From Succinivibrio dextrinosolvens (lineage in GTDB: Bacteria; Pseudomonadota; Gammaproteobacteria; Enterobacterales; Succinivibrionaceae): a DNA stretch of 64,000 nucleotides. The notes beneath the pieces were generated by a model. The model did no database searches. It saw only the letters and a list, made by a program, of their open reading frames with translations, and was not told the DNA's origin. The stretch lies in the NCBI RefSeq assembly GCF_011065405.1, contig NZ_CP047056.1, forward strand, positions 3,308,747-3,372,746. Reading direction: 5' to 3'. This document shows positions 1 to 64,000 of the stretch, in pieces (position 1 is the first letter of the stretch; each line of letters begins with the position of its first letter). The translations under genes and the position numbers were made by a program.

Positions 1-84
1 AACAGCAAATGTGGTGCTAGACCGCATCTATATAGTCTTTATCAGTTAATATTGAACTGCAAAAGTTGAGTTATACTCAAAAAA

Positions 85-108
85 AACCTGTGATTTTAAT
101 CACAGGTT
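85..108 (-). terminator. Intrinsic terminator of the first ATPase gene
   Basis: An 11-bp perfect stem (AACCTGTGATT / AATCACAGGTT) with a 2-nt loop lies just past the minus-strand stop codon at 118-120. On the minus strand it is followed by a run of T (complement of the A-run at 79-86). The plus side also ends in T, so it may work in both directions. Bases 1-84 show nothing else I recognise. Confidence 0.85.
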
Positions 109-117
109 AATTTTTTT

Positions 118-1311
118 TCAGCTTAACAGCCAATGAGTCAGATCGATAACCTTAATTCCTTCAATATCAAAGTCTTTGTGTCCTGTATTAGCGATTAGGA
201 TTTTTGGATACGCATCTCTGATAGCTTTTAAGGGAGCTAGTTCTCTGTGCAGAGTTTCCTCTGAAGAAATGTTGTCCGAAACCTGAATGCAGATTTTTTC
301 GTTTTGTTTAATTGCAACAAAATTTATTTCTTTCTGATAGAGTTTTCCTACATACAGGTCATATTTCCTTCGTAGAAGCTCTATTGCAACAATATTCTCA
401 TATGCTCTTCCATAATCCATATTTCTTGAGCCGAGCAAAGCATATCTGAAGCCTAAATCACTTAGGTAGTACTTATCGGAAGTTTCAAGATATTTCTTTC
501 CTTTGATGTCATATCTTTTTATTTTGTAAAACATGAAACCACTGCACAGGTACTTAATATAATTTCCTATTGTTATATGATTTGTGTCAGTTCCATTATT
601 CTTTAAAATTGACGTGATTTTATTTGTGGAGGTTAGGTTGGAAATATTATCCATAAGATAATCTGTTAACGAGTCAAGAAGAGATAGTTCTTTAATTGAG
701 TATTTATCAACCAGGTCTCTTTTTATCACCGTATTGTAAACATCCTTAATATATGCAAGCTGATCTTCTTTTTCTCTATATACATAAGAACCAACAAACC
801 CTCCATCTGATACATAGGAATCAAGAACATTTGGCGTTTTTTCTGTGTAATCATAATATCTGCAGTATTCTGCGAAGCTGAAAGGATAGACAGGAATTTC
901 TATGTATCTTCCAGTAAATAAGGTAGATAAATCTGAACTCAGCAGGAACGCATTTGAGCCTGTAATATAGATGTCGAACCTGTGAGAGTTGTATAATCTG
1001 TTGATTGTAAGTTCAAATTTATTGCATAACTGAATTTCGTCAATAATCAGTACATTGGATTTATCTGCATTGTATAATTTTTCGCAGTAATCATTGAGCA
1101 TTTTGTAGGACTTAAGATCATCGTATTTTAAATCAGCAAAATCAATGTAGATAATGTTGGCATTGCTCTCATTTGCAATAATCCAGTCCATATAAGCTTT
1201 GATCAATTCCGACTTTCCTGCTCTGCGCAGACCTGTGATTATTTTTATATCAGGTGTATTTCTTAGTCTTTTCAGTCGTTCTAAGTAGTTTTGGCGTTCA
1301 ATGTATTTCAT
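118..1311 (-). CDS. AAA_14/DUF4143 family ATPase
   Basis: Predicted ATP-binding protein of the AAA_14 plus DUF4143 family. A P-loop GLRRAGKS lies near residues 27-34 and a Walker B LIIDEIQ near 89-95. The C-terminal third carries the DUF4143 region ending in a degenerate PD-(D/E)XK-like core (EINFVAI, then CIQVS). About 397 residues is near family length. The ATG at 1309-1311 is preferred over an in-frame TTG at 1312-1314. The role of this family is not established; many copies occur in gut anaerobes. Directly upstream of the start codon sits a TnpB element, and beyond it at 2837-2935 lies a minus-strand promoter with a repeat array that fits as the original control region. The gene is therefore probably cut off from its promoter. 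Confidence 0.85.
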   Translation of the reverse strand: MKYIERQNYLERLKRLRNTPDIKIITGLRRAGKSELIKAYMDWIIANESNANIIYIDFADLKYDDLKSYKMLNDYCEKLYNADKSNVLIIDEIQLCNKFELTINRLYNSHRFDIYITGSNAFLLSSDLSTLFTGRYIEIPVYPFSFAEYCRYYDYTEKTPNVLDSYVSDGGFVGSYVYREKEDQLAYIKDVYNTVIKRDLVDKYSIKELSLLDSLTDYLMDNISNLTSTNKITSILKNNGTDTNHITIGNYIKYLCSGFMFYKIKRYDIKGKKYLETSDKYYLSDLGFRYALLGSRNMDYGRAYENIVAIELLRRKYDLYVGKLYQKEINFVAIKQNEKICIQVSDNISSEETLHRELAPLKAIRDAYPKILIANTGHKDFDIEGIKVIDLTHWLLS

Positions 1312-1321
1312 CAAAAAAATA

Positions 1322-1364
1322 GCAGAGCGGAAACCTCAGACTTAAGTCTGAGGCGGAGCTCTGC
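1322..1364. repeat. Left-end double hairpin of the TnpB element
   Basis: The outer stem GCAGAGC / GCTCTGC encloses a perfect inner palindrome, CCTCAGACTTAAGTCTGAGG. IS200/IS605 ends form subterminal hairpins that TnpA recognises. The right part, GGCGGAGCTCTG followed by CCAA, recurs nearly exactly at 33202-33216, so related ends occur elsewhere in the window. Confidence 0.65.
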
Positions 1365-1430
1365 CAACTCAGGCTATATATTTTAAAGAATTTCTTTACA
1401 ATATCTGTTAGAATATAGGGATTATATGGC

Positions 1431-2660
1431 TTGGAGAAAACTGTTTTGATATTTACAAAAACATTAAAAATAAGAATTAATGTACCTTCAGAACAGGAAA
1501 CACTGTTACGTCAGATGACGGAGCAGTATCGACAGGCATGTAATTTTATTTCAGAATACGTTTTTACCCATTCCTTTGACTTGAACTTCTTCAGTCTCAA
1601 TAAAGTACTGTACAGGGATATAAGAGGAAAGTTTAGACTTAAATCTCAGCTTGCACAGTCATCCATCAAAACAGTTATTGCAAGATATAAAACTGTAAAA
1701 GAACAGCTTTTAGAGCATCCATACTGCTATAAAGACGAGAAAGGCGAATGGCAGAGCATACCAAAGACACTGGAATGGCTTTTTAAGCCGGTGTATTTCA
1801 GCAGACCTCAGACAGATTTGGTTCGCAACAGAGATTACAGTTTTGTTGAAAATGGAAGTCTGTTATCAATCAATACTCTCGGTGAAAGAATCAAATGTAC
1901 TTATGAGAGAGAACATTTCAAAGAATATTTTGATGGCAGCTGGAGATTTGGAACAGCGAAGCTTGTGAAACTCAAAGGCCTATGGTATCTGCATATTCCT
2001 GTAACCAGAGAAAAAGAAGATTTCAAAAAAGAGAATGTAAAACATATAGTGGGAATAGACAGAGGCTTACGCTTTCTGTCTGTAAGCTATGATGAAGAAG
2101 GAAAGACCGAATTTATAAGCGGAAAGAAGATTGCAACAAAGCGAAACAAATTCCTTGAGCTGAGACGAGAGCTTCAGGCTAAAGGAACAAAATCAGCAAG
2201 ACGAAGACTAAAAGCTATATCCGGACGAGAAAACCGCTGGATGTCAGATGTAAACCATCAGATATCAAAGACACTCGTGAGGAAGTATGGCAAAGATACA
2301 CTGTTTATTCTTGAGGATTTAACCGGTGTAAGTTTTGATGAGCGCAATCTTTCAAGAACAGCAAAAAAGAGATATGACCTAAGAAGCTGGAGCTTCTACC
2401 AGCTGGAGCAGTTTCTAAAATACAAAGCTCAAGAGACGGGCTCTGAAGTACTTAGGGTAAGTGCAAAATACACATCTCAGAGATGTCCCGTATGTGGAAA
2501 GATCCACAAACAGAGCAGAGATCATAACAGACATCTGTATAGCTGCCCATGCGGCTATAAATCCAATGATGACAGAGTTGGAGCCATGAATATTCAGAAT
2601 CTTGGAAAGAGATGGCTGTCAGGAGAAAAGAATCCTCGATACAAAAAGGATAATAACTGA
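1431..2660 (+). CDS. tnpB: TnpB RNA-guided nuclease (IS200/IS605 OrfB family)
   Basis: TnpB-family protein, 409 residues. The RuvC acidic residues all appear present: Asp in VGIDRGLRFL, Glu in FILEDLTGV, and Asp in SNDDRVGAMNI. A four-Cys zinc ribbon (CPVCGK then CPCGY) sits between the last two. TnpB proteins cleave DNA guided by an omega-RNA transcribed from the 3' end of the element, which helps the element persist at its site. No tnpA partner lies nearby, so movement would need one in trans. The start is a TTG with AGGG about 10 nt upstream; no ATG in frame is close. It differs clearly from the second TnpB at 35023-36312, so the two are separate lineages. Confidence 0.85.
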   Translation: MEKTVLIFTKTLKIRINVPSEQETLLRQMTEQYRQACNFISEYVFTHSFDLNFFSLNKVLYRDIRGKFRLKSQLAQSSIKTVIARYKTVKEQLLEHPYCYKDEKGEWQSIPKTLEWLFKPVYFSRPQTDLVRNRDYSFVENGSLLSINTLGERIKCTYEREHFKEYFDGSWRFGTAKLVKLKGLWYLHIPVTREKEDFKKENVKHIVGIDRGLRFLSVSYDEEGKTEFISGKKIATKRNKFLELRRELQAKGTKSARRRLKAISGRENRWMSDVNHQISKTLVRKYGKDTLFILEDLTGVSFDERNLSRTAKKRYDLRSWSFYQLEQFLKYKAQETGSEVLRVSAKYTSQRCPVCGKIHKQSRDHNRHLYSCPCGYKSNDDRVGAMNIQNLGKRWLSGEKNPRYKKDNN

Positions 2661-2805
2661 TTAAGAGTAAACTCTTTTTCAAAGCGGGCATTGTCAATTG
2701 TCCGATGATGCTGGCAGTGTAGGGAGATTACCAATTGGTATCGCTTGTACCTATATTATGCTGACTAGCAAGCCCTCGGATTTATCCGAGGGTATTTGAC
2801 AGCGG
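2560..2805 (+). ncRNA. Possible omega-RNA of the first TnpB
   Basis: TnpB guide RNAs normally overlap the 3' end of tnpB and run to the right end of the element. Here that would be the last part of tnpB plus the non-coding stretch to the perfect hairpin CCCTCGGAT / ATCCGAGGG at 2773-2792. The guide would be the sequence just past the element end. Placement is by analogy only; ends are approximate. Confidence 0.25.
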
Positions 2806-2836
2806 TACGAATTTTGTGGTTACTTTTTCAAATTTA

Positions 2837-2864
2837 ATTATAGTACCACTTTCGAAACTTTCAA
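2837..2864 (-). promoter_or_regulatory. Minus-strand promoter, probably of the displaced ATPase gene
   Basis: On the minus strand, TTGAAA (2859-2864) and a perfect TATAAT (2837-2842) are 16 bp apart. The spacer contains the motif TTTCGAAAG, one unit of the repeat array at 2848-2935. Transcription would run leftward. No leftward gene begins before the ATPase start at 1311, and the TnpB element fills the gap. If the element is removed, the promoter lies about 30-40 nt from that ATG, a normal leader length. Confidence 0.65.
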
Positions 2865-2935
2865 AATTTTTGACTTTCGAAAGTAAAGTGTCAATCTACT
2901 TTCGAAACTTTAAAAAAAAATTGAGTTTTGAAAGT
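2848..2935. repeat. 25-bp-period TTTCGAAA repeat array
   Basis: ACTTTCGAAA occurs at 2848, 2873 and 2898, exactly 25 bp apart. A degenerate fourth unit near 2923 reads GTTTTGAAAGT. The unit at 2873-2884 is a perfect 12-bp palindrome, ACTTTCGAAAGT. The spacing and palindromic core suggest a protein-binding operator array. It overlaps the -35 and spacer of the minus-strand promoter at 2837-2864. Confidence 0.7.
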
Positions 2936-3026
2936 GAATTTTTATGAAAATAAAAACTAATGATTAAATGCTTGGAAAGGAAGTAACAAATAGGGGAATT
3001 ATAGAAAGCTTGGGAGAGAAAACAGA

Positions 3027-3050
3027 ATCTCCTGCGCTGAGGCAGGAGAT
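3027..3050 (-). terminator. Terminator-like hairpin after potI
   Basis: A perfect 9-bp stem, ATCTCCTGC / GCAGGAGAT, with a 6-nt loop lies 12 nt past the potI stop. The minus-strand tail is only loosely T-rich, so it may be a terminator or an mRNA 3' stabilising hairpin. Confidence 0.6.
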
Positions 3051-3062
3051 AGTATCAATATA

Positions 3063-3938
3063 TTAGGCTGCGATTGTATTCTCTTTTCTGAGAGCTGCCT
3101 TAACCATAGCAGCATTGCGTTCCTTGCGTTTCTGTTTGCGCACGGTTAGAACCCATGAAACAAAGGCAAAGATTGAAACCACAAAAACAATCACTGAAGC
3201 CAGAGCGTTGATCTCAGGTGACAGACCACGTCTTACACTTGAGAAGATAAGCATAGGCAGTGTTGTGGAGTTTGGTCCTGCTACGAAACTTGCAATAACC
3301 AGATCATCCATTGACATGGTGAAGCTCAGCAGGAAGGCGGCAACTTCTGCTGGCATAATTGCAGGCAGAATAATTACAAAGAAAACCTTCATCGGACCAG
3401 CTCCAAGATCTTTTGCCGCTTCTTCAATGGATACATCCAGCTCAACGAATCTTGAGCGGATAACCACAGTAGCATATGCAGAACAGAAGGTTACGTGGGC
3501 AATCCAGATGGTAATCATTCCTCTGTCTGAGAAGATAGGAATAATATCGCTTAAAGTTACGAAAAGTAACAGCAGTGCCAGACCTGTGATAACTTCAGGC
3601 AGAATCATAGGTGCAGTCATAAACAGCAGGAAGGCGCTTTCGCCTGTGAACTTCTTAATTCTGACCATAACAAATGCTGCTAGCGTTCCTATAATCACTG
3701 AAGCAATAGCTGACATAACAGCGATGGTCATAGAAATACCAACTGCAGTTATGATGGCATCATTATTCATCAGAGCACGATACCATTTCAGTGAGAACTT
3801 GGTCCAAACAGTAACCATCTTTGACTCGTTGAAGGAGTAAACCACCAGAGTCATGATTGGCAGATACAGGAAAATCAGAGTCAGTGTCAGAATTACAAAT
3901 CTGAACAGGGTACTCTTGGTATTCTTATTTAAGATCAT
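3063..3938 (-). CDS. potI: Putrescine ABC transporter permease PotI
   Basis: Inner-membrane permease of a polyamine ABC transporter, 291 residues with about six membrane spans. It carries the EAA coupling loop (EEAAKDLGAGPMKVFFVIILP). Sequence features such as DDLVIASFVAGP and SSVRRGLSPEINALAS fit PotI of the putrescine importer better than PotC. It follows potH with a 4-nt overlap, which indicates translational coupling, and pairs with PotH to form the channel. It is the last gene of the operon. No gene for the periplasmic binding protein PotF follows; the next sequence is the repeat array and the TnpB element. Confidence 0.88.
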   Translation of the reverse strand: MILNKNTKSTLFRFVILTLTLIFLYLPIMTLVVYSFNESKMVTVWTKFSLKWYRALMNNDAIITAVGISMTIAVMSAIASVIIGTLAAFVMVRIKKFTGESAFLLFMTAPMILPEVITGLALLLLFVTLSDIIPIFSDRGMITIWIAHVTFCSAYATVVIRSRFVELDVSIEEAAKDLGAGPMKVFFVIILPAIMPAEVAAFLLSFTMSMDDLVIASFVAGPNSTTLPMLIFSSVRRGLSPEINALASVIVFVVSIFAFVSWVLTVRKQKRKERNAAMVKAALRKENTIAA

Positions 3939-4900
3939 AATTCCCCCTGTTTACGCTGATTTTTGAAGAACCAGATAATAGGTATTGCCATAACTGTAAG
4001 CATGGTAATTGCAACGGATGAAGCAAGAGGCCAGTCTCGGTTGTTGAAGAATTCCTGCCAGAGAATTCTACCGATAAGAATAGAGTCCTTACCACCGAGC
4101 AGTTCAGGAATTACGTACTCACCGATTGCAGGGATGAATACCAGCATTGAACCTGCAATAATACCGCTGCGGGTCTGTGGTACCAGCGCATGGAAGAAGG
4201 TCTTTACAGGACGGCATCCAAGATCCTGAGCCGCCTCGATAAGGCTGTAGTCCACCTTCATAAGTGATGAGAATAAAGGCAGTACCATATAAGGGAGATA
4301 ACAGTAAACAATACCTATATATACAGCCAGATCAGTCTGCAGCATATGCAGAGGATGATCAATGATGCCGATACTCATCAGAATATCATTGATAAGTCCG
4401 TCTCTCTTTAAAATTGTCATCCAGGCATAGATTCTTACCACAAAGGAAGTCCAGCTTGGCATAATTATCAGAATAAACAGAATATTGCGGGTTGTACTCT
4501 TTGAAGTAGCAAGTGCCCAGGCAATCGGATAGCCGATAATCAGACATAAAAGAGTAGAGAATGCCGCTACCTGAATTGATTTAAGATAGGAACGCATATA
4601 GGTTCCATCCGGATCAATAAAGATATTGGTGTAGTTTTCCAGGTGCAGAATAATCTGCATTGCACCTTCCTCAAAGGTAACAATTGGGGAATAAGGCGGG
4701 ATCGCAATTTCTGTTACTGAAAAAGAAATCTTAAAGATAATCAGAAATGGGATCAGGAAGAACAGAATCATCCATACATAAGGTAAAAAGATGATTGCTC
4801 TTTCTCTTAAGGTAATCTTTCTGCCTGGAACATACCTAGGTGGTGGACGGTGTCCCTTTGACCCAGGAGTTCTAATCATATTTGAACTTATTAAAGCCAT
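3935..4900 (-). CDS. potH: Putrescine ABC transporter permease PotH
   Basis: Inner-membrane permease, 321 residues, with an N-terminal cytoplasmic extension rich in Pro and basic residues before the first membrane span at about 35-57. It has the EAA loop (IEAAQDLGCRPVKTFFHALVP) and a stretch typical of PotH (GRILWQEFFNNRDWPLAS) near the C-terminus. With PotI it forms the translocation path driven by PotG. It lies 32 nt after potG and overlaps potI by 4 nt. Assignment to the putrescine (PotFGHI) rather than spermidine (PotABCD) system rests on these motifs and is fairly firm. Confidence 0.9.
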   Translation of the reverse strand: MALISSNMIRTPGSKGHRPPPRYVPGRKITLRERAIIFLPYVWMILFFLIPFLIIFKISFSVTEIAIPPYSPIVTFEEGAMQIILHLENYTNIFIDPDGTYMRSYLKSIQVAAFSTLLCLIIGYPIAWALATSKSTTRNILFILIIMPSWTSFVVRIYAWMTILKRDGLINDILMSIGIIDHPLHMLQTDLAVYIGIVYCYLPYMVLPLFSSLMKVDYSLIEAAQDLGCRPVKTFFHALVPQTRSGIIAGSMLVFIPAIGEYVIPELLGGKDSILIGRILWQEFFNNRDWPLASSVAITMLTVMAIPIIWFFKNQRKQGEL

Positions 4901-4932
4901 TGATGTAATCTTCTCTATATTCTAATGATGAG

Positions 4933-6147
4933 TTAGAAGGTCAGGGCAATACAGGATTCAGGATCCCAGCTCAGATAAACCTTGTCATCCCAGGTTGGAA
5001 GACCAACATTGAATCTGTCAACATTAGGCAGAGTAGAGGTAATGATTCTTCCTGATGGCAGACGTACATAGTAAATTGAGATATCACCAAGATACGCGAT
5101 ATTCTCTACTGTACCTTCACACCAGTTGGTCTGCTCGGCAGGTTCCTCGTGGGAGATATAGACCTTCTCTGGTCTCATGGCAATAGATACAGGCATTCCG
5201 TCGGCAATATCGATATCGTGCAGAAGTTCGATTGGACGAGGGAAATCATTACACTGAATTACAGAGTGCTTATTGTCTGACTTGGTCAGAATGCAGTCGA
5301 ACATGTTAACCTGACCGATGAACTCTGCAGAGAATCGGCAGTTAGGGTTCTCATAGATTTCACGAGGTCCACCAATCTGTACGAACTCTCCACGATCCAT
5401 AATGGCAATACGATCAGCCATGGTCATAGCCTCTTCCTGATCGTGTGTAACCATAAGGCAGGTAACGCCAACGGAGTTGATGATATCAACAAGCTCCAGT
5501 CTCATCTGTTCACGCAGCTTCTTATCCAGAGCTCCCATAGGCTCATCTAGAAGCAGCAGGCGAGGTTCCTTTGCAAGTGATCTTGCAAGTGCCACACGCT
5601 GTTTCTGTCCACCTGAAAGCTGGTGAGGGCGTCTGTCAACGTAATCCTCCATGTGTACCAGTTTCAGCATTTTTTCAACTCGTGCATTGATAACATCACG
5701 TGGAAGCTTTTCCTGCTTTAAACCAAAGGCAATATTCTGGCGAACAGTCATATATGGGAACAGAGCATATGACTGGAACATCATGTTTAAGGTTCTCTTA
5801 TATGGAGGAAGGTTAACAATATCCTCCCCATCAAGAATAATATGACCTTCTGATGGCTGTTCAAAACCGGCCAGCATTCTCAAAAGGGTAGACTTGCCGC
5901 AGCCTGAAGAACCGAGCAGGGCAAAGATTTCTCCTTCATAGATGGTCAGATCAACATTATTAACAGCAGTAAAGTTACTGAAATTTTTTGTAAGTCCCTG
6001 AATCTGCAGAATAGGCTTTTTGTTCTGCTCTACAGGTGAAGCTTTCTGTCCTGGAAGCTCACCAGGTCTGTGAATCTGTTTTTGTGTGCTGTATTCGTTT
6101 GGTTTGTTAACCATTGGGGCAGCCCCATAATCGCCAGTATCTTTCAC
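4933..6147 (-). CDS. potG: Putrescine ABC transporter ATPase PotG
   Basis: ATP-binding subunit of the putrescine importer, 404 residues. Walker A GSSGCGKST, signature LSGGQKQRVALARS, Walker B LLLLDEP and the switch His in MVTHDQEEAM are all intact. A C-terminal TOBE-like domain follows, with the PotG-type stretch AYLGDISIYYVRLPSG. The N-terminus has about 45 extra residues before the nucleotide-binding domain. The start is GTG at 6145-6147, supported by CGGAGA about 9 nt upstream on the minus strand; an internal ATG at 6114 is the alternative. It heads the potGHI operon, and the 6148-6339 gap is shared with the divergent gene at 6340. Confidence 0.9.
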   Translation of the reverse strand: MKDTGDYGAAPMVNKPNEYSTQKQIHRPGELPGQKASPVEQNKKPILQIQGLTKNFSNFTAVNNVDLTIYEGEIFALLGSSGCGKSTLLRMLAGFEQPSEGHIILDGEDIVNLPPYKRTLNMMFQSYALFPYMTVRQNIAFGLKQEKLPRDVINARVEKMLKLVHMEDYVDRRPHQLSGGQKQRVALARSLAKEPRLLLLDEPMGALDKKLREQMRLELVDIINSVGVTCLMVTHDQEEAMTMADRIAIMDRGEFVQIGGPREIYENPNCRFSAEFIGQVNMFDCILTKSDNKHSVIQCNDFPRPIELLHDIDIADGMPVSIAMRPEKVYISHEEPAEQTNWCEGTVENIAYLGDISIYYVRLPSGRIITSTLPNVDRFNVGLPTWDDKVYLSWDPESCIALTF

Positions 6148-6339
6148 GCACGAAATCTCCGAAATAAAGAGAAAAATGTTTATTTTTTTGTGAAAAGGAT
6201 CTTAAAGGAAATGAGATAACAGTCAACCTTTTTTTTGATATATTTGCGTTTTGATTTAATTTTTCTTTTCAGAGCTGTTTTCGGCTTAACATCCTTACGG
6301 CATAGCTCTTTTTTCTCTTGAAAAGATTCTAGAGAATAG

Positions 6340-7578
6340 ATGCCTAATCTGATAGACTTGTCAGAAGACTTACATAAGGTTTGTTACAGGCAGAAAATCT
6401 ATATGGATAATGTTTTTTCTCAGGGAGAGGATACTTTCCTTTTTGGTCCGAATCAGGAAAATGAGGTTGGTCGTCAGATAAAATATCTTGGAGGTTCCAA
6501 GGTTCTGGTGATCTATTCTAAATTGTCATCTTCCATTGGCAATCTTTTAGATAAGGTTAGACGCTCTCTGCGCAACACCGGTCTTGATTATACCGAATTA
6601 GGGGAATCCTACGTAAATCCAAGAATTTCCACTGTTTTTGACGGCATCAAGATCTGCAAGACAGAAGATGTGGATTTTATTCTGGCTGTAGGTTCTACAT
6701 CTGTTTGTTCCGTAGCCAAGGTTATTGCCGCCGGAGCTGTTTTTGAAGACAGCTTTTATGAGATGTTCAAAAATAACAGTGATATTGAAAAAGCTCTGCC
6801 TCTTGCCGTAATCAGTACATCTATCTGCGGTGGCTGCGCTATCTCCAGAGAAGTCACTGTCTTTAACCGCCTTGAGGATGGAAGTCTAAAATACTTTGAC
6901 TGTTCATCAGAGGTTCTTTCCCCTAAGTTTGTAATTTATAATCCTGAACTTTGCAGTATCAGTTCCTCAAATTACGCCTTCAATTTTGTAAGGCTGCTGG
7001 ATGTGCTCTTTCGAAGATATTTTGAAGTCAACAAGAATACAGTTCTGGCTGAAAAAATGCTGGAAGCTACAATCAAGACTGTTCTTATAATGTTTGAAAA
7101 GATTAAGGACAAGCCAAACGATGTTGACTGTATAACCAATCTGATGTGGGCAAGTATTTCGGCATATGTAAATCCGATGCTTAACTACAATGATGAGGCC
7201 TGTATCCCTATTTTAGAGAAGGCCATGATTTCTGTTTATGACTGTAATCCAGAAGAGGCTGCAAGTATTATTATTCCTGCCTGGTTTAAATTTGTACTTA
7301 AGAAAAAGGAACTGCAGATAGCAAAACTTGGCTCTACTGCCTTTGATATTCCTTACAATTTTTCTGATGTCGGAATTACTGCTTCCCAGACAGTGGATTT
7401 TATCAAACGCAGATTTGAGGCTTTAAAGTTGCCGGTAAAACTGTCTGAATTAAACGGTAATGCGGGGGATATTGAAAAGATATTAAAGAAGGTTGGTTTC
7501 CCTGAGATAAAATCAATCGGAACCAATGAGCATTACACTCAGACTGACTGTGAGGTTATTCTGTCTCTGGCTCTTTAA
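6340..7578 (+). CDS. Degenerate iron-type alcohol dehydrogenase-like protein (metal ligands lost)
   Basis: Fold of the YqhD/butanol dehydrogenase branch of Fe-type alcohol dehydrogenases, 412 residues, near family length. Recognisable stretches include FGPNQENEVG (33-44), NPRISTVFDGIKIC (93-106), DFILAVGSTSV (112-122; GGGSV in active members) and the C-terminal helical domain. By my hand alignment to YqhD the four metal ligands are all replaced: Asp194 by Arg218, His198 by Val222, His267 by Lys294 and His281 by Pro304. The nucleotide-binding GGGS is GSTS. The reading frame is intact, so this is probably an expressed pseudoenzyme of unknown role rather than a decayed gene. It is divergent from potG and convergent with the gene at 7759-9474. 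Confidence 0.75.
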   Translation: MPNLIDLSEDLHKVCYRQKIYMDNVFSQGEDTFLFGPNQENEVGRQIKYLGGSKVLVIYSKLSSSIGNLLDKVRRSLRNTGLDYTELGESYVNPRISTVFDGIKICKTEDVDFILAVGSTSVCSVAKVIAAGAVFEDSFYEMFKNNSDIEKALPLAVISTSICGGCAISREVTVFNRLEDGSLKYFDCSSEVLSPKFVIYNPELCSISSSNYAFNFVRLLDVLFRRYFEVNKNTVLAEKMLEATIKTVLIMFEKIKDKPNDVDCITNLMWASISAYVNPMLNYNDEACIPILEKAMISVYDCNPEEAASIIIPAWFKFVLKKKELQIAKLGSTAFDIPYNFSDVGITASQTVDFIKRRFEALKLPVKLSELNGNAGDIEKILKKVGFPEIKSIGTNEHYTQTDCEVILSLAL

Positions 7579-7611
7579 GCTTGTGTGTTCCAGATTCTTG
7601 TTCAAAAAAAT

Positions 7612-7642
7612 AAGGTGGTAAATCTTTGAGGAGAACCACCTT
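7612..7642. terminator. Bidirectional terminator
   Basis: The stem AAGGTGGT / ACCACCTT has a 15-nt loop. An A-run on the left serves as the T-run for minus-strand transcription, and TTAGTTTTG lies on the right. It sits between two convergent genes. Confidence 0.6.
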
Positions 7643-7758
7643 AGTTTTGAGATAAACTGTTTTCTAAATTTTAAGTATTAACATTTTCTGTTTGGAGAGC
7701 TCTCAGATCAGATGTTACTGCTGTCATCTTTATCGGCATCAGCTTTCTTTTCTACCCG

Positions 7759-9474
7759 CTATTTTGGCTCTTTCTCTTCTTTTTTCTCTTCAATAACCTT
7801 TTCTGAAACGTTAAGAACTTCAAGCGCTTCATCCTGGGTCTTGCTGTCCTTGTCGTTCTTCTCCTCTGGACTTATCTCCATCATCAGACGATGCATGAAG
7901 CCAAGCATATCGTCGAAGAACTCTCGATTTACGTGTTCTGTAGCTTTGTACAGATCACCGCCCTTATAGGTAAAGGTAATTCCCGGAGCGTTGAGGTTAT
8001 AGAACGTTGAGATAGGCATTGGACATTCATCTTTTAAAGCCTTTAGAGCAACATCAATTCCAACAGGTCTGATAAAGCAGTTGTCATTGGCAGGGCACTC
8101 ATTTTCGATATTGATCTGATGGTCATGCTTTTTATTGAACTCTTCAACAGCCTTGTTGATTTTGATGAAGATTTCTCTGTCCAGAGCATTGTTACGTCTC
8201 AACTGCTGCTGAGGAATAAAGTCATTACCAAAGAAAATCACTACAGATGGTCTAGGAAGACGGGCCAGCTCATTGAGACGTTCGATGATATTCTTAAGAA
8301 TATCCTGAACTCCAAGCTCCTCATTGGCACACTTCTGAATCAGACCTTCAATGGCTGACTTAAGATTTCCTTTATAGTGAAGCGCTGCTCTGTAGAAAAA
8401 GTCTGCAAAGGACAGTACTTCTGCTTCCTTAACCGGAATAGTATGCTCTTCATCATTAATCTTGCAGTAAAGCAGTTCTCTCTCTTCCATAAGCAGAGCT
8501 GATTTTTCAATGGCACTGGCGGCTACCTGTTTCAGATTCTCAAGCAAATCGAGAATATTCAGGTTGATAAATGGGAAGGTGAAACTTAAATGAACAGCAT
8601 CCGGAGTATTTGGAGAACGGTTATTGTAAGTGTGCAGATAATTAAAGGTTGGGGCAATAGCTCTCTTGGATAAATCTTTGGTGATAACTGGATTGATCTC
8701 AATTTCATCAATAATCTTTGAGGCAATCAGGGTTGGAGAGAATCCCTTGTATGGTCTTTCAGTATCTGTACCTTCACCAAAGATGTAGAAGCCTGCTTCC
8801 ACCTTACCCATATTGGCAGTGTACACATTAATGGTGTCATCCGGAATTTCTGTGGATTCTGGTTTGAAGGAAATGCCTAAAGTCAGTTCAATATTCTGCT
8901 CATTAATAAGGGTATGAATATAAGGAAGACAGGTTCTTATTCCTTCATTGCCGTTCAGTGATTCACTGTTGCATACGAACAGCAGATTGATAGGAAGCTC
9001 CCACAGCCTTTCTGAGTAGTATTTCAGAAGGATCAGCATGCCTGCAATAGGAGCCTTGTTCTCAAAGGAACCTAGTCCGTAGATGTTATTCTCATTCTCA
9101 AGTTCAGCAAGCTGAGCTTCTGTCAGAGAGGAGTTTTTGAGTTTCTCCTTTAATTCGTCTGATTTGAAGGCAAATGTTTTTAAGGTACCGTAGACCTCAT
9201 TTGAGGAGGTATCGGTATTACATAAAACCACCAGAGTTTCTCTGGTAAGCTGATCTCGTCTTACAAAGGCTGTAAAGGAATGATTTTTCTGATCGTCATG
9301 AGTGATGTAGCTTAAATACTCTGGATTATTCTTGAAATAGGTGAATTCAGATACGGTATTGTATATGGTATGACTCATGATCTCATCACCAGAGGTTCTG
9401 GTGATGCTTGGAATGGCAATAAGCCATTTGAGGACAGCTAATGCCTCTTCGCTAAACTCTTTTTCAGTAAGCAC
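7759..9474 (-). CDS. RocB-like M20 family protein with lost metal site
   Basis: 571 residues with the layout of RocB (arginine utilisation) M20 zinc peptidases: an N-terminal catalytic-type domain with IPSITRTSGDE (21-31) and TDTSSNEVYGTL (87-98), and a long C-terminal part. The zinc and catalytic residues are changed by my alignment. His of the HxD motif is Asn86 (CNTDT), the bridging Asp of MDMKSG is Glu138 (FENKAP), the catalytic Glu of DEE appears as Ser170, and the late His is Tyr509 (GGDLYK). A Lys/Glu-rich tail of about 35 residues ends the protein. It is probably not a metallopeptidase; its role is unknown. It follows the M23 hydrolase gene by 40 nt in the same direction, so the two are likely co-transcribed. 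Confidence 0.7.
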   Translation of the reverse strand: MLTEKEFSEEALAVLKWLIAIPSITRTSGDEIMSHTIYNTVSEFTYFKNNPEYLSYITHDDQKNHSFTAFVRRDQLTRETLVVLCNTDTSSNEVYGTLKTFAFKSDELKEKLKNSSLTEAQLAELENENNIYGLGSFENKAPIAGMLILLKYYSERLWELPINLLFVCNSESLNGNEGIRTCLPYIHTLINEQNIELTLGISFKPESTEIPDDTINVYTANMGKVEAGFYIFGEGTDTERPYKGFSPTLIASKIIDEIEINPVITKDLSKRAIAPTFNYLHTYNNRSPNTPDAVHLSFTFPFINLNILDLLENLKQVAASAIEKSALLMEERELLYCKINDEEHTIPVKEAEVLSFADFFYRAALHYKGNLKSAIEGLIQKCANEELGVQDILKNIIERLNELARLPRPSVVIFFGNDFIPQQQLRRNNALDREIFIKINKAVEEFNKKHDHQINIENECPANDNCFIRPVGIDVALKALKDECPMPISTFYNLNAPGITFTYKGGDLYKATEHVNREFFDDMLGFMHRLMMEISPEEKNDKDSKTQDEALEVLNVSEKVIEEKKEEKEPK

Positions 9475-9514
9475 AGGTTATCCTTAGTTTATTTCTGTAT
9501 GTATATCTTCTAAG

Positions 9515-11392
9515 TTATTTCACTTCTGCTAATTTATTTTTATACAGCTCTGTCTTCAAGATGTAAACATTATTTTTAAATGCTTCTTTCAATCTTTGAG
9601 CTGTAGCAGGACTTCCGGAAGGAAGATCTACTTTCAGAGGGTCAACAGGACGTCCGTTGACATGAACCTCATAATGAAGATGTGCACCAGTGGAATTACC
9701 TGTATTTCCTGACTTGGCAATAATCTGTCCTATATGCACATGCTCTCCCTGCTGAACGTCAAACTTGGATAGGTGCATATAAACTGTTGAGTAACCGCCT
9801 TTGTGGTTGATAATAATCGAGTAACCGCCACCACGCATGTATTTTGCGTAGGTAACCACACCATCTGCCGGAGCATAGATAGGTGTACCGATATTAACCT
9901 TGAAATCAACACCGTAGTGAGGACGGATAACCTGTCTTATAGGATGAAAACGTCTCAGATTGAAAGGTGAACTTACCTTGATCTGTCCCATGATAGGGAA
10001 TCTTCTGAAAGCTCCTGTTGAAGGATTGTATCCGTTCTCCTCGTAGAAAATATGGTTCAGCTGATGACGGTATAAATTGATCTGACCGAACATCTTGGTA
10101 TTCATGGAAATTGCGGTCATACTTGAGCCCTGACCGATTCCATTGAAGAGAATTCTGAAAGAATCTCCTGCAGAAAGTTTATTGAAATTGATTCTGCCTA
10201 CATACTGATTTTTGATGGTAACAATTTCAGAACGGGTCAGACCGTAACGGGCAGCTGCCTTGTCAAAGCTCTCCTTTTCACCGATTGAACCGATGATTAG
10301 ACGAGGTCTGGTCTTACCCTTGTAGATAGATTTGGACTTTTCCTTTTCTGCGGCTGCCAGCAGGGCATCCTGTTTTTTCTGTGCGGCAAGCTGTTCACGC
10401 TTCAGACGTGCTTTTTCAAGCTCTTCCTTTTGTTTCTGTGACAGTAGAGCTTCCTGTTCAAGTCTCTTTTTATTACGCTCTTTTTCTGCCTCGATGAAGG
10501 ATGGCATCAGGGTGGCGCTGTCCATACCGCGGCTCTTTAAATCTGAGAACTGGGCAAAGCGGCGTTCACGGGCAACAGTGTAGGTGTTCTTTTCAATATC
10601 TCTAGAGAAGCGAACCTGTTTATTGCCGGATAGAGGAATGGCAATTTCCTGAACCGAGTTGTCCTCTGCAATCAGGAACTGAATCTTCTGACCTACAGAC
10701 AGATTCAGATCACTGTCTCTGGCAACAGCGGTAATCTTTTTAAGATCGTCATTGTTCAGATTCAGATAGGAGAAGATCTTAGAAAGAGAATCACCCTTGC
10801 GGATGGTCTGCTCATACCATTTGCCGTTGAAACCCTTTTCTGTTTCACTCTGGGCAATGGTTCCTGGAATTCTGTTAGGAGCCAGAATACTGCTGATATA
10901 TTTTTCTGACTGGGTTTTCTTGTCTGCAAGAATTTTTTCGCTGGAATTCTTTTCAATGTCAGTTGCTACGAACTTGACCCTCTGTTCTGGTTCTGCGGTG
11001 GCAGTAGCCTGAGCTGCTTCTCTTTCTTTTTTGATTTCAGCCTGACTGGCCTGAGCGATCAGAGCCTCGGTATTGATATCATCATCATAGTTTTCCTCAG
11101 ACCCTGCTGTTGAGGAGATTTCAACGTTGGCTTCGGCGATGACTTCGTTATTCTTCAGATATTCCTGCTCGTAAACTCGGTTCTGTTCCTCTCTGCCGGT
11201 GGAGAGAGCTGTAAAAGGGGAGGCACTTTCAGGAATGATGGAGCCGAAAGGTAGTGCTAAAAGAACAGATATAATCCCAACAGAGAAAATAGCGAAAATA
11301 TGCTTACCAGGAAGTGTGGTGGCACCTGTCTCTTTTTCTACTGCTATGTAATCTTCTGCTGCGGTTCTATTTGTTATTTTAACGTTTATCAT
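9515..11392 (-). CDS. M23 family murein endopeptidase (MepM-like)
   Basis: Envelope protein of 625 residues. A cytoplasmic N-terminus is followed by one membrane span (about residues 29-50), a long charged linker with a Lys/Glu/Ala-rich coiled-coil segment (about 305-350), a LysM/OapA-like region (YEQTIRKGDSLSKIF, near 190), and a C-terminal peptidase_M23 domain. The zinc ligands of the M23 domain are present (HYGVDF and HLHYEVH), as is the glycine-rich GTPIYAPADGVV. Such enzymes cut peptide cross-links in peptidoglycan to allow cell growth. It is longer than E. coli MepM (440 residues) because of the linker. It lies upstream of the RocB-like gene and diverges from the SHMT-like gene across a 523-bp gap. 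Confidence 0.85.
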   Translation of the reverse strand: MINVKITNRTAAEDYIAVEKETGATTLPGKHIFAIFSVGIISVLLALPFGSIIPESASPFTALSTGREEQNRVYEQEYLKNNEVIAEANVEISSTAGSEENYDDDINTEALIAQASQAEIKKEREAAQATATAEPEQRVKFVATDIEKNSSEKILADKKTQSEKYISSILAPNRIPGTIAQSETEKGFNGKWYEQTIRKGDSLSKIFSYLNLNNDDLKKITAVARDSDLNLSVGQKIQFLIAEDNSVQEIAIPLSGNKQVRFSRDIEKNTYTVARERRFAQFSDLKSRGMDSATLMPSFIEAEKERNKKRLEQEALLSQKQKEELEKARLKREQLAAQKKQDALLAAAEKEKSKSIYKGKTRPRLIIGSIGEKESFDKAAARYGLTRSEIVTIKNQYVGRINFNKLSAGDSFRILFNGIGQGSSMTAISMNTKMFGQINLYRHQLNHIFYEENGYNPSTGAFRRFPIMGQIKVSSPFNLRRFHPIRQVIRPHYGVDFKVNIGTPIYAPADGVVTYAKYMRGGGYSIIINHKGGYSTVYMHLSKFDVQQGEHVHIGQIIAKSGNTGNSTGAHLHYEVHVNGRPVDPLKVDLPSGSPATAQRLKEAFKNNVYILKTELYKNKLAEVK

Positions 11393-11655
11393 AATCAGTT
11401 TTATATATTAGCATACAAATGTAGAGTTATCCCTATTTACTAAGGACTTGTATGATCTCGCGCACCTTTATTTTGATTGAATCCGGGATTTTGTCTCTTT
11501 TTTATTTTTTTTTCTGCTTTTTGTTCTAATATCTTATAAAAATCTGCTGATCCCTTTATTTTAAAGGTGTTAATCGGTTACATACCTTTCATATTATTTT
11601 TGACGAGTAAACCTTAAAAAAGTTTTAACTTTTTGAATTTTTTGTTTAAATTCTT

Positions 11656-11685
11656 TTGACATAGATAACAAAAGCAGAATAAATT
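11656..11685 (+). promoter_or_regulatory. Candidate promoter in the 11393-11915 gap
   Basis: The 523-bp AT-rich gap between divergent genes holds TTGACA at 11656-11661 with TAAATT at 11680-11685 (18-bp spacer), facing the SHMT-like gene. An imperfect inverted repeat, ATGTCGT to GACGCAACAT, lies near 11736-11762. AGAGGGAAG at 11902-11910 is a good ribosome binding site for the start at 11916. I see no gene in the gap. Confidence 0.4.
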
Positions 11686-11915
11686 TTATTTTTTAATATC
11701 AGTATGTTGGACTTTCTCACAAAAAATACTAATACATGTCGTAAAATATTTTTGACGCAACATACATTGTGTTTCTTAGTTTTAAATTAACTATAAAGAT
11801 GAAACAGACTAAGCCGTTTTTTTATTTCTGATTTTTTTCAGAATTTTTAAATGCATGCATATAGATGTGGCGTTGCCTACCAAAAGATAAATATAAATAA
11901 TTAGAGGGAAGTTTT

Positions 11916-13157
11916 ATGAAGTCACTAAAAATTGTTAAAAGTTTCGATGACAGTCTGTATTCATATTTTGTTAAAGAGATTGAAAGACAGCATGTAACTT
12001 TATCATTCATTCCTGATGAAAACAGCACTTCACCTGTATGTGCTGCAATTATGGGAAGTGTACTTGTCAATTCCTCTAATTCAATCGTACTCGGCAAGGG
12101 CAATACACTAGAAACCCTGACCTGCGAAAGACTATGCGATGTTTTCGGTGCCGAGTTCGCGACAGTAAAAACCGTAACCATTGAGGCTGCATCAAGAGTT
12201 GTATTCAAGGCTCTGACTACCCGTGGTGATGTGGTTATGTCTCTGGATTTACGTAAGAAAGAACACTGTAACAGTGAGAATCTGGCTTTCCAGTTTGTAA
12301 ACTTTGGTATTGATCCTGAGACTCAGACCTTCGATATGAAGGAGATTGAGGCTATTGCCAAGAAAAACAAGCCAAAGCTGATTATTGTTTCTCCTGTTAA
12401 CTATCCTCTTTCAATTGATTTTGCCAAGTTTGCCAAGATTGCCAAGGAAGTTGGTGCCTATCTGTGGTGTGACCTTTCTCAGACTGCCGGTCTGACTGCT
12501 GCAGGTGTACTTCCAAGTCCAGTTAAATATGCTGACGTGGTTACTCTGTCAACTCACGGTGCTATGCAGGGCCCTCAGGCAGCTGCAATTCTGTGCAAGA
12601 AGGAACTTGCAACAGCTATTGTCCGCTCAGAGACCTTAGCCGGTCACCACGGCCTTATCACTCCTCAGCTTTCTGCCTTAGCAGCAAGACTGCATGAAAT
12701 GAAGACTGATGTATTCATTAACTACTGCAAGGATGTTGTCTCCAACGCCAAGGCTTTAGCCAAGGGCTTAGAGCAGGGGGGAATGAAGATTATCTGTAAC
12801 GGTACCAATTCTCATCTGGTAATTATTGATACCAGATTCTGTGCTATTGCCTCTAAGGGCGCACAGGAACTTTTAGCTGATATCGGTATCCATGTAAGAA
12901 TTGCCAATGTATTAACCTCCGATCCTAAGATCAGGTTTGATGCTGTAAGATTCTCAACCTTGCCAGCTACCACCCGCGGTATGAAACCAAAGCAGATGGA
13001 GCAGATCGGAGAGGCTATCGGTAAATTCCTGGCAAAACCTGATGAGGATAATTCAAAGACTCTGATGCATCTGGTTGCAACTATTACTGCAGGTCTTCCT
13101 GCACTGGACAGAAAGTATCTGGATAAGTCAGTTGCAGCTGTGATTACTGACGAATAG
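11916..13157 (+). CDS. SHMT-like protein lacking the PLP lysine
   Basis: 413 residues, clearly homologous to serine hydroxymethyltransferase (GlyA). It has LTCERLCDVFGAEFATVK (68-85), FAKFAKIAKEVGAYLWCDL (169-187), AAGVLPSPVKYADVVT (195-210) and a C-terminal RFSTLPATTRG. The Schiff-base lysine of the THKTLRGPRGG motif is Gly215 (STHGAMQGPQ), and the His of DMAHxAGL that stacks on PLP is Gln189 (DLSQTAGL). The glycine-rich PGGQGG loop reads GHHGLI. It therefore cannot act by the usual PLP chemistry; a regulatory or binding role is possible. The frame is intact, with a strong ribosome binding site and its own terminator. A genuine glyA would have to lie elsewhere. Confidence 0.82.
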   Translation: MKSLKIVKSFDDSLYSYFVKEIERQHVTLSFIPDENSTSPVCAAIMGSVLVNSSNSIVLGKGNTLETLTCERLCDVFGAEFATVKTVTIEAASRVVFKALTTRGDVVMSLDLRKKEHCNSENLAFQFVNFGIDPETQTFDMKEIEAIAKKNKPKLIIVSPVNYPLSIDFAKFAKIAKEVGAYLWCDLSQTAGLTAAGVLPSPVKYADVVTLSTHGAMQGPQAAAILCKKELATAIVRSETLAGHHGLITPQLSALAARLHEMKTDVFINYCKDVVSNAKALAKGLEQGGMKIICNGTNSHLVIIDTRFCAIASKGAQELLADIGIHVRIANVLTSDPKIRFDAVRFSTLPATTRGMKPKQMEQIGEAIGKFLAKPDEDNSKTLMHLVATITAGLPALDRKYLDKSVAAVITDE

Positions 13158-13186
13158 TCAGATTCAGTGAAGAGTATTTTTGTAAG

Positions 13187-13230
13187 AACGTGGCCTATGC
13201 TATCATAATGCCACGTTTTTTGTTTTTTGA
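13187..13230 (+). terminator. Intrinsic terminator between the SHMT-like gene and dusA
   Basis: The 8-bp stem AACGTGGC / GCCACGTT (13187-13194 / 13210-13217) is followed by TTTTTGTTTTTTG. The T-run ends only 7 nt before the dusA ATG, so dusA is either read through this hairpin or starts from a promoter inside the upstream region. Confidence 0.85.
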
Positions 13231-13236
13231 TTATGT

Positions 13237-14226
13237 ATGACTGAATTTGCAAAATTTACCGCTGCAGACAGATTTTCTGTAGCTCCGATGATTGATGTAA
13301 CCACTCCAACCTTTCGAAGAATAGCCAGGCTCTTTTCAAAAAAGGCAATGCTCTATACGGAAATGATTGCTGCTAATGCTATTGTCCACGGCAAGGAATA
13401 TCTTATAGAACATGATGCGGATACCATTAATCCCTGCACTCTGCAGTTAGGCGGTTCTGATCCGAAAGTACTCTCAGAGGCCTGCAGAATTGCCTCAAAG
13501 TTTAATTACAGTGCCATCAATCTTAATGCAGGCTGTCCTTCAGACAAGGTGCAGTCAGGTTCATTCGGTGCTATTCTGATGAAGACACCACAGGTGATTA
13601 CCGAGTGTCTTATGGCTATGCAGGAGGCCTCAGAGGTTCCTGTAACTGTAAAAACCAGAATCGGAGTTGATGATCTGGATGATTTTGAATATACAAAAAA
13701 GATAGTGGATTCAGTATATAAAACAGGCTGCAGACATATTATCCTTCATGCAAGAAAAGCCTGGCTTAACGGTCTGTCTCCTAAGGAGAACCGAACCATT
13801 CCGCCTCTGGATTATGAAAGAGTATTTGCTCTAAAAGAGTTTTTCCCTGATCTTGCCATTACCATAAATGGCGGAATCAAAACCATTGAGGAATGTAATG
13901 ATATGCTCTCAAAGGTTGAAGGTGTGATGCTTGGCAGAGCCTGTATGGATGATCCGTATATTCTCGCCTCAGTAGACAGCAGAATCTATAATGATGGTTC
14001 ACAGATATTATCTCGTGATGAATGCTTTAAAAAGGTTGTAGAATTCTCTGAGAAATATGTATCAGAAGGTAATCGTCTGCATCATCTGGGTAATCACATT
14101 ATTAATATGTTCAATGGCTGCAAGGGCGCCAGAAGATTCAGAAATTATCTCTCCTGTCATATGCATGAGCTAGGTGCCGGTCCTGAGGTTTTAGAGCAGG
14201 CATTTAACAAAATGAAAGAGGCTTAA
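13237..14226 (+). CDS. dusA: tRNA-dihydrouridine(20/20a) synthase DusA
   Basis: Flavoprotein that reduces uridine 20/20a in the tRNA D-loop using NADPH, 329 residues. The TIM-barrel FMN domain starts with RFSVAPMIDVTT and includes LYTEMI, CTLQLGGSDP and the catalytic Cys in NAGCPSDKVQSGSFGA. The stretches HARKAWLNGLSPKENR and INGGIKT are diagnostic for DusA rather than DusB or DusC. A helical tRNA-binding tail (FNGCKGARRFRNYLS) closes the protein. It is followed 10 nt later by the aldo/keto reductase gene, probably in one transcript. Confidence 0.95.
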   Translation: MTEFAKFTAADRFSVAPMIDVTTPTFRRIARLFSKKAMLYTEMIAANAIVHGKEYLIEHDADTINPCTLQLGGSDPKVLSEACRIASKFNYSAINLNAGCPSDKVQSGSFGAILMKTPQVITECLMAMQEASEVPVTVKTRIGVDDLDDFEYTKKIVDSVYKTGCRHIILHARKAWLNGLSPKENRTIPPLDYERVFALKEFFPDLAITINGGIKTIEECNDMLSKVEGVMLGRACMDDPYILASVDSRIYNDGSQILSRDECFKKVVEFSEKYVSEGNRLHHLGNHIINMFNGCKGARRFRNYLSCHMHELGAGPEVLEQAFNKMKEA

Positions 14227-14236
14227 GGAGTTTTTA

Positions 14237-15103
14237 ATGGAACTTACAATCAAGTCTACGGTTAATCTTAATAATGATGTAAAGATGCCTCTATTAGGTC
14301 TCAGAGCCTATAAAGTAAAAGGCGAGGATGCCTACAATGCTGTAAAGTGGGCCTTAGAGGCTGGTTACAGACTTATTGATACAGCCAGAATCTACTGTAA
14401 TGAAAAGGCTGTGGGCAGGGCAATCCGAGATTCAGGAATTCGTCGTGATGAGATTTTTGTTACCACCAAACTCTGGATCACTGATTTTGATAATCCACGT
14501 GCGGCTTTAAAGGCTTCCTTAGAGCGACTCGGACTTGATTATGTTGACCTTTATCTTATTCACTGGCCTAAAAAAGGCTATGAGCAGGCATACTTGGAGC
14601 TTGAAAATCTTCAGAAGGAAGGTCTGTGCAGATGTATCGGCGTTGCCAATTTCAAACCTCACCATATCGAGAGTCTGAAAGAACACGGTGCTACTGTTGT
14701 TCCTCAGGTTAATCAGACTGAAATCCATCCTCTCAATACCGAAGAAGAACTGTTAGGCTGGTGCCGCAAAAGAAAAATCTGCGTGGAAGCCTATTCTCCT
14801 TTAGGAAGTGAAGGCCGCCTGATCTTAGATGATCCAAGGCTTATCGGCATGAGAAACTATTATCATGCCTCAGCTTCACAGATTCTGCTGCGCTGGTGTA
14901 TCCAGAGAGGTATAGTAGCCATTCCAAAGGCTGTTATTCAGAGTAAGATTGAACAGAACTGTCAGCTTTACCATTTTGATATAACCAATTCAGATATCGA
15001 AACTATCTCGGATATGAACTGTAACGAAAGACGTAATTACGATCCTGACAAGATTGATTTACGTCCAATGTCAATGTATCCGAAGATTACTCCTGAGGAA
15101 TGA
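14237..15103 (+). CDS. Aldo/keto reductase
   Basis: NADPH-dependent aldo/keto reductase of the 2,5-diketo-gluconate reductase type, 288 residues. The catalytic tetrad is complete: Asp in LIDTARIY, Tyr in the same motif, Lys in TTKLW and His in LIHWP. The C-terminal cofactor region includes IPKAVIQSKIEQN. The active-site motif reads TARIYCNE where TAAIYGNE is usual. The substrate cannot be told from sequence. AAGGAG lies 7 nt before the start, overlapping the dusA stop region, so it is likely co-expressed with dusA. Confidence 0.88.
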   Translation: MELTIKSTVNLNNDVKMPLLGLRAYKVKGEDAYNAVKWALEAGYRLIDTARIYCNEKAVGRAIRDSGIRRDEIFVTTKLWITDFDNPRAALKASLERLGLDYVDLYLIHWPKKGYEQAYLELENLQKEGLCRCIGVANFKPHHIESLKEHGATVVPQVNQTEIHPLNTEEELLGWCRKRKICVEAYSPLGSEGRLILDDPRLIGMRNYYHASASQILLRWCIQRGIVAIPKAVIQSKIEQNCQLYHFDITNSDIETISDMNCNERRNYDPDKIDLRPMSMYPKITPEE

Positions 15104-15176
15104 GGCTGTTAAAGCCAATATTTATGCTCAGGTTTCACCTTTTTAATTTTTAATGACATAACATAACGGACTTAAA

Positions 15177-16685
15177 ATGAATCAGTACAAAGAAGATGTA
15201 GAAATCGATCTGGTCAGACTTTTCAAATATCTTTTATCCAAAAGCAGAATGCTGCTTTTAATTGGTCTTGTATTTGGTCTGGCCTCTCTTTCCTATAAAT
15301 ATTACGATGTTGAGTTGTCTGGCCGTTCCTTTGCAGATGAGCCTAATCTTGTCTCCTACGAGAAAAATGTAAAGCAGCCTAACGGAACCGTCAAGGCTGA
15401 AAAGCAGAAGGCAAGCTATAACCAGTTTTTATCTGAGATGGAAAGACGAGAGAAGAACAATGAGGTTCAGAAATCTCTGGCATCCTACGAGAAGGCAACC
15501 ATCAACTCAGAGATCAAGGTTCTTGAGAATGAACTTAAAGAGCAGCAGAAGTACATGGAGAACTCTGTTCTTTTAAATTCAGACAAGGTCTGTTTTGAAG
15601 CTGTCCATTATTACCTGGCTTCAGAAAAAGGTGTAAAAAATTCCATTAAGCTGCAGCCGGTTATCAAAAACAAATATGTTCCAGCTGTTCCTCAGGTTCA
15701 GCCTGCCAAAAAGTCAAAATCAGAGGTTAATGATGATGCTGAGATTATTAAGCTTGAGGATAAGGATTCTTCCTTAATCAGTTTTGCCAGAACCCTTTTA
15801 TATACTGACAAGTTTAAAAATGAATTTTCATCAGCTCTTGGTTTATCCGAGGATTCTTCTGATAAGCTGATTGAAGAGCTTGTAACCATAAATAAAATTG
15901 ATGACATATCTTTTTCTATTTCTCTAAAGGCTACTACCAGGGATGAGGTTCTAAAGCTTCAGAAAGTCTTAACTCAGTATGACAGTGAGCTTACTGCATT
16001 TTTAAAAAATGAATACGAAATTAACACTGATGAGATTTCCTTTGCCAAGGTAAAGCCTGCCTATGTTGAGTCTTTACGTGAGCATGAAAACCAGAAGCTT
16101 AACAGCCTTCTCATCAGAATCGAGAACAAAAAAGAGGAACTCAATGATGTACCTCTTGAACTTGAACCAGTTTCAAGCGTTGATCTGAATAAGCTTAAGC
16201 TCAAGAAATACGCAATTTTTGCCTTCGGTGGTCTGGCTGTAGGTCTGTTCATTGCTTTAGGTGCCTTTACCTGCGTCTATCTTTTTGATGGCAGACTTCA
16301 CGATCCTGAGAATCTGATGTTTGATGATCTCAAGACCCTGGCCTGTGTTCACGATTCTTCATACAGTAAAGCAAGTGCAGATGAAATACAGAAGCTGAAT
16401 GAATCTGTAGAGGTACTGTGCAAGGATAAAAAGAGCGTTACCTTGGTATCTACACTGAATGAGTCTGAGATCGTTAATGTTATCTCTGTAATTAAGGATG
16501 CTCTGGCTGCAAACGGTATAAGTGCCTTTACTATTGTTAAGCCACAGAATATGAAGTCTATTTCAGAGGCTGACGCTCTGATTCTGGCTGAAAAAATTGA
16601 CCGTTCTAAACTGGATGACGTTATCGGCGAGATTGTTCAGATTAAGAATATCAAAAAGGATATTCTAGGCATTGTGTTTGCGTAA
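15177..16685 (+). CDS. Wzz/tyrosine-kinase-adaptor-like membrane protein with degenerate kinase domain
   Basis: 502 residues with the layout of polysaccharide co-polymerases. A Wzz-type N-terminus (EIDLVRLFKYLLSK) precedes a first membrane span at about 24-42. A large periplasmic part rich in charged helices follows, and a second span lies near 344-365. After it comes a cytoplasmic domain resembling a BY-kinase (ADALILAEKIDRSKLDDV, then ILGIVF), but the Walker A GEGKS is absent; the equivalent stretch reads STLNESEIVNV. It may set glycan chain length or act as an adaptor. No glycosyltransferase or export genes lie next to it. It has its own hairpin terminator at 16749. Confidence 0.6.
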   Translation: MNQYKEDVEIDLVRLFKYLLSKSRMLLLIGLVFGLASLSYKYYDVELSGRSFADEPNLVSYEKNVKQPNGTVKAEKQKASYNQFLSEMERREKNNEVQKSLASYEKATINSEIKVLENELKEQQKYMENSVLLNSDKVCFEAVHYYLASEKGVKNSIKLQPVIKNKYVPAVPQVQPAKKSKSEVNDDAEIIKLEDKDSSLISFARTLLYTDKFKNEFSSALGLSEDSSDKLIEELVTINKIDDISFSISLKATTRDEVLKLQKVLTQYDSELTAFLKNEYEINTDEISFAKVKPAYVESLREHENQKLNSLLIRIENKKEELNDVPLELEPVSSVDLNKLKLKKYAIFAFGGLAVGLFIALGAFTCVYLFDGRLHDPENLMFDDLKTLACVHDSSYSKASADEIQKLNESVEVLCKDKKSVTLVSTLNESEIVNVISVIKDALAANGISAFTIVKPQNMKSISEADALILAEKIDRSKLDDVIGEIVQIKNIKKDILGIVFA

Positions 16686-16748
16686 TTGATTGTTTACTCG
16701 TTCAGAATCGTGACATAGTATTCTGTCTATTGCTTAATTCACATTTGT

Positions 16749-16780
16749 GAGCCTTGGTATAGCACCGAGGCTCTATTGTT
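16749..16780 (+). terminator. Terminator after the Wzz-like gene
   Basis: The 10-bp stem GAGCCTTGGT / ACCGAGGCTC (one wobble pair) with a 5-nt loop is followed by TATTGTTTT. Confidence 0.7.
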
Positions 16781-16875
16781 TTGGAGCTCTTACTTACATT
16801 TTCAGCGTTGAAATAGAAAGCAATGCAAATTTTGTTGTAATATACAATTAAAGTGAAAATTTTGAGAAGATTTAA

Positions 16876-18501
16876 ATGGTTGATTCCACAAAATTACCAA
16901 AAGCCAAGAATAGTTTTGAAGATATTAGAAAAAAGAATCAGATTTATATAGACCATACAGATTTGATTTATGAATTTGCATATCTTGATGGTGCCAATTT
17001 TCTTTCAAGACCACGTCGCTTTGGAAAGTCACTGCTTGTTTCTACGCTTGAATCTCTTTTTTCTCATGGTACAGAGTTTTTTAAGGGGCTTAAGCTGGAA
17101 AAGCTTTGGAATGAAAGAGAGAACGGCCGAACCTATAAAGTAATACATATTGATTTTTCCTCACTTTCTTTTGAGGATAAAAATGAACTGAATAATCAGA
17201 TTGTTTATGTTCTTGCTGACACTGCAAAACGCGACGGAGTAATTTTTCCGGATGATTATAAAGAACGCAGCGCCGGCCTTAATTTAAAGACTCTGGTCGA
17301 TGCGGCTCCATCTGAATATGTTCTTTTAATTGATGAATATGATTATCCTTTAACTCATTCCCTTGGAAACAAAGTCTTATTTGAATCATACCGACAGTAC
17401 CTACAAGGGTTCTTTGGTGCAATTAAAGCTGTAACCGGTGATATGAGATTCATCTTTATTACTGGAGTAGGACGTTTTGCAAAAACTTCTGTATTCTCCC
17501 AGCTGAACAATCTAAGAGATTTAGGTCTGGAAGCTAAGTTTGCTCCGCTATTGGGATATACAGAAGCTGATATGCATCAGTATTTTGATGATTATGTTGA
17601 GAATGCAGCCAGCATTCTAAATCTCTCAAAAGAAGAGTGTTACGCACAGATAAAGTCTCATTATGACGGCTATAGATTCCATGTCGGCAATGAAAATACT
17701 CTTTATAATCCATGGTCAGTTCTAAATTTCTTATCCTCTCCTGAGAATGGATTTAAAAACTTCTGGTATGAGACCGGAGGAGCTTATCCTACCCTGATTG
17801 CAAACTATATAGAGAATATACAGAATGTTCCGCTTGAGAGCATTCAGAAAATAGAAATTGGAGAGGATGAATTATCAAATTTCTATGATTACTTCACGGT
17901 TACTCCTCTAAGCATTCTTTATCAGTCAGGATATCTGTCGTTAAGAGTCGAAGAAAATGAGCTGGGGGGACAGAGTCTATTTCTGGTTCCTCCTAATCTT
18001 GAGGTAAAATCCTCTTTAACAAAACTGTACTATGTGGTGGTCAGAAAAGATTCCGTTGAGAGTAAAACTATACAGAATATCTCCTCAGCTCTTATTTTAA
18101 ATTTTGAAAAATCAGATTATGAAAAACTTATAAAGACCTTCTCGGCCGCGCTTAATACCTTTGGCTATGATGATCATGAGGCTTTCAAATCAGAACACTA
18201 CTGCAGAGATATCATTTATTTTACTTTGACCTTATCTGGTTTAAATGCTCAGAGAGAAGTAATCAGTGAAAAAGGCAGAGCTGATTTGGTAGTAGAACTA
18301 TCTGATAAACGTTACGTATTTGAGTTTAAGCTTGCAAAAAACAAAGCCGCTGAAAATAAACTGCTAGAAGAAGCAGTTGAACAGATTAAAGATAAGCGTT
18401 ACGGAGAGATTCTACCTCTAAAAGAATTAACCAGAATTGCTGCAGTTATAAGTTCGGATGACAAAGCTGTTATTCAATGGATGCATGTGGATGCAAATTA
18501 A
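16876..18501 (+). CDS. AAA-ATPase-like / DUF1703 (PD-(D/E)XK) protein
   Basis: 541 residues of the AAA-ATPase-like plus DUF1703 family that is expanded in gut anaerobes. The N-terminal P-loop reads RPRRFGKS (45-52), and the Walker B-like motif is LLIDEYDYPLTH. The middle region has FITGVGRFAKTS. The C-terminal nuclease-like core GRADLVVELSDKRYVFEFKLAK carries the D...E-x-K residues. The biological function is not established; nuclease or defence-like roles have been suggested from the fold. It is a close paralogue of the protein at 59183-60802 and a more distant one of 57443-59056. No promoter array like those of the DUF4143 genes is seen upstream. Confidence 0.85.
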   Translation: MVDSTKLPKAKNSFEDIRKKNQIYIDHTDLIYEFAYLDGANFLSRPRRFGKSLLVSTLESLFSHGTEFFKGLKLEKLWNERENGRTYKVIHIDFSSLSFEDKNELNNQIVYVLADTAKRDGVIFPDDYKERSAGLNLKTLVDAAPSEYVLLIDEYDYPLTHSLGNKVLFESYRQYLQGFFGAIKAVTGDMRFIFITGVGRFAKTSVFSQLNNLRDLGLEAKFAPLLGYTEADMHQYFDDYVENAASILNLSKEECYAQIKSHYDGYRFHVGNENTLYNPWSVLNFLSSPENGFKNFWYETGGAYPTLIANYIENIQNVPLESIQKIEIGEDELSNFYDYFTVTPLSILYQSGYLSLRVEENELGGQSLFLVPPNLEVKSSLTKLYYVVVRKDSVESKTIQNISSALILNFEKSDYEKLIKTFSAALNTFGYDDHEAFKSEHYCRDIIYFTLTLSGLNAQREVISEKGRADLVVELSDKRYVFEFKLAKNKAAENKLLEEAVEQIKDKRYGEILPLKELTRIAAVISSDDKAVIQWMHVDAN

Positions 18502-18541
18502 CACAATGTAGGTTGTAGATACATTATTTTTAATTTTACAT

Positions 18542-18569
18542 TTGAAAAAAGTTCTTTTTAGTTTATAAT
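18542..18569 (+). promoter_or_regulatory. rplY promoter
   Basis: TTGAAA (18542-18547) and a perfect TATAAT (18564-18569) are separated by 16 bp. It lies 66 nt before the chosen rplY start and is close to the sigma-70 consensus, as expected for a ribosomal protein gene. Confidence 0.8.
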
Positions 18570-18574
18570 ATCGC

Positions 18575-18620
18575 ACGCTGTGTTTATGGTCGCATTACAC
18601 AGCGTTGTTTAATTTTTTTA
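18575..18620 (+). promoter_or_regulatory. Terminator-like hairpin in the rplY leader
   Basis: The 5' leader of rplY holds a 9-bp perfect stem (ACGCTGTGT / ACACAGCGT, 18575-18583 and 18597-18605) with a 13-nt loop. It is followed by TGTTTAATTTTTTTA just before the ribosome binding site. Its place between promoter and start codon suggests a transcription attenuator or L25-binding leader. Ribosomal protein leaders with autogenous control are common, but a direct match to a described L25 leader was not checked. Confidence 0.65.
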
Positions 18621-18634
18621 TAGGAAACATGAAA

Positions 18635-18919
18635 ATGGCAATTACTCTAGATGCTACTTCACGTACTGACCTAGGAAGAGGTGCGAGCCGCCGCCTACGT
18701 CGTGAGTTCAAGACCCCAGCAATTATCATTGGCCAGGGCAAAGATGCACTTTCAATCTGCTTAGATGAGAAGAAAGTTATTACCGCTGCTTTAAAGGATG
18801 AGTTCTACAACGAAGTTGTAATCAGCCTAAATGGCGAGTCAATAAAGGTTAAGCCTGTTGACATCCAGCGTCACCCAGTTTCAGAGCGTATTTTACACAT
18901 TGATTTCCAGCGTATCTAA
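18635..18919 (+). CDS. rplY: Ribosomal protein L25
   Basis: 5S rRNA-binding protein L25 of the large subunit, in the short single-domain form of gammaproteobacteria (94 residues, as in E. coli). Motifs include LGRGASRRLRREFKTPAII and the C-terminal VDIQRHPVSERILHIDF. The ATG at 18635 is chosen because AGGA at 18622 is 9 nt away and the protein then starts MAITLDATSR. The ATG at 18629 and an upstream TTG at 18605 fit less well. It is monocistronic, with its own promoter, a leader hairpin and a strong terminator. Confidence 0.95.
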   Translation: MAITLDATSRTDLGRGASRRLRREFKTPAIIIGQGKDALSICLDEKKVITAALKDEFYNEVVISLNGESIKVKPVDIQRHPVSERILHIDFQRI

Positions 18920-18948
18920 TTTTTTGGAAATTTAGTAAAAAATACAAG

Positions 18949-18979
18949 AGCCATTCTTGAAAAAAGAGTGGCTTTTTTC
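18949..18979 (+). terminator. rplY terminator
   Basis: The 10-bp stem AGCCATTCTT / AAGAGTGGCT (one wobble) is followed by a run of six T residues. Confidence 0.9.
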
Positions 18980-19037
18980 TTATATTATTATTTGTTTTTG
19001 ACTTGTTGTTGCAAAAGCTTTACTAGGAAAAAATTTA

Positions 19038-19889
19038 ATGGAAGATACTCCAGTTTTAGGTCATATGATTGACCTTAGGGTTGTGGATATAACCGATCAG
19101 GGCGCATTCGTTGATGCCGGTACCTATGGTGATCTGTTTGTCCCAAACAAGCAGCTTCCAGATGAGCTTGAAATCGGGAATCTTTTAAGAGTCTTTTTGT
19201 ATAAGGATTCCGGCAGAGTTTTAGCAACAGCAAGACATCCATATCTTGAGTGCGGAATGTGCGGCAGACTTACTGTTACCTCAATTGACTGCGGTACTGT
19301 TTACATGGACTTAGGTATTCCTAAGGAACTGGTTGTCCCTGTTTCAGAGCAGCGTTCTGCCTTTGAAGTCGGTCAGTCTGTGCTGATTTATGTAACTATT
19401 GATGAGCAGGGCAGACTTTTTGGTACCCAGCGTTTCAATAAATATATCAGAGACAACAGTAAACCAGGTGAGTTTAAGGTTGGTCAGCGTGTGACAGCGG
19501 TAGCTGTATCTCATACACCTTTAGGCTTCAGAACTGTTATCAATGATTCTGTTTATGGTCTTATTTATAAGAATGAGCTAAAAAGTCCAATCAGAATCGG
19601 TAAAAGAACTGATGCCTACATCACTAAGATAAGAGATGACGGCAGACTTGATGTTTCTCTGCAGGAACCAGGTCTTTCCGGTATTGAGCATGCAGCCAAG
19701 ACACTTTTACATATCCTGAATAACTCAAATGGTTTTATTGCCTTTAATGACAAGTCAGACCCTCAGGATATTGAAGACTATCTTCACATGTCTAAAGGAA
19801 AATTTAAAAAGGCAATCGGATCCCTGTATAAACAGCGTCTGATTGAAATTACTGATGACGGGATCAGACTTGTTTCTAAGGATAAGTAA
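19038..19889 (+). CDS. cvfB: S1-domain RNA-binding protein, CvfB/YitL family
   Basis: 283 residues with several S1-like OB folds (first around 5-62, others around 70-130 and 145-215) and a C-terminal winged-helix part with YLHMSKGKFKKAIGSLYKQRLIEI. This is the plan of CvfB/YitL proteins, which bind RNA; CvfB was named for virulence gene control in Staphylococcus, while its role in proteobacteria is not well defined. AGGAAAAAATTTA precedes the ATG. It begins a run of plus-strand genes (cvfB, sohB, topA) spaced by 20 nt or less. Confidence 0.85.
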   Translation: MEDTPVLGHMIDLRVVDITDQGAFVDAGTYGDLFVPNKQLPDELEIGNLLRVFLYKDSGRVLATARHPYLECGMCGRLTVTSIDCGTVYMDLGIPKELVVPVSEQRSAFEVGQSVLIYVTIDEQGRLFGTQRFNKYIRDNSKPGEFKVGQRVTAVAVSHTPLGFRTVINDSVYGLIYKNELKSPIRIGKRTDAYITKIRDDGRLDVSLQEPGLSGIEHAAKTLLHILNNSNGFIAFNDKSDPQDIEDYLHMSKGKFKKAIGSLYKQRLIEITDDGIRLVSKDK

Positions 19890-19908
19890 CTTCGTTTAAG
19901 GTTTTGTT

Positions 19909-21027
19909 ATGGAATTTTTGTTTGAATTCGGTCTTTTTGCAGGAAAATTTATCTTTGGCGCAGTCTGTATCGTTATAGCGCTTGTCTGTGTTCTTATGGC
20001 TGTAAAGGCGGCCAAAGGCGAGATGGATGAGAAAAAGGAAAAACTCAAGTTCACCGATCTTATGGTGGAGGCTGAAGAACGTAAAGACAGTATTGAGGAT
20101 GCTGTATTAAGATTCGATGCTAACAAAGATGAAAAAACTCTGAAAAAAGAGCTTAAGCTGAAATCAAAGAACAGGAATAAGTCTGAAGAAGCTCATAAAA
20201 AAGAGCGAGCAGAAAAGATTAAGAAAGCAAAGGATGAAGGCAGATTTTGTCCTAAGAGAATTTTTGTACTAGACTTTGAAGGTGATACACATGCAAGTGC
20301 ATCTCACGATCTGCGCCTGAAGGTCAATGCTATTCTGGATATTGCAACCGCTGAGGATGAGGTAATTGTAAATCTGGATTCTCCTGGCGGAGTTGTGAAT
20401 GGCTATGGTTTCTGTTCTTCAATTCTTGAAAGAATCAGGAAAAAAGGCATTCACCTTACTGTCTGTGTTGACAATGTTGCAGCCTCAGGTGGATATCTGA
20501 TGAGCTGTGTTGCCGACAAGATTGTAGCTGCACCTTTTGCATATGTCGGTTCTATCGGAGTTGTGGCCAATATTCCTAATTTCAACAAGGTATTAAAGAA
20601 ACACGATGTTGATTATGAGCAGGTTACTGCCGGCAAGTACAAGCGAACCCTTACTATGTTCGGTGAGAATACCGAAGAGGGCAGAGCTAAGTTCAAGGCT
20701 GAAATGGAAGCAATTCATTTCCGTTTTAAGGAGATTGTTTCTAAGTACAGACCTAAGCTTAATATCGAGGAGATCGCAACCGGTGAATTCTGGCTTGGTA
20801 AGGATGCTTTAGAGCGTGGCTTGGTTGATGAATTAAACACTTTTGATGCATACTTGCAAAATAGCCTAGAATTTACACAGGATTGTGCTATAAAGATTAG
20901 CATAGAACGAAAAGAGAAAAAGTCACTTAAAGATCTATTAGGAAAGTTCTTTAGTGCTAAAACCTGGACCAGAGCTGTAAAGGAAGAAGTAGCTCAGTCC
21001 GTTAATAATGCAACCCCTTACAGATAA
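19909..21027 (+). CDS. sohB: Inner-membrane serine protease SohB (S49)
   Basis: 372 residues. The N-terminal membrane span (about 7-28) is followed by a charged linker rich in Lys and Glu, then a signal-peptide-peptidase A type (S49) domain. The nucleophile is the Ser of ASGGYLMSC and the general base the Lys of TAGKYKRTL, both present. SohB acts at the periplasmic face of the inner membrane; when overproduced in E. coli it can compensate for loss of DegP. An AAGG motif precedes the start 20 nt after cvfB. Many gammaproteobacteria have sohB next to topA, as here. Confidence 0.92.
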   Translation: MEFLFEFGLFAGKFIFGAVCIVIALVCVLMAVKAAKGEMDEKKEKLKFTDLMVEAEERKDSIEDAVLRFDANKDEKTLKKELKLKSKNRNKSEEAHKKERAEKIKKAKDEGRFCPKRIFVLDFEGDTHASASHDLRLKVNAILDIATAEDEVIVNLDSPGGVVNGYGFCSSILERIRKKGIHLTVCVDNVAASGGYLMSCVADKIVAAPFAYVGSIGVVANIPNFNKVLKKHDVDYEQVTAGKYKRTLTMFGENTEEGRAKFKAEMEAIHFRFKEIVSKYRPKLNIEEIATGEFWLGKDALERGLVDELNTFDAYLQNSLEFTQDCAIKISIERKEKKSLKDLLGKFFSAKTWTRAVKEEVAQSVNNATPYR

Positions 21028-21046
21028 TAGAATTACGAGAATAAAC

Positions 21047-23779
21047 ATGGGTAAGTCTTTAGTTATTGTAGAGTCACCATCCAAGGCAACAATTATTAAC
21101 CGTTATTTAGGTGATGATTATGTTGTAAAGGCCAGTGTCGGTCATATTAGAGACCTTGCCACTGCTGCAAGTACCGAGAAGAGCGACAAAAGCAAAACAA
21201 AGACTGACAAGGCTCATAAGCTGACTAAGGATGAGATTTTAGCCCGCAGTATGGGCGTTGATCCAAAGAATGGCTGGAAGGCAAATTATGCAATTATGCC
21301 TGACAAGCAGAAGGTTGTAGCTGAACTAAAAAAACTTGCCAAGGACGCTGATAAAGTCTACCTCGCAACCGATTTGGATAGAGAGGGAGAGGCTATTGCA
21401 TGGCACTTAAAGGAAGTTTTAGGCGGAGATGACGACAAGTATCTGCGAGTAAAGTATCCTGAAATTACCAAGGCAGCTATTCATAAAGCCTTTGAGAATC
21501 CTGGCCGTGTAAACATGAACCTGGTTAATGCGCAGCAGACCAGAAGATTTTTGGATCGTGTCGTTGGCTTTATGGTGTCTCCTCTACTGTGGAAGAAGGT
21601 TGCAAGAGGTCTTAGTGCCGGTCGCGTTCAGTCCGTTGCCGTAGAGCTTATTGTGGATAAGGAAAGAGAAATCAAGGCCTTTATCCCTGAGGAATACTGG
21701 AATATCGATTCTGTTGTGATGAACTCTGCCAATCAGGAATTAAAGCTTGCCTTGCATTCAAAGGATGGACATAAGTTCGATATCCATAACAAGGATGAGG
21801 CTGATGCAGTAGTTTCTGCCTTATCCAAGTCAGACTTTATTGTTGATAAGATTGAAACCAAGAAAGGTTCTCAGAAACCTCTGCCACCATTTACCACTTC
21901 AACTCTGCAGCAGGTTGCCAATCAGAGATTGGGCTTCTCTGTAAAACGCACTATGATTGTGGCTCAGAGACTTTATGAGCAGGGTCTTATCACCTATATG
22001 CGTACTGACAGTGTTAATCTGTCAGATGAGGCAATTGCAGCTGCAAGAGATATTGTATCCCGTAATTTCGGTGATAAGTATATTCCACCAAAGCCTAATT
22101 ACTACAAGTCTAAAGAGTCAGCTCAGGAAGCTCATGAGGCTATCAGACCATCTCATCCTCTAGATCCGCTTCCATCCTCTGTTGATAAGGATGGTCAGAG
22201 ACTTTTTGAACTGATTAAAGCCAGATATCTTGCCTCTCAGATGACCGCTCAGGAATACAATACCACCAGCGTCAGTGTGAGTGCCGGTGACTATGGATTT
22301 AAGGCCTCAGGCAAACAGATTACCTTTGATGGTTTCAAGCGAGTTTATAACTTTAACAAGAACGAGGAAGTTATTCTGCCTGAGCTTGCAGAAGGAGAAA
22401 AGCTTAAGGTTTGTGAAATTCTGCCTTCTCAGCACTTCACCCAGCCTCCATCACGCTTCTCTGAAGCTTCTTTGGTTAAAGAGCTTGAAAAGGATGGTAT
22501 CGGCAGACCTTCAACCTATGCCTCTATTATTTCCACAATTCAGGAACGTGGTTATGTAACCATTTCTCACGGTCGTTTCTATGCTGAGAGAATGGGCGAG
22601 ATTGTAACAGATCGTCTGAGATACTCTTTTAAAGATCTGATGGACAAGAATTTCACCGCCTCCATGGAAGATTCCTTAGATGAGATTGCCGAGGGTAATC
22701 TTGACTGGATTCAGAGTCTGGACAAATTCTATAAGAATTTTGAAGGGGAACTTTCAAAGGCAAATCAGTCCTTTGCAGAAGGCGGTATGCCAGAGAATTC
22801 CCCTCTTGAGATCAAGGAAATGCTCTGTCCTGAGTGCAAGAAGTATCATATGGCTGTACAGTCAGGAAAGACCGGTATGTTCTTAAGCTGTCTTGGCTAC
22901 TATGATAAGGATGTTAAATCAACAGACCGCTGCCACAAGACTCTGAACTTAAGAGCCATCGATCAGGCTGCCTTAAGCACCTCAAATATCTCTGAGGAAG
23001 AAGAGGCTCAGATCCTGCGCTCAAGACCTCGCTGTCCTAAGTGTCACAGTGTAATGGATACCTACATCATTGACGAGTCACATAAGCTGCATCTGTGTTC
23101 AACTCCTAACTGTGGCGGTTATCTGTTTGAGACTGGCAAGTTTGACTCAGAGATAGAGAAAGGACCGGAGATCCCTTGTGAGAAGTGTGGACATACCATG
23201 ATCTTAAAGGAAGGTCGTTTTGGTAAGTACATGGCATGTACCAACAAGGAATGCGGAAATACCAGAAAGATCTTAAAGAATGGTCAGGTTGCACCACCTC
23301 GAGAGGATGCCGTTGATTTACCAGATCTTCCATGCAAGGCAGCTGGTTCTCATTATGTATTAAGAGACGGTGCCGCCGGTATCTTCCTGGCTGCTCACAA
23401 TTTCCCTAAGGTACGAGAGACCCGTCCTCCAAAGATTGTTGAACTTAAGAAATACAGAGATAAGATTTCTCCAAAGTTCTACTATCTTGCTGATGCTCCT
23501 GCCCATGATCCTGAGGGCAATGAGACCGAGGTTCGTTTCAGTCGTAAGACTAAGAAACAGTATATTGTTTCTGTCAAGGATGAAAAACAGACCAAGTATG
23601 TAGCTTTCTACAACGAGGAGAAGAGAGTATGGGAAGAGCAGGAGGCTGCTAAGACCACCTCAAGGAAGACTGCAGCAAAGAGCACAGAAAAGTCCTCAGA
23701 AAAGGCCTCTGCCAAGAAGGCTACTGCAAAGAAGTCAACTGCTAAGAAGGCTTCTTCTAAGATGACTGCAGCCAAGTAG
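21047..23779 (+). CDS. topA: DNA topoisomerase I
   Basis: Type IA topoisomerase that relaxes negative supercoils, 910 residues from the ATG at 21047 (GKSLVIVESPSKA). An earlier in-frame ATG at 21008 overlaps sohB and adds residues not expected in the family. The Toprim domain contains TDLDREGEAIAWHL, and the active-site Tyr is in LITYMRTDSVNLS. Three zinc-ribbon segments follow (CPECKK, CPKCHS and CEKCGH). The last 45 residues form a Lys/Ala/Ser/Thr-rich tail (repeats such as KKATAKKSTAKK) that resembles histone H1. Such basic tails are known in some bacterial TopA proteins and assist DNA binding; it is unusual enough here to note. Confidence 0.96.
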   Translation: MGKSLVIVESPSKATIINRYLGDDYVVKASVGHIRDLATAASTEKSDKSKTKTDKAHKLTKDEILARSMGVDPKNGWKANYAIMPDKQKVVAELKKLAKDADKVYLATDLDREGEAIAWHLKEVLGGDDDKYLRVKYPEITKAAIHKAFENPGRVNMNLVNAQQTRRFLDRVVGFMVSPLLWKKVARGLSAGRVQSVAVELIVDKEREIKAFIPEEYWNIDSVVMNSANQELKLALHSKDGHKFDIHNKDEADAVVSALSKSDFIVDKIETKKGSQKPLPPFTTSTLQQVANQRLGFSVKRTMIVAQRLYEQGLITYMRTDSVNLSDEAIAAARDIVSRNFGDKYIPPKPNYYKSKESAQEAHEAIRPSHPLDPLPSSVDKDGQRLFELIKARYLASQMTAQEYNTTSVSVSAGDYGFKASGKQITFDGFKRVYNFNKNEEVILPELAEGEKLKVCEILPSQHFTQPPSRFSEASLVKELEKDGIGRPSTYASIISTIQERGYVTISHGRFYAERMGEIVTDRLRYSFKDLMDKNFTASMEDSLDEIAEGNLDWIQSLDKFYKNFEGELSKANQSFAEGGMPENSPLEIKEMLCPECKKYHMAVQSGKTGMFLSCLGYYDKDVKSTDRCHKTLNLRAIDQAALSTSNISEEEEAQILRSRPRCPKCHSVMDTYIIDESHKLHLCSTPNCGGYLFETGKFDSEIEKGPEIPCEKCGHTMILKEGRFGKYMACTNKECGNTRKILKNGQVAPPREDAVDLPDLPCKAAGSHYVLRDGAAGIFLAAHNFPKVRETRPPKIVELKKYRDKISPKFYYLADAPAHDPEGNETEVRFSRKTKKQYIVSVKDEKQTKYVAFYNEEKRVWEEQEAAKTTSRKTAAKSTEKSSEKASAKKATAKKSTAKKASSKMTAAK

Positions 23780-23804
23780 CTCCTAATCTAAAACAATTCT
23801 GTAA

Positions 23805-23853
23805 ATCTGTCACTTCGTTTGAAGATTCCTGATACAAGTGACGGATTTTTTTG
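23805..23853 (+). terminator. topA terminator
   Basis: The 11-bp stem ATCTGTCACTT / AAGTGACGGAT (one wobble) with a 20-nt loop is followed by seven T residues. The remainder of the gap up to 24063 is AT-rich, with no gene seen. Confidence 0.85.
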
Positions 23854-24063
23854 TGATAACTATTTGATAATTTTGCTGGATGTTCTATAACTATATTCAG
23901 TTGTTTTCGGCATCAATAACGTTAATCAGGTTTCTTTTTTTTGTTATTCATACCGCTTTTGAAATATTTTTTATAAAAAATAGTGAAATTTCAAAACACT
24001 AATTTAAACTTAAAAGAGTACAATGTGTGCTTCTGTTTTAATTGCTACTTTTAGGATCATACT

Positions 24064-25665
24064 ATGTTTAGTAAATTAAATGTCAAAGCCAAGCTGATTA
24101 TTGCCTTTTTTACAGTGATTCTCTTTACTCTGGGAATTGCTGTGACCGGTATTATTGTCCAGCTTAATAACAATAAGGTAATTAAGGATGTAAATTTTAT
24201 CCTTGGTACCCGTCATGAGCGTATTGATAGAGTTTTTAAAGCTGTTGTTGCTCTTGATAATATTGCCTATGAGTTTTCTGCAGATACAGGCTCCTATACA
24301 GCTGATAAGGCTAAGAAATTTACTGATCTTGGCAGTGAGCTGCTTGATGCTACAGGCCAGCTTGCAGGAACCAATAATCCTAAAGAAACCAATGATATCA
24401 AAGCTAATTCTGCAAGGTATGTTCAGAATATTCCTCTTTTCCTGGCAGCTGTAAGAAATGGAGAACAGGAAAAGGCAGAGTCAATTTATAAGGATGTTTT
24501 GTCTGCCTGTTACGATGTCGTTCAGTCTTTAAGCCATAAAATCGGTGAAAGACAGATTAAACAGGCAAAGGATGTAGTGGCTGAGAATGATTCTGACGGG
24601 CCACTGATTTTTACTATAGTTCTATCTGTTATAGCGGTTATTGCCGCAACTGTAATTGCCCTGATGTTTGCTAACAGTATTGTTGCAATTCTTACAAAGG
24701 CTGTAACTGCAGCCGAGGAAATCGCTCAGGGTAATCTTACTCATGAGATTAAACACTCCAGACGTGATGAGTTTGGTCATCTTTTATCTTCTCTTGAGAA
24801 AATGCGTGAAGAGTGGAGAGTCCTGGTAGGTTCAATCAAGTCTACAACCAGAGATGTTGAGGATAATGTTCAGCACATCAGCAGAATTACCGATAACATC
24901 AATACCAAGGCTCAGGAAGCAGAGAATCGCTCTCTGACTGTGGCTGCAGCTTCAAATGAGATGGTTTCAACCACCGGTGATATCGCCAATAACTGCGAGA
25001 CCGCTGCATCCAATGCCAAGCAGGCAAACAATACTACAGCTGAAGGTGTTGCTGCTGTTGAAGATACAATCAATGGCATTCAGATGCAGGTGGAGAATTC
25101 TCGTCGTGATGCTGACTATATCCACGCTCTGGTAGAGCAGGCTGATAATGTTGGTACTATCGTTAACACTATTGACGATATTGCCTCTCAGACCAATCTG
25201 CTGGCTCTTAATGCCGCAATTGAAGCTGCCCGTGCAGGTGAAGCCGGCAAGGGCTTCGCTGTGGTAGCTGATGAAGTTCGTGCACTTGCCTCCCGTACCT
25301 CCAAGTCTACTCAGGAAATTACCAAGATGGTTACTCAGATTCAGTCCGATGCCAATACTGCAAATGAATCAATGACTGCCAGTCTGAATCGTATGAATGA
25401 ACTTGCTGAGAAGACTACCACCGTTAACAGTCTATTGCAGTCAATCATGGATCAGGTAGGCGGTGTAACCTCTCAGATTACTCAGATTGCTACAGCAGCT
25501 GAAGAGCAGACCACTGCTACCTCTGAGATTTCTACCAATATGCAGGGCATTACCGATATTTCTCAGAGTTTCTCTAATGAAGTTAGAAATGCAAATGTTG
25601 AAGTCAACAAGAGTATTGAGCTGCTAGAAGAACTGGTTCACAAGGTTGAAAGTATCAGAATCTAG
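24064..25665 (+). CDS. Methyl-accepting chemotaxis protein
   Basis: Chemoreceptor of 533 residues. One membrane span lies at about 11-33, a periplasmic four-helix-type sensor domain at about 34-180 and a second span at about 182-203. A HAMP segment follows ([20 protein letters not shown]), then a long cytoplasmic signalling coiled coil. The hairpin tip has the conserved [20 protein letters not shown] and [13 protein letters not shown], which bind CheA and CheW. No C-terminal NWETF-type CheR tether is present. The ligand is unknown. It is monocistronic: AGGAT lies 7 nt before the ATG and a hairpin terminator follows. No chemotaxis or flagellar genes are nearby. Confidence 0.93.
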
Positions 25666-25694
25666 TTCCGACGTTTAAGCTTCTATGATGAATT

Positions 25695-25727
25695 AAGCCA
25701 TTGTCTAAAATGATAATGGCTTTTTAG
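25695..25727. terminator. Terminator between convergent genes
   Basis: The 11-bp stem AAGCCATTGTC / GATAATGGCTT (one wobble) with a 6-nt loop is followed by TTTAGTTTT on the plus strand. It serves the chemoreceptor gene. Confidence 0.85.
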
Positions 25728-25773
25728 TTTTGCCAGATGTGAGGAGTCTTATAACTGCCAGAAGATATTCTTG

Positions 25774-27000
25774 CTACAGCTCCATTGGATAGGACTGGAT
25801 TTTCCTGATTAAGGAAACATCTTCAGTCTTGTTCTCATCTGCTGTTGCCATGAGATTTTCCAGTTCTCTTATATACTGTTTTAGCTGAGACTGAATCTGT
25901 ACGGAACAGTATCTGTAGTACTTCTGCAGCTCACTGTCAGACAGGTTTTCCCGGTAATTGTTACCAGCAAAAAGGGCAACATAAAGTCTGTAACTCTCTG
26001 AGCAGTTGTTATCAGCTCTTATAAAGGCACGATTCTTAAGCTTAAGACTGTTCTGATAGTGAACTGAATCTGCCTCACTAAGCGTGCCAAGAAATGTCTG
26101 ATATGCTCCTTTTTCTTTATTCTGAGGAACAGAAGCTTCTTTTAATGCTGTAACAGCATCCCTTAGTGACAGATTGACTATATTTTCTCTTTGAGGTGTA
26201 AGTACAGTTGCAGGGGATAATATTCCAAAATCAGTCAGCTCATAGCTTTTAGGCAGCACATCATTGCCATCATAATAAAGAGCCTCAAGAGTATCCTCTC
26301 GAAGGGACAGCGGTCTGATAATCTCTATTGAGCGTGAGAGTGAATCGTATTCGAGAAGATATTTTTCTGCAGCGATGATATTTGAAAGAGAATCTATTCT
26401 GTCCTGATAGCTTCTTAGAACAAATCTAAGCAATGGGCCATTAACCTGACTTAAATATCTGAAAAGGTAAATCAGTAAATCTAGTCTCTTTGTATGTTCT
26501 GACTTTGAAATTTTATCCTGATAGCCATATTTTGCCGCACAGGCGGAGAGTCCATCAGAATAGAACGGAATTCCTCCTTCCAGTATCTCGTGAAGTTTTA
26601 GAACTCTGTTTACATCACATACGCAGTAGGCTTTTTTGAGAATGTCCGGTTTTCTGAAATTTCTTAGGCAGATCTGCTCTAAAACCTTAAGATTGCGTAT
26701 AGACCAGGTGATTACAGTGGTCTCCTGGTTGAAAATCTTCTCTGAAAGAATATCCAGAAACTGTTCTTCTGATAATCCATTTTTAATGGTAAAAGGATCG
26801 ATTCCCTGGGAAAACAGATAATTCGGACTTGGTAGTAGATTATCAAGGCCTCTGCTGGTAATAATCTCTCGCTCACCAGTGAGATTTAAATTCTCGTCGG
26901 CGAGCACGTAGGCTATTCCATATAAAGCTGCTTTAGAGGCTGGATTGTTGAGTGGAAGAGGAAGTACAAAGGCGTACTTTCTTTTAATAGCGGTCTGCAT
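25774..27000 (-). CDS. Exonuclease I (SbcB)-like protein with broken active site
   Basis: 408 residues matching the length and order of the ExoI exonuclease and SH3-like domains. Parallels are LLPSPNYLFSQGIDP (55-69), ICLRNFRKPD (110-119), DVNRVLKLHEI (129-139) and a C-terminal helical region with NLSDSELQKYYRYC. The first DEDDh motif of SbcB (HDYETFG) reads FVLPLPLNN here, so the Asp and Glu that bind the metal are gone. The later His169 and Asp174 may be retained (SEHTKRLD). It is unlikely to degrade DNA but may still bind single strands or SSB. Its start overlaps the stop of the DUF4250 gene as TAATG, so translation is coupled. Confidence 0.65.
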   Translation of the reverse strand: MQTAIKRKYAFVLPLPLNNPASKAALYGIAYVLADENLNLTGEREIITSRGLDNLLPSPNYLFSQGIDPFTIKNGLSEEQFLDILSEKIFNQETTVITWSIRNLKVLEQICLRNFRKPDILKKAYCVCDVNRVLKLHEILEGGIPFYSDGLSACAAKYGYQDKISKSEHTKRLDLLIYLFRYLSQVNGPLLRFVLRSYQDRIDSLSNIIAAEKYLLEYDSLSRSIEIIRPLSLREDTLEALYYDGNDVLPKSYELTDFGILSPATVLTPQRENIVNLSLRDAVTALKEASVPQNKEKGAYQTFLGTLSEADSVHYQNSLKLKNRAFIRADNNCSESYRLYVALFAGNNYRENLSDSELQKYYRYCSVQIQSQLKQYIRELENLMATADENKTEDVSLIRKIQSYPMEL

Positions 27001-27191
27001 TACTTAAACTGATTGATTTCTTTTACGTATTCAAAGCCTGCAGCTTTAAGCTTGTTTACAAGTTCCTCCTGACTGATGTCATGGACCTTGCAAAGTTCCT
27101 CTAAGGATGAATACTCGTCTCTTAGCTGCATATTTACTGCAGACAGAAGAATATAAGGATCCATTGAGGCGAATTTTTCTAAAGACATCAT
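27000..27191 (-). CDS. DUF4250 small protein
   Basis: 63-residue protein of the DUF4250 type. It has the characteristic MDPYILLSAVNMQLRDEYSS and LCKVHDISQEELVNKLKAAG segments, with an aromatic-rich end (FEYVKEINQFK). The function is unknown. It lies between purT (4 nt upstream) and the ExoI-like gene (1-nt overlap), so it is part of a three-gene operon. The start could be either of two adjacent ATG codons (27191 or 27188). Confidence 0.75.
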   Translation of the reverse strand: MMSLEKFASMDPYILLSAVNMQLRDEYSSLEELCKVHDISQEELVNKLKAAGFEYVKEINQFK

Positions 27192-27194
27192 TTT

Positions 27195-28400
27195 TTACTG
27201 TCCCTCGAAATCCTGAATTTCATAGTTCATCTGAGAACGCATCTTCTTGACATTCTCAACTGCTTCCTCTGTGGTAAAGCCACGGCATAGACAGACGGCC
27301 ATACGGCGTTCACCGTCAATATCAGGTTTACCGAAGATTCTTAGCTGTGAGCCAGGGGATACCTTTAATACCTCATCCAGATTCTTGTAGGTGATTTTGT
27401 TGCCTTTACCCTTCAGACATACTGCTGCTGAAGCTGATGGTCCGAAGAAGGTGATCTTACCGATAGGAAGACCTAAAAGAGCTCTTACATGCAGAGCAAA
27501 TTCTGACATGTCCTGAGATACCATGGTTACCATACCGGTATCGTGAGGTCTTGGAGACAGTTCTGAGAAGATTACCTGATTTCCGCAGATGAAGAGCTCA
27601 ACACCGAAGATACCATAACCGCCTAAGGCCGATACAACAGTTGAAGCAATGCGCTTGGCTTCAATCAGAATATCCTCAGAAAGCTGTGCCGGCTGCCATG
27701 ATTCCTGGTAATCGCCATGAACCTGATGATGTCCGATGGCTTCGCAGAAATGAATTCCGTCTGAGGCACTTACAGTTAACAGGGTAATCTCGCTGTCAAA
27801 CTGAACAAAGCCTTCAACAATAACTCTTTCCATCCCTCCACGACCGTTTTTGCAGGCTTCATCAAAGGCCTTTTCAATATCACCTTCTGATTTGAGTACA
27901 CTCTGGCCTTTGCCTGAGGAACTCATGATTGGCTTCATGATACAAGGGAAGCCGATTCGTCCGATCTGCTCTTTAATCTCACTTACGGATGAGGCAAAGA
28001 AATATGGTGAGGTTGGAAGACCTAATTCCTCAGCTGCCAATGTTCTGATGGCTTCTCTGTTCATGGTAATGTTGGCTGCATTGGCGCTTGGTACAACATT
28101 AAAACCTTCAGCTTCAAGCTTAATTAGAGTTTCTGTGGAAATCGCCTCAATCTCAGGGATGATGTAATCTGGTTTGAGTCTTGTAATCAGTTCATATAAT
28201 TCGTCAGGATCTTTCATATTGATGACAGCTTTCTTCTGTGCTACCTGCATTGCAGGTGCATTGTCGTATCTATCACAGGCTGTGACTTCAATTCCGTAAC
28301 GAATTAACTCAATTGCAACTTCTTTTCCAAGCTCTCCTGATCCTAACAGCAGGGCACTGGTGGTTTTATCTTGATAATCAATTGTAACTGATGTAGACAT
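27195..28400 (-). CDS. purT: Formate-dependent GAR transformylase PurT
   Basis: ATP-grasp enzyme of purine synthesis that makes formyl-glycinamide ribonucleotide from formate, GAR and ATP; 401 residues, near the family length of 392. The N-terminal Rossmann-like region has LLGSGELGKEVAIELIRYG. The ATP-grasp core includes FPCIMKPIMSSSGKGQS and FGVELFICGNQVIFSELSPRPHDTGMVT. All look intact. It is first in an operon with the DUF4250 and ExoI-like genes. A candidate promoter with an 8-bp inverted repeat lies upstream at 28429-28463; it is not the E. coli PurR box. Confidence 0.95.
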   Translation of the reverse strand: MSTSVTIDYQDKTTSALLLGSGELGKEVAIELIRYGIEVTACDRYDNAPAMQVAQKKAVINMKDPDELYELITRLKPDYIIPEIEAISTETLIKLEAEGFNVVPSANAANITMNREAIRTLAAEELGLPTSPYFFASSVSEIKEQIGRIGFPCIMKPIMSSSGKGQSVLKSEGDIEKAFDEACKNGRGGMERVIVEGFVQFDSEITLLTVSASDGIHFCEAIGHHQVHGDYQESWQPAQLSEDILIEAKRIASTVVSALGGYGIFGVELFICGNQVIFSELSPRPHDTGMVTMVSQDMSEFALHVRALLGLPIGKITFFGPSASAAVCLKGKGNKITYKNLDEVLKVSPGSQLRIFGKPDIDGERRMAVCLCRGFTTEEAVENVKKMRSQMNYEIQDFEGQ

Positions 28401-28428
28401 TTCTCTCTCCAGAAAACAAACTGCGGAT

Positions 28429-28463
28429 ATTATAACCCAACCACGATATCAATACATTGATAT
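28429..28463 (-). promoter_or_regulatory. purT promoter region with inverted repeat
   Basis: A perfect minus-strand TATAAT lies at 28429-28434. Upstream of it, 28446-28463 is a perfect inverted repeat, ATATCAAT / ATTGATAT with a 2-nt centre. It overlaps the position of the -35 element, which is otherwise poor, so it could be an operator or activator site. Confidence 0.5.
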
Positions 28464-28542
28464 GGCAAGTTTTTTGTTTTTTGCACTCAAAACTTTCTTT
28501 TTTGAAAAGAATCAGTTTTCCGTGGTTGTTTTCTCTGTAGAA

Positions 28543-29058
28543 CTATTTGTTTTCCAATATATTTGACAGCAAAGCTTTTTTCTCTTTGCTGAGTTTAATG
28601 AGCTTATCCTCAGCAAGACTTAAGATTAGAGCTTTGCAGCCTTTGAGGATCTGATTAAAAGACTCCTTGAACTCTCCTGTGTACCATGGATCGTCTATGT
28701 TGCCTGGAGTGTCTGTAAAATCCAGCAGTTTGTAAACCTTGCTCTTGTCCATGTCCGGAAACAGGTAGTAAAGATTTCTCAGGTTGAAATCTTCCATAGC
28801 GATGATGTAATCGTTTGTTTCAAGATCATCTTGTGTGATCTGGCGGGCTGTTTTCTCTGAGCAGTCGATGTGATAGGAGTTTAAAAGTTTCTTTACCGGC
28901 GGATATACTCCATTACCGATTTCCTCCTGAGAGGTGGCTGCAGAGCAGATTCTGAATTCATCAGAAAGCCCTATGTCATCTACAAGTTTTTTCATAACAA
29001 ATTCTGCCATAGGTGAACGACATATATTACCGTGACAGATAAATTCTATTTTGATCAT
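28543..29058 (-). CDS. Low-molecular-weight protein tyrosine phosphatase
   Basis: 171 residues, cytoplasmic. The phosphatase loop CHGNICRSPMAE near residue 9 has the CX5R(S) signature, and the acid loop reads DDPWYTG near 120. All catalytic residues are present. Such enzymes remove phosphate from tyrosines, often on BY-kinases that control exopolysaccharide, but no kinase gene is adjacent. It has about 15 extra C-terminal residues rich in Lys and Leu. Immediately upstream lies the 3' remnant of the disrupted DUF4143 ATPase gene. Confidence 0.9.
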   Translation of the reverse strand: MIKIEFICHGNICRSPMAEFVMKKLVDDIGLSDEFRICSAATSQEEIGNGVYPPVKKLLNSYHIDCSEKTARQITQDDLETNDYIIAMEDFNLRNLYYLFPDMDKSKVYKLLDFTDTPGNIDDPWYTGEFKESFNQILKGCKALILSLAEDKLIKLSKEKKALLSNILENK

Positions 29059-29256
29059 TTTGATTTCCAGTGATGAAATTACATTTTTTGCTCAATATAA
29101 CACTATTTCAGAGAAACTGAATCAGGTAAACAGGAAGTAATTCCACATTGCCATCTTTCTGAACATCTTTTGTATAAGCAAGAATCTTCCTGGATATTCT
29201 TGAGGAGAATTTTTCTGAAAATTTATCGATAGATGAGTGATTTTTATCAAGTAATA

Positions 29257-29300
29257 GGCACGCTAAAACCACGCAGTTTACTGCGGGGATAAAGCGTGCC
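29257..29300. repeat. Left-end hairpin of the IS605-type element
   Basis: The outer 8-bp perfect stem GGCACGCT / AGCGTGCC encloses an inner stem, CCACGCAG / CTGCGGGG (one mismatch). It starts 9 nt inside the left boundary at 29248. Confidence 0.8.
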
Positions 29301-29799
29301 GATTAGAAAATGGATATTTTCTAATCAGGTGTGTTCTGTTGTTCTATATATTGTCTAATAATAGAAACTGAGGCTCCTCCACAACTGCATGCAAAATAGG
29401 ATGGTGACCAAAGAGCTTTCCCCCAAAGATTTTTTTGTATAGAGGGATAATTCTTTTTTCTGATAATTAGACTCGAATAGCCTTTGAGAGCTTGAACTAG
29501 TTTTGAGATTGCAACTTTTGGAGGATAACTGACTGGCAGATGAACATGATCAGCCTCTCCATCAAATTCTAATAGTTTTGATTCAAATCTGACACATACT
29601 AGAGAAAAGATATTTCTGAGTTCTCCTAAGATAGCTGCTGTTAATACTTTACGTCTCATACACGGGATCTTAAATACTATACGGGTAATTAGCTGATTAA
29701 TTTAGAAAAGATATCGATCTAAAAAGATGAGGCTTCAAAGAAGCGGTTGTTCATTTTATTATTAAATAGCAATCAACAAAAACAAAATGGAGCAACCGC

Positions 29800-31164
29800 A
29801 TGACCTCATTGTATCCTAGATCAGATCTTTCTTCAAATTCTCTAAGCTCATTACTACAGTCTGTATTATCAGATCTCGAAATTAATAATCTGGCGCATGA
29901 CACCAAACTTGTTGTCAGAAGCCGCCTGTTTGACCCTGCTGTATTTATTTACACGGTCATTGGAATTTTAAACAGAGACAAGGAATTTACTCTCAGGAAT
30001 ATTCACTACGAATACACCTGCAACATGCTTAAGAAAGGTAAAGAGTCTCTATCCTGGGAGCCTTTTTACGATTTTCTTGATAAAAAGCAAATGCCAGTGT
30101 TCCTTAAGTCTCTTTGTGACAGACTCAATGAAATCAGTATTAATGAAGTTCTGTCAGATACAAAAGAGCTTGTTGATGCGTTAAGGTTAAAAATGCCTAA
30201 CCTTACTGATCTCCTGATTCAGGACGGCAGTGAAATTGCGTGCAACTGCAGAGAGTACAAAGGCAAATTTGAAGATGCCAATGAAGCCAAACTGCATCGC
30301 ACCCTGTCATTAAGTTCATTTACAGAGCTGAGTTCTTCTATAACCTCAGGAGTTGCCTCTGAGAGAAAAGAAATCAGCATGTATAAACTTGAAAACAGAC
30401 TACTGCTGGCCGATGCCGGATATCCATCAAAAAAGCTGTTTCCTAAGATAGCCCTTGCAAAGGGATACTATCTGATTAAACTTAAATCTGGTTCTGCTCT
30501 GGAAGTTGTCAGTTACAATCAGTACAACACCGATGGAACAGTTACCGAATTTAAAAATGTTAAAACAAGGTTTAATACCTACTACAAAATCAAAGATGAA
30601 TTCTTTAACAAAAAATGCACCTTTGATTTTGAAGTATTAACTGCTGAAGGCTCAATACAGAGAATTGTTGCCGTATACAATGAAGCTTTGGATAAACATG
30701 TATACTTCGCAACAAATATCCCGAAGGATACTCTTGATGCCATTCAGATAGGAGAACTGTACCGAGCCAGATGGCAGGTCGAAATCTCCTTCAGAATACT
30801 TAAGGGATTCTGCTCACTCAAAAAGTGTAATACCCGTAAATCAGGTATTGTGCAGTCCCTTATTTACCTGAGCCAGATTGTTTATCTGCTCAAGCTGATT
30901 ATTGGACAGCAGCTGCAAAAAGTTGCTGATACAACCTTTTCACCAAAGAAACTGGTGAATCGTATAAAGTGCCACTTCATGGACATAATAGAGCTGGCAC
31001 TTGATAGCGCAGAACGCTTGAAATCATACATTGAACGACATCTTGAACTGTTCAAAACGTATACCAAAAGCGCTCCTAGTTTTACTAACCGCATGAGAGG
31101 TAAAAGCATTAGACATATAATTGAGGTTGTATCTAAAACTCCAAGGATGCCTGTAAATGCTTAA
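29800..31164 (+). CDS. IS4-family DDE transposase
   Basis: 454 residues. RNase H-like DDE transposase: first Asp in LLIQDGSEIAC (near 140), second in LLLADAGYPSKK (near 205). The IS4 signature Y-(2)-R-(3)-E-(6)-K appears as YRARWQVEISFRILKGF, supplying the last Glu. A stretch near 165-195 seems shorter than in some family members, but the catalytic triad is there. The left element end is probably 29657, just after the 9-bp repeat. I could not find a convincing right terminal repeat close behind the gene, so the element may have been disrupted by the IS110 insertions. Confidence 0.88.
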   Translation: MTSLYPRSDLSSNSLSSLLQSVLSDLEINNLAHDTKLVVRSRLFDPAVFIYTVIGILNRDKEFTLRNIHYEYTCNMLKKGKESLSWEPFYDFLDKKQMPVFLKSLCDRLNEISINEVLSDTKELVDALRLKMPNLTDLLIQDGSEIACNCREYKGKFEDANEAKLHRTLSLSSFTELSSSITSGVASERKEISMYKLENRLLLADAGYPSKKLFPKIALAKGYYLIKLKSGSALEVVSYNQYNTDGTVTEFKNVKTRFNTYYKIKDEFFNKKCTFDFEVLTAEGSIQRIVAVYNEALDKHVYFATNIPKDTLDAIQIGELYRARWQVEISFRILKGFCSLKKCNTRKSGIVQSLIYLSQIVYLLKLIIGQQLQKVADTTFSPKKLVNRIKCHFMDIIELALDSAERLKSYIERHLELFKTYTKSAPSFTNRMRGKSIRHIIEVVSKTPRMPVNA

Positions 31165-31710
31165 GCAACCTATATAGAGAATTGGCGCAGGTCAAGAGAT
31201 TTTCTCAGTGTTCGCAGAACTTTTGACGAACTTCAAAATTTCGTTATCCTTTAATCTTTTCTCAGGCCTTTTCCTGACAGGCTTAACTCCTATCTTTACT
31301 GTATGAGATTTTATCATTGTTTTGATGTTTTTTCAGACAATAATAAAACTATCTGCAACGGCAGACATGTATTGGATCAATTGATTAAAACATGGTGTTA
31401 AGTTATTGCTATAGCGTTTATCCCTGTTGTTCTGATTCTGACTGTCACTGCCGATCCTTTTACGCGATTTCTATATAATGTGTTTTTGCAATATTTTGGT
31501 AAAGACCATTTTTATTGCCACGAGCTTGTGCCTTTCAGCCATTTAGCCATACTTACGATTTCAATTTAAAAACAGAGAAGTTTGTTAAAAAACAAATCAG
31601 GCTCTGATTGTCTGCGTTTAACTAAGTTATGGCTTTCTCCTAGGAGCGATCTTGTCGGTGATGATCAAAATGATTTAAATATTGTTGTACGGTTAAATAA
31701 ATTCTTTCTG
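31165..31710. other. Non-coding stretch with a decayed reading frame
   Basis: No intact gene. At 31303-31569 (plus) one frame of 89 codons, MRFYHCFDVFSDNN to FSHLAILTISI, is broken by a single TAA at 31399-31401. The second half is hydrophobic (IAIAFIPVVLILTVTADPF). I do not recognise it; it may be the remnant of a small membrane protein gene or chance. The 3' parts of the flanking IS4 and IS110 elements must also lie here. Confidence 0.35.
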
Positions 31711-33135
31711 TTAGTCCAAAGCTGCCTCATAAACTGAGCAGTCTTCGTTATATCCTGTGCCACTCTTTATCTCTGCAATAAGCTGGTTCTGCCAGGGGGT
31801 ACTTTCATTTACCGAGAGTTTTATACTGTTCAAGAGTGATTGCAGCTGTTCCCCAGCAGTGTCTTTTAAAATCTCATAAAGAACAGGATCAACAAGCGCT
31901 GAGCGAATACTGTTTTCAAGTTTCTTTAACTTCGATCTGAATTTACTGATTTTGTTTCGTGCGATCTTTTTATCTGATGTTGAAAGATCAAACTCTGACG
32001 AGGTATTGCATTGTGCAGGATCATTTTTCTGTTCTTGAGCTGGTTCAGATTTAAGAGGAGCATCAGTTGCCATCTTAAAGATTTGTCTGGCTATATCCTT
32101 GGCATATGCAATCTTAAGACGCTTGTCCTTTAAGTCTAGTTTCTTGTCATCAAGCTTTTTGTTGGTAATTAGTTTGTTATGCGCCACCACAAGAGAGTTA
32201 CCGCCTTCATAGAAAAGCGCCTTTAAAATCTTATTTCCCTCTGGGGAGTGTTTACCAACCTTGTTCTTGCCACCTGTGCCGTGATGTACAGGTACTAACT
32301 GCATAAACGAGATGAAGCTGTTGGCATTTCTGAATCTGTCAAAGTTATCCTGAGTATAAACACTTACCGCCACAGCTAGCGGAACACCTACGCCACGTAC
32401 CGACAGATATTTCTCACAGCTCTGGTGGGTGCTGGCATAATTTTCAAAGAATTCATTCTCAATTCCTGCAAGGCTTATGGCATACATCTCAAGCATTGCA
32501 CATTGCCGTTCCAGATAACCGCAAAGTCCGCTCACCTTGTTTTTACAATGCTCATATTCACTGATAAAGTCTCTGATGTGTCTTATGGTCTGAGATGGTG
32601 TCATCTCATAGCTGTAACCTTTAAGTGCATCCTGCTCTCTGAGGAATGCTATTAGATTTCTGTTTGTGGCTGTGATATTGCTTTTAATATCTGAATAGCT
32701 TTTAACCAGAAACATCTCCTGCCGGTTCACCTCATCTCTGATTATGCAGTGCTTAAAGGTAGCTGAGTTCGGATATGTTTTATAAATCAGCAGCGCATTT
32801 CTGACACCACGGGCATCTCCCTTATCATCCTTGTTCTTGCTGCAGTTATGATTTCGACAGGATTTTGCAGGAAAGATATATACCTCAGCCCCAAGTCTTT
32901 GTATAAGAGTTGCCCAGTAGTTTGAACCGCCACAGGCTTCCATGGCAAAAACATAGTTCTGATTAGCATGTTCAGTGATGAACTTAAAGAAATTTTTAGG
33001 ACTAAGCTTGAAATCGTGTTCAATTCCATCTAAGTCTGCAAGACTTAGCTGAATTTCTTTTGACGCCAGGTCAAAACCTACTAAAACCTTATTAATTTCA
33101 TTTGCAAAGGTTGTAAGATTATTGGTAGTATTCAT
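31711..33135 (-). CDS. IS110-family transposase (first copy)
   Basis: 474 residues. The N-terminal DEDD RuvC-like domain has Asp in LVGFDLASKEIQ, Glu in YVFAMEACGG and Asp in NKDDKGDARG. The C-terminal transposase_20 region includes LSVRGVGVPLAVAVSVY and GTGGKNKVGKHSPEGNKIL. A long C-terminal extension of about 110 residues goes beyond most members. The ATG at 33133-33135 has GGGAGA 8 nt upstream. IS110 recombinases use a bridge RNA encoded in the element's non-coding end, normally upstream of the gene, here 33136 onward. It differs strongly from the neighbouring IS110 protein at 33622, so these are two different elements. Confidence 0.9.
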   Translation of the reverse strand: MNTTNNLTTFANEINKVLVGFDLASKEIQLSLADLDGIEHDFKLSPKNFFKFITEHANQNYVFAMEACGGSNYWATLIQRLGAEVYIFPAKSCRNHNCSKNKDDKGDARGVRNALLIYKTYPNSATFKHCIIRDEVNRQEMFLVKSYSDIKSNITATNRNLIAFLREQDALKGYSYEMTPSQTIRHIRDFISEYEHCKNKVSGLCGYLERQCAMLEMYAISLAGIENEFFENYASTHQSCEKYLSVRGVGVPLAVAVSVYTQDNFDRFRNANSFISFMQLVPVHHGTGGKNKVGKHSPEGNKILKALFYEGGNSLVVAHNKLITNKKLDDKKLDLKDKRLKIAYAKDIARQIFKMATDAPLKSEPAQEQKNDPAQCNTSSEFDLSTSDKKIARNKISKFRSKLKKLENSIRSALVDPVLYEILKDTAGEQLQSLLNSIKLSVNESTPWQNQLIAEIKSGTGYNEDCSVYEAALD

Positions 33136-33621
33136 TTGCGATTTCTCCCTTAAGTTGTTTTTTTTCGCAATATAAATTTTACCTAAGAGAGAATTGCAAA
33201 AGGCGGAGCTCTGTCAAAGAGTTTCCGCCTTAAATTTTTCCATTCAAATGTGACCAGAACTATATACGCAGTTAATCTCCTAAGGATTACATCTTTATAG
33301 AAATCTGAAATGAATTCCCAACTGCAGTTTTAAACCGGAAATAGGGGCCAATTCATGTAATGCGATTCAATGTTATCAGTTGCTTAAAAGACCTCACTAT
33401 CTCCGATTTAAAACCACAGTCAGTGAACCTGAGGTTCAGCTCAGACTGCATTTGGAAGACTATTGATGGACAAATCACAGCGCAAGTTAAAAAAGCTATC
33501 CGGTCGACCTATACAATAGCCTTCAGAATGCAATCTGAACAAAATTCATGGTGCATCAAGTCCACGGACGCAGGAAGCTTTAGCACATTCACTTATGATG
33601 GTTATTAAACAGTACCGAGTA
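33136..33621. other. Non-coding stretch between two IS110 elements; possible bridge RNA region
   Basis: 486 bp with no convincing gene. It holds the upstream end of the first IS110 element (where a bridge RNA is expected on the minus strand, roughly 33136-33330), a hairpin at 33201-33230 and the downstream end of the second IS110 element. An 82-codon open frame at 33360-33608 matches nothing I know and is probably not a gene. Confidence 0.4.
33201..33230. repeat. Hairpin related to the left end at 1322-1364
   Basis: The stem AGGCGGA / TCCGCCT continues inward with GCTCT / AGAGT. The sequence GGCGGAGCTCTG then TCAA matches 1351-1366 with one difference. It may be part of the IS110 non-coding RNA region or a leftover IS200/IS605 end into which the IS110 inserted. 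Confidence 0.5.
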
Positions 33622-34734
33622 TTACCTCAGTTTTTTTATCAGATTACATCGTGTTTCATCAAAGGTCTCTCCGTTCTTTGCTACCGCATAAGCGATTCTG
33701 GCAAGGCGATTCATAATGGCACAGATAATGACTTTCTTTCTCTTGGTCTTAAGCCTATCCTTTACCCATGACGATTCTGTACCGTTTTTCATGGCATTGG
33801 ATAGATAGACCATAGCACCCATATAAAGGCTCTTCTTAAGTGAGCGAATACCTGATTTACGAATCCCCATAACGGTAATTTTTCCGCCACTACCGGTAAT
33901 AATCGGGGTCACTCCCACATAGGCTGAGAATGCTCTGGCACTGTGAAATCTCTCAGGATCACCTAAAGCTGTATTCAATGCTACTGCTGTTTGTATTCCT
34001 ACACCTGGAATAGTCGCAAGATTAAGACAGGTTTTATTCGAGCTTCCATACTTTTGTATGTACTTATTGATTGTATCAATCTGCTCCTTAAGGTTATCGA
34101 GGATATTGAATACAGCGTTTTTGATGACAGAGAAATGTGCTGATGCCATAGGATCATGCTCAAAGCTCTCCTGCGCATCAGTAAATCCCAGACTGATCTT
34201 TGCAGATGTTTCAACACCAGCACCTCCTGCCACAATACCGTGCTCATAAAGAATACCGTGTGCTGCATTGATACACTGGGTATGCTGTTTTATGAGCTGG
34301 TCTCGTATTGTAAAAAGGTTCATGAGTAACTGATTTTCAAGACTCTTAGCTGGGATACTTTCAACCGAGGACAGCATTGCCTTGAATATTCCTGTAGCAT
34401 CAATCTTATCGTTCTTATCAAGTTTTAAGAACGCTTTGACCTTTGATGCCGGAATTATTCTGCACTGATGACCTTTGCTTTCAAAATATCTGCTAAGGTA
34501 GTTGCAAGAACCACAGGCTTCTATTCCGAAAAGCATAGGCCCTGTTGCCTTGTCAACGAATTCAAAGAATTTGCTGCGGGTAAGCTGAAAGTTTTTGAGC
34601 AGCTTCTTATCGCTGTCAAAGTAACAGACCTGCATAACTCTGCTTGCCACATCAACAGCGACAGGATTTACTCCAAGCGTGTCACGATGGTAAGCAATGG
34701 TTGCAAGTTCATAATCACTAAGCTTAGGTTTCAT
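33622..34734 (-). CDS. IS110-family transposase (second copy)
   Basis: About 370 residues. The DEDD domain has Asp in VAVDVASRVMQV, Glu in LFGIEACGSCNY and Asp in KLDKNDKIDATG. The C-terminal half contains LATIPGVGIQTAVALNT, FSAYVGVTPIITGSGGK and a basic region near the end. The start ATG at 34734 with GGAG upstream is preferred; an in-frame TTG at 34782 would add 16 residues. The short upstream gap to the right 9-bp repeat (34735-34884) would hold any bridge RNA of this element. Confidence 0.88.
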   Translation of the reverse strand: MKPKLSDYELATIAYHRDTLGVNPVAVDVASRVMQVCYFDSDKKLLKNFQLTRSKFFEFVDKATGPMLFGIEACGSCNYLSRYFESKGHQCRIIPASKVKAFLKLDKNDKIDATGIFKAMLSSVESIPAKSLENQLLMNLFTIRDQLIKQHTQCINAAHGILYEHGIVAGGAGVETSAKISLGFTDAQESFEHDPMASAHFSVIKNAVFNILDNLKEQIDTINKYIQKYGSSNKTCLNLATIPGVGIQTAVALNTALGDPERFHSARAFSAYVGVTPIITGSGGKITVMGIRKSGIRSLKKSLYMGAMVYLSNAMKNGTESSWVKDRLKTKRKKVIICAIMNRLARIAYAVAKNGETFDETRCNLIKKLR

Positions 34735-35022
34735 ATGAAAGGTAGCTCCGATTAAATGTCTGTTGATTACAACTTCAATCAAAGCTATGATGAACCTAGG
34801 AATACAAGCTTATTTTGAAGTACCTAGAGTCAGGAAATTGCGTCCGTAAATTTATTTCCATTCTCTACATACTATTCATGCATGTTTACGTCTGTATTTA
34901 ATCACAAAAACCAGATGAACATGCAAATTGTAAACACAATGTCGGCCGTGCAAAAATTCTGTTTTTTTCATATACTATCATCCTCAATTGTTAATAATCT
35001 TGTTGGAGTCCTTTCATCGTAA

Positions 35023-36312
35023 ATGAATATCAACTGGAAACAGGCATACAGATATAGGTTAAGACCTAATGGCGCACAGCAGAGAAGATTACTTCAGCTC
35101 TGCGGCTCTGCCAGATATGCATGGAACCAGGTCTTGACAGGAAGAAATGAGGAATATAAGGAATATCTTGAAGACATCGAATCAGCCAAATGCTGGGGAG
35201 AAGATGTTTCTTTAGTACCAAAGCCAAGACCTATAAATAGATTTTCATTTACATATGATCTTAATAAACTGATGGCAGAGGAAGAAAACAGCTTTCTCAA
35301 GACTCAGGGGCACTCTCAGGTGCTGCAGCAAAAGATGCAGGACTTGTATAGTGCTTTTAGCCGGTTCTTCACAGGTAAAGGCGGATATCCTCAATTCAAG
35401 ACCAAAAACGGATACAACTCTATAAGATTTCCTCAGGGCATAAATCTGGATGAGAAGAATCAGAGGATCTTTCTTCCAAAGACCGGTTTTGTAAGGTACA
35501 GAAAGTCCAGAGATATAGAGGGAGACATAAAGAACGTAACCGTCTCATTCTTTTCTGGAGAATGGTATGTATCTATACAGACTCAGAAAGAAATTGAAGT
35601 ACCTGAGATAAATCTAAAAACCATGTTAGAGACTGAGGCGGATAATGCTTTGGGTATAGATATGGGAGCAGTACGCTTCTGCACCTTCTCTGACGGACGT
35701 TATGAAGAGTCACTAAAGAGTAATGAGCTTACCCGTCTTGATGAAAAGATAGCTATTGTTCAGAGACAGCTCAAAAACAAAAAGAAAGGTTCTAACAGAA
35801 GATTAAGACTTATAAAGAGAATTTCCAGACTTCATCAGAAGAAAGCCAATATACGTAATGACAGTCATCAGAAGCTCAGCACACTGATTTGCAATAGCCA
35901 CGCTATAGTTGTTGCTGAGGAGCTGAAGATCAAGAATATGACGAAAAGTGCAAAAGGAAGCCTGTTAAATCCTGGTAAGAATGTAAAAGCAAAGTCAGGA
36001 CTTAACCGTTCAATTCTGTCTGAAGGCTGGGGACAATTCTTTAAGATGCTTGAATACAAGCAGAAAAAGAGAGGTCATATCTTTTTACAGCTTAACCCAA
36101 AGAATACCAGCAGAACCTGTCCTAAATGCGGTCATGTCTCAAAAGACAATCGCAGAACTCAGGCTCATTTCTGCTGTACGAACTGTGGATATACAGCTAA
36201 TGCAGATGAAAATGCAGCGGGAAATATCCTAAGGGCCGGACTGGCCCGGCTAGCACAGGAAGTGAACTCCAAAAGGAGTCAGCACTGTGAACCCTCTGAA
36301 GCTGAACAGTAA
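35023..36312 (+). CDS. tnpB: TnpB RNA-guided nuclease of the IS605-type element
   Basis: 429 residues with the standard TnpB layout. The N-terminal helix-turn-helix region is YRYRLRPNGAQQRRL. The RuvC residues are Asp in LGIDMGAVRFC, Glu in VVAEELKIKNM and Asp in NADENAAGNI. A four-Cys zinc ribbon (CPKCGH, CCTNCGY) lies before the last Asp. All appear intact. It diverges from the split tnpA with about 50 nt between start codons. Although tnpA is dead, TnpB could still cut empty target sites and preserve the element at this locus. The C-terminal tail (about 25 residues, rich in Ser and Glu) overlaps the omega-RNA region. Confidence 0.93.
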   Translation: MNINWKQAYRYRLRPNGAQQRRLLQLCGSARYAWNQVLTGRNEEYKEYLEDIESAKCWGEDVSLVPKPRPINRFSFTYDLNKLMAEEENSFLKTQGHSQVLQQKMQDLYSAFSRFFTGKGGYPQFKTKNGYNSIRFPQGINLDEKNQRIFLPKTGFVRYRKSRDIEGDIKNVTVSFFSGEWYVSIQTQKEIEVPEINLKTMLETEADNALGIDMGAVRFCTFSDGRYEESLKSNELTRLDEKIAIVQRQLKNKKKGSNRRLRLIKRISRLHQKKANIRNDSHQKLSTLICNSHAIVVAEELKIKNMTKSAKGSLLNPGKNVKAKSGLNRSILSEGWGQFFKMLEYKQKKRGHIFLQLNPKNTSRTCPKCGHVSKDNRRTQAHFCCTNCGYTANADENAAGNILRAGLARLAQEVNSKRSQHCEPSEAEQ

Positions 36313-36355
36313 TGTCAGCAGTAGGAATCCTCTTGCTTCAAGAGGAGGATGTCAA
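36200..36355 (+). ncRNA. Predicted omega-RNA and right end of the IS605-type element
   Basis: The region overlaps the tnpB 3' end and closes with the right-end hairpin CCTCTTG / CAAGAGG (36329-36345) followed by AGGATGTCAA, the classic form of an IS605 right end. In this family the guide is the flank just outside, here from 36356 (AGCCAGAGC). The 5' end of the RNA is a guess. Confidence 0.45.
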
Positions 36356-36926
36356 AGCCAGAGCTTTTGACTTCAATTGGACAAATTTTCTTGTTGAAGG
36401 TTGTTAAAAAATCAATTTCGTAATTTCTTTTTGCTGCTTCATTTCTGAATGTATGATAGAAAAGACCGTGTCCATTTGTTGCAAGTGTCTGAGCGATTAT
36501 GTTCTCATATAGATATCCAAGGTTAGTCTGCAGTTTGTCATTTAGCAATTTTGCATATATATCATTTTCGGTAAAATCTTTGTCTTTAAATGACAATGTA
36601 ACAAACAGTCCTGTATCTGTGGTGAAGAGTTTGAATCTTGAAAGATCTTTGTTTTGAGATAATCCAACATTAGGATCATTTGCATGGTAGGAAAACAGTA
36701 CTGTTCCAGAATCTTTTAGTTCTGCAATGTCCTCAAGAATGTCTCCTGCTCGATTCCCTAACTACAGTAGATTTTCCTACTCGTCTTGGACCTTCTATCA
36801 AAAGAGCTGTACGTCCGTTTGATTCTTTTTTCCACTTAAGTATTTTGTCGTATATCTTACGCTTAAACATCAGGTTTAACCTTTTTAATATTGGTTTTTA
36901 CATTCTAATTTTTTAATCAGAATTTC

Positions 36927-37040
36927 AAAATCGTCAAATTTTTTTTAAGCGTTTTACCGCAAAATCGTCAAATGTTTTTAAGCGTTTTACCGCAAAATCG
37001 TCAAATGTTTTTAGGAGTTTTACCGCAAAATCGTCAAATG
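36927..37040. repeat. 33-bp-period repeat array upstream of the disrupted DUF4143 gene
   Basis: AAAATCGTCAAAT occurs at 36927, 36961, 36994 and 37027 (spacing 34, 33, 33). It is followed in three units by a T-run, an AGCGTTTTACCGC-like segment and the next copy. The first unit is about 55 bp from the start codon of the disrupted ATPase gene at 36872. On the minus strand each unit carries TTGACGATTTT, so the arrays may overlap promoter elements. The rest of 36873-37181 is AT-rich with no gene. Confidence 0.9.
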
Positions 37041-37181
37041 TTCTTTATAAATAAGCTTAACTATTTGTTTTTTTTTAGTAATCTAAGTTATTGAATAACA
37101 AGTTGTGTCTAGCGGATATTTTGGTTTTAAGCCTACGATTTTTTTAATAAAAAAGTTTTTTTGTTCTCAATTGTATCTTTT

Positions 37182-38471
37182 CTACAAGTTACACACTGCA
37201 TATAGCGGAATATTGACCATCCAATCCTGCTCTTGGTAGTTTAAAAGAGATAATCTTATAGACTGTTCTGGATGAAATTTATTGTAAAAAGCTTTAAGAC
37301 TTTGAGAGTGAATGTTAGTTTCTGCTTTTACTTCAATTGGTACGGCATTCATCCCTTTCTGAATAAGAAAATCCTGCTCGAATGTTGCCGATTCTGTTCC
37401 ATAATAATAAGGTGAATACTCCGTATCACTTACGATCTGCTGAAGAACGTATTGTTCTGTAAAAGCTCCTTTGAATTCAATAAAAAGTCTACTTCCTTCA
37501 ATAATAGAATGCAGATCCAGTTCACTCATGGCCCCCAATAAACCAATATCTAAAAAAAACAATTTAAAAAATGATAGTTCTTTGTATGCTGAAAGAGGAA
37601 CATGAGGAATATTGACTTTATGAACTCTGTAAATCAGGCCACTATCTATTAACCATTGTATTGCTTTCTCAAATTCAGAGCTTCTTGCCCCTTTTTTTAT
37701 CTGACCGAAGAAGAATTTTTTGTTTTCTTTTGCAAGCTGCATAGGAACGGAATCCCATACCATATTTATACGAGGTAGCTCAATGGAAGAAATATGTTTT
37801 CCAAAATCTCCCCTATACTGAAGGATAATTTCTTTTTGAACATCTCTTGCAGCGTAGTAGTCACTATTATTTAGAAAGCAGTTAACAGCTTCTGGCATTC
37901 CTCCAACATACATGTAGTTTTTCAGGTGATATATGTATTTTTCTGAAAAACTGTCTATAAGGTTGTAATCTTTGGTTTTTAGAGCATCCGCTAATACATT
38001 TTCTCCAACTGCATATAAAAACTCTCTAAAGTTAAGAGGATAGAGATTAAGTGTTGTTACCTTTCCTACCGGATAAGAAACACCTTCATGTAATGCTACA
38101 CCAAGAAGAGATCCTGCAACAATGATATTATATTCAGGAGCATCCTCATTAAAATATTTTAGAGATTCAAAGGCTTTTGGTGCGTTTTGTATTTCATCAA
38201 AAATAATGAGTGTATTGTCTGCGGAAACAGTGAATCCTACCTCAATATTTATGGCAGAAATTATTCTTTTAATGTCATAGTCCTGCTCAAAAACTCTCCT
38301 CATGCGAGCATTATTGTAGAACGATATATATGCAACTTTGTCGTAATATTGTTTGCCAAATTCCTTCATTAGCCAAGTTTTTCCTACCTGACGTGCCCCC
38401 ATTATGACTAAAGGCTTTTTATTTTTTTTATTTTTCCATTCAACAAGTTTTTGCATTGCGAATCGTTGCAT
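37182..38471 (-). CDS. AAA_14/DUF4143 family ATPase, intact
   Basis: 429 residues, full length. P-loop VIMGARQVGKTWL near 22-34, Walker B TLIIFDEIQNAP near 87-98, sensor-like IIVAGSLLG near 135, and the DUF4143 part with AFTEQYVLQQI. The terminal nuclease-like motif (EQDFLIQKGMNAVPIEVKAE) retains Asp and the E-x-K pair. Function is unknown; some suggest defence or toxin-antitoxin roles for the family, without proof. It is only distantly related to the gene at 118-1311. An array of four 33-bp repeats lies upstream, starting about 95 bp before the ATG. Confidence 0.88.
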   Translation of the reverse strand: MQRFAMQKLVEWKNKKNKKPLVIMGARQVGKTWLMKEFGKQYYDKVAYISFYNNARMRRVFEQDYDIKRIISAINIEVGFTVSADNTLIIFDEIQNAPKAFESLKYFNEDAPEYNIIVAGSLLGVALHEGVSYPVGKVTTLNLYPLNFREFLYAVGENVLADALKTKDYNLIDSFSEKYIYHLKNYMYVGGMPEAVNCFLNNSDYYAARDVQKEIILQYRGDFGKHISSIELPRINMVWDSVPMQLAKENKKFFFGQIKKGARSSEFEKAIQWLIDSGLIYRVHKVNIPHVPLSAYKELSFFKLFFLDIGLLGAMSELDLHSIIEGSRLFIEFKGAFTEQYVLQQIVSDTEYSPYYYGTESATFEQDFLIQKGMNAVPIEVKAETNIHSQSLKAFYNKFHPEQSIRLSLLNYQEQDWMVNIPLYAVCNL

Positions 38472-38564
38472 CTTCCGGCACCTCAGGAGATATTATTAAA
38501 ATTATTTGAAGCTAAATACGCATATGTTATACCTTAGATATAACCATATAATTTTATAGTATTA

Positions 38565-38676
38565 TACATTTTTTAATACCTTAAAATATACATTTATTAC
38601 ATTTTTTAAGACCATGAAATATACATTTACTACATTTTTTAAGAGCTAAAAAATAGAAATTTATTACATTTTTTAA
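38565..38676. repeat. 33-bp-period repeat array upstream of the intact DUF4143 gene
   Basis: TACATTTTTTAA occurs at 38565, 38598, 38631 and 38665 (spacing 33, 33, 34), with AAATATACATT-like sequence in the second half of each unit. A minus-strand TATAAT lies at 38561-38566, overlapping the first unit, so the array covers the -35 side of the probable ATPase promoter. The sequence differs from the array at 36927-37040 but the period and position are the same. Confidence 0.9.
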
Positions 38677-38853
38677 GACTTTGAAATATACTTTTGTACT
38701 AGTCAAGAAAAGTGGAATAGGAAAAAATGTATATGAGGAGTTGAAATTTAACAAAAAAAGATAATGAGATGATCATATTTCTCGGATTATGTGGAAATTT
38801 TAAAATTCGGTACTATCCTTACAAGTGGTCGTTTTGTTCTATAAGGAAAGAAT

Positions 38854-39891
38854 ATGAAATCTTTTGGACTAAAAGCTCTTAACTCATTGATTTTAGCTTC
38901 ATCATTAACCGTTGGTGCTGCAAATGCAGACAACTTTGTGAATACTTATTTCTACGATCTTGATGATGCCTTTATCAGTAATGTTGATATTGCTCTTAAA
39001 GAGTCTGCAAAACACAATAATGTTATTCTGAATATCAATGATGCAAAAAATGATGCCGCTAAACAGAAAGAGGCAATTTTAAGTCATGATAATTCTGATC
39101 CTAAGATTGTTAATCTTGTAAATGTGAATGATGCTTCTGATGTTGTTGCCGCAGCTAAAAAGCACAACGCCAGAGTAGTTTTTGTAAACCGTCAGCCAGA
39201 TGACTTTGTAATCAAGAGTTACGATAAGGCATGGTATGTTGGTTCTGATGCTGCTGCCTCAGGAAAAATGCAGGCAGATCTTATTTCACGAGTTTTAAAG
39301 GAGCATCCTACCTTTGATAAGAATAAGGATGGCGTAATCAATACAATCCTGATTAAGGGACAGAAAGAACATAAAGATACTATTCTTCGTTCTTCAAATG
39401 TAATTAGTGAACTTGATGCCCGTAAGGTTAAGATCAATCTTATTGATGAGTTCTATGCCGATTTTGATAAGAAGAAGGCTGTACAGCAGTTCAGTGCAGC
39501 TTTAGATAGACATCCAATTCACGAGGTTGAACTTGTAATCTGCAATAACGATGCAATGGCCTTAGGTGTTATTGAGGTTCTGAACGACAATGGCTTTAAC
39601 GTTGGTAAGAATAATATCAGTCTGATTGATTACCAGGTAGGCAACAAATTTGTAAATTACATTCCTGTATTCGGAATTGATGCTATCCCAGAGGCAGTTG
39701 ATGCAATCTCTGAAGATAAGATGGAAGGTACTATTCTGAATGACTACACCCGTCTTGCAGAAGCTGCTCTTGTAATTGCAACTGACAAGGATGTTTCTCG
39801 TCAGGCTTTAACTTCAAAGCTGAAACTGAAGGTTTCTCAGGACGGCGTTGTTGATGTACCTTACAAGATGCTGTCACGCGTACATGAATAG
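38854..39891 (+). CDS. MglB-like periplasmic galactose/glucose-binding protein
   Basis: 345 residues, with a signal peptide cut after about residue 25 (LTVGAANA). Type I periplasmic binding fold. The MglB-type calcium loop DKNKDGVINT is present near 155-164, followed by ILIKGQKEHKD (MglB has LLKGEPGHPD) and CNNDAMALGVIEVLNDN. VFGIDAIPEAVDAI matches the sugar-binding region VFGVDALPEA. An insert of about 12 residues before this motif is unusual. MglB delivers galactose or glucose to MglAC and to chemoreceptors; no mglA or mglC is adjacent, so it may act in sensing or with a distant transporter. AAGGAAAG precedes the start. Confidence 0.88.
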   Translation: MKSFGLKALNSLILASSLTVGAANADNFVNTYFYDLDDAFISNVDIALKESAKHNNVILNINDAKNDAAKQKEAILSHDNSDPKIVNLVNVNDASDVVAAAKKHNARVVFVNRQPDDFVIKSYDKAWYVGSDAAASGKMQADLISRVLKEHPTFDKNKDGVINTILIKGQKEHKDTILRSSNVISELDARKVKINLIDEFYADFDKKKAVQQFSAALDRHPIHEVELVICNNDAMALGVIEVLNDNGFNVGKNNISLIDYQVGNKFVNYIPVFGIDAIPEAVDAISEDKMEGTILNDYTRLAEAALVIATDKDVSRQALTSKLKLKVSQDGVVDVPYKMLSRVHE

Positions 39892-39930
39892 AATTAGCAA
39901 GTTTTTCTAAGAATCAGATTTGTATTCTGA

Positions 39931-39964
39931 AAAGCTGGATCTATATTAGGTTCAGCTTTTTTTT
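39931..39964 (+). terminator. Terminator of the MglB-like gene
   Basis: AAAGCTG / CAGCTTT stem with a 15-nt loop, then eight to nine T residues. Confidence 0.85.
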
Positions 39965-39993
39965 GTGCCCATTTGACGCCTTGTTTATAAATT

Positions 39994-40043
39994 ATGCGGG
40001 CGTGAAAAAACACGGTTTTAACCGTGAGGATGATAGCCCGCAT
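39994..40043. repeat. Solo double hairpin of IS200/IS605-end type
   Basis: The outer 8-bp perfect stem ATGCGGGC / GCCCGCAT encloses a perfect 7-bp inner stem CACGGTT / AACCGTG. TTTAT lies just to the left (39984-39988), the same pentamer used by the element at 29248. No tnpA or tnpB adjoins it. It may be a palindromic element moved in trans, or part of the IS66 right end. Confidence 0.55.
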
Positions 40044-40093
40044 TATCTGTAAGAGGCGTGTAGATAAATTTTGGTAACTGCTCAGAACCACCC

Positions 40094-41632
40094 TTAAATT
40101 AAAACTTTCTCAGTTTCGCCTTTGAAGGCAAGAGCCAATGCTTCGAATGCATTTATGCCATGCTTCTTGGCGGTGCTGAGATAGGATGTAATCTTCAGGT
40201 AGGTCTGAGCTCCTGCATTTGTACGAAAACATCCTGAAACCTTTGCTTTAGTCTTTACATTGCGTAAGTCTCTCTCCGCCTGATTGTTATCAAACGGAAC
40301 CATGAAGTTATGTATAAACAGGCACACCGAATCCTTGAGCTTAATCAGCCTGTCTATTAAGGCTCTTTCCTTGCCTTTCTTCTTTTTTCCTCGTTTTTTA
40401 GGCTCTATCTTATCCGGAGGAGGACATTCCTTCTCAGCATAAGCCATTATTTCGTCATACTCATGCTCAAGAGCTTTTATTAGATCCTCTCTTAACTCTG
40501 TTTTACCTTCTTCTATAGCCTTTTCCTTGGCGGTTTTCATGGTTATAAGCAGAGTCTTGAATCTTTCTGTCCATAAATGAGTCGGATTATTCTCAATGTT
40601 GGCTATAAGTTCTCTTAACAGATGAGCGCAGCAGACAGCATGGAGAATATCTTTGAATTTCCAGTAGGCTCCCCAGCAGTCATGGACTGCGGTACCACCG
40701 ATATTCTGAATTACTCCGTTATCTTCTATTCCTTCCTGTCCTCGTTTCTTATTGACGGTAAGGTAGGTGTATTTGGCATTGGATGAGTTATGTACCCATT
40801 GTGTAGAGCCTTCGACTCTGACACCGGTTTCATCGAAGTTAACAACAGAAGAGCCAATCAGCAGTTCTTTGATTTTCTCTACTATCGGTGTTACCTTTTG
40901 TCCGCATTTTTCTACCATTGAACAGATAGTGCCTTCAGACAGAGTTACATTAAACATACCGTCAATGATAGTCTGAATTCTGTCTGTACTTACTGCACCA
41001 AAGGTGCTGAGAAGTCCAGCCATTGCAGTAAAGGTATCTCCATACTGAACATAGGCTTTAACCTCTTCAGGGAATTCTCCTTTAAGTTTGCTTTCGCCAC
41101 ATGGACAGGCAACTGCCTTTAGACTCTGGTGCTCGATTACCTTTGTGGTTACAACTGCTTCAACAATAAATCTCTTTTCCCCGCACTCAAATACATTTCC
41201 GTTTGCAACGCATGAGGCAAAATGTGGACAGGTCATACATTTATTGGGATGATGTTTCTTTACCTCATCAGGCTTATGTGGTACCTCCATGTTCGCTCCA
41301 CTGTGTCCTTTCTGCCCGCCTGGCTTTCTGCCTGTTGGTTTTCTCAGACTTCTTGCCTTATTTGGCTTCTTATAACCGTCACTTGATGGTGGTTTTGAAC
41401 TGTTATGGGAATCCATATTTAACTGTCTGCGCAGGTCTTTTATGGTTTCCTGCAGATCGATGATGGTATTAGTCAAGCGCTCATTCTGCACCATAATACC
41501 TGTACTTGTTTCAAGCATAATGCTGAAAAGGAATGAAAGAGAATCAACGAGTACAGCAGTGTCACCTGAAGCTTTACTTTTAAGCTCCTTTGTTATCTGC
41601 TCAACCTGCTTTTTCAGTTCCTTTAAATCCAC
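40094..41632 (-). CDS. IS66-family transposase
   Basis: 512 residues. The N-terminal coiled coil (about 1-75) leads into the zinc-finger and linker region typical of IS66 TnpC: SSKPPSSDGYKKPNKARS, RKPGGQKGHSG, then Cys clusters CMTCPHFASC and CPCGES. The DDE domain has Asp in VNFDETGVRVEG, Asp in AVHDCWGAYWKF and Glu in NNQAERDLRNVK. No tnpA or tnpB accessory genes are present, so it belongs to the single-gene ISBst12-like group. The start is a GTG with weak ribosome binding site. The terminal repeats were not identified. Confidence 0.9.
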   Translation of the reverse strand: MDLKELKKQVEQITKELKSKASGDTAVLVDSLSFLFSIMLETSTGIMVQNERLTNTIIDLQETIKDLRRQLNMDSHNSSKPPSSDGYKKPNKARSLRKPTGRKPGGQKGHSGANMEVPHKPDEVKKHHPNKCMTCPHFASCVANGNVFECGEKRFIVEAVVTTKVIEHQSLKAVACPCGESKLKGEFPEEVKAYVQYGDTFTAMAGLLSTFGAVSTDRIQTIIDGMFNVTLSEGTICSMVEKCGQKVTPIVEKIKELLIGSSVVNFDETGVRVEGSTQWVHNSSNAKYTYLTVNKKRGQEGIEDNGVIQNIGGTAVHDCWGAYWKFKDILHAVCCAHLLRELIANIENNPTHLWTERFKTLLITMKTAKEKAIEEGKTELREDLIKALEHEYDEIMAYAEKECPPPDKIEPKKRGKKKKGKERALIDRLIKLKDSVCLFIHNFMVPFDNNQAERDLRNVKTKAKVSGCFRTNAGAQTYLKITSYLSTAKKHGINAFEALALAFKGETEKVLI

Positions 41633-41998
41633 AGCAAATTCCCAATTGTTATTATTACTGATGTAATTATAACATCCTGAATTTCAGCACTTTTCGTCAT
41701 AGAAATCAGAGGTACACCATGTGCTTCAAAACGATCGAGAAGGATCTGAGCAGATCGCTACAGATCGATTAGCAGTCAAAATGACAAAACAAAGCACTTC
41801 AAAACAACATCGCTGTATTCGCGTTATATGAGCAATACGGGCTATTCCTGCTAAATGCAAAGAAAAAAGCATTTTGATTAGGAATGTGAGACAATTCACA
41901 ATGTAAATTCTAAAAGAACAATCTGACTGTAAAAGTCAGTCAAAATACTCAAAACTTTTTTTCGGTATTCGACCGTTCTGAGTAGTTACAAATTTTGT
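41633..41998. other. Gap between the IS66 element and the aryl polyene operon, with terminator
   Basis: 366 bp without a gene. Nearest the operon (41946-41984), TACTCA / TGAGTA closes a long hairpin with an inner CGGT / ACCG. On the minus strand further stem-loop CTGACT / AGTCAG and T-rich sequence follow around 41915-41940. Together they probably end the aryl polyene transcript. The rest contains the upstream end of the IS66 element. Confidence 0.5.
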
Positions 41999-43225
41999 TT
42001 AAACTCTCTTTAAAACAAGTGAAGTATTGATTCCGCCAAAGGCAAAGTTATTTGCCACCAGCAGTTCACACTGATGCTTTAGAGGTTCATTAACGATATA
42101 GTTAAGATTACCGCAACGAGGATCAACTTCTTTTAAGTTCAGATTTGGGTTGAACCAGCCTTCATTCATCATGTTCAGAGCGAACATGGTCTCAACTGCA
42201 CCGCAGGCTCCTAAGGTATGACCAAAGTAACTCTTCAGGGTTGAGATTGGAGTCTTATCTCCAAAGATGTTGAAGGTTGCATTTGATTCTGCGATATCTC
42301 CTTTATCAGTACCTGTTCCATGAGCAGATATATAGCCGATATCCTCTGGTTTTAAACCTGCATTATCAACAGCCTTGCGAACACAGATTTCTATTGTCTC
42401 CTGATTAGGGGAGGTAATATGTGTGGCATCGGAATTGGTGGCAAAACCTATAATCTCACCGTAAATCTTTGCACCGCGGGCTTTAGCATGCTCATACTCT
42501 TCAAGTACCACGGTACCGGCACCTTCACCGATAACCAGACCGTCTCTATCCTTATCAAAAGGAGCTGGGGTAAGCTTTGGAGTATCGTTTTTTGAGGAGG
42601 TTGCGAACATGGTATCGAATACCGCAGCATCACAGACTGAAAGTTCTTCGGCTCCACCTGCGACCATAGCGGTCTGATAGCCGTTTTTAATTGCCTCGTA
42701 GGCGTAGCCTATGGCCATTGAGCCTGAGGTGCAGGCAGTCGAGGTTGGAATTATTCTGCCGGTAATGCCAAAGAACAGAGAGATATTTACGGCTGTAGTC
42801 TGAGGCATCATTTTTACGTAGGAGTTGGCGTTCAGATCACCTGTAGTATTGTCGGTGAGCATTGATGCAAAATCCTTAACAGCCAGGGCACTGCCAAAGG
42901 AGGAACCATAGGCTACCCCCATGTCTCCGCCTTTTAATAGAGGATCGTCTAATAGTCCGCTGTCTTTAAGCGCATACTCAGAGGCACGAGTTGCCATCAT
43001 TGAGACACGGCTCATGGAGCGGATTTTCTTGCGGGTGTAATGCTCCGGAAGTTTAAAATCCGGGCATGGCGCTGCCAGATGAGTGATAAGGCCATCGTAT
43101 TTGTCCCAGTCCTGCATGGTGACAACGGCATTTTTACACTCAAGAATTCTTTTCTTATTGTCATCCCAGCTTTCGCCAAAGGCGGTAACCATTCCCTGAC
43201 CGACAATAGCAACACGATGTTCCAC
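41999..43225 (-). CDS. apeR: Aryl polyene ketosynthase ApeR
   Basis: Beta-ketoacyl-ACP synthase of the FabF type, 408 residues. The active-site Cys lies in TSTACTSGSMA, the two His in ISAHGTGT and YFGHTLGACG. It elongates the polyene chain on an acyl carrier protein, with ApeQ and the dehydratases completing each cycle. It is the last gene of the operon; its GTG start overlaps the ApeQ stop as TAGTG. Assignment as ApeR follows its order and type relative to the E. coli aryl polyene cluster. Confidence 0.92.
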   Translation of the reverse strand: MEHRVAIVGQGMVTAFGESWDDNKKRILECKNAVVTMQDWDKYDGLITHLAAPCPDFKLPEHYTRKKIRSMSRVSMMATRASEYALKDSGLLDDPLLKGGDMGVAYGSSFGSALAVKDFASMLTDNTTGDLNANSYVKMMPQTTAVNISLFFGITGRIIPTSTACTSGSMAIGYAYEAIKNGYQTAMVAGGAEELSVCDAAVFDTMFATSSKNDTPKLTPAPFDKDRDGLVIGEGAGTVVLEEYEHAKARGAKIYGEIIGFATNSDATHITSPNQETIEICVRKAVDNAGLKPEDIGYISAHGTGTDKGDIAESNATFNIFGDKTPISTLKSYFGHTLGACGAVETMFALNMMNEGWFNPNLNLKEVDPRCGNLNYIVNEPLKHQCELLVANNFAFGGINTSLVLKRV

Positions 43226-43962
43226 TACTGCATACCTCCATCAATGCTTATAACCTGTCTTGTAATGTAGGCGGCATTATCTGACATCAGATATGAGGCC
43301 AGAGAGGCAACTTCTTGAACCTGTCCCATACGCTTTAGAGGAATAAGCTTTAGAATTTCTTTTTTTACAGTCTCATCCAGCAATGCCATATCAGTCTCAA
43401 TAAGTCCTGGTGCAATGGCATTTACGGTGATGCCTCGCTTGCCCACCTCAACCGCCAGAGCCTTTACTGCTCCAATGAGACCAGCCTTTGAGGCACTGTA
43501 GTTTACCTGTCCGCGATTGCCGATTATTCCTGAAACTGAGGAGATGGCGATGACTCTGCCGCCCTTGTGAGCTGCAATCATAGGCATGATACATGGATGA
43601 ACCACGTTGAAGAATCCTGTAAGGTTGGTATCAATGACACTGTCCCAGTCCTCTGAACTCATCATCGGAAAGGCTGCATCAGCGGTAATACCTGCATTGC
43701 AGACGACTCCGTAGTAAGGTCCGTTTTTCTCTATATCTTCTTCAAGTATTCTTCTGGAGTTTTCACGGTCACAGACATCAAAGCTTAAAGCGTAAGCCTT
43801 TCCCTGATTCTGCTTTATATTATTTATGGCCTCGTTTACACCATCAGCACTGTTTCGATAGTGCAGTGTCACTTCAAAGCCATCTTTACCCAGCTGCTGT
43901 GCTATGGCCTTACCTATTCCGCGACCAGCTCCTGTAACCAGAACTCTTCTCATGTTTTCCAT
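43225..43962 (-). CDS. apeQ: Aryl polyene ketoreductase ApeQ
   Basis: NADPH-dependent 3-ketoacyl-ACP reductase of the FabG type, 245 residues. It has the nucleotide motif VTGAGRGIGKAI, CNAGI and the catalytic Ser-Tyr-Lys (SSVSGIIGNRG, VNYSASKAG). It reduces the beta-keto group made by the ketosynthase during polyene elongation. It lies 3 nt after apeP and overlaps apeR by 1 nt. Housekeeping FabG is similar, but this copy lies within the pigment operon. Confidence 0.93.
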   Translation of the reverse strand: MENMRRVLVTGAGRGIGKAIAQQLGKDGFEVTLHYRNSADGVNEAINNIKQNQGKAYALSFDVCDRENSRRILEEDIEKNGPYYGVVCNAGITADAAFPMMSSEDWDSVIDTNLTGFFNVVHPCIMPMIAAHKGGRVIAISSVSGIIGNRGQVNYSASKAGLIGAVKALAVEVGKRGITVNAIAPGLIETDMALLDETVKKEILKLIPLKRMGQVQEVASLASYLMSDNAAYITRQVISIDGGMQ

Positions 43963-43965
43963 GTT

Positions 43966-44433
43966 CTAATCTCTTTTAAATAATCTTTTCAGATCGTCAT
44001 CTGTAACTCTGATTAAATTAACTCTGCCGCTGGCAACAGTTTTATCCTCACAGATGATTTCACCATCAAATGAGGCTATAGCGCCGTCGTCCATAATTTT
44101 TTTTACCTGGATTTTCAGTACAGAACCTTTATCAAAGTGATCTTTAGGATACTTCAGATCTCTTGCTCCAAGAATCATTCCCATTGGAGGAATGTCGATA
44201 TTGTGAAGTTTTGCAAGATATCCTGACCAGACTCCTACAGTCTGAGCGATAAGCTCTATTGTAAAGTAAGATGGAAGTCCACCGTTCTCGTTTAAGAAAT
44301 TTCTGAGAACTCCATCTGCTCTGACATATGATTCACAAAGTGCAGTTTCATCTGAAACTTCAAGCACCTTATCAATCAGGACCATAGGAGGTCGGTGGGG
44401 CAGATAGTTCTCTGGCAGAAGATATTTTGTCAT
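43966..44433 (-). CDS. apeP: Aryl polyene dehydratase ApeP
   Basis: Hot-dog fold 3-hydroxyacyl-ACP dehydratase of the FabA/FabZ type, 155 residues. The catalytic His is in YLPHRPPMVLID and the acidic residue in FTIELIAQTVG. It forms the trans double bonds of the polyene after ketoreduction. In E. coli ApeP works together with the small hot-dog protein ApeI, which is also encoded here (51542-51889). Overlaps apeO by 4 nt. Confidence 0.9.
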   Translation of the reverse strand: MTKYLLPENYLPHRPPMVLIDKVLEVSDETALCESYVRADGVLRNFLNENGGLPSYFTIELIAQTVGVWSGYLAKLHNIDIPPMGMILGARDLKYPKDHFDKGSVLKIQVKKIMDDGAIASFDGEIICEDKTVASGRVNLIRVTDDDLKRLFKRD

Positions 44434-45602
44434 TTTGTTAATCCGATAATTACTGAAGCGTTATTTCCGCCAAACGCAAAAGAATTCGACATCATAAATG
44501 GTTTAGACGCTTTTTTACTGTTTAGTATCAGTCCGCAGTCATCAAGTTCTGAGTCCAGTTCGCGGTATTCTGTACTCTGCAGTGGAAGAGTAAGATCGTT
44601 TTCAAGAATATAGCACAGAATACAGCTTTCTAGTATTCCTGCTGCACCTAAGGTGTGTCCTGTCATGTATTTGGTTGAACTGCATGGAACCTTATTGGAG
44701 AATATCGAGGCTACAGCCTTTGCCTCCATGGCATCGTTCAGTTTTGTAGCGGTTCCATGCAGATTGATATAACCGATATCAGAAGGTGACAGACCTGCAC
44801 CTGATAGAGCCATATTCATGGCGCTTATGGCACCTTCACCTGAGGGATCAGGTGAGGATACATGATAGGCATCTGAGGATTCGCCAAGTCCTAAAAGAGA
44901 CAGGGAGGATTTCTCCTTTGAGAGGATCATAAGACCACCTGCCTCACCTATACTGATACCGTCTCTTCCCTTACAAAAAGGTGTACATTGTGTTGGGGAG
45001 ATAAGTCCCATGGAGTTAAAGCCGTTGATAGGTACAGTACTTAAAGTGTCTGCTCCACCAGCAATAACCACATCACAAAGACCGCTTTCAATAAGTCTGT
45101 GAGCACTTATAAGCACTCTTGAGGATGAGGAGCAGGCAGTTGAAATTGTGTAGCTTGGACCTGTTACCTTTAAGTATTCGGACAGGAACATAGCCGGATC
45201 ACCGAATTCCTGAAAAGAATAATAATAGTCCTCAGAACGGGTATTAGTCTTTTTGTAATTTTTTATCTCTTCCTCGGACTCACTAAGTCCTGAGGTTGAG
45301 GTACCCATAACCACACCGATCCTCTCTTTAGGGTATTTATCTTTAAAATAGGCAAGCTTATCCTCAAGTCTGGTGCAGAGATAGGCTAAAAAACGGTTGT
45401 TGCGGGTATTATGCTCTCTGTAATCAGAAATATCTGGTAAGGGACAGTTGTTAACACAGCCGAAGTAGGCGGTCTTCCCACCGTTAATCATGTCAGAGCG
45501 TGCAGTCAGGTAATTACCGTGATCTGATGTGAGGGTGCTGATGATTTTTTCTTTTGTTGCACCAAGGGCACTTACAGAAGCGTAGCAGTTAATGTAAATC
45601 AT
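44430..45602 (-). CDS. apeO: Aryl polyene ketosynthase ApeO
   Basis: Second FabF-type ketosynthase, 390 residues. The active-site Cys lies in TISTACSSSSRVL, the His residues in INLHGTATKLND and TGHTLGAAGI, so it should be active. In studied aryl polyene systems ApeO elongates the chain as a partner of ApeC. Its stop overlaps apeP, and it starts 3 nt after apeN. Confidence 0.9.
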   Translation of the reverse strand: MIYINCYASVSALGATKEKIISTLTSDHGNYLTARSDMINGGKTAYFGCVNNCPLPDISDYREHNTRNNRFLAYLCTRLEDKLAYFKDKYPKERIGVVMGTSTSGLSESEEEIKNYKKTNTRSEDYYYSFQEFGDPAMFLSEYLKVTGPSYTISTACSSSSRVLISAHRLIESGLCDVVIAGGADTLSTVPINGFNSMGLISPTQCTPFCKGRDGISIGEAGGLMILSKEKSSLSLLGLGESSDAYHVSSPDPSGEGAISAMNMALSGAGLSPSDIGYINLHGTATKLNDAMEAKAVASIFSNKVPCSSTKYMTGHTLGAAGILESCILCYILENDLTLPLQSTEYRELDSELDDCGLILNSKKASKPFMMSNSFAFGGNNASVIIGLTK

Positions 45603-45605
45603 TGA

Positions 45606-46229
45606 TTATTTTTGGTGTATATATTGTAAATTGATGCTGTAGTTAAACTCGTGATTAACAATTTTTACCGGAAGACTGCCGGTATCATACTGAGCATATT
45701 CTATATTATAAAGCTCTTTTCCATCGAGTTTACCTAATGTCACTGCATTATCATCTCTGTGGATTATATATTCCTTAGTAATTTCCTTAGATAAGCGGTT
45801 TTTCCGGTCAAAGGACAGCATGATGTCAAAGAGTACCTGATTTACCGGTGGCAGCATGCTTTTAGGTACATAGTAGCTGCCCACAAGTTTTCCTTTTTCA
45901 TATTTAAGGTTGAAAAGCGGGAGCGAGCTTAAGGTCAGGCCGGTGAGATTAAGTCCTGTTTTATTCAGTTTCACAATGCATAAAAGAGAATTCTTTTTGC
46001 CGTTATAGTCCGCGGTCAGAATCTGTCGGTATTCTTCATCCCTATCAAAGCTGATGAATGGCAGAGGAATTTTTGCATTCTTTTCAATATTGATGTATTC
46101 AGGTGATTGTTCTAGTCCTGCAGTATTCAGATCTGTAACCTTTGAAGTGTGGCTGCAGGCGCTTAAAAAAAACATCACTAAGATGAGCGCAATATATCTC
46201 TTGTAATTAAGAATTCTTTTAAACTTCAT
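45606..46229 (-). CDS. apeN: DUF3261-type lipoprotein ApeN
   Basis: About 207 residues. A short basic N-terminus and hydrophobic segment end in the lipobox LSAC, predicting a lipoprotein, probably in the outer membrane. The rest matches the DUF3261 position in aryl polyene clusters. It is thought to take part in transfer of the polyene lipid, by context with LolA-like ApeL and exporter ApeM; no activity is proven. The ATG at 46229 (or 46232) is preferred over an earlier in-frame start at 46277, which lies deep in apeM. It still overlaps the apeM end by 11-14 nt. Confidence 0.8.
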   Translation of the reverse strand: MKFKRILNYKRYIALILVMFFLSACSHTSKVTDLNTAGLEQSPEYINIEKNAKIPLPFISFDRDEEYRQILTADYNGKKNSLLCIVKLNKTGLNLTGLTLSSLPLFNLKYEKGKLVGSYYVPKSMLPPVNQVLFDIMLSFDRKNRLSKEITKEYIIHRDDNAVTLGKLDGKELYNIEYAQYDTGSLPVKIVNHEFNYSINLQYIHQK

Positions 46230-48621
46230 CATTGGTAATCTTGTTTTTTGGCATATAGGCTGAAAGAATGAATGCACAGATGATACCTGTTACCAGACAG
46301 ATTGCAAAGCATTTTATCGCATCTACACTTGAGAAAATCAGAATGCCGATAGTCATAAGCGTGGTGGCAAGAGCTGTGAAGATGGCAATTATTGAGGTAA
46401 CCTCAAGCTTTGAATTGCTCATGAAGATATTGTAGTTGATGCCGATGCCTAAAAGCACTATAAGTCCAAGCTCTGAGAACAGGTTCAGCTCAAAACCTGA
46501 TAGCAGAAGAACAAACAGGGCAGTGCCGATGGATAGTGCAGAGAAAAAGGTTCCAGCCAGAGCCTTTATAAAGCCGGCTCTGATTGTGGATACCACAAGA
46601 ATACAGAGCATGAAGCCTAAAATCACTCTAAAGAAGATTTCCCGGTACATTTTAAAGATAGCTGTAAGCTTTCCTCTATGATCAACATAGGTACAGCCAT
46701 CAACTAAAGCGGCTAAATCCTGTATAGCCTTTTCATCTGATACATCCTCAAGTACCACCATAAGGGAGCTGTAATCATCTCCTCTGTAGTAAAGATTTCT
46801 GTAAAGCTCTCCTGCTCTGGAGGCAAAGTAATCCTCTGCGCTTAAAGTTTCACAGCGGTAATCCTCAGCTTTAATCTCAAGACCTCTGGTCTTAAGTTCG
46901 TTCTCAATTTTATCCTTTCTGTCATTTAAAAAACGGCAGGTCTCAAGCTGGGATTTTTCAGAGTTTATTTTTACAGATAAAAATCGCTTTAATTTTCCGT
47001 CATGCTGTGCGATAGCAAGGAGCTCCCGTATTTTCTCGTTGTTCTCCAAAAGCGTTTCATCATCTTTAGCGCTGAGCAGAAGGTATTTTAGATTCTCAGA
47101 GGTATTTATAAGTCGGTTAATGCTCATCTCCTGAGTCTTTAAAGTCTTTGGCATGCTCTGAAAGCTCATAGGATCATCATTGGTCTTAAGATTAAGTAAG
47201 GCAAACAGGGAGATAAAACATAAAACTGAAATAATACTGATACGCAGCTTTGGCTGTCTTATAAAAGTGAGGTAGCCTTTAAAAAAGCTTTCAAATGGCA
47301 GCTTTGTTCTTTTTAGATGTTCTAAGAAGAAAGGTTCTACTATGATAACAAAAAGACTGGCAAAGGAGATGGTGCACATACAGAAGAAGGCCATCTGCGA
47401 GACTGCCTTTACAGGCGAGAGCAGAATAATAAGATAGGCGCACAGATCGGTGATGACTGCAAAGGAGAGTGGCTTTGTAAGTTTTCTTATGGTGTCAGCT
47501 GCGCTTTCAGGAGCGCCGATCCTCAGGGTTGTAAAATAGATGGTGTAATCACAGACAATACCGATGACACTAAGGCACATACCGATAATTATGAGATTGA
47601 TTTCATCATAGATTAGTGTTGTAAAAAACAGGGCAGAGATAATTCCGCAGAAGATAGAGCCTATGGTCAGAAACACCGGAACAAATGAGCGGTATACAAA
47701 GAAGATAAGACAGAAGATGCCAACGGTTGTGACTGAACCGAGAATTGTTATTTCTCTTTGGGATGTGGAAGCTGCATAGTCTGAATAGAATACAGCTCCT
47801 TTTTTGATTATGGAAATATCAGGGTATTCTTTCTCTATTCTGTCAATTAAATTATCTGTTTGAGTGGTGAACTGTGATGCCACCTCTGTGCTAAGCGAAT
47901 CTGCATTCAGAACTGCAAATACCAGTATCCACTCATCTCCCTTATCATCATAGGCAACAAGATGTCCGTTTTCAATTTTAAGGGAGTTGTCCTTTGAAAA
48001 GTCTACTGCCAGAGCCCTGCCTACAAGCAGCAGATCGTTTTGGATTTCAGCGGAGGAAACTCCTGAAAAGCCTGAGTAGAGCTTTGAGAGCAGCTTTAGA
48101 GAGTAATTGTCTGCCTCAAGTTCTTTTTTGAGGTCCGCAGATAAAAAAGCTGTTTTGTATTTATAGACGAAGGCTGCGCTTTGAAGCTTGTCCTCTTCGG
48201 ATATCTTTGCGGTTATGTTTTTTAGAGAAGGTATCCGATTCAGCTCCTCAATGAAGCGGTCAGCTGCCTCATGAAGTCTGGTATTATCGGACGGATTTGA
48301 TTTCTCTGAAAATATAGGCTGTTTTTTTAAAGATGCTTCGTCGGAGGTTTTGTCTGATGCCTTGTAGGATTGTGGGACTGAAGCTGTATCAGCTCCTCCT
48401 GCTCCTCCAATTCCTGATCCTCCTAGGGCGAAGATTACCTGGGAGTTGAGTCTTTGTATAAACTCAGCTTCAATTTCTCTTTGTCCCTTATTATCCGTGC
48501 TCTGAGGCAGAAGTGAGAGTACTGAAGTCTCAATGGTCATATCCTTAAGCCTGTAAAAACTTATACAGGTGGCTATAACCAGAAAGATGCAGAGTAAAAG
48601 GGCAGAGAATTTTCTACTCAA
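46219..48621 (-). CDS. apeM: MMPL/RND-type exporter ApeM
   Basis: Inner-membrane exporter of 800 residues in the MMPL family. The topology is one N-terminal span, a large periplasmic loop (about 35-280), five spans, a second loop (about 480-640) and five more spans. It probably moves the finished aryl polyene lipid out of the inner membrane. A run rich in Gly/Ala (GGSGIGGAGGADTAS near 68) in the first loop is unusual. Starts overlap apeL by 8 nt. Confidence 0.88.
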   Translation of the reverse strand: MSRKFSALLLCIFLVIATCISFYRLKDMTIETSVLSLLPQSTDNKGQREIEAEFIQRLNSQVIFALGGSGIGGAGGADTASVPQSYKASDKTSDEASLKKQPIFSEKSNPSDNTRLHEAADRFIEELNRIPSLKNITAKISEEDKLQSAAFVYKYKTAFLSADLKKELEADNYSLKLLSKLYSGFSGVSSAEIQNDLLLVGRALAVDFSKDNSLKIENGHLVAYDDKGDEWILVFAVLNADSLSTEVASQFTTQTDNLIDRIEKEYPDISIIKKGAVFYSDYAASTSQREITILGSVTTVGIFCLIFFVYRSFVPVFLTIGSIFCGIISALFFTTLIYDEINLIIIGMCLSVIGIVCDYTIYFTTLRIGAPESAADTIRKLTKPLSFAVITDLCAYLIILLSPVKAVSQMAFFCMCTISFASLFVIIVEPFFLEHLKRTKLPFESFFKGYLTFIRQPKLRISIISVLCFISLFALLNLKTNDDPMSFQSMPKTLKTQEMSINRLINTSENLKYLLLSAKDDETLLENNEKIRELLAIAQHDGKLKRFLSVKINSEKSQLETCRFLNDRKDKIENELKTRGLEIKAEDYRCETLSAEDYFASRAGELYRNLYYRGDDYSSLMVVLEDVSDEKAIQDLAALVDGCTYVDHRGKLTAIFKMYREIFFRVILGFMLCILVVSTIRAGFIKALAGTFFSALSIGTALFVLLLSGFELNLFSELGLIVLLGIGINYNIFMSNSKLEVTSIIAIFTALATTLMTIGILIFSSVDAIKCFAICLVTGIICAFILSAYMPKNKITNDEV

Positions 48622-49225
48622 AATACTTTAAATCCTCATTTGTAACAGCCTTTGATGAGAAATCATAGTCTGAAAACTTCATAACGGTGAGATCACCATT
48701 CGAGCCCCTGATTTCAAGGGAGTCTATATATTCAGAGCCATCAAGGGTAATGGTCTCAAAGAATTTTTTAAGAATCTCATTCTTAGGTCTTAAGCTTGCC
48801 TTATAGTGCTCGCTGGTACCGGAAAGATTACATTCAAAATCACTTATAAGCGAGTCATCAGGATTCATGAGTTTTAACATTAGATTTAAAAGAGAATGCA
48901 CGGCAGGATTGTCATCTGCTTTTATGGTATGAACCTCACCTGCACTGTACTCGGTTATGGAATCCTTTTTTATTGCAAGTACCATAGGGTAAGGTTCAGC
49001 CTGTTTTATAAGCACGCCCCTGTCCTTAACATATACAATGGTGCCGGAGGAGAGAAGATTAAGGTTGGCATCCTTAAGATATTTATCCTGAGTAAACACA
49101 AGAGAATGGGAGTCTTTATCACAGAGACTCCTGCCGATTTCATTCAGTGTTAGGGCCTCTGCACTGAAATTTACAGTAAATGCTGTAAGGAAAAACAGGA
49201 CGGTTCTTTTTAGTAAGCTAAACAT
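48614..49225 (-). CDS. apeL: LolA-like periplasmic carrier ApeL
   Basis: 203 residues with a signal peptide (hydrophobic LLKRTVLFFLTAFTVNFS, cleaved after AEA). The mature part has the LolA-like fold signature LVFTQDKYLKDANLNLLSSG and GVLIKQAEPYPMVLAI. It is likely the periplasmic shuttle that carries the polyene lipid from ApeM to the outer membrane, by analogy to LolA with lipoproteins. Overlaps apeK and apeM by 8 nt each. Confidence 0.88.
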   Translation of the reverse strand: MFSLLKRTVLFFLTAFTVNFSAEALTLNEIGRSLCDKDSHSLVFTQDKYLKDANLNLLSSGTIVYVKDRGVLIKQAEPYPMVLAIKKDSITEYSAGEVHTIKADDNPAVHSLLNLMLKLMNPDDSLISDFECNLSGTSEHYKASLRPKNEILKKFFETITLDGSEYIDSLEIRGSNGDLTVMKFSDYDFSSKAVTNEDLKYFE

Positions 49226-49667
49226 TTTCTTTTTTTACTCTGAAATCCTCAATGGCATCTAAAAGCGGCTGAGGGGTGATATATAAGAGTTCATTGGTTC
49301 TGGCGTTAATCATGACCTGGGCAGTATGGCCATAGGCACAGAGAATATCTGAGTTTAAAGCATAGACTTCATAATGAATCTCTATCTTTCCCTCACACTG
49401 GGTCATCATGCTGATAACTCTGGCACACTTGTCGGTTACCTTTAGGGGGTGACGGTATTTGCACTCGCACTCAACAATCGGCATGGCGAAAATATTTTTT
49501 TTCATCATGTCATAACCAAAATCAAAAGCATTGAACATATCCTCTCGGGCCAGTTCAAAATACTTTATATAGTTGCCATGCCAGACAATCCTCATGGCAT
49601 CGGTGTCATGAAAGGAGATCGGTATGAGGCTTTCATGGCTTATGATGAACTCGGGTTTTCTATACAT
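49218..49667 (-). CDS. apeK: Acyl-ACP thioesterase ApeK
   Basis: 149-residue 4HBT hot-dog thioesterase, with the typical active segment FHDTDAMRIVWHGNYIKYFE (Asp and the WHGNY motif). It releases or edits acyl chains from the carrier protein. Lies 32 nt after the acyltransferase gene and overlaps apeL by 8 nt. Confidence 0.88.
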   Translation of the reverse strand: MYRKPEFIISHESLIPISFHDTDAMRIVWHGNYIKYFELAREDMFNAFDFGYDMMKKNIFAMPIVECECKYRHPLKVTDKCARVISMMTQCEGKIEIHYEVYALNSDILCAYGHTAQVMINARTNELLYITPQPLLDAIEDFRVKKENV

Positions 49668-49699
49668 TTACGCTCTCTCTATTCTTTTTTATTCTATTT

Positions 49700-50719
49700 T
49701 TATTTTCGGAAGAACTCAAAGAAATTAAACCACTGATAAGGATATCTTAAAGCGAAGTATTCTAAAAGCTCCGCATATTTCTGTACATATTCCTTTAAGG
49801 CTTCCTCCTTGTTTTTACGTGGAAGCTTCACCTCGTCGAACAGATCGCGGCAGAAGATTTCAATCTTTCCGCTCTTCTCGTTTTTAAGGGCAAAAAGACA
49901 CTGTACTGAACATTTTAAAAGGGAGGCCAGAATAAAAGCTCCCTGCGGAAGATAAGCTTTTCTGCCTAAAAAATCCACCTCGCAGACTCGCTCCGGCTCT
50001 TTAAGTTTTGCAGAAGCACTCTTTTTCTGCGAATTCTCTTTTACCGGAGTTCTGTCGCCTACGATGGCAATCATGCCTTTATTCTCAATAATTTCGGACA
50101 GTTTTAAAGCTGTATCCGGTCCAATGGAATCGGTGGCAATTATATTAAGCTGGGCATCATTACTTATGGACTTGAGGATATTGTTAAAATTCTGAGCGTT
50201 TTTAGTAAAGAATACCGAGTAGACTTCAGGTGCTCTGGTATCTTTCTTGGTGCCTAAAGCTCTTAGAGCATCCACATTGCCTAAATGAGAGCACAGTAGG
50301 ATCTTGCCTCTGCTCTCTTTTTCATAGGCATAGAAAACCTCTTCAGAGTCCTCCATAAATACCGCTTCACGATAGAGATGAATATTTCCCCGCCAGGCAT
50401 TGATTTTATCTATGAGCATACTGCCAAAGGACATAAAATGGGTAAAGCTTGAGTAGTGTATCTGTGGAAGCCCTTTCTTTGCTCTTATTCTTTCAACCTG
50501 TAAGAGAAAATCCTTAGAAATATCCCGCTGTTTTTTTGAGAACAGATAATAAAAGAACATCACCGGATACAGACAGAGTTTAAAGATGGTGCTGCCACCA
50601 TAGTCATAGAAGAACATCATCAGTCTGATGCCGTAGTATCCGCCGATTTTTTCCCGGCCTTCAGACCAGTGCTGATTATCCTCAGAAGTGTTAGAGCAGT
50701 TTTGTTTATCTTCAGTCAT
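49700..50719 (-). CDS. apeJ: LpxL/HtrB-like acyltransferase (acyltransferase half of ApeJ)
   Basis: 339 residues in the lipid A lauroyl-transferase-like family. The HX4D motif is in LLCSHLGNVDALRALG and a later GDRTPVK matches the family's second block. There is a hydrophobic N-terminal anchor region near 30-58. In many aryl polyene clusters a glycosyltransferase and this acyltransferase are one protein (ApeJ); here the glycosyltransferase is a separate gene overlapping by 8 nt. The enzyme probably links the polyene acyl chain to its lipid anchor. Confidence 0.8.
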   Translation of the reverse strand: MTEDKQNCSNTSEDNQHWSEGREKIGGYYGIRLMMFFYDYGGSTIFKLCLYPVMFFYYLFSKKQRDISKDFLLQVERIRAKKGLPQIHYSSFTHFMSFGSMLIDKINAWRGNIHLYREAVFMEDSEEVFYAYEKESRGKILLCSHLGNVDALRALGTKKDTRAPEVYSVFFTKNAQNFNNILKSISNDAQLNIIATDSIGPDTALKLSEIIENKGMIAIVGDRTPVKENSQKKSASAKLKEPERVCEVDFLGRKAYLPQGAFILASLLKCSVQCLFALKNEKSGKIEIFCRDLFDEVKLPRKNKEEALKEYVQKYAELLEYFALRYPYQWFNFFEFFRK

Positions 50720-51455
50720 GAGATGTGAAAAGTTTTTTTATAATTGTAATCGGAAGTCTTAAGATCATGAGGGTGCAGAGCACAGTATGTATATAGCTGA
50801 TCTTAAACTGATCGGAGAGTCTGAAATTGGAATGACCATCTTTTGGATAGGCTACCTTGGTTTCAAAAAACTTAAATGGAGTTCCCGCCCACTTTAGTCT
50901 GACCAGAATCTCAATGTCAAAGGTCATGCCGAATTTAAGATTACAGCTTTTTGCGCACAGACAGGTCTTTTCCACCGGATAGGCTCTAAAGCCTATCATG
51001 GCATCAACAATGTCGTCACTTAGTGTTTCAAGCTTTACAAAGAAATTGGTGATTTTTCTGCCGATAACTCTGGATTTTGGCGCGTTATCATCATAAAGAG
51101 GACAGCCTGAGATAACCGCCTCTGGAGCCTCGTTTATAAGCTCTACAATCTTATTGATATCTTCGATGTTATGCTGACCGTCGGCATCAATCTGAATGGC
51201 GTGGGTGAAACGGTTTTCCTTTGCAAAGAGCAGCCCTGTAAGCACAGAAGCTCCCTTGCCCTTGTTGCAGTCATGATGCAGCAGAAAGACATCCCTGAGG
51301 TTTTCGCAGATTTTATAAAGCTCTAAAGCTTCTTCCTTGCTGTTGCCATCGTCAACAACAATAAGCGGAAAACCAAAAGGCAAAAGTCTACTGATTACCC
51401 CTTCAATCTTATCGGTGTGTTTATAGCAGGGGATAACAATACAGATCTTCGGCAT
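50712..51455 (-). CDS. Family 2 glycosyltransferase of the aryl polyene operon
   Basis: 247 residues, GT-A fold glycosyltransferase 2 of the dolichyl-phosphate-mannose-synthase-like type. Motifs are IVIPCYKHTDKI, VVDDGNSKEE, the metal-binding IDADGQHN, and the GFRAYPVE segment. It should build the sugar part of the lipid anchor. It is the N-terminal half of what is one ApeJ protein in other species; the 8-nt overlap with the acyltransferase gene fits a split fusion or an unfused ancestor. Confidence 0.85.
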   Translation of the reverse strand: MPKICIVIPCYKHTDKIEGVISRLLPFGFPLIVVDDGNSKEEALELYKICENLRDVFLLHHDCNKGKGASVLTGLLFAKENRFTHAIQIDADGQHNIEDINKIVELINEAPEAVISGCPLYDDNAPKSRVIGRKITNFFVKLETLSDDIVDAMIGFRAYPVEKTCLCAKSCNLKFGMTFDIEILVRLKWAGTPFKFFETKVAYPKDGHSNFRLSDQFKISYIHTVLCTLMILRLPITIIKKLFTSHD

Positions 51456-51541
51456 AACTGTTTATGTCTGTGTTTTTATCAGTGTTTTTATCTATTCTGT
51501 TAATTTTTATTATTCTGAAGTTTAATTATTCAGCCGATTTA

Positions 51542-51889
51542 TCATTCTGTAACCAGTTTACCTGAGGAGGCTTTCTCATTATCCTTTGAGGTAATGATAT
51601 ATTCAAAGGCCAGACGCTTTTTCTCTGGCAGATATTCAAGAGTAAGCTTTAATCTGTCATTTGGCAGAATAGGAGAGGTGAATTTTACAGCAGGAGATCC
51701 GCCTTCAAACTTAATCCCGAAGATTTCCTCTGCAAACTCCTGAGCCCAGCCGATCTGAACTACTCCAGGCAGTACCTTCTGTGCATCAAAATGTCCTTCA
51801 AAGTACTCTAAATCCGGATTTACCACGATGGATACTGCGGCTTTGTTTTCACTTAGTTTGCTGGTTGTATAGAAATTTGGCTTAATCAT
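51542..51889 (-). CDS. apeI: Small hot-dog dehydratase ApeI
   Basis: 115-residue hot-dog protein of the FabZ-like group. The catalytic His is in EYFEGHFDAQKVLPGVVQI, with WAQEF after it. In E. coli ApeI is an active dehydratase of the polyene cycle that acts with ApeP. Overlaps apeH by 8 nt. The 51456-51541 gap that follows is T-rich with no gene. Confidence 0.88.
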   Translation of the reverse strand: MIKPNFYTTSKLSENKAAVSIVVNPDLEYFEGHFDAQKVLPGVVQIGWAQEFAEEIFGIKFEGGSPAVKFTSPILPNDRLKLTLEYLPEKKRLAFEYIITSKDNEKASSGKLVTE

Positions 51890-53330
51890 TAAAGAGCTCC
51901 TCTAAAAGTGGAGTAATTCTTTTTCCCATATGATTTACGGGAATTCTGTTTACAAGTCTAAAATAGCGTGGAATTGCCACCGCTGGAAGATAACCTCTAA
52001 GATACTCTCTTAAGGTCATCACTACAGCCTTTCTGTCAGCGGTTATATTCTCCACGCTGTTATCTGTGTGCTGTGCTGTATCCTGTCTGAAAGTCTTATC
52101 TTTAAGAATACACACTGCACCGATGCAGGTTCTCTGATTCTTGGTTATCACCAGAGCCACCGCATCCTCGATAATCGGATTCTTTTTCAGAAGATTCTCT
52201 ATCTGAGTCAGACTTACTCGATTCTCTTCTATTTTTACAATTTTATCCTTGCGGCCGGTAATTCTAAAGTGTGGACCTTCAAATTCGAGATTATCGTCAA
52301 TTCTGCTGTAACCATCCGACATCGGAGAGTCAAGTTTATACCCGTCCTCAATCTTAACGAATCTAACTACAGAAAAGGGGATAAACAGAGGTTTATCGCC
52401 ACGGTTATCCCTATGGGCCATACTGTTACTCTCAGTTGAACCATAGATTTCTGTTACGGCACACTGACACCAGTTATAAAAAGAGAGGGCTGCCTCATCC
52501 GGCATTGGAGAGCCGGCACTGATGCAGAGTCTTATCTTAGGAGCTTTGATTTTTGTATCCAGTCTTTTGATAAAGGCTGGAGATGATACTAAAACCAGCG
52601 GCATACTGTAGTTTGACAGTTCCTCAGGGTATCTTACCATGTAGGTAGTCATGGGCAGATGACGGAGAATAGGCATGAAGATTCTGTAGGTAAGCCCATA
52701 CATGTGATAAGGCGGTACTGTGGATATGAGTCTTAATCCCTCAATACTCTCAAGTCTGTCTGAAAGCTCAAAGGAGCAGGCGATATCTATCTGCATGCTT
52801 TTAAGAGATTTGTTTACTCGCTTGCTTTTGCCGGTGGTGCCGGAGGTATAGAAGACAATTGGAGAATTATCATCAAGTGTAGAACAATATTGTGAGTTAT
52901 AAGATTCTCTATCCTTTTGAGTTAAGTCCTGGTACTCTCTCTTTGCTTTTTCTAAAAGCTCAGTGATATCAGCTGACGGTACGGCAGGTTGTACGGAAGT
53001 TTCTGTGAGGTTGAGATCAGAGATGACCATATCCGCCTTAGTCTCAATCTCATCGAAGGTATGAGCGGTAATGTTGCCTAAAAGCACCGGAATCTTGCCT
53101 GCATACATGGTGGCGATAAAGGCAATGCTGAAGGTGTAGGCATTCTCAACGCATACCGCGATGCTTTTTATCTCCTTCTCTTTTTGAAGATAAAGAGCAA
53201 GGGCTTTGATAGAGTCAGTAAAATCATGATGCGTGTACGCCTGTGTCTTAGAATAGGCGACAATTCTGTCCTTATAAAAACCAAAATTCTCAAATAAAGC
53301 CTGATGCAGGCTTAACTCATTTTTTTTCAT
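51882..53330 (-). CDS. apeH: Aromatic acid:ACP ligase ApeH
   Basis: ANL-family AMP-ligase, about 482 residues. The P-loop-like motif is FYTSGTTGKSKRV, with EIYGSTES, and the hinge region is GRKDKIVKIEENRV. In E. coli ApeH activates 4-hydroxybenzoate and loads it on an ApeE-type carrier protein to start the polyene; the substrate here is inferred. The ATG at 53330 is preferred over an in-frame TTG at 53345; either overlaps the apeG end. Confidence 0.88.
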   Translation of the reverse strand: MKKNELSLHQALFENFGFYKDRIVAYSKTQAYTHHDFTDSIKALALYLQKEKEIKSIAVCVENAYTFSIAFIATMYAGKIPVLLGNITAHTFDEIETKADMVISDLNLTETSVQPAVPSADITELLEKAKREYQDLTQKDRESYNSQYCSTLDDNSPIVFYTSGTTGKSKRVNKSLKSMQIDIACSFELSDRLESIEGLRLISTVPPYHMYGLTYRIFMPILRHLPMTTYMVRYPEELSNYSMPLVLVSSPAFIKRLDTKIKAPKIRLCISAGSPMPDEAALSFYNWCQCAVTEIYGSTESNSMAHRDNRGDKPLFIPFSVVRFVKIEDGYKLDSPMSDGYSRIDDNLEFEGPHFRITGRKDKIVKIEENRVSLTQIENLLKKNPIIEDAVALVITKNQRTCIGAVCILKDKTFRQDTAQHTDNSVENITADRKAVVMTLREYLRGYLPAVAIPRYFRLVNRIPVNHMGKRITPLLEELFND

Positions 53331-53889
53331 GGATACGTCTGACAATTATTCTTGCAAGATACTCACATCCTGCTAGAGTTCCAATTAGTATGTAGGCAAT
53401 AAGGCCGTTGTATAAAGTCCAGGTCTGAACAGTACAGAACTGGGCGGTGATATAAGCCATACCGCCATTGGCCATAAAGAAGAGTACCCAGACCTTGGTT
53501 ACGGTTCTGGTGTACTGTATGGCATAATCTGGGAGCTCTTTATCGTACAGCGTCGCAATTCTGGTGATTATAGGTTTGGTGGAGAATAAAGAGCCTCCAA
53601 AGATAAAGAACAGTACCGCATTGACACAGACCGGATAGAACATGGCAATCCTTGCAGAGTCCTCCATGAAGGCAGCAATGCAGATAATCGCCGCACACAG
53701 GGCACTTATTGAGGCTAAAAGTGTCTTTATACCCTGAGTGTTTCTAAGATAGAACAGCCTAAGTAAAAATATAACTGCCAGGGCCGGCAGCAGAAGATTT
53801 AAAAGATTGAAGCTTACTCCAAGATAGATAAAAAAAGGGTAAGCTGCTATTCCGCATATACAGAGAACCGAAAGCAGTCTCTTTGGCAT
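53317..53889 (-). CDS. apeG: Membrane protein ApeG (COG4648-like)
   Basis: 190 residues, with about five hydrophobic segments. It matches the uncharacterised membrane protein that lies between the second carrier protein and the ligase in aryl polyene clusters. A conserved-looking loop reads KPIITRIATLYDKELPDYAIQ. No enzymatic motif is visible; it may assist assembly or membrane positioning of the pathway. Starts 5 nt after apeF. Confidence 0.8.
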   Translation of the reverse strand: MPKRLLSVLCICGIAAYPFFIYLGVSFNLLNLLLPALAVIFLLRLFYLRNTQGIKTLLASISALCAAIICIAAFMEDSARIAMFYPVCVNAVLFFIFGGSLFSTKPIITRIATLYDKELPDYAIQYTRTVTKVWVLFFMANGGMAYITAQFCTVQTWTLYNGLIAYILIGTLAGCEYLARIIVRRIHEKK

Positions 53890-53894
53890 AATCT

Positions 53895-54143
53895 CTATTT
53901 ATTGTTTACAAGCTTGTAGACCACATCCACAACATCCTGAACGGTGCGAACGTTCTTGAAATCCTCTGGCATGATTTTTTTGCCGATGGTTTTCTGCAGT
54001 TTTACTACAAGATCAATCGCATCAATACTATCCAGTTCAAGCTCTTCAAAAAGCTTGCTTTCAGGTTTGATTTCCTTTGGCTCAATCTCAAAAAGAGAGG
54101 CTAGCATCTGCTGAATCTGGGTAAATATTTCCTGTTGTGTCAT
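53895..54143 (-). CDS. apeF: Acyl carrier protein ApeF
   Basis: 82-residue acyl carrier protein. The phosphopantetheine Ser is in ELELDSIDAIDLV. It carries the growing chain between ketosynthase, reductase and dehydratase. The gap to apeE (140 nt) is the longest inside the operon; no gene or clear hairpin explains it. Confidence 0.92.
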   Translation of the reverse strand: MTQQEIFTQIQQMLASLFEIEPKEIKPESKLFEELELDSIDAIDLVVKLQKTIGKKIMPEDFKNVRTVQDVVDVVYKLVNNK

Positions 54144-54283
54144 TTTAGGTTCTCTTTGTTATTTTTCTAGTAATTCTGTCTTTTTCTGAGAGCTGCCGTC
54201 GGTGACCTTAGGTCATCCATCTCACACCTTATTTAAAAGAGTAAATCTGAATGTCTCAGATTATCCTACTCTTTGTGCTCACG

Positions 54284-54541
54284 TTACTCTCTGTGCTCAC
54301 TGATATACTTTGCCAGAGTCTCTACTGAGTAGAAGCATTTTTTCATCTCCTCATTGTCAGCAGAGAGGGTAACGCCGTATTTCTGTTTAATGGCCATTCC
54401 CAGCTCTAAGGCATCAATTGAGTCTAAACCCAGTCCATCAACGAAAAGAGGAGCCTCTGTCTCAATATCCTCAATCCCGATATCCTCAAGATTCAGTGAA
54501 TCGATAATAAGCTGCTTGATTTCGTCATATAGCTCTTTCAT
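54284..54541 (-). CDS. apeE: Acyl carrier protein ApeE
   Basis: 85-residue acyl carrier protein with the phosphopantetheine Ser in GLGLDSIDALELG. It differs from ApeF, in line with a second carrier for either the starter or the elongation steps. Lies 8 nt after apeD. Confidence 0.92.
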   Translation of the reverse strand: MKELYDEIKQLIIDSLNLEDIGIEDIETEAPLFVDGLGLDSIDALELGMAIKQKYGVTLSADNEEMKKCFYSVETLAKYISEHRE

Positions 54542-54549
54542 AAAATATC

Positions 54550-55356
54550 CTACATCCTTGTTGTAATAAGATTCTGTAAATGTTTAGCGAGTAGACGTGA
54601 TACAGCGGAGTCTTCTCTGTCTTTATACTGTGCTCTGAATTTTTCTGTATCAAAACTCTCTAAAAAAGTAATTCTGTACTCAAGAATGCCTGTAAAGATG
54701 GAATACCAGGGAGTGTTCTTTCTAAGACAGTCTCCATGGAAATTTATAACTGCCGGTCTGATATTAAAGTTGCAGGTTAAGGCAATACTTGAAAAACCAT
54801 GTGTAAATTTTAGTTTATTTTCATCCGTGGTTCTAGTTCCTTCGGGGAAAATGATGAGATTATCTCCACTTAAAAGCGCTTTTTTACATTTGTGTATAAT
54901 CTTATCGGTACCTTCAGAGTTGGCTATGTACCTGTTACAGCCTGCAATTCCCTTCATAAAAGGATTATGCACAATTGCCTCCTTCATAAGGCAGGTGGCG
55001 TGAGGTACCACGGAGATGAAGATTACAATATCTAAAAGAGAAGGATGATTGGCAATGAAGATCATGCCTCGGTCTTCTGATATTTTCTGTGTGCCTTCAA
55101 TCGTGATTTTAAAGATTCTGCATACCTGTCCTGAGAAAAGATACAGCTTAAAGCTTGAGGCGGTGATTCGTCTTGAGAGATCGGTAAGTCTGTTCTCATC
55201 TTTTATGAAGAGAGAAAGTAGTCTGAAGACTATCTGAGAGAGAAACAGCGCCCCAAGACCGAACACTGAGAAAAACAGTGCAGCAAAGCATACTCTCAGT
55301 ACACCACCGGTGTATAGAAAAAGCTTATTGCAAAAACTCTGAAGCAGACGAGACAT
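54550..55356 (-). CDS. apeD: PlsC-like 1-acyl-glycerol-3-phosphate acyltransferase ApeD
   Basis: 268 residues with a membrane anchor (about 20-50) and the PlsC domain: HX4D motif in FIANHPSLLDIVIF, and FPEGTRTTDENK as the third block. It likely moves the aryl polyene acyl group to a lipid acceptor. Adjoins apeC with no gap. Confidence 0.88.
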   Translation of the reverse strand: MSRLLQSFCNKLFLYTGGVLRVCFAALFFSVFGLGALFLSQIVFRLLSLFIKDENRLTDLSRRITASSFKLYLFSGQVCRIFKITIEGTQKISEDRGMIFIANHPSLLDIVIFISVVPHATCLMKEAIVHNPFMKGIAGCNRYIANSEGTDKIIHKCKKALLSGDNLIIFPEGTRTTDENKLKFTHGFSSIALTCNFNIRPAVINFHGDCLRKNTPWYSIFTGILEYRITFLESFDTEKFRAQYKDREDSAVSRLLAKHLQNLITTRM

Positions 55357-56151
55357 TTATATTCTGTCCTGTAGTTCAACCATCCAACTGCAGTTCTGTC
55401 CTTCAAGCGTATAGGATGGTACCTTTCTGACGTAGTTCTTCAGAAAATCTATAACCTGAGGATATTCAAAAGCTTCATCTGAAGTCTTACTGTAAGTTTC
55501 GTGGCAAGATTCTGAATTTTTGTCTTCAGTTTTGTTGATACTAGGTTCTGGTTCACGGGTAATCTTCAGCATATCCCCTAAGGTTAGAACCATACCTATG
55601 GCATACGGGAAATTTGGAGTGTATTCCCTTAAATATCCGGTATAGAACTCTGGAATAGTTACCTCATAGTCAACCAGGAGCACCTTTTTAAAGCTGGTCT
55701 TAAGCATGGCATAGGCTTCGGTTAAAGCCTGCATGAAGGTATCCTTGCCGGAGCTTATGGAGGTTGAAGGGATCTTTGCCTTGTTTAGGATTGTAAAGTT
55801 ACCCACACCGCAGTTGTGTACGGACATTGAAAAATCGGTTGGAGAACAGTCATTGCCTGAGGTTACCGCATCAAGAATTTTAAAGTTGTGTTCAATCTCT
55901 CCTGAACGGCTTGAATAGATTACAGCCTCAATATCAGGATGCTGCTCTAAAAGCAGAGTACCTACATCAACCGCCATACGACAGCCGATACTTAGTCGTC
56001 TTGCTGTCATCATCGGAATCTTTTCAGCCTTTGGAGGCTTGCTTTCTCTATCTAGGGGACGGGTGCCGTTTATTACCTCTGAAAACTGCTCGTTGTTAAC
56101 GATATCAAAGGCTTTGATACGATAATCAGCAATACTTAAATTAAAGTTCAT
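55357..56151 (-). CDS. apeC: Chain-length-factor-like ketosynthase ApeC
   Basis: About 264 residues from the ATG at 56151 (MNFNLSIADYRIKAFDIVNN), 1 nt after the apeB stop; a longer frame from 56238 would overlap apeB. It matches the ketoacyl-synthase N-terminal-like family of aryl polyene clusters. The place of the catalytic Cys reads STSISSGKDTF, so it is probably inactive as a condensing enzyme and acts as a partner (chain-length factor) of ApeO, as described for E. coli. Confidence 0.82.
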   Translation of the reverse strand: MNFNLSIADYRIKAFDIVNNEQFSEVINGTRPLDRESKPPKAEKIPMMTARRLSIGCRMAVDVGTLLLEQHPDIEAVIYSSRSGEIEHNFKILDAVTSGNDCSPTDFSMSVHNCGVGNFTILNKAKIPSTSISSGKDTFMQALTEAYAMLKTSFKKVLLVDYEVTIPEFYTGYLREYTPNFPYAIGMVLTLGDMLKITREPEPSINKTEDKNSESCHETYSKTSDEAFEYPQVIDFLKNYVRKVPSYTLEGQNCSWMVELQDRI

Positions 56152-56152
56152 C

Positions 56153-57226
56153 CTAGTCTCTCTTAGTGCAGATAAACATTGAATTGCTGATACCAAGATT
56201 ATCCTCGATAGAGTCAACCTTAAAGCCGGCATCTTCAATTAGTTCGGTCAGCATTGCTGTGGTGAAGAACCGTGAATAGCCGTTGGCAATTGCAGAAAAA
56301 TACAGGGAGCCTGCGTTGATGGATAACTTTGCAGCATCAAACTTCTGACGGTCGGCAATTGGCTCTAAAATACAGACGTGGGCACCATCCTTTATAACTT
56401 TTCGTATAGAGGACAGGATGTTATGAATATGCTCTGGAGCAAAGCAGTCTAAAAACTGGCTCATCCACCAGATGTCAGCATCCCCCCTAAGCTCTGGCTT
56501 TGACAGCATATCCACTGCCATAAAATCAACTCTGTCAGTCATGCCGTTATTATCAATATTCTCCTGTGCCATTTTTATCTGGGATGGCAGATCAAGAATA
56601 GTAACCTTCGTATCCTTTAAGTGTCTACAGCACTCAATGGCAAATTTACCGGTATTGCCTCCCACATCATAGACAACTTTAGGATTGAATAATTCAGCGA
56701 TTTTTTCTATTGCAGGTATAAAGGAGGTCTGAGAGTAGAGATGATCCCAGCCAAACCATGCTTTTTTAGTCTCATCAGGTAATTCTGAGAGGTGAGGGTA
56801 GATGGTTTCCCAGTTTTTATTGAATTCAGAAAGACCGCAGGGCTTATGCTGAGTCAGAGATTCATCCAGCCTATCAAACGCTCTGTAGCATACATGTTTT
56901 GTAAAATCAAAATTGATTCTGGTCATGTTGTCATTTTCAAGGAAATAACCTATCTTGGTGAGGCTGTATCTTTTCTCAGAATCGATTTTTACAATCTCTC
57001 CAGACTCAGCCATCTCCAGCAGAACCTCAAGCGCGTAGCAGTTCAGATCTGATTTACTGCAAAGCTCCTCAAGGCTGAGTCCATCTTTAGCTTTATCCAG
57101 AAGACTTAGAATATTGTGTTTTCTTAAGGTGTATACGGTCTGAAACAGAATAGGTGCACAGGCTAGATACTGTGCTTTTGAAATAGCTTCAAAGGCGCTG
57201 ATGTTTTTTGAATTACTGGTTTTCAT
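56153..57226 (-). CDS. apeB: SAM-dependent O-methyltransferase ApeB
   Basis: 357 residues. The N-terminal dimerisation winged helix (about 15-105) is followed by a class I methyltransferase fold with the SAM motif VVYDVGGNTGKFAI near 190 and ILDLPSQIKMAQENI. It probably methylates the aryl head group or carboxylate. It is the first gene of the operon; no ApeA homologue lies upstream. The upstream gap 57227-57442 should hold the operon promoter. Confidence 0.83.
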   Translation of the reverse strand: MKTSNSKNISAFEAISKAQYLACAPILFQTVYTLRKHNILSLLDKAKDGLSLEELCSKSDLNCYALEVLLEMAESGEIVKIDSEKRYSLTKIGYFLENDNMTRINFDFTKHVCYRAFDRLDESLTQHKPCGLSEFNKNWETIYPHLSELPDETKKAWFGWDHLYSQTSFIPAIEKIAELFNPKVVYDVGGNTGKFAIECCRHLKDTKVTILDLPSQIKMAQENIDNNGMTDRVDFMAVDMLSKPELRGDADIWWMSQFLDCFAPEHIHNILSSIRKVIKDGAHVCILEPIADRQKFDAAKLSINAGSLYFSAIANGYSRFFTTAMLTELIEDAGFKVDSIEDNLGISNSMFICTKRD

Positions 57227-57442
57227 ACTCTTATATGTAAGGATCCTGAAGTTTGGTTTATTTTGCCAAATTACACATATTTTGCAAGTTGATTTTCGTG
57301 ATCCTAATAGATGAGAATGAGATGATACTTATGTATCGGTATATTTTTATAGAAAAAATAATGTATCCTTTGAATTGACATCTTCTGCAGTTTTTTTTTG
57401 CTGTAGTGAGATGTCATCATAATTCAAGTTGAGTCAGAACTT
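57227..57442. promoter_or_regulatory. Upstream region of the aryl polyene operon
   Basis: 216 bp with no gene. On the minus strand TTGCAAAAT and TTGGCAAAAT occur about 16 bp apart, 40-60 nt upstream of apeB, and could be -35-like elements or regulator half-sites. Further up, TGACATCT / AGATGTCA (57376-57383 and 57409-57416) form a long stem that may end the ATPase transcript from 57443. Promoter assignment is tentative. Confidence 0.4.
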
Positions 57443-59056
57443 TTACAGCTCTTTATAGGAGGAGATCTGTCGTGTTTTTTCCGATCCGTTAAATACACAG
57501 GCAAACTGAACCAGCTCTCTGTCTTCAGGATTTTCGATGCCATACTGTCTTGTCTTAATCTGCTCAAGACCATCTTCTAGAAGTTTGTCTACATCTGTGC
57601 CATCCTGAGAAAACTTAAGCTCCATCACTACACGGCGTTTAGGAAAGTTGATTAGAATGTCACTCCTGCCTTTGAAGTTGTGCTGTTCGGCTCTGACATC
57701 ACACCTTAATCCTAAAAGATACATTAGAATCAGAGCTCTTAATACAGCCTCATTCTTGACAGGATATTTGTCATAGGGAATAGTTGCCAGAACACTATTT
57801 AGGTGATTGATAATCTCTTCTACAGATCCATTCTCAAGAATGATATCTGCATCGTAAAAAGAATCCAGTGCCTCGGTATTAAAGAACTTTTCAGATAAAA
57901 GTGAGCTTAATGCGGTTTTAACTTCTCTATTTGCGGAGCCAAGTATTATTCTACGAGGTGCTCTGATTTCTGATTTTAAGGTCAGATACCCAGTCTGACA
58001 CATCAGAACATTCTCGTTCATCTGTGGAAGAGAGGTTGGATTTATGAAATCGTCATATTTGATACTGATTTCTGATTTAATAAATTTTTCAATATCAATT
58101 TCGTGTGATTCCATGTAATTCCTCAGAATAGATGGAATCCCACCTGCTTCGTACCAATAATCTCCAAATCTGACCGTTTTTTTCTCGTATATATCCTGTA
58201 AAAAGCTGTTAACTGAGTATGTGGAGAATACTTTGTTCTGATTGAATTCATCAAAGCAGTAACTGTCATACTGTTCTGCCATTCTGTCCAGAAGGAGTTC
58301 AATATCAGCATCAGTAACATCTGATATCTCGATGTGCTTTTCAAATGAAACGCCAAGCTTTAGGTAATCCAGATAAGAGTGTTTTATCTCTTCTCGAGTA
58401 AAACCTATCATCTTAGAATATGCATTATTGTAACTTAAATCTCTGATATCAGAACCTACAGAGAAAATTGAAACATCTTTCAGTCGAGTCACACCTGTAA
58501 CTGCCATAAAATGAATTTGTTTTGCTCCTTTTAATGCAGCATAAAAATCACGGATACAGGTTCTGAATTCCTCATACAACTGAGAATTGTTTATATTTGC
58601 TGTAAGCTGACAGTCATATTCGTCAATTAGAATAACAATTCGTCTATCTTGTAGCGCACTAAACAGTTCTGAGATGGCAAGATCGGGCTCTTTGCTTGTT
58701 ACCTTATCATTAAGATGTATGTTATCTGCAAATTTTGCTATTTTATTTGAAAAAATTTCTTTAAATTGATCTACATTACTGGTTCGATATTTCAGAAAAT
58801 TTAAACGAAGTACAGGATATTTATCCTGATCCCATTTGTCATAAATCCAGGTGCCCTTAAAATAAGGCTCAACTCCTTTTTCAAAAAGAGTTCCTATGGT
58901 GTTTAGGGTTAGGGATTTTCCAAAACGGCGAGGACGGGAGAAGAATACTCTGTCATATTGCTCAGTAAGATTATAAATGTATTCAGTCTTATCAATATAG
59001 ATGTAATCCTTATCAACAATATTTTCAATATTCTCTGACTGTGCAATTCTTTTCAT
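57443..59056 (-). CDS. AAA-ATPase-like / DUF1703 (PD-(D/E)XK) protein
   Basis: 537 residues. P-loop FFSRPRRFGKSLT near 38-50, Walker B-like VILIDEYDCQLTA near 140-152, FMAVTGVTRLKDVS, then the C-terminal nuclease-like core GRSDILINFPKRRVVMELKF. It belongs to the same broad family as the proteins at 16876 and 59183 but to a different subgroup. Function is unknown. It lies between the aryl polyene operon and a second family member in the same direction, 126 nt apart. Confidence 0.85.
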   Translation of the reverse strand: MKRIAQSENIENIVDKDYIYIDKTEYIYNLTEQYDRVFFSRPRRFGKSLTLNTIGTLFEKGVEPYFKGTWIYDKWDQDKYPVLRLNFLKYRTSNVDQFKEIFSNKIAKFADNIHLNDKVTSKEPDLAISELFSALQDRRIVILIDEYDCQLTANINNSQLYEEFRTCIRDFYAALKGAKQIHFMAVTGVTRLKDVSIFSVGSDIRDLSYNNAYSKMIGFTREEIKHSYLDYLKLGVSFEKHIEISDVTDADIELLLDRMAEQYDSYCFDEFNQNKVFSTYSVNSFLQDIYEKKTVRFGDYWYEAGGIPSILRNYMESHEIDIEKFIKSEISIKYDDFINPTSLPQMNENVLMCQTGYLTLKSEIRAPRRIILGSANREVKTALSSLLSEKFFNTEALDSFYDADIILENGSVEEIINHLNSVLATIPYDKYPVKNEAVLRALILMYLLGLRCDVRAEQHNFKGRSDILINFPKRRVVMELKFSQDGTDVDKLLEDGLEQIKTRQYGIENPEDRELVQFACVFNGSEKTRQISSYKEL

Positions 59057-59182
59057 GTGTATTCTCCCTAATCATTAGATATTATAACTGATTAGAGATC
59101 TGATAAGAAAAGTTATTCACCGTGATATTTGAATAAAACTCAAGGTATTTAGGATGGTGATTTTTTTGAAAGCATTCGTCAG

Positions 59183-60802
59183 CTATACTTCTAACTTCCA
59201 TTGTGATACTGCCTTATCATTTGCTCCTATAACTACAGCTATTCTAGTTGTTTCTTTTAATGGCAGTATTTCACCGTAACGTTTGTCTTTAGACTGTTCT
59301 ATTGCTTCCTCTAACAGCTTTTTTTCGGATGACTTTGTTTTGGCAAGTTTAAACTCAAATACGTATCTTTTATCTGTTAGCTCTACAACCAGATCTGCTC
59401 TTCCACCTGCACAGATAACCTCTCGGCTGGCATTTATCCCTGATAGTACCAGTGTAAAGTAAATGATATCTCTACAGTAATGTTCTGATTTAAATGCCTC
59501 CTTATCATCGTAGCCAAAGGTATTCAGAGCCGCACTGAATGTCTTTATGAGCGCGTTATAATTTGAATGCTCAAAATTGTTTATCAATGCTGATGAAAAA
59601 TCGAAGAAAGTGTCATCATCAAGAGGATTCTTTCTAACATTTCTGTAGTACAGCTGAACTAAAGAAGAATGAACCTCCAGGTTTGGTGGAACTAAAAATA
59701 AGCTCTGTCCCCCTAATTCATTATCCTCGGAGCGTACTGAAAGGTATCCGGTTTGGTACAAAAGACTTAGAGGCGTAGCATCAAAGTAATCATAAAACTC
59801 ATTTAGAGTTTTGGGGCCACACTTAGTCTTGAGAAGAGTTTCTAAAGGTGTTTTTTTTATGCTCTTTATATAGGAAGCTATCAGAGTAGGATAAGCTCCA
59901 CCGGTTTCGTACCAGAAATTCTTAAAACCATTCTTTGGATTTGATAGAAAGTTAAGTACAGACCAGGGATTATGAAGCAGAGATTCATTATCAGCATGAA
60001 ATCTGTATCCATCATAATGTGATTTTATCTGCGTATAGCATTCTTCCTTTGATATATTGAGAATCATAGCTGCATTTTCAACATATTCGTCGAAATAAAA
60101 ATGCATATCTTCCTCGGTATAGCCAAGCAAAGGTGCAAATTCAGGTTCAAGTCCAAGATCTCTTAGATTGTTGAGCTGAGAGAATATGGAAGTTTTCGCA
60201 AAACGACCAACACCTGTAATAAATATGAATCTCATATTTCCTGAAAGAGCTTTGATTGCCCCAAAGAATCCCTGAAGAAAACTCCTGTATTCTTTAAACT
60301 GATTCTCATCCTCAAGAGAATGAGTCAAAGGATAGTCATATTCATCGATTAGAAGAACGTATTCTCCTGGATTGTCGGATACGATATCTGTCAGAAGTGA
60401 ATCTGATTTATATGTTGCAGTTACAGGAGTTCTGGAAATGTTAAATTTTTTTGTTTCCTTTTCTAGGATGCCGCAGATTTTTGCATCAAAATCCACAGGA
60501 GAAATGTAAGCAAAAGAAGAAAAATCCAGGTGGATAACTTTATATGTTTTTCCTTTTTCTTTGTCATTCCAGAGCTTTTCGATTTTTAGCCCTTTGAAGT
60601 ACTCTGTTCCATGTGAAAACAGTGATTCCAGTGTAGAAATAAGCAGAGATTTTCCAAAACGACGAGGTCTAGATAGAAAGTTTGGCTTATCAAAGCGTGC
60701 AAATTCAAAAATAAGATCAGTATGATCTACATAAATCTGATTTTTTTTTCGCAAATCTTCAAATTTATTTTTAGCTGTAGGCAGTCTTTCTAAATTTACC
60801 AT
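59183..60802 (-). CDS. AAA-ATPase-like / DUF1703 (PD-(D/E)XK) protein
   Basis: 539 residues; very close to the protein at 16876-18501, with long identical stretches such as HTDLI, NFLSRPRRFGKSLL and STLESLFSHGTE. The P-loop (45-52), LLIDEYDYPLTHS and the nuclease-like core GRADLVVELTDKRYVFEFKL are intact. The two copies 40 kb apart point to recent duplication or parallel acquisition. The role is unknown. Confidence 0.87.
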   Translation of the reverse strand: MVNLERLPTAKNKFEDLRKKNQIYVDHTDLIFEFARFDKPNFLSRPRRFGKSLLISTLESLFSHGTEYFKGLKIEKLWNDKEKGKTYKVIHLDFSSFAYISPVDFDAKICGILEKETKKFNISRTPVTATYKSDSLLTDIVSDNPGEYVLLIDEYDYPLTHSLEDENQFKEYRSFLQGFFGAIKALSGNMRFIFITGVGRFAKTSIFSQLNNLRDLGLEPEFAPLLGYTEEDMHFYFDEYVENAAMILNISKEECYTQIKSHYDGYRFHADNESLLHNPWSVLNFLSNPKNGFKNFWYETGGAYPTLIASYIKSIKKTPLETLLKTKCGPKTLNEFYDYFDATPLSLLYQTGYLSVRSEDNELGGQSLFLVPPNLEVHSSLVQLYYRNVRKNPLDDDTFFDFSSALINNFEHSNYNALIKTFSAALNTFGYDDKEAFKSEHYCRDIIYFTLVLSGINASREVICAGGRADLVVELTDKRYVFEFKLAKTKSSEKKLLEEAIEQSKDKRYGEILPLKETTRIAVVIGANDKAVSQWKLEV

Positions 60803-60959
60803 TGTGAATCTCTATTCTCGTATAGCTATTCTTTGATTTTTAAAGGCTATTTTACTATAAAAAGCTCTTTTGCATACTATAGAAAATGTTAACTTCGTTT
60901 TTATTTTCGGTATAAGTCAGAAAAATGTTGTTACTTTAAGTACAGACTTGAAGAAAATA

Positions 60960-61574
60960 TTCTCATGGAAGGAATAAGTCTTGCGTGGAATCCAGATCAA
61001 AAAGATATAACTGTTTTGCAGATGTATGGATTGATCATAATAAAGTAAAGGTTGCTAACAGAATTTTTGAGACAAGACCGTACAACCTGTTTCTTTCTGA
61101 GGAAGAATTAAATAACAATGTATTCTCCAATGAAAGCAATCCTGCCATAAATCTTTTTGTTGCAGATGGAAAACTTAATATAAGACTTATTCTTGAACGT
61201 TTTATTGTTACATATACTCTGGTATGCTGACCACTTACAGATCGTTTTAAGGAAAAGGATGGTAGAGAATTGTTTCTTTTTTACCTAAAGCCAATTATTA
61301 ACGGTACAGTTAATTACTACATTGAGGCTCAAACCAGAGATCAAATAAGAACAGATGTCATCATTGATTATTTTGGTTGGCAGTATATTATTGAACTTAA
61401 GATCTGGAGAGGTGATAGATATAACCAAGAAGGAGAAAAACAGATTTGTGAATATCTGGATTACTGAACCTTGATACAGGTTACATGCTGAGCTTTAACT
61501 TTAACAAGAAAAAAGAGCAGGGAGTTAAAAGAGTAGAAGTCGGTGATAAGGTTCTTTTTGAGGGCATGCTTTAA
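60960..61574 (+). pseudogene. Relic of an AAA/PD-(D/E)XK protein (C-terminal part)
   Basis: Three frames together encode a familiar C-terminal nuclease-like domain. The first piece (from about 60993) reads KRYNCFADVWID and NRIFETRPYNLFLSEEEL. A break near 61230 leads to ELFLFYLKPIINGTVNYY and the core RTDVIIDYFGWQYIIELKIW with its D...E-x-K. A second break near 61466 leads to the final frame, LDTGYMLSFNFNKKKEQGV to FEGML and stop at 61574. The ATPase half is missing upstream, so this is a truncated, frameshifted remnant. It is a separate subfamily from the two neighbours. Confidence 0.85.
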
Positions 61575-61577
61575 AAA

Positions 61578-61610
61578 AATCGACATTCTTATAGGTAACG
61601 AATGCCGATT
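61578..61610 (-). terminator. Terminator of the SNF2-type helicase gene
   Basis: AATCGACATTC / GAATGCCGATT stem (one mismatch) with an 11-nt loop, followed on the minus strand by TTTTT. It lies 34 nt past the helicase stop. Confidence 0.75.
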
Positions 61611-61643
61611 AAGATGTCTGTAACGAAGAACTCGTATTATGCT

Positions 61644-64000
61644 TTACTCTTTTTCTGAGATTGAGAAGATTTCCTCAATCTGTCGGTTGGACAAGTCTCC
61701 AATCCATTTCTCTCCAGTATTTACTGTCAAATCCGCAAGTTCCTTTTTGGAATTGATAATCTCATTGATTTTTTCTTCAAAGGTATTTGCGCAAATGAAT
61801 CGGTAAACCTGAACATTGTTTTTCTGACCAATTCTATATGCTCTGTCTGTTGCCTGTGCTTCAACTGCAGGATTCCACCACAGATCATAATGAATTACAG
61901 ATGATGCTGCGGTAAGATTCAGTCCTGTTCCTGCTGCCTTTAGAGATAGAATCAGGCACTGTTCATCCTTTCTATTCTGGAATCTGTCCACCATCTTTGC
62001 TCGTTGTGCTGATGGTACACCTCCGTGGAGGAACTGTGGTTTAAATCCTGTTTTATCATTGATCCATTTCTGTAATAGATCTCCCATGGACTTGAACTGG
62101 GTAAAGATAAGAGTTTTCTTTCTGTTTTCTTTCATTTCATCAAGAAGATCGAAGAGTACCTCCATCTTTCCTGCATATTTTGCATCCTGATACCGATCCT
62201 CTTTAGAAAACTGAGCTGGAGCATTGCAAATCTGTTTTAAGCTTTGTATCAGATTTAGTACAACAGATGATCTAATCTTAGGATCTGCATTCTTCATAAG
62301 GAACATACTGTTATCCACCTTTTCCTGATATAAGGCTACCTGCTGTGGTGTTAAGGTACAGAATTTATCTGTTGAAATCTTTTCTGGAAGATCGTCGATA
62401 ACACTCTTGTCAGTTTTGAGTCTTCTCATGATGAATGGTGCTGTAACTCTTTTGAAGCTGTTAACTGCACTGATATCACGATTTTTTTCGATTGGTGTGG
62501 CAAATTCTTTCTTAAAGTTATCTGTAGTTCCTAGTAGACCTGGATTTGCAAAGTCCATAATTGACCAGTATTCCATAAGTCTGTTTTCAACTGGAGTACC
62601 GGATATCGCTATCATTGAGTCTGCATTAATAGCTCGTACTGCTTTGAATACCTGAGATTTGTTGTTTTTAATAGCCTGAGCTTCGTCAATAACAATAAGT
62701 CTTAGTTTCAGCTGTTTAAGCTTTTTAAGCTCTGTTCTAAGCACTCCATAGGTTGTAATTATCACATGAGTATGGTTTTCCAGATTTTTCTGGGTGTAAT
62801 ACAGATTGTATGTAATCTGTGGGGCAAATTTTGAAAGTTCTCGTCCCCAGTTGACCAAAAGTGAAGTTGGTACAACTATCAGTACCTGTTTATAATCAAG
62901 TTCTCCGTCATAACGAAGTTTCTCAATTGCAGCTATAACCTGAAGGGTTTTTCCAAGTCCCATATCATCTGCAATAATTGAGCCCATCATGGTTCTGAGG
63001 TTACGGGTAAGCCAACTGTAACCTCTTTGCTGATATGGTCTGAGTTTTGCCTGAAGTGTAGGTGGTACCTCAATGGACTTTTCAGAGAGAATGTTTTTTA
63101 GACATGCTTGTAGCTCTTTTGTAATCTGTACATTGTTTTCTCCAAAACGTCCTGTGAGCGCGGCTGCCATCAGCCTCTGTTTGGTAGGAGTAACATTTGC
63201 AGACAGAAGTTTCTTGGCAATTCTTGAGGTGACAGAAGGATCAACGTAAACAAACGAGTTTCCAAAACGAACAACTTTTCCTTCATGTTTTCTTAATTCG
63301 TTGAATTCTGCTTCTGAAATAGAATGGTTACCTAAAGCAAGATCCCAATGGAAGTTTAGAAGATCTGCAAGGCCCATATAGCCAGATTTCTGATCCCACG
63401 CACCTTCTGTACCAATAGTCATGGCTGATTTTGGATATATAACCTTTTTCAGTGATTTTGGTACTATCAGCTTGACACCTAAAAGACGCATGGCTGGAAT
63501 TGTTGAGAGAATGATATCTGCAAGACTGTCAAGCGAAATAATTCCTTCTCCTTTCTGATCTTCTAGAAGTTCTGTCAGAATAGGGCAGACTGAACTTAGT
63601 CTTGCTACTGTTCTCAGACATTCGAATCTGATTTTCTGGTATTCTTTATCCTCAAGAATCTTGGTTAAAGGAATGAATGCCTCTTCAGGTATGCCTGATT
63701 TATCCAGACGGTTAAATCCCATGGTTATTGAAACACCATCTTTATTGGCAAAGAGTTTCTTTGGGGTTCTGCTTCTCAGTGGCAGTATTAGGTTATCATC
63801 AACCACAGGCGCTGTCTGGGAGTTGTCTTCTTCTTCAGTAGCAAAATCTACATACTGAGCGTCCTGCTCTTCAAGCCCAGATTCAAGATCATTTCCTTTA
63901 ACATCTCGAGCTTCTTCAACAATATCTTCAAGACTGTGTTGAGATAGAAAAGATCTGTCTTCAAGAATAATAACAGGTAAAACTTTAAGGTTCTGTAGAT
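61644..64000 (-). CDS. SNF2-family DEAD/DEAH helicase-like ATPase, 5' end outside the window
   Basis: At least 785 residues of a SNF2/RapA-like helicase. The ORF is open to the window edge; a GTG at 63806 is an in-frame codon, not necessarily the start. Motif I reads IIADDMGLGKTLQ, II is VIDEAQAIKN, III is AISGTPVENRLMEYWS, and the C-terminal helicase motifs are FTQFKSMGDLLQ, SLKAAGTGLNLTAAS and QATDRAYRIGQ. The upstream half resembles bacterial SNF2 helicases with an N-terminal helicase-associated domain. Such proteins remodel protein-DNA or RNA polymerase complexes and are often found with defence islands. It follows the ATPase relic on the opposite strand. Confidence 0.9.
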   Translation of the reverse strand, partial: LQNLKVLPVIILEDRSFLSQHSLEDIVEEARDVKGNDLESGLEEQDAQYVDFATEEEDNSQTAPVVDDNLILPLRSRTPKKLFANKDGVSITMGFNRLDKSGIPEEAFIPLTKILEDKEYQKIRFECLRTVARLSSVCPILTELLEDQKGEGIISLDSLADIILSTIPAMRLLGVKLIVPKSLKKVIYPKSAMTIGTEGAWDQKSGYMGLADLLNFHWDLALGNHSISEAEFNELRKHEGKVVRFGNSFVYVDPSVTSRIAKKLLSANVTPTKQRLMAAALTGRFGENNVQITKELQACLKNILSEKSIEVPPTLQAKLRPYQQRGYSWLTRNLRTMMGSIIADDMGLGKTLQVIAAIEKLRYDGELDYKQVLIVVPTSLLVNWGRELSKFAPQITYNLYYTQKNLENHTHVIITTYGVLRTELKKLKQLKLRLIVIDEAQAIKNNKSQVFKAVRAINADSMIAISGTPVENRLMEYWSIMDFANPGLLGTTDNFKKEFATPIEKNRDISAVNSFKRVTAPFIMRRLKTDKSVIDDLPEKISTDKFCTLTPQQVALYQEKVDNSMFLMKNADPKIRSSVVLNLIQSLKQICNAPAQFSKEDRYQDAKYAGKMEVLFDLLDEMKENRKKTLIFTQFKSMGDLLQKWINDKTGFKPQFLHGGVPSAQRAKMVDRFQNRKDEQCLILSLKAAGTGLNLTAASSVIHYDLWWNPAVEAQATDRAYRIGQKNNVQVYRFICANTFEEKINEIINSKKELADLTVNTGEKWIGDLSNRQIEEIFSISEKE

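Follow-up and report, generated by a model that had tools for sequence, protein, structure and literature searches.

A TnpB-only transposable element has almost certainly cut off an ATPase gene from its promoter and from an array of repeated boxes that overlaps this promoter. The gene lies at the left end of a 64,000-nucleotide stretch of DNA (positions 3308747–3372746 of a 3.47 Mb genome in one contig, G000), which we call the window. Taken alone, this insertion is tidy yet ordinary. Of greater value is the lead given by the stranded array, which pointed to what appears to be a family-wide, promoter-bound operator system in a very common family of defence candidates from many phyla. The features under discussion are as follows (window coordinates, strand, description).

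118–1311, minus: ATPase gene with AAA_14 and DUF4143 domains (Pfam), PADLOC PDC-S01, model PDLC04787 (E 1.5e-142)
1307–1311, plus: TTCAT target-adjacent motif, found at 11 of the 12 left ends inspected (exception L038)
1312–2800, plus: TnpB-only IS200/IS605-type element, 1489 bp, delimited by the common ends of 11 full copies
1313–1366, minus: left-end hairpin (1320–1366, -30 kcal/mol), then T7 directly before the ATPase ATG
1431–2660, plus: tnpB, 409 aa, TTG start (NCBIfam NF040570 guided_TnpB, E 8e-60; Pfam Cas12f1-like_TNB)
2690–2800, plus: right end of the element with hairpin 2773–2792 (-37.8 kcal/mol, z -3.4)
2801–2836, minus: native ATPase leader of 36 nt, beyond the element, joined directly to the ATG in L045
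2837–2864, minus: native ATPase promoter TTGAAA-16-TATAAT (score 11/12; -10 region conserved in L045–L047)
2848–2857, minus: putative operator box 1, TTTCGAAAGT, inside the -35/-10 spacer
2873–2882, minus: putative operator box 2, TTTCGAAAGT, with a perfect ACTTTCGAAAGT palindrome at 2873–2884
2898–2907, minus: putative operator box 3, TTTCGAAAGT
2926–2935, plus: putative operator box 4, degenerate (TTTTGAAAGT)
3027–3050, minus: terminator of the upstream potC-like gene (terminator scan)
36926–37047, minus: 33-bp array of a second, broken DUF4143 gene, unit unrelated to the window array
38565–38695, minus: 33-bp array of a third DUF4143 gene, unit unrelated to the window array

An ATPase gene and its displaced promoter

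The ATPase (397 aa) matches the PDC-S01 model over its full length. Its start codon (ATG, 1311–1309 on the minus strand) abuts the left end of the TnpB element, and the CAT of the adjacent TTCAT motif is the reverse complement of this codon (ATGAA on the other strand). The genome contains 11 full-length copies of the element, the window copy and ten others that are 96–99% identical. At their left ends TTCAT is directly followed by CAAAAAAATAGCAGAG, with L038 as the one exception to the motif; at their right ends all copies stop after TATTTGAC, and the sequences outside the copies differ. Since the copies are alike up to both ends and unlike beyond them, the element comprises positions 1312–2800. 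The preliminary description of this DNA had treated 1312–2935 as one interval. The left end of that interval stands, but 2935 marks where the array ends, not the element.

In its makeup the element is ordinary. With the TnpB-only elements of the IS200/IS605 family, which we take to be those of the IS1341 type, it shares a TNB-domain TnpB with the RuvC/TNB signature, subterminal hairpins at both ends, and insertion at a fixed short left-end motif without target-site duplication (TTCAT, followed by an exact join in L045). The left-end hairpin (z -5.0, matched by 0 of 200 shuffles) looks like a terminator on the ATPase strand; together with its T7 it is absent from the list of the terminator scan. 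The right end with hairpin 2773–2792 presumably supplies the 3' portion of the guide RNA. No Y1 transposase gene tnpA was found within 1312–2800, where tnpB is the sole long ORF. By sequence, the element is a tnpB-only (IS1341-type) member, if it was moved in trans. What sets it apart from its class is solely the insertion at a start codon. We considered TTCAT as a general start-codon trap and rejected this idea, because the window copy alone among the 11 full copies sits at the start of a long ORF; at the L039 copy a 106-aa ORF begins 5 nt away. One further copy in this genome is divided into two parts separated by about 2 kb (L041/L042) and was probably split by another insertion.

The empty site was found in a sister genome, where it had been proposed to look for it. 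A protein search across 19 genomes of the genus gave orthologues of the ATPase in G016 (97% identity), G002 (87%), G001 (78%) and G010 (84%, cut by a contig end). In G016 (locus L045) the array, the TTGAAA-16-TATAAT promoter, a 36-nt leader and the ATG are continuous, and the sequences that flank the element in the window, from 2801 on one side and up to 1311 on the other, are joined base for base. The element is also absent from the loci with 87% (L046) and 78% identity (L047). These observations bear out the claim that a TnpB element parts the gene from its promoter and array. In all three relatives the boxes precede the same ATPase gene behind a potC-like gene, which makes this neighbour common to four genomes including that of the window; an array in front of some other gene, the case that would have spoken against the claim, was not encountered.

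The promoter itself had also been described correctly. The leftward TTGAAA-16-TATAAT at 2864–2837 is the best of nine promoter-like sites in 1000–3100, a region for which shuffled sequences average 6.1 sites. With the element removed, 36 nt separate TATAAT from the ATG, the same as in G016 and within the predicted 30–40 nt. No minus-strand promoter-like site is listed between 1312 and 1893, in line with the earlier statement that the gene has no adjacent promoter. On the far side, the potC terminator (3050–3027) should block read-through from upstream.

The array consists of four boxes of the TTTCGAAAGT type that are 25–26 bp apart, with boxes 1–3 at 25 bp. The spaced pair TTTCGAAAGT-N14..16-TTTCGAAAGT occurs at this site only in the whole 3.47 Mb genome (two overlapping matches), and the reversed control pattern gives 0 matches. 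By period alone the window array does not rise above control promoters (direct score 10.4; 95th percentile of controls 11.3). We regard it as a real feature because it is unique in the genome and conserved, not because of its period.

How may the insertion affect the ATPase gene? The element entered right after the TTCAT formed by the start codon, leaving the coding sequence whole and shifting the promoter and the four-box array 1489 bp away. Any transcription reading through toward the ATPase would meet the hairpin and T7 of the element just before the ATG. Given this structure, the gene is probably silent in the window strain. A neutral insertion, in which an outward promoter of the element keeps the ATPase expressed, is rather unlikely. 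Such neutrality would fit the intact ORF, its 97% protein identity to the G016 orthologue and the changes that followed the split of the two lineages (6 synonymous and 6 non-synonymous in the window copy; 4 and 4 in G016), which reveal no clear decay. It is at odds with the lack of listed promoter-like sites on the ATPase strand between 1312 and 1893, with the hairpin and T7, and with a change in the nuclease-like domain, where residue 330 is N in the window copy and D in all remaining members of a 23-sequence alignment. The lineage counts are too small to reveal relaxed selection after the insertion.

Box arrays at the promoters of PDC-S01 genes

The preliminary description had placed the array just upstream of the promoter, as at the two other DUF4143 loci of the window. 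This is true for the upstream boxes, but one box lies inside the -35/-10 spacer; likewise, the resemblance to the other two loci extends to placement but not to the repeat, which consists of 33-bp units of unrelated sequence there. Most other DUF4143 genes of this genome have repeats of their own just upstream, again with unrelated units (33 bp × 8.8, 32 × 3.4, 32 × 2.9, 33 × 3.4, 33 × 3.6, 33 × 3.7 and 32 × 3.3). Thus, the box sequences differ between paralogues of one genome. Several of the 15 DUF4143 matches in this genome are broken by inserts. One gene (L014, 1697–4355) is split by an insertion of about 1.3 kb with HTH and DDE_3 transposase parts, another (L018) by about 2.2 kb of DNA without a match in Rfam. 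At about 35400–36870 of the window, a second TnpB-like ORF (by eye) ends beside the broken PDC-S01 gene (fragments 36360–36869), whose 33-bp array at 36926–37047 is still present. Another genome of the genus (G008, 3.3 Mb) contains 43 DUF4143 matches.

To quantify the repeats we scored self-repeats at lags of 18–45 within 250 bp upstream of each gene; counts of exact 10-mer repeats had missed AT-rich arrays and were replaced by this lag score. The own-genome set of 15 loci contained 14 of the 15 DUF4143 matches (the fragment at 1200606 was left out) and one locus with AAA_14 only (L025). For the family survey 60 loci were chosen among the matches listed, from which L109 was dropped for its short upstream region, L115 and L126 for lack of a usable start, and L120 because it was masked; L113 and L114 were retained with over-long starts. 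Among the resulting 71 loci (56 from the family, 15 from the own genome) the best lag was 32 or 33 bp at 40 promoters, as compared to 11 of 141 control promoters from the own genome (p 2.5e-14). At 8 of the 71 the best lag was 23 bp. A separate DUF4143 clade (L105, L112, L127, L128 and L132) has direct repeats of 23 bp upstream and not of 32/33 bp. The 99th percentile of the controls was passed by 23 of 57 surveyed loci (L120 included in this count) and by 8 of the 15 own loci, the 95th percentile by 36 and 12, respectively. Arrays are weak or absent at part of the family genes.

A broader scan with three proteins of one clade covered 84,980 species genomes, and the best 80 of 536 confirmed loci were analysed. 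These 80 come from Bacillota, Bacteroidota, Spirochaetota and others, and 67 of them have a best lag of 32/33 bp; among promoters of neighbouring genes from the same contigs, this holds for 4 of 141. Further loci from Pseudomonadota gave this lag in all six cases that could be parsed (15 taken, 9 not parsed). Within the same best 80, an array with lag 32/33 was found downstream of the gene in just 3 of 77 loci, and at -600 to -350 in 6 of 69. The box consensus of the best 80 loci, as judged by eye, is approximately TTCGTCNNGAAAAANTGTAA. A regular expression for the box core matches 63 of the 80 but also finds controls (17 of 141 and 15 of 141); therefore, we count the lag test alone as evidence.

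Across phyla from Bacteroidota to Spirochaetota and Bacillota, promoters of different types carry the same box core with a spacing of 33 bp. TAnnTTTG is the consensus of the -7 element in Bacteroidota; in 22 of 34 loci from this phylum it follows the box core directly (controls: 1 of 56). Loci from Bacillota contain a -35/-10 pair in 24 of 34 cases, and the box often lies in the spacer or across the -35 element. Since the arrays are placed on promoters in phyla with different promoter types, we infer that the operator moves together with the gene.

Some promoters deviate from this pattern. Upstream of L196 and L199 two box types share one promoter, CCTCATAAAATTGG or CCCAATAAAATTGG units followed by the GTCCAGAAAAGTGTAA type; these mixed arrays were perhaps caught in change. 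The AAA_14 gene at L025 is preceded, between -230 and -40, by two unrelated tandem arrays, one of 32 bp and, nearer the start, one with three copies of a ACTTTGCGC-like unit. In the clade of L011 (a match to PADLOC model PDLC04790), L074, L083 and L085, the promoter has just one inverted repeat, TTCGGCTAAAAT...ATTTTAGCCGA, in place of an array. Within the clade of the window ATPase, inverted repeats exceeded the 99th percentile of controls at 0 of 25 loci and the 95th at 5. We gave up inverted-repeat statistics as a test, because upstream terminators raise the controls and the match at L047 is the potC-side terminator.

Candidate readers of the arrays

What binds these boxes? We are highly confident that the window array is the own operator of the ATPase gene, and consider it fairly probable that the ATPase itself is the protein that binds there. 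The AF2 model of the window ATPase (pLDDT 90.4, pTM 0.89) comprises an AAA+ core, a winged helix-turn-helix (wHTH; helices 209–221, 229–238 and 245–257 plus wing strands) and a nuclease-like domain. A phmmer search found no solved structure. By fold, the closest matches among solved structures are two archaeal ATPases, SSO1545 (Z 17.2, 265 residues, rmsd 3.6) and PABY2304 (Z 17.0 over 265 residues, rmsd 3.5); the same two lead the list for a model of a protein from the 33-bp clade. For the window ATPase, NB-ARC/CED-4 and Orc1/Cdc6 come next (Orc1 2qby: Z 14.4, 189 residues, rmsd 4.2). The gene product thus has a predicted DNA-binding domain, and the putative operators overlap the promoter at the window locus and in its relatives, as is expected of autoregulation.

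The boxes of the orthologues change in concert. G000 and G016 have boxes of the TTTCGAAAG type, whereas G002 and G001 have CTTTCAAAAG/CTTTTGAAAG, a change of the central CG to CA/TG. Between G000 and G002, 11 of 37 residues in the HTH segment (225–261) differ as compared to 39 of 359 elsewhere (p 0.003); between G016 and G002 the counts are 10 of 37 and 38 of 359 (p 0.007). There is no such excess between G002 and G001 (4 of 37 and 68 of 359, p 0.27), both of which have the changed box type. An excess was not seen for G000 versus G001 (p 0.30) or G016 versus G001 (p 0.41) either. Across 64 loci, protein identity predicts the box flank weakly (rho 0.17 for all pairs, reached by 1 of 999 within-phylum permutations; rho 0.08 across phyla, reached by 25 of 999), and covariation between protein columns and boxes is not significant (12 of 100 permutations).

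From these observations we propose the following circuit. Most PDC-S01 genes have repeated boxes on their own promoter; the spacing depends on the clade (32/33 bp, 23 bp or inverted pairs of about 35 bp), and each paralogue has a box sequence of its own. Each ATPase most likely binds its own array through the wHTH and represses its own promoter, and this repression would end when the ATPase is drawn off by ATP state, by DNA or by an invader; at the window locus this circuit would have been broken by the TnpB element. Self-binding is the best reading of these data, not proof. Insertion, operator array and self-repression by the ATPase together make up an explanation that we consider likely as a whole.

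The alternative that retains some weight, although we consider it unlikely, is that a separate host regulator, and not the ATPase, uses the arrays as its operators. There is precedent for this idea in RptR, a small separate protein that binds three direct repeats in the promoter of a defence island, according to the available part of that report (PMC12255303), and the weak correlation between proteins and boxes would also be expected. A host regulator of this kind is difficult to reconcile with different boxes on paralogues of one genome, or with a box core and a 33-bp spacing that recur across phyla with varied promoter types. Furthermore, the ATPase gene is the only constant partner of the arrays.

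A more far-reaching version of self-binding is doubtful at present. PDC-S01 ATPases could be sequence-reading AAA+/STAND switches with a private DNA address, which assemble on the 32/33-bp (or 23/25-bp) array of their own promoter. This assembly would be lost, and the gene turned on, once the protein is titrated by the DNA of an invader or by a rival copy that has the same boxes. If so, the array would be the sensor of a very common and unexplained immune system, and rapid box turnover would prevent cross-talk between paralogues.

Two further readings are very improbable. AAA+ ATPases and repeated sites co-occur in Tn7- and Mu-like elements, and MuB filaments are among the Foldseek matches; the arrays might then be ends or recombination sites of an ATPase-carrying mobile element, like the site arrays of TnsB and MuA in Tn7 and Mu. 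This reading conflicts with the near absence of arrays downstream of the gene, with boxes that overlap the promoter itself, and with the potC-like neighbour that the window ATPase gene keeps in four genomes. Least probable of all are iteron-like replication or partition sites, for which the similarity to Orc1/Cdc6 bound to origin DNA speaks, but against which stand up to 43 DUF4143 matches per genome and the placement of the boxes on promoters.

Relation to known systems

All eleven family proteins scanned (the window ATPase and ten others) match PADLOC PDC-S01 models. In the available part of one report, PDC-S01 is an unvalidated candidate that ranks fourth in frequency among prokaryotic defence systems, and most such PDCs are as yet unvalidated for anti-phage activity (PMC12988326). 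Another, as far as its text is available, reports that, in rumen genomes, no single defence locus is more frequent than PDC-S01, with 10,358 cases (PMC13356809). A conserved promoter-bound DNA site would be the first concrete candidate ligand for this family. The TnpB insertion provides a natural experiment, in which a gene was cut from its putative operator and an intact sister strain is at hand for comparison. Our search of the open-access literature found no report of promoter arrays at PDC-S01/DUF4143 genes.

PDC-S01 is described, in the part of that account available, as an ATPase with a PD-(D/E)XK domain (PMC12988326), and the window ATPase likewise combines an ATPase with a PD-(D/E)XK-like domain. 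It differs from this description in the D...E-x-K residues, which are incomplete throughout its clade: Q replaces E (Q343 is invariant), K is absent and Q-V-S/T/A-like residues occupy the position of E-x-K. The E-x-K motif is present in the 33-bp clade. The available parts of the published PDC-S01 accounts do not mention a promoter-bound box array. With archaeal Orc1/Cdc6 and STAND (NB-ARC) ATPases the predicted model shares an AAA+/STAND core followed by a winged helix. Unlike these proteins the window ATPase adds a DUF4143 nuclease-like domain, and a role in replication or signalling is only a candidate. By analogy, RptR is the nearest counterpart of the proposed regulation, as far as the available part of its description goes (PMC12255303): in both cases a defence promoter is under several direct repeats. 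RptR is a separate small repressor that reads a 6-bp palindrome, whereas the putative reader here is the ATPase itself, with boxes that are specific to each paralogue.

Follow-up and report, generated by a model that had tools for sequence, protein, structure and literature searches.

Within a window of 64,000 nucleotides from Succinivibrio dextrinosolvens, by which we mean the whole stretch of DNA that was analysed, short repeat arrays lie near genes for AAA_14/DUF4143 ATPases, raising the question of whether the arrays belong to these genes and what they could do for them. The AAA_14/DUF4143 ATPases are a very common, uncharacterised family suspected of phage defence, with PDC-S01 as an unvalidated candidate system. 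According to the accessible text of two reports, PDC-S01 is a fusion of an ATPase domain with the PD-(D/E)XK superfamily and ranks fourth in prevalence among the defences of prokaryotes (PMC12988326), and it heads the individual loci by frequency in one set of rumen genomes (PMC13356809); those parts of either source say nothing of an array, operator or repeat. A literature search on these ATPases, with supplements and preprints outside its scope, found no description of arrays in the texts it reached, and no account of the mode of action of PDC-S01 was found there. The relevant features of the window are as follows:

118 to 1314, minus strand: P0001, AAA_14/DUF4143 ATPase gene (first ATG at 1311), owner of array A, PDC-S01 model PDLC04787
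1312 to 2800 (ends approximate), plus strand: IS605-type element with TnpB (1431 to 2660), delimited against the empty site in L231
2838 to 2935 (core stretch 2850 to 2907), minus strand: array A, TTTCGAAA palindromes and diverged copies at 25-bp spacing
36315 to 36871, minus strand: broken AAA_14/DUF4143 ATPase gene after array B, frame disrupted upstream of 36758 and open in the C-terminal part (36315 to 36758)
36926 to 37047, minus strand: array B, 33-bp unit in 3.6 copies, minus-strand core ATTTGACGATTTTGCGG
37182 to 38471, minus strand: P0004, intact AAA_14/DUF4143 ATPase gene, PDC-S01 model PDLC04786
38561 to 38695 (units from 38565), minus strand: array C, 33-bp unit in 3.9 copies, minus-strand core CTTAAAAAATGTA

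P0001 and P0004 both exceeded the curated cut-offs of Pfam PF13173 and PF13635 and matched PADLOC PDC-S01 models (474 and 591.4 bits, respectively), and the AAA_14/DUF4143 loci of this genome are chromosomal. All three arrays are genuine rather than chance repeats, and each was found where the preliminary description had placed it, with TTTCGAAA units starting at 2850, 2875 and 2900 in array A, AAAATCGTCAAAT units at 36927, 36961, 36994 and 37027 in array B, and TACATTTTTTAA units at 38565, 38598, 38631 and 38665 in array C. Among the tandem arrays of the window, B and C score highest (205 and 176, the latter 197 as a 67-bp unit), and the third-best scores 66 and lies inside a 923-aa ORF. A survey of 464 kb of this genome, made up of the window and 20 random stretches of 20 kb, gave five arrays with a period of 30–36 and a score of at least 100. 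DUF4143 genes follow directly after four of them; the fifth, which scores 100, adjoins a transposase gene, of IS630 type by eye, and is an orphan. Arrays B and C consist of near-identical 33-bp units placed head to tail, not of repeats with unique spacers between them as in CRISPR.

The same description had placed an array before each ATPase gene and had given all three a common geometry. The first point stands for array C and for array B, whose gene is broken and whose array type is shared by an intact relative (L129), and fails for array A, where the TnpB element lies between array and gene. In the relative L231, which encodes a 97% identical protein, the same array is found immediately 5′ of the ATG, with no insertion and with flanks matching at a ratio of 0.92. 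Array A is the native promoter region of P0001, now separated from it by the TnpB insertion, and L231 has the empty site. By eye, array A overlaps a promoter-like element (TTGAAA-16-TATAAT) directed at the ATPase, and the promoter-proximal core of array C enters a −10-like TATAAT (38561–38566). The common geometry was not borne out, since array A is of a palindromic or inverted-repeat type with 25-bp spacing, and B and C consist of direct repeats of 33 bp. The ATPase of array A also belongs to another protein clade than the owners of B and C, and this second clade carries inverted repeats of ~33–49 bp in place of 33-bp direct repeats, in one to three copies by eye (22 of 30 loci used, after dropping our own locus with the insertion, L230, a locus with 15 bp upstream, L258, and partial matches).

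How general the association is was assessed on 152 loci, comprising 80 named loci, 67 from a same-genus search (including L118 and L125 of our own genome) and five of our own, with G004:C82 and fragments (two of G010, G016:C24 and our own 2415135) excluded and the two pieces of G016:C23 merged; loci with less than 150 or 300 bp upstream were dropped, hence the differing denominators. A preset refutation test, in which upstream arrays were compared with control regions, was survived by the idea: a self-match score of at least 24 at a lag of 32–35 occurred in 71 of 140 ATPase upstream regions, against 2 of 230 upstream regions of other genes, 4 of 108 ATPase downstream regions and 0 of 420 shuffles at any lag. 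A TRF array or a core pair was present in 89 of 148 ATPase loci, among which the broken window-B gene is not counted, and when the proteins are clustered at 60% identity, 56 of the 81 clusters hold at least one array bearer. The remaining 59 loci, including L002 of this genome and its relative L067, had no array by these two criteria. In further loci of the same family (L216–L229, the partial match L229 omitted), an array was found in 9 of 13 and none was detected in 4. The copy number ranges from 1.9 to 8.8. DUF1703 ATPases had been said to lack such arrays, and this holds in the sample, with none in 20 genes taken from 82 matches in the genome and a weak 17-bp repeat at one of them (L279).

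A core of approximately TCGTC..AAAARTGTR, spaced by 32 or 33 bp, recurs in lineages ranging from Bacteroidota to archaea, as recovered with a motif model that was seeded with AAAAATGTAA and favours that core; in archaea, 7 of 10 loci had approximately this core with 32/33-bp spacing. Core pairs in TRF-negative loci lay 32 bp (10), 33 bp (27) or 64–66 bp (18) apart, with five others within 8–70 bp, and no core pair at 31–34 bp occurred in 242 controls. Of 17 Bacteroidota arrays, 16 have a −7 box in register, with 11 placing it exactly at core+7, figures to be read with the box's TA being partly implied by the core itself. Only in Bacteroidota is the register with the promoter clear, and the −10 boxes of other groups are scattered (L153, Chlorobiota by title, is among the 35 loci of the Bacteroidota neighbour set and not among these 17 arrays).

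The array sequence was also expected to correlate with the paralogue that it precedes, and the similarity of array units indeed tracks that of the proteins (Mantel rho 0.297, 63 loci, reached by 0 of 2000 permutations), a correlation that is partly due to shared descent. By eye, the classes of the winged-helix segment follow the core classes. Sliding-window partial correlations do not single out this segment (0.07–0.11 around 221–290), and co-variation confined to the winged helix is not supported, the Walker-A region correlating as much (0.10–0.12). A wider regulon was considered and rejected: when two cores were searched against their own genome with up to three mismatches allowed, nothing turned up beyond the arrays themselves except two matches of the window-B core, each with three mismatches. 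Across 40 host genomes, at least 37 of 60 core-pair clusters (collapsed by hand) lie just upstream of an ATPase among those listed, and three of ten other clusters examined adjoin truncated, broken or divergent AAA_14 ATPases by eye; orphan arrays without an ATPase also exist in hosts. No recurrent linked regulator emerged from 1230 neighbouring ORFs (at least 60 aa, within 2.5 kb, BLAST E 1e-4), the top recurrence, 5 of 80 loci, being other AAA_14 ATPases by eye, so that a hidden neighbouring regulator can be set aside.

The proposal that the arrays are dedicated operators is thus well supported by the paralogue correlation, the 32/33-bp spacing, the Bacteroidota promoter register, two cores without another good match and the lack of a linked regulator. 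We favour, with moderate confidence, the reading that they are cis-regulatory, dedicated operator arrays of PDC-S01 ATPase genes, most likely bound by the ATPase and repressing its own promoter. The predicted fold of the ATPase resembles those of archaeal STAND-type, NLR and Orc/Cdc6 proteins (pLDDT 90.5), with 2qen (Z 16.7) and 2fna (Z 15.8) followed by NLRs and CED-4 among the structure matches, which speak for likeness of fold and are not a motif test; 8bob, a maltose-system structure, ranks fifth in Foldseek. A PDB sequence search with a five-row profile gave no convincing match. E365, D367, E380 and K382 are invariant across 50 sequences, and such E..DF..EVK-type residues presumably form the PD-(D/E)XK catalytic motif of a putative nuclease, giving a predicted AAA+/winged-helix/PD-(D/E)XK layout. 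We infer that the ATPase itself is probably the binder, which fits the winged-helix/Orc-like fold, the core and spacing kept in archaea, and the operator evidence. In the larger clade (B and C), each unit is a core of ~17–20 bp that recurs every 32–33 bp. This spacing amounts to three helical turns and places all cores on one face of the helix. The core nearest the promoter in Bacteroidota either overlaps the promoter box or stands one period away from it, and in the second clade (A) the operator would be the inverted repeat of ~33–49 bp. The ATPase could bind the array via its winged-helix region, with its oligomer setting the spacing, and most likely represses its own promoter when bound. 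Under such autorepression, expression would go up whenever titration or another engagement draws the ATPase away, and infection could be tied to this release. The arrays look like a built-in switch of the ATPase gene.

Alternatively, the array could be a loading platform on which the putative ATPase-nuclease assembles in the manner of Orc1/Cdc6 or iteron initiators, with promoter overlap being secondary. The Orc/Cdc6-like AAA+ proteins with a winged helix among the fold matches, the strict three-turn spacing and the range of copy numbers are consistent with this, but the register of Bacteroidota arrays with promoter boxes and the lack of a second conserved repeat downstream (the 4 of 108 above) argue against it, and we think it rather unlikely.

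An unexpected observation was that arrays of the 33-bp type without an ATPase occur on viral contigs, among the matches listed; their core is the same, again spaced at 32/33 bp, and some stand just before phage packaging or head genes. Phage arrays of other paralogue cores did not hold up: among the matches listed, GACGATTTTG had three and CTGCGYATACACC one, all coding or not array-like, and AAAACGTGA had 21, mostly coding, with L492–L494 as possible arrays.

These viral arrays lend themselves to the suggestion that a defence gene copied the operator of phage regulators as a bait promoter, so that a phage protein turns the ATPase on. Nevertheless, the core and spacing are conserved from Bacteroidota to archaea and correlate with the ATPase's own relationships, and the other paralogue cores in viral contigs are two with coding or non-array matches only and a third with mostly coding ones, so that we regard the suggestion as improbable. 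The proposal of a repeat-type regulatory RNA or leader, also raised in the preliminary description, fares worse. L190 and L191 agree with it, as their arrays stand 3′ of the promoter box and would form part of the transcript; most arrays, however, overlap or precede a promoter-like box by eye, those of L197, L205 and L212 (Bacteroidota) are inverted relative to the gene, and the window has no Rfam match at gathering cut-offs, which makes it very improbable. Neutral tandem duplication in AT-rich intergenic DNA, for which the labile copy number and the capacity of slippage to expand such arrays might speak, has next to no chance of being the explanation, being ruled out by the controls (other-gene upstreams, shuffles, DUF1703 genes and random genome stretches), from which arrays are nearly absent, and by the single fixed period, the core common to several phyla and domains, and the spacing retained in degenerate arrays.

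A bolder and doubtful extension of the operator reading is that a paralogue-specific phased array, on which the ATPase polymerises, serves as both operator and sensor, and that phages acquired arrays, some before packaging or head genes, to titrate the ATPase or to put late genes under its control. Invading DNA bearing arrays would then free the ATPase from its own promoter, and host and phage would share a recognition code. Since viral contigs carry the same sites, what the system senses becomes directly testable. A conserved DNA partner would be a first handle on PDC-S01, supplying a short ligand for binding, oligomerisation and in vitro activation, and the array offers a reporter of ATPase induction and a means of pairing each paralogue with its site.

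Several known systems resemble the proposed arrangement in part. MalT is a STAND-type activator of other genes that acts at repeated promoter boxes; the STAND-like ATPase and repeated promoter sites are shared, whereas MalT acts on other genes and the two ATPase-array cores tested had no other good match in the host. In Orc1/Cdc6–origin-box and iteron/initiator pairs, phased repeats stand by the protein's own gene, and Orc1/Cdc6 is an AAA+ protein with a winged helix. The present loci share the phased repeats beside their own gene and, with Orc1/Cdc6, the AAA+ and winged-helix domains; they differ in giving no sign of a replication function and in an ATPase that adds a PD-(D/E)XK domain, as the accessible text describes it (PMC12988326). 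RptR, in the accessible part of its report, binds direct repeats on the −10 box of the promoter of a type I RM/DarTG2 defence island, with autorepression demonstrated (PMC12255303). Its repeats are 9 bp around TAGCTA and its repressor a separate 9-kDa protein, unlike the ATPase arrays with their 32–33-bp units, paralogue-varying cores and no recurrent small regulator gene nearby; both nevertheless have direct repeats overlapping a promoter box.

The three short direct-repeat arrays that the preliminary description had placed before AAA_14/DUF4143 ATPase genes were borne out when the sequence of the window was re-examined:

2838-2935: array A, upstream of the intact ATPase gene P0001
36926-37047: array B, upstream of a broken ATPase gene
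38561-38695: array C, upstream of the intact ATPase gene P0004

Arrays B and C are the top tandem arrays of the whole window, and the final core of array C (the motif recurring inside each 32-33-bp unit) runs into TATAAT. The Succinivibrio dextrinosolvens genome is one contig of 3.47 Mb with 15 DUF4143 matches, and tandem-repeat finding (TRF) placed 32-33-bp arrays before L003, L005, L006 (array C), L007 and L015 (array B), while core spacing revealed others before L014/L118 and L125; no array was found upstream of L002, and L004 and L010 appear 5'-truncated. Within 464 kb (the window and 20 random stretches), five arrays had a period of 30-36 and a score of at least 100, of which four lay upstream of DUF4143 genes and the fifth was an orphan adjoining a transposase gene judged by eye to be of IS630 type. 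This orphan (L047:15814-15898, period 32 bp) has a flank similar to the TTTTCTTGACTAGTACA stretch that borders array C, as well as to stretches at L007 and L014.

The association is real and general across ATPase loci, which were assembled as 80 named, 67 from a same-genus search and 5 from the own genome. With a threshold of 24 for the lag score, the self-match of 300-bp upstream regions at a given spacing, 71/140 ATPase upstreams scored positive, at lags of 32 (25), 33 (42), 34 (3) and 35 (1), versus 2/230 other-gene upstreams, 4/108 ATPase downstreams and 0/420 shuffles at any lag. TRF detected arrays in 65 loci (1.9-8.8 copies, median 2.9; 3' end at median -46 from the start codon), and 24/83 TRF-negative loci held a core pair at 31-34 bp, versus 0/242 control upstreams. 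Core-pair distances in TRF-negative loci were 32 (10), 33 (27) and 64-66 bp (18), with five at other distances between 8 and 70 bp. In total, 89/148 loci bear an array by either measure (54/78 named, 31/65 same-genus, 4/5 own), as do 9 of 13 additional same-family loci. At 60% protein identity, 56/81 clusters include an array-bearing member, and the first member bears one in 47. The DUF1703 ATPases had been said to lack such arrays, and none of 20 sampled has one (best lag score 12). The expansion of DUF1703/PDDEXK_9 is itself striking, with 82 matches in the 3.47-Mb genome, two of them at 57443-59056 and 59183-60802 of the window.

Across 40 host genomes, the core-pair pattern matched 93 times in 29 genomes, versus 5 for a reversed-letter control. 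The 93 matches were merged by hand into 60 clusters, at least 37 of which lie within 160 bp upstream of an ATPase among those listed, 35 of these on its strand. Ten of the 23 clusters without a listed ATPase were inspected individually: L472, L474 and L481 adjoin, by eye, an AAA_14 ATPase that is truncated, broken or divergent, L467 comes after another AAA gene, L458, L465 and L468 appear orphan, and L463, L469 and L470 had no clear assignment.

The core consensus from a seeded motif model is approximately TCGTC..AAAARTGTR, and cores differ by subfamily, including ACGATTTTG (window-B group), TGCG-containing ones, AAAACGTGA, ATTATGTGA and TTGGAAAAGTGG. At L197, L205 and L212, the core is reversed relative to the ATPase gene. 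In the Bacteroidota set, a TAnnTTTG box occurs in 26/34 real upstreams versus 13% of shuffled ones. Among the 17 Bacteroidota plus-strand arrays with this box, its start coincides precisely with core+7 in 11, and 16 keep it in register (modulo 33, tolerance 2 bp; binomial p ~1e-12, ignoring relatedness of loci); the core partly implies the TA but not the TTTG. TATAAT-like boxes outside Bacteroidota had no clear register with the array.

The array-A ATPase falls in a separate clade from the B/C type in the protein tree. L231, whose ATPase is 97% identical, has the same TTTCGAAA repeats and TATAAT immediately upstream of the ATG. Array A of the window is separated from its gene by a TnpB element of ~1.5 kb. 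Relatives in this clade have upstream inverted repeats of ~33-49 bp with arms that co-vary by eye (L231, L232, L241, L242, L249, L250, L257, L259), which may be a dyad operator or an RNA hairpin. Palindrome scores reached 11.5 in 10/22 clade loci versus 5/440 block shuffles, 13.5 in 7/22 versus 0/440, and 9 in 17/22 versus 25/132 dinucleotide shuffles, one of which scored 13.5; the inverted-repeat type is thus clear in only about half of the clade loci.

There is a strong case that the arrays are cis-operators, and the ATPase itself likely binds its own array. The units of more similar proteins are themselves more similar (Mantel rho 0.297 over 63 loci, reached by 0/2000 permutations), and the DUF4143 winged-helix segment varies among core classes by eye; sliding-window partial correlations did not single out that region. 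Within the own genome, the core of L007 is confined to its own array, and the window-B core is exact in its array with two 3-mismatch matches elsewhere. No recurring neighbour gene was found among 1230 ORFs around 80 ATPase genes; the highest recurrence was 5 loci, and those two ORFs are AAA_14 ATPases by eye. Close relatives occur in 8/196 genomes of the archaeal phylum to which L213, a Candidatus Methanofilum, belongs. Two copies of the core spaced 32 or 33 bp apart are present in 7/10 archaeal loci (L513-L519), recognised by motif in six and by lag score and eye in L515; L510, L511 and L520 show no clear core pair. Archaea are not known to use bacterial sigma factors, so the ATPase is a more plausible common partner than RNA polymerase. 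At L518 and L519, every unit holds an inverted partner (AAAAAGTGT...ACACTTTTT in L519), a sequence arrangement that suggests a dyad inside the direct repeat. Binding of the ATPase would repress its own gene, and infection could control array-driven expression.

Three cores at 32/33 bp were found in 19 IMG/VR stretches, with an ATPase in 2/13 records searched whole, which may be fragments. Core pairs at 32/33 bp occurred in at least 120 viral stretches, versus 10 for pairs at 36/37 and 20 at 27/28. Among the 120 matches listed, 2 had an ATPase within the stretch and 87 lay outside ORFs of at least 100 aa (43 after dereplication of those listed, versus 3 and 7 in controls), and some are coding repeats or chance (e.g. 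L283, L288, L349). The 43 arrays, 42 of them without an ATPase, have in common an A-rich tract, in which A makes up 81% at -10 of the second core, and a G at -1 in 53%. A ribosome-binding-like site and a start codon are present within 90 bp in 15 of them, versus 0/10 controls. Arrays without an ATPase in the examined stretch include L280, L284, L291, L296, L322 and L392, and it is absent from the whole record for the first four. Ten of 22 listed downstream genes were compared with PHROGs; three had no match, and seven matched small terminase (L280, directly after its array), large terminase, minor head protein, head-tail adaptor, ParB-like nuclease, HicB-like and one family of unknown function. 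ATPases of the AAA_14/DUF4143 family are encoded at twelve viral loci, with 33-bp repeats before the gene in at least L300, L301, L302 and L306 by motif or lag score, by which L304, L305 and L307-L309 had none. The repeat holds an internal ATAAATGTGTA/TACACATTTAT palindrome at L302 and L306. The viral arrays may be decoys, hijacked operators or phage operators.

The passages considered from PMC12988326, PMC13356809, PMC12255303 (on RptR) and PMC4406477 make no mention of arrays at PDC-S01/DUF4143 genes. Both P0001 and P0004 match PDC-S01, a PADLOC phage-defence candidate, and the predicted ATPase structure (pLDDT 90.5) resembles the archaeal ATPases 2qen and 2fna, followed by NLR, CED-4 and Orc/Cdc6 proteins.

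Follow-up and report, generated by a model that had tools for sequence, protein, structure and literature searches.

In a 64,000-nucleotide stretch of the Succinivibrio dextrinosolvens genome (contig NZ_CP047056.1, positions 3,308,747 to 3,372,746; hereafter the window), we found a stack of mobile elements inside a decayed ATPase gene of this gut bacterium. The ATPase gene encloses an IS605-type element, which encloses a 9-bp-duplicating IS4-family element, which in turn holds an IS110-type unit (Table 1). All coordinates of this nest given in the original prediction, which was made from the window alone, hold on re-examination, and the nest withstood both refutation tests set out with that prediction (homologous elements with different ends, or an uninterrupted ATPase allele that disagrees with the join). 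Scans of the window against Rfam and for tRNAs gave no match.

Table 1. Features of the nested locus, with positions counted from the first base of the window
Feature	Coordinates	Strand	Remarks
ATPase (AAA_14/DUF4143) pseudogene, 3' end	29108..29247	-	Runs up to TTTAT at 29243-29247
IS200/IS605-type element	29248..36355	.	1.87 kb without insertions; follows TTTAT; right end TGTCAA
tnpA (Y1 transposase), 3' part	29321..29656	-	PF01797, E 8e-34; joined to 5' part
9-bp target duplication, left copy	29648..29656	.	TTTACGTCT
IS4-family element, main part	29657..31170	+	Left end CATACACGGG; uninserted copies L007, L012
IS4-family DDE transposase	29800..31164	+	454 aa; NF033592 144 bits (cut-off 115)
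3.7-kb IS110/IS1111-type unit, two recombinases	31170..34877	-	First base C shared with target; five copies
Right subterminal inverted repeat	31171..31182	-	ATTCTCTATATA
Gene 2, diverged IS110-type recombinase	31711..33135	-	474 aa; DEDD kept; GTGG replaces serine motif
Intergenic region, predicted multi-loop bridge/seek RNA	33136..33621	-	Fold z -7.0
Hairpin that would cover the gene 2 ribosome-binding region	33136..33199	-	Putative
Conserved stretch, candidate donor-reading part	33252..33271	-	CTGCGTATATAGTTCTGGTC; TATATAG = right end; putative
Module 2 stem-loop	33319..33423	-	5' guide 33379-33390 (CTTTTAAGCAAC) pairs with IS4 right end
Module 1 stem-loop	33442..33537	-	Hypervariable target loop 33477-33519
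Gene 1, IS110-type DEDD recombinase	33622..34782	-	386 aa; GSGG at catalytic serine position; NF033542 229 bits
Left subterminal inverted repeat	34860..34871	-	TATGTAGAGAAT
IS4-family element, last 7 bp (ATGCATG)	34878..34884	+	Severed by the IS110-type unit
9-bp target duplication, right copy	34885..34893	.	TTTACGTCT, exact
tnpA, 5' part with ATG start	34894..34971	-	Joined to 3' part
tnpB (RNA-guided endonuclease family)	35023..36312	+	NF040570 277 bits
ATPase pseudogene, 5' part	36356..36870	-	Internal frame-breaking deletion

Joining position 29247 to 36356 rebuilds the ATPase frame, which reads ...IEVKSSG-Y-KNHSSIDKF... across the join, as predicted. Uninterrupted relatives align with the joined protein over its full length and contain no stops, at 97% identity in G016 (a 451-aa frame), 90% in G002, and 78% in G001. 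Where the original prediction had allowed an internal deletion or insertion in this gene, the lesion observed is a frame-breaking deletion.

The IS605-type element is an ordinary member of the IS200/IS605 family, in which we found nothing unusual: it carries a Y1 tnpA and a tnpB, is inserted 3' of a fixed motif, and has no target duplication. About eight other copies occur in the same genome, uninterrupted ones among them; the left ends that were read follow TTTAT, and the right ends finish in TGTCAA. The two parts of tnpA, joined over one copy of TTTACGTCT, encode 137 aa and match the uninterrupted copies.

The next layer had been described as a single 5.2-kb insertion. Its exact 9-bp duplication stands, but it consists of an IS4-family element of ~1.52 kb, which also occurs alone elsewhere in the genome, and a separate 3.7-kb unit lying 7 bp from the right end of that element. 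The IS4 part, with an IS4-type DDE transposase and a target duplication of about 9 bp, is again an ordinary family member with nothing unusual found; two other copies are flanked by exact but different duplications (TTAAGAGCA and ATTTCTTTT). Its ends (CATACAC.../...ATGCATG) agree over only a few bases, where inverted repeats of about 16 to 20 bp are typical of the family.

That the IS110-type unit lies within the 9-bp-duplicating element is borne out; IS110 may have entered either before or after the IS4 insertion. The two IS4-hosted 3.7-kb units are 153 substitutions apart and their IS4 parts 45, and one of these units is identical to a copy located outside IS4, which argues for separate IS110 entries, although the pattern could instead reflect gene conversion. 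A somewhat unlikely alternative, which concerns only the order of events, is that the composite formed once and then transposed to both places. The 5.2-kb arrangement is indeed present twice, with differing 9-bp duplications, and both copies share a 3' IS4 variant; however, that variant is also found without an IS110 unit (L018), the two IS4 parts are not each other's closest relatives (the window copy is nearer to L006), and the divergence of the IS110 units, together with the identical copy outside IS4, speaks against a single origin.

The 3.7-kb unit has 12-bp subterminal inverted repeats with one mismatch, a 1-bp overlap at the target, and, as in IS1111 elements, no long target duplication. 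Its five copies have the same ends at distinct sites, two in IS4 and three elsewhere, which shows from sequence that it moves as one piece; one copy (L004) carries a frameshift. Insertion sites of the unit and its relatives often lie inside other insertion sequences (the IS4 end, tnpB, and IS66-type and ISL3-type elements). We considered a tnpB origin for 39 to 41 bp at the right end of the unit and rejected it; a near-identical tnpB lacks those bases, so the stretch is a scar left by the element.

The original prediction had missed the two recombinase genes and the multi-loop RNA of this unit. Gene 1 encodes a DEDD recombinase with the Transposase_20 domain, as expected of IS1111, and scores above the NCBIfam IS110 cut-off; the gene 2 product falls below it, yet has the IS621/ISCro4 fold. 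The two proteins are 24% identical. Both genes show purifying selection in their sequences (dN/dS about 0.04 to 0.26), and one gene 1 among the copies and relatives has a stop codon. The gene 2 group is separate from gene 1 (support 81/73), with a single origin in 84% of bootstrap trees. IS1111 elements have one recombinase gene; here all five copies, and elements of other lineages, carry two. Both genes are linked in diverged Succinivibrionaceae elements of G014, G010, and G036; in G003 the layout was recognized from ends that match on two contigs; a second G003 element shows it with gene 2 cut by the contig end, as contig ends also cut several related copies. Where readable, the ends of these diverged elements show subterminal repeats and, on the right, ...TATAG. 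A search of genome contigs with the 474-aa gene 2 protein alone found no relative, and matches to the alignment were mostly single IS110s.

Between the genes lies a region predicted to fold in three lineages (z = -7.0, -4.7, and -4.0). Its stem-loop modules number two in the window element and four in relatives, where at least three have hypervariable loops set in a conserved frame. Across three related elements, conserved columns make up 11/29, 11/31, and 13/29 of loops M1, M2, and M4, as against 452/513 outside them. Module 3 of the four-module elements, conserved among three of the four copies, makes 7 pairs with the left end and so may be a donor loop. The GAAUU modules were sought in the GC-rich G036 element, and the motif was not found.

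Judged by sequence and pairing, the region resembles the long noncoding guide-RNA region downstream of IS1111 recombinases, with the top-strand complement first; the loops pair with actual insertion sites in that same order. The summed pairing score of loops with their own insertion sites was 75, compared with a shuffled mean of 40.7 and 0 of 2,000 shuffles as high, statistics that are partly post hoc because loop borders were set while the first matches were being viewed. The L002 and L005 units show no substitutions between them, yet occupy two different targets, a tnpB site and an IS4 end; loop 1 of L005 fits the tnpB site by 11+10 pairs. Other sites fit less well: L065 shows no match, L003 and L063 fit in the left half only (the only half known for L063), the left half is poor at the window site, L053 is borderline, and L052 scores 13.5 with the loops of L063 versus 12 with its own. 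No clear site emerged when the target predicted for window module 1 was sought, with similar counts in controls.

We postulate that the innermost element would operate as bridge-RNA recombinase systems do, except that it has two recombinases and several stem-loops for reading targets. Every loop would contain two guides: a 5' guide whose last base is C, complementary to the target's right half, and a 3' guide that stops at the G of the conserved GAAUU and matches the left half. Separate guides in each loop would allow one element to insert at several unrelated sites. The innermost unit is probably a bridge-RNA element that has two recombinases and whose target loops are multiplexed. We infer that the RNA is made, with either protein using it, and that gene 2 may assist gene 1; its product could, for instance, supply the second half of the recombinase tetramer or be responsible for some of the loops. 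More tentatively, the system may combine arrayed target loops that change independently of one another with two cooperating, specialized recombinases (in a mixed tetramer or with one per loop set) and be an evolutionary link from bridge RNAs with a single target to guide arrays of the TIGR type.

An ordinary bridge RNA, with module 1 as the single target loop, module 2 as the donor loop, and gene 2 as a passenger from a fused neighboring IS110, seems improbable. Published bridge RNAs do combine a target loop with a donor loop, one of each (PMC11208160), only two modules occur in the window element, and module 2 is nearly identical across the five copies in the genome, as expected of a donor loop. 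However, loop 2 does not fit the ends of the element (1 at the left donor, 3 at the right), whereas it forms 10 pairs with the IS4 end and matches an independent insertion site in G014 by 12/12; the several hypervariable loops of the four-module relatives, and the selection on gene 2 and its persistence in diverged lineages, also disagree with this reading. That the unit is two adjacent IS110-family elements, whose joint movement is coincidental or that of a composite, is very improbable even though both genes encode complete IS110-type recombinases and the window copy has a right-end-like stretch between the genes, given that neither half was found alone in the genome, that order and orientation are kept and spacing is similar across diverged lineages, that the subterminal repeats are at the outer ends, and that the region after gene 2 has no fold signal of a second RNA (z = -0.8). 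We had considered whether the right-end-like stretch was left over from a fusion of elements; it is better explained as part of the hairpin preceding gene 2.

Among programmable genome-editing enzymes, bridge recombinases form a new class, and the papers on bridge RNA report a single target loop and a single recombinase, from which the several loops and two genes of the multiplexed element proposed here depart. If this reading is true, multiplexed targeting exists in nature, the element provides a natural system for testing whether the subunits of a recombinase can be divided into specialized partners, and it may be an intermediate in the origin of guide arrays. In addition, the unit is a mobile element for which other mobile elements are frequent targets.

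With IS1111/IS110 elements that have a seekRNA or bridge RNA (ISEc11, ISPa11, and IS621; PMC11187229, PMC11208160), the 3.7-kb unit shares a DEDD recombinase, subterminal inverted repeats, and a long noncoding region after the recombinase in which the top-strand guide precedes the bottom-strand guide; unlike them, it is 3.7 kb long and has two recombinase genes, with the RNA between them, and several target loops. ISEc21, an IS110-type element that targets IS3-family transposase genes (PMC11187229), likewise shows RNA-guided insertion into another insertion sequence but has a single gene and a single target. The TIGR-Tas study sets guide arrays against IS110 bridge RNAs, described as "a single two-stem unit" (PMC12045711), whereas the sequences here point to two to four modules rather than one two-stem RNA with one target loop. 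Like the unit, TIGR-Tas systems have stem-loop units in tandem, with a pair of spacers in each for the two DNA strands, and proteins with an IS110-type RNA-binding fold. TIGR arrays mostly comprise dual repeats with solo-Nop or nuclease-fused proteins (PMC12045711); the 3.7-kb unit instead encodes complete DEDD recombinases (NF052498, 21.8 bits against a cut-off of 100) in a mobile element with only two to four stem-loop units.

Excising the insertion from the ATPase pseudogene and joining position 29247 to 36356 restores a frame that reads KSSGYKNHSS across the join, the cut falling after TTTAT at 29247, as the original prediction had proposed. Uninterrupted alleles are present in the genus and match the joined protein over its full length with no stops (97% identity in G016, 90% in G002, and 78% in G001, all related genomes), and the suspected internal deletion in the ATPase gene is present and breaks the frame. 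A second ATPase of the same AAA_14/DUF4143 type adjoins the pseudogene and is apparently intact; tandem repeats of ~38 bp (cgcaaaatcgtcaaatgttttta...) lie immediately upstream of the pseudogene start.

The outer layers of the nest are ordinary elements. About eight further copies of the IS605-type element occur in the same chromosome, with TTTAT preceding every left end read and right ends finishing in TGTCAA. Several of these copies have the uninterrupted tnpA that had been anticipated; in the window, a 137-residue transposase is rebuilt once the inner insertion is removed and one copy of TTTACGTCT is kept, and the 9-bp target duplication is exact. In three copies (L013, L014, and L016), the element is shortened to 1.73 kb, the tnpA 5' region being lost and tnpB retained.

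The inner 5.2-kb insertion had been read as one composite unit; its 9-bp duplication stands, and copies elsewhere show two elements. One is an IS4-family insertion sequence (454-aa transposase; left end CATACACGGG, right end ...CAACCATGCATG), which occurs without insertion at L007 and L012 and has exact 9-bp duplications, differing from one another, in the window, L002, and L006 copies. The other, recognized earlier as IS110-type DNA, is a 3.7-kb unit located 7 bp from the IS4 right end. The same arrangement recurs at L002, and the unit lies outside IS4 at three other places in this genome (L003, L004, and L005). The L002 unit differs from the L005 unit by 0 substitutions and from the window unit by 153; together with IS4 parts that are not sister copies in the window and L002, this argues for separate entries of the unit into the same IS4 position. 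The window unit combines L003-like and L005-like stretches as a mosaic, so copies have probably undergone gene conversion too, and the insertions cannot be strictly ordered.

Scars identical or nearly identical to the right terminus of the unit were also observed. One of 39 bp lies in frame within a tnpB (L021), of which a near-identical version without the 39 bp exists; the other is in the IS4 end at L006, where just 44 bp of the unit is retained. Both look like products of aberrant excision via 3- to 4-bp identities situated 39 to 44 bp from the right end.

Coordinates of features in the window and at related loci
Feature	Sequence	Positions	Strand
Nested locus	Window	29108-36872	
3.7-kb unit	Window	31170-34877	-
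Tandem repeats	Window	36920-37045	
Second ATPase	Window	37182-38471	
39-bp scar	L021 (own genome 1257994)	around 3995-4040	
Right-end remnant of the unit, 165 bp, diverged (78%)	L022	4412-4576	
Avisuccinivibrio element	L094	5169-8958	reverse complement
Leisingera IS110 pair	L154	305-2648	

In the 3.7-kb unit, the inverted repeats are subterminal (TATGTAGAGAAT / ATTCTCTATATA). The unit inserts with no target duplication past one shared base and carries two same-direction IS110-type recombinase genes, gene 1 (386 aa) and gene 2 (474 aa), that are 24% identical. Pairwise dN/dS in both is well below 1 (mostly 0.14 to 0.26). The gene 2 fold, in a structure model of medium confidence, resembles IS621 and ISCro4 (Foldseek E about 1e-10). 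In the window-type unit, gene 2 retains all four DEDD residues and has a threonine at the position of the catalytic serine in solved relatives. The G014 and G010 elements retain the serine in gene 2; in the G036 element, gene 1 likewise shows a threonine there.

A single contig holds both genes in each of G014 (uncultured Succinatimonas), G010 (Succinivibrio sp.), and G036 (Candidatus Avisuccinivibrio), the names being those of matching contigs. In Succinivibrio faecicola (G003), the left end with gene 1 and the right end with gene 2 are on two separate contigs and have a common 14-bp subterminal repeat; a contig end cuts gene 2 of a second two-gene element. In a tree, the gene 2 sequences cluster together, apart from gene 1 (support, 81/73). 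Judged from sequence, the two-gene layout is no local accident. Among 174 loci with IS110 genes, many overlapping, the only other adjacent unlike IS110 pairs were one in G016, an unrelated IS110 gene followed by a gene 1 fragment, and one in Leisingera, where two unlike genes are separated by a 71-bp gap in a different arrangement.

The 486-nt stretch 3' of gene 1 gives a much stronger fold than shuffled sequence does (z, -7.0), as do the equivalent stretches in L052 and L094, related units in other genomes (z, -4.7 and -4.0); the stretch 3' of gene 2 does not (z, -0.8). Published IS1111 elements have a seekRNA in this position, in which the top-strand complement precedes the bottom-strand complement (PMC11187229). 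The predicted RNA is modular, with two long stem-loops in the window unit, at least two near-identical modules in G003, and four in G014/G010/G002/G016-type elements. Every module has conserved sides, and where three or four related copies are alignable, the loops are almost wholly different (identical columns in the loops of modules 1, 2, and 4, 11/29, 11/31, and 13/29; outside loops, 452/513). Three copies have the same module 3, and the fourth has a different one.

The loops pair with insertion sites. L004 and L005 have identical flanks and interrupt a tnpB remnant at a site that is present uninterrupted in G016 exactly as predicted; loop 1 pairs with 11 bases of the right half of this site and 10 of its left half, with guides 17 nt apart, a score equalled by 0 of 1,500 shuffled targets. 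Loop 2, common to all copies of the unit and little changed, did not fit the unit's own ends; it pairs with 10 right-half bases of the IS4-end target (window and L002) and 12/12 in the flank of a related G014 unit. Because the L002 and L005 units are identical in sequence, one element has reached two unrelated targets, each read, on this pairing, by a different loop. The second guide set is split likewise: loop 1 fits the L003 dctP site over 8 bases on one side only, and the window copy, whose loop 1 is that of L003, occupies the IS4 end, the target that loop 2 fits. Among four-module elements, module 4 fits the L052 site and module 1 the L063 site. Summed over seven sites, with loop borders drawn once the first matches had been seen, the best-module score is 75 versus a shuffled mean of 40.7 (0 of 2,000 shuffles as high). 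Many sites lie within other insertion sequences (the IS4 end, tnpB genes, and IS66-type and ISL3-type transposase regions). Two-recombinase units repeatedly break tnpB genes of IS200/IS605-type elements (L060, L061, L024, L025, L021, and L093). The L094 element is inserted in a run of G, and its predicted RNA contains, by eye, GGGGGG and CCCGCCUUAGACCC, which would suit such a site.

From IS1111 biology (PMC11187229), the element is probably excised as a circle, and gene 1, the RNA, and gene 2 would be transcribed from the joined ends of that circle. The RNA could then be processed to recombinase-bound loop units, one of several loops would choose a target around a G, as the pairing supports, and a conserved TATATAG-containing stretch may read the element's ends. 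Because in IS621 the serine from one dimer works with RuvC residues from the other (PMC11208158), the gene 1 and gene 2 proteins could, on structural grounds, form a mixed tetramer, which is the least certain part of this scheme.

The open-access journal papers searched contained no two-gene IS1111-like element that has a multi-loop guide RNA. The TIGR-Tas paper sets TIGR arrays against IS110 bridge RNAs, there called a single two-stem unit (PMC12045711). The recombinases, ends, and guide logic of the 3.7-kb unit are those of IS1111.
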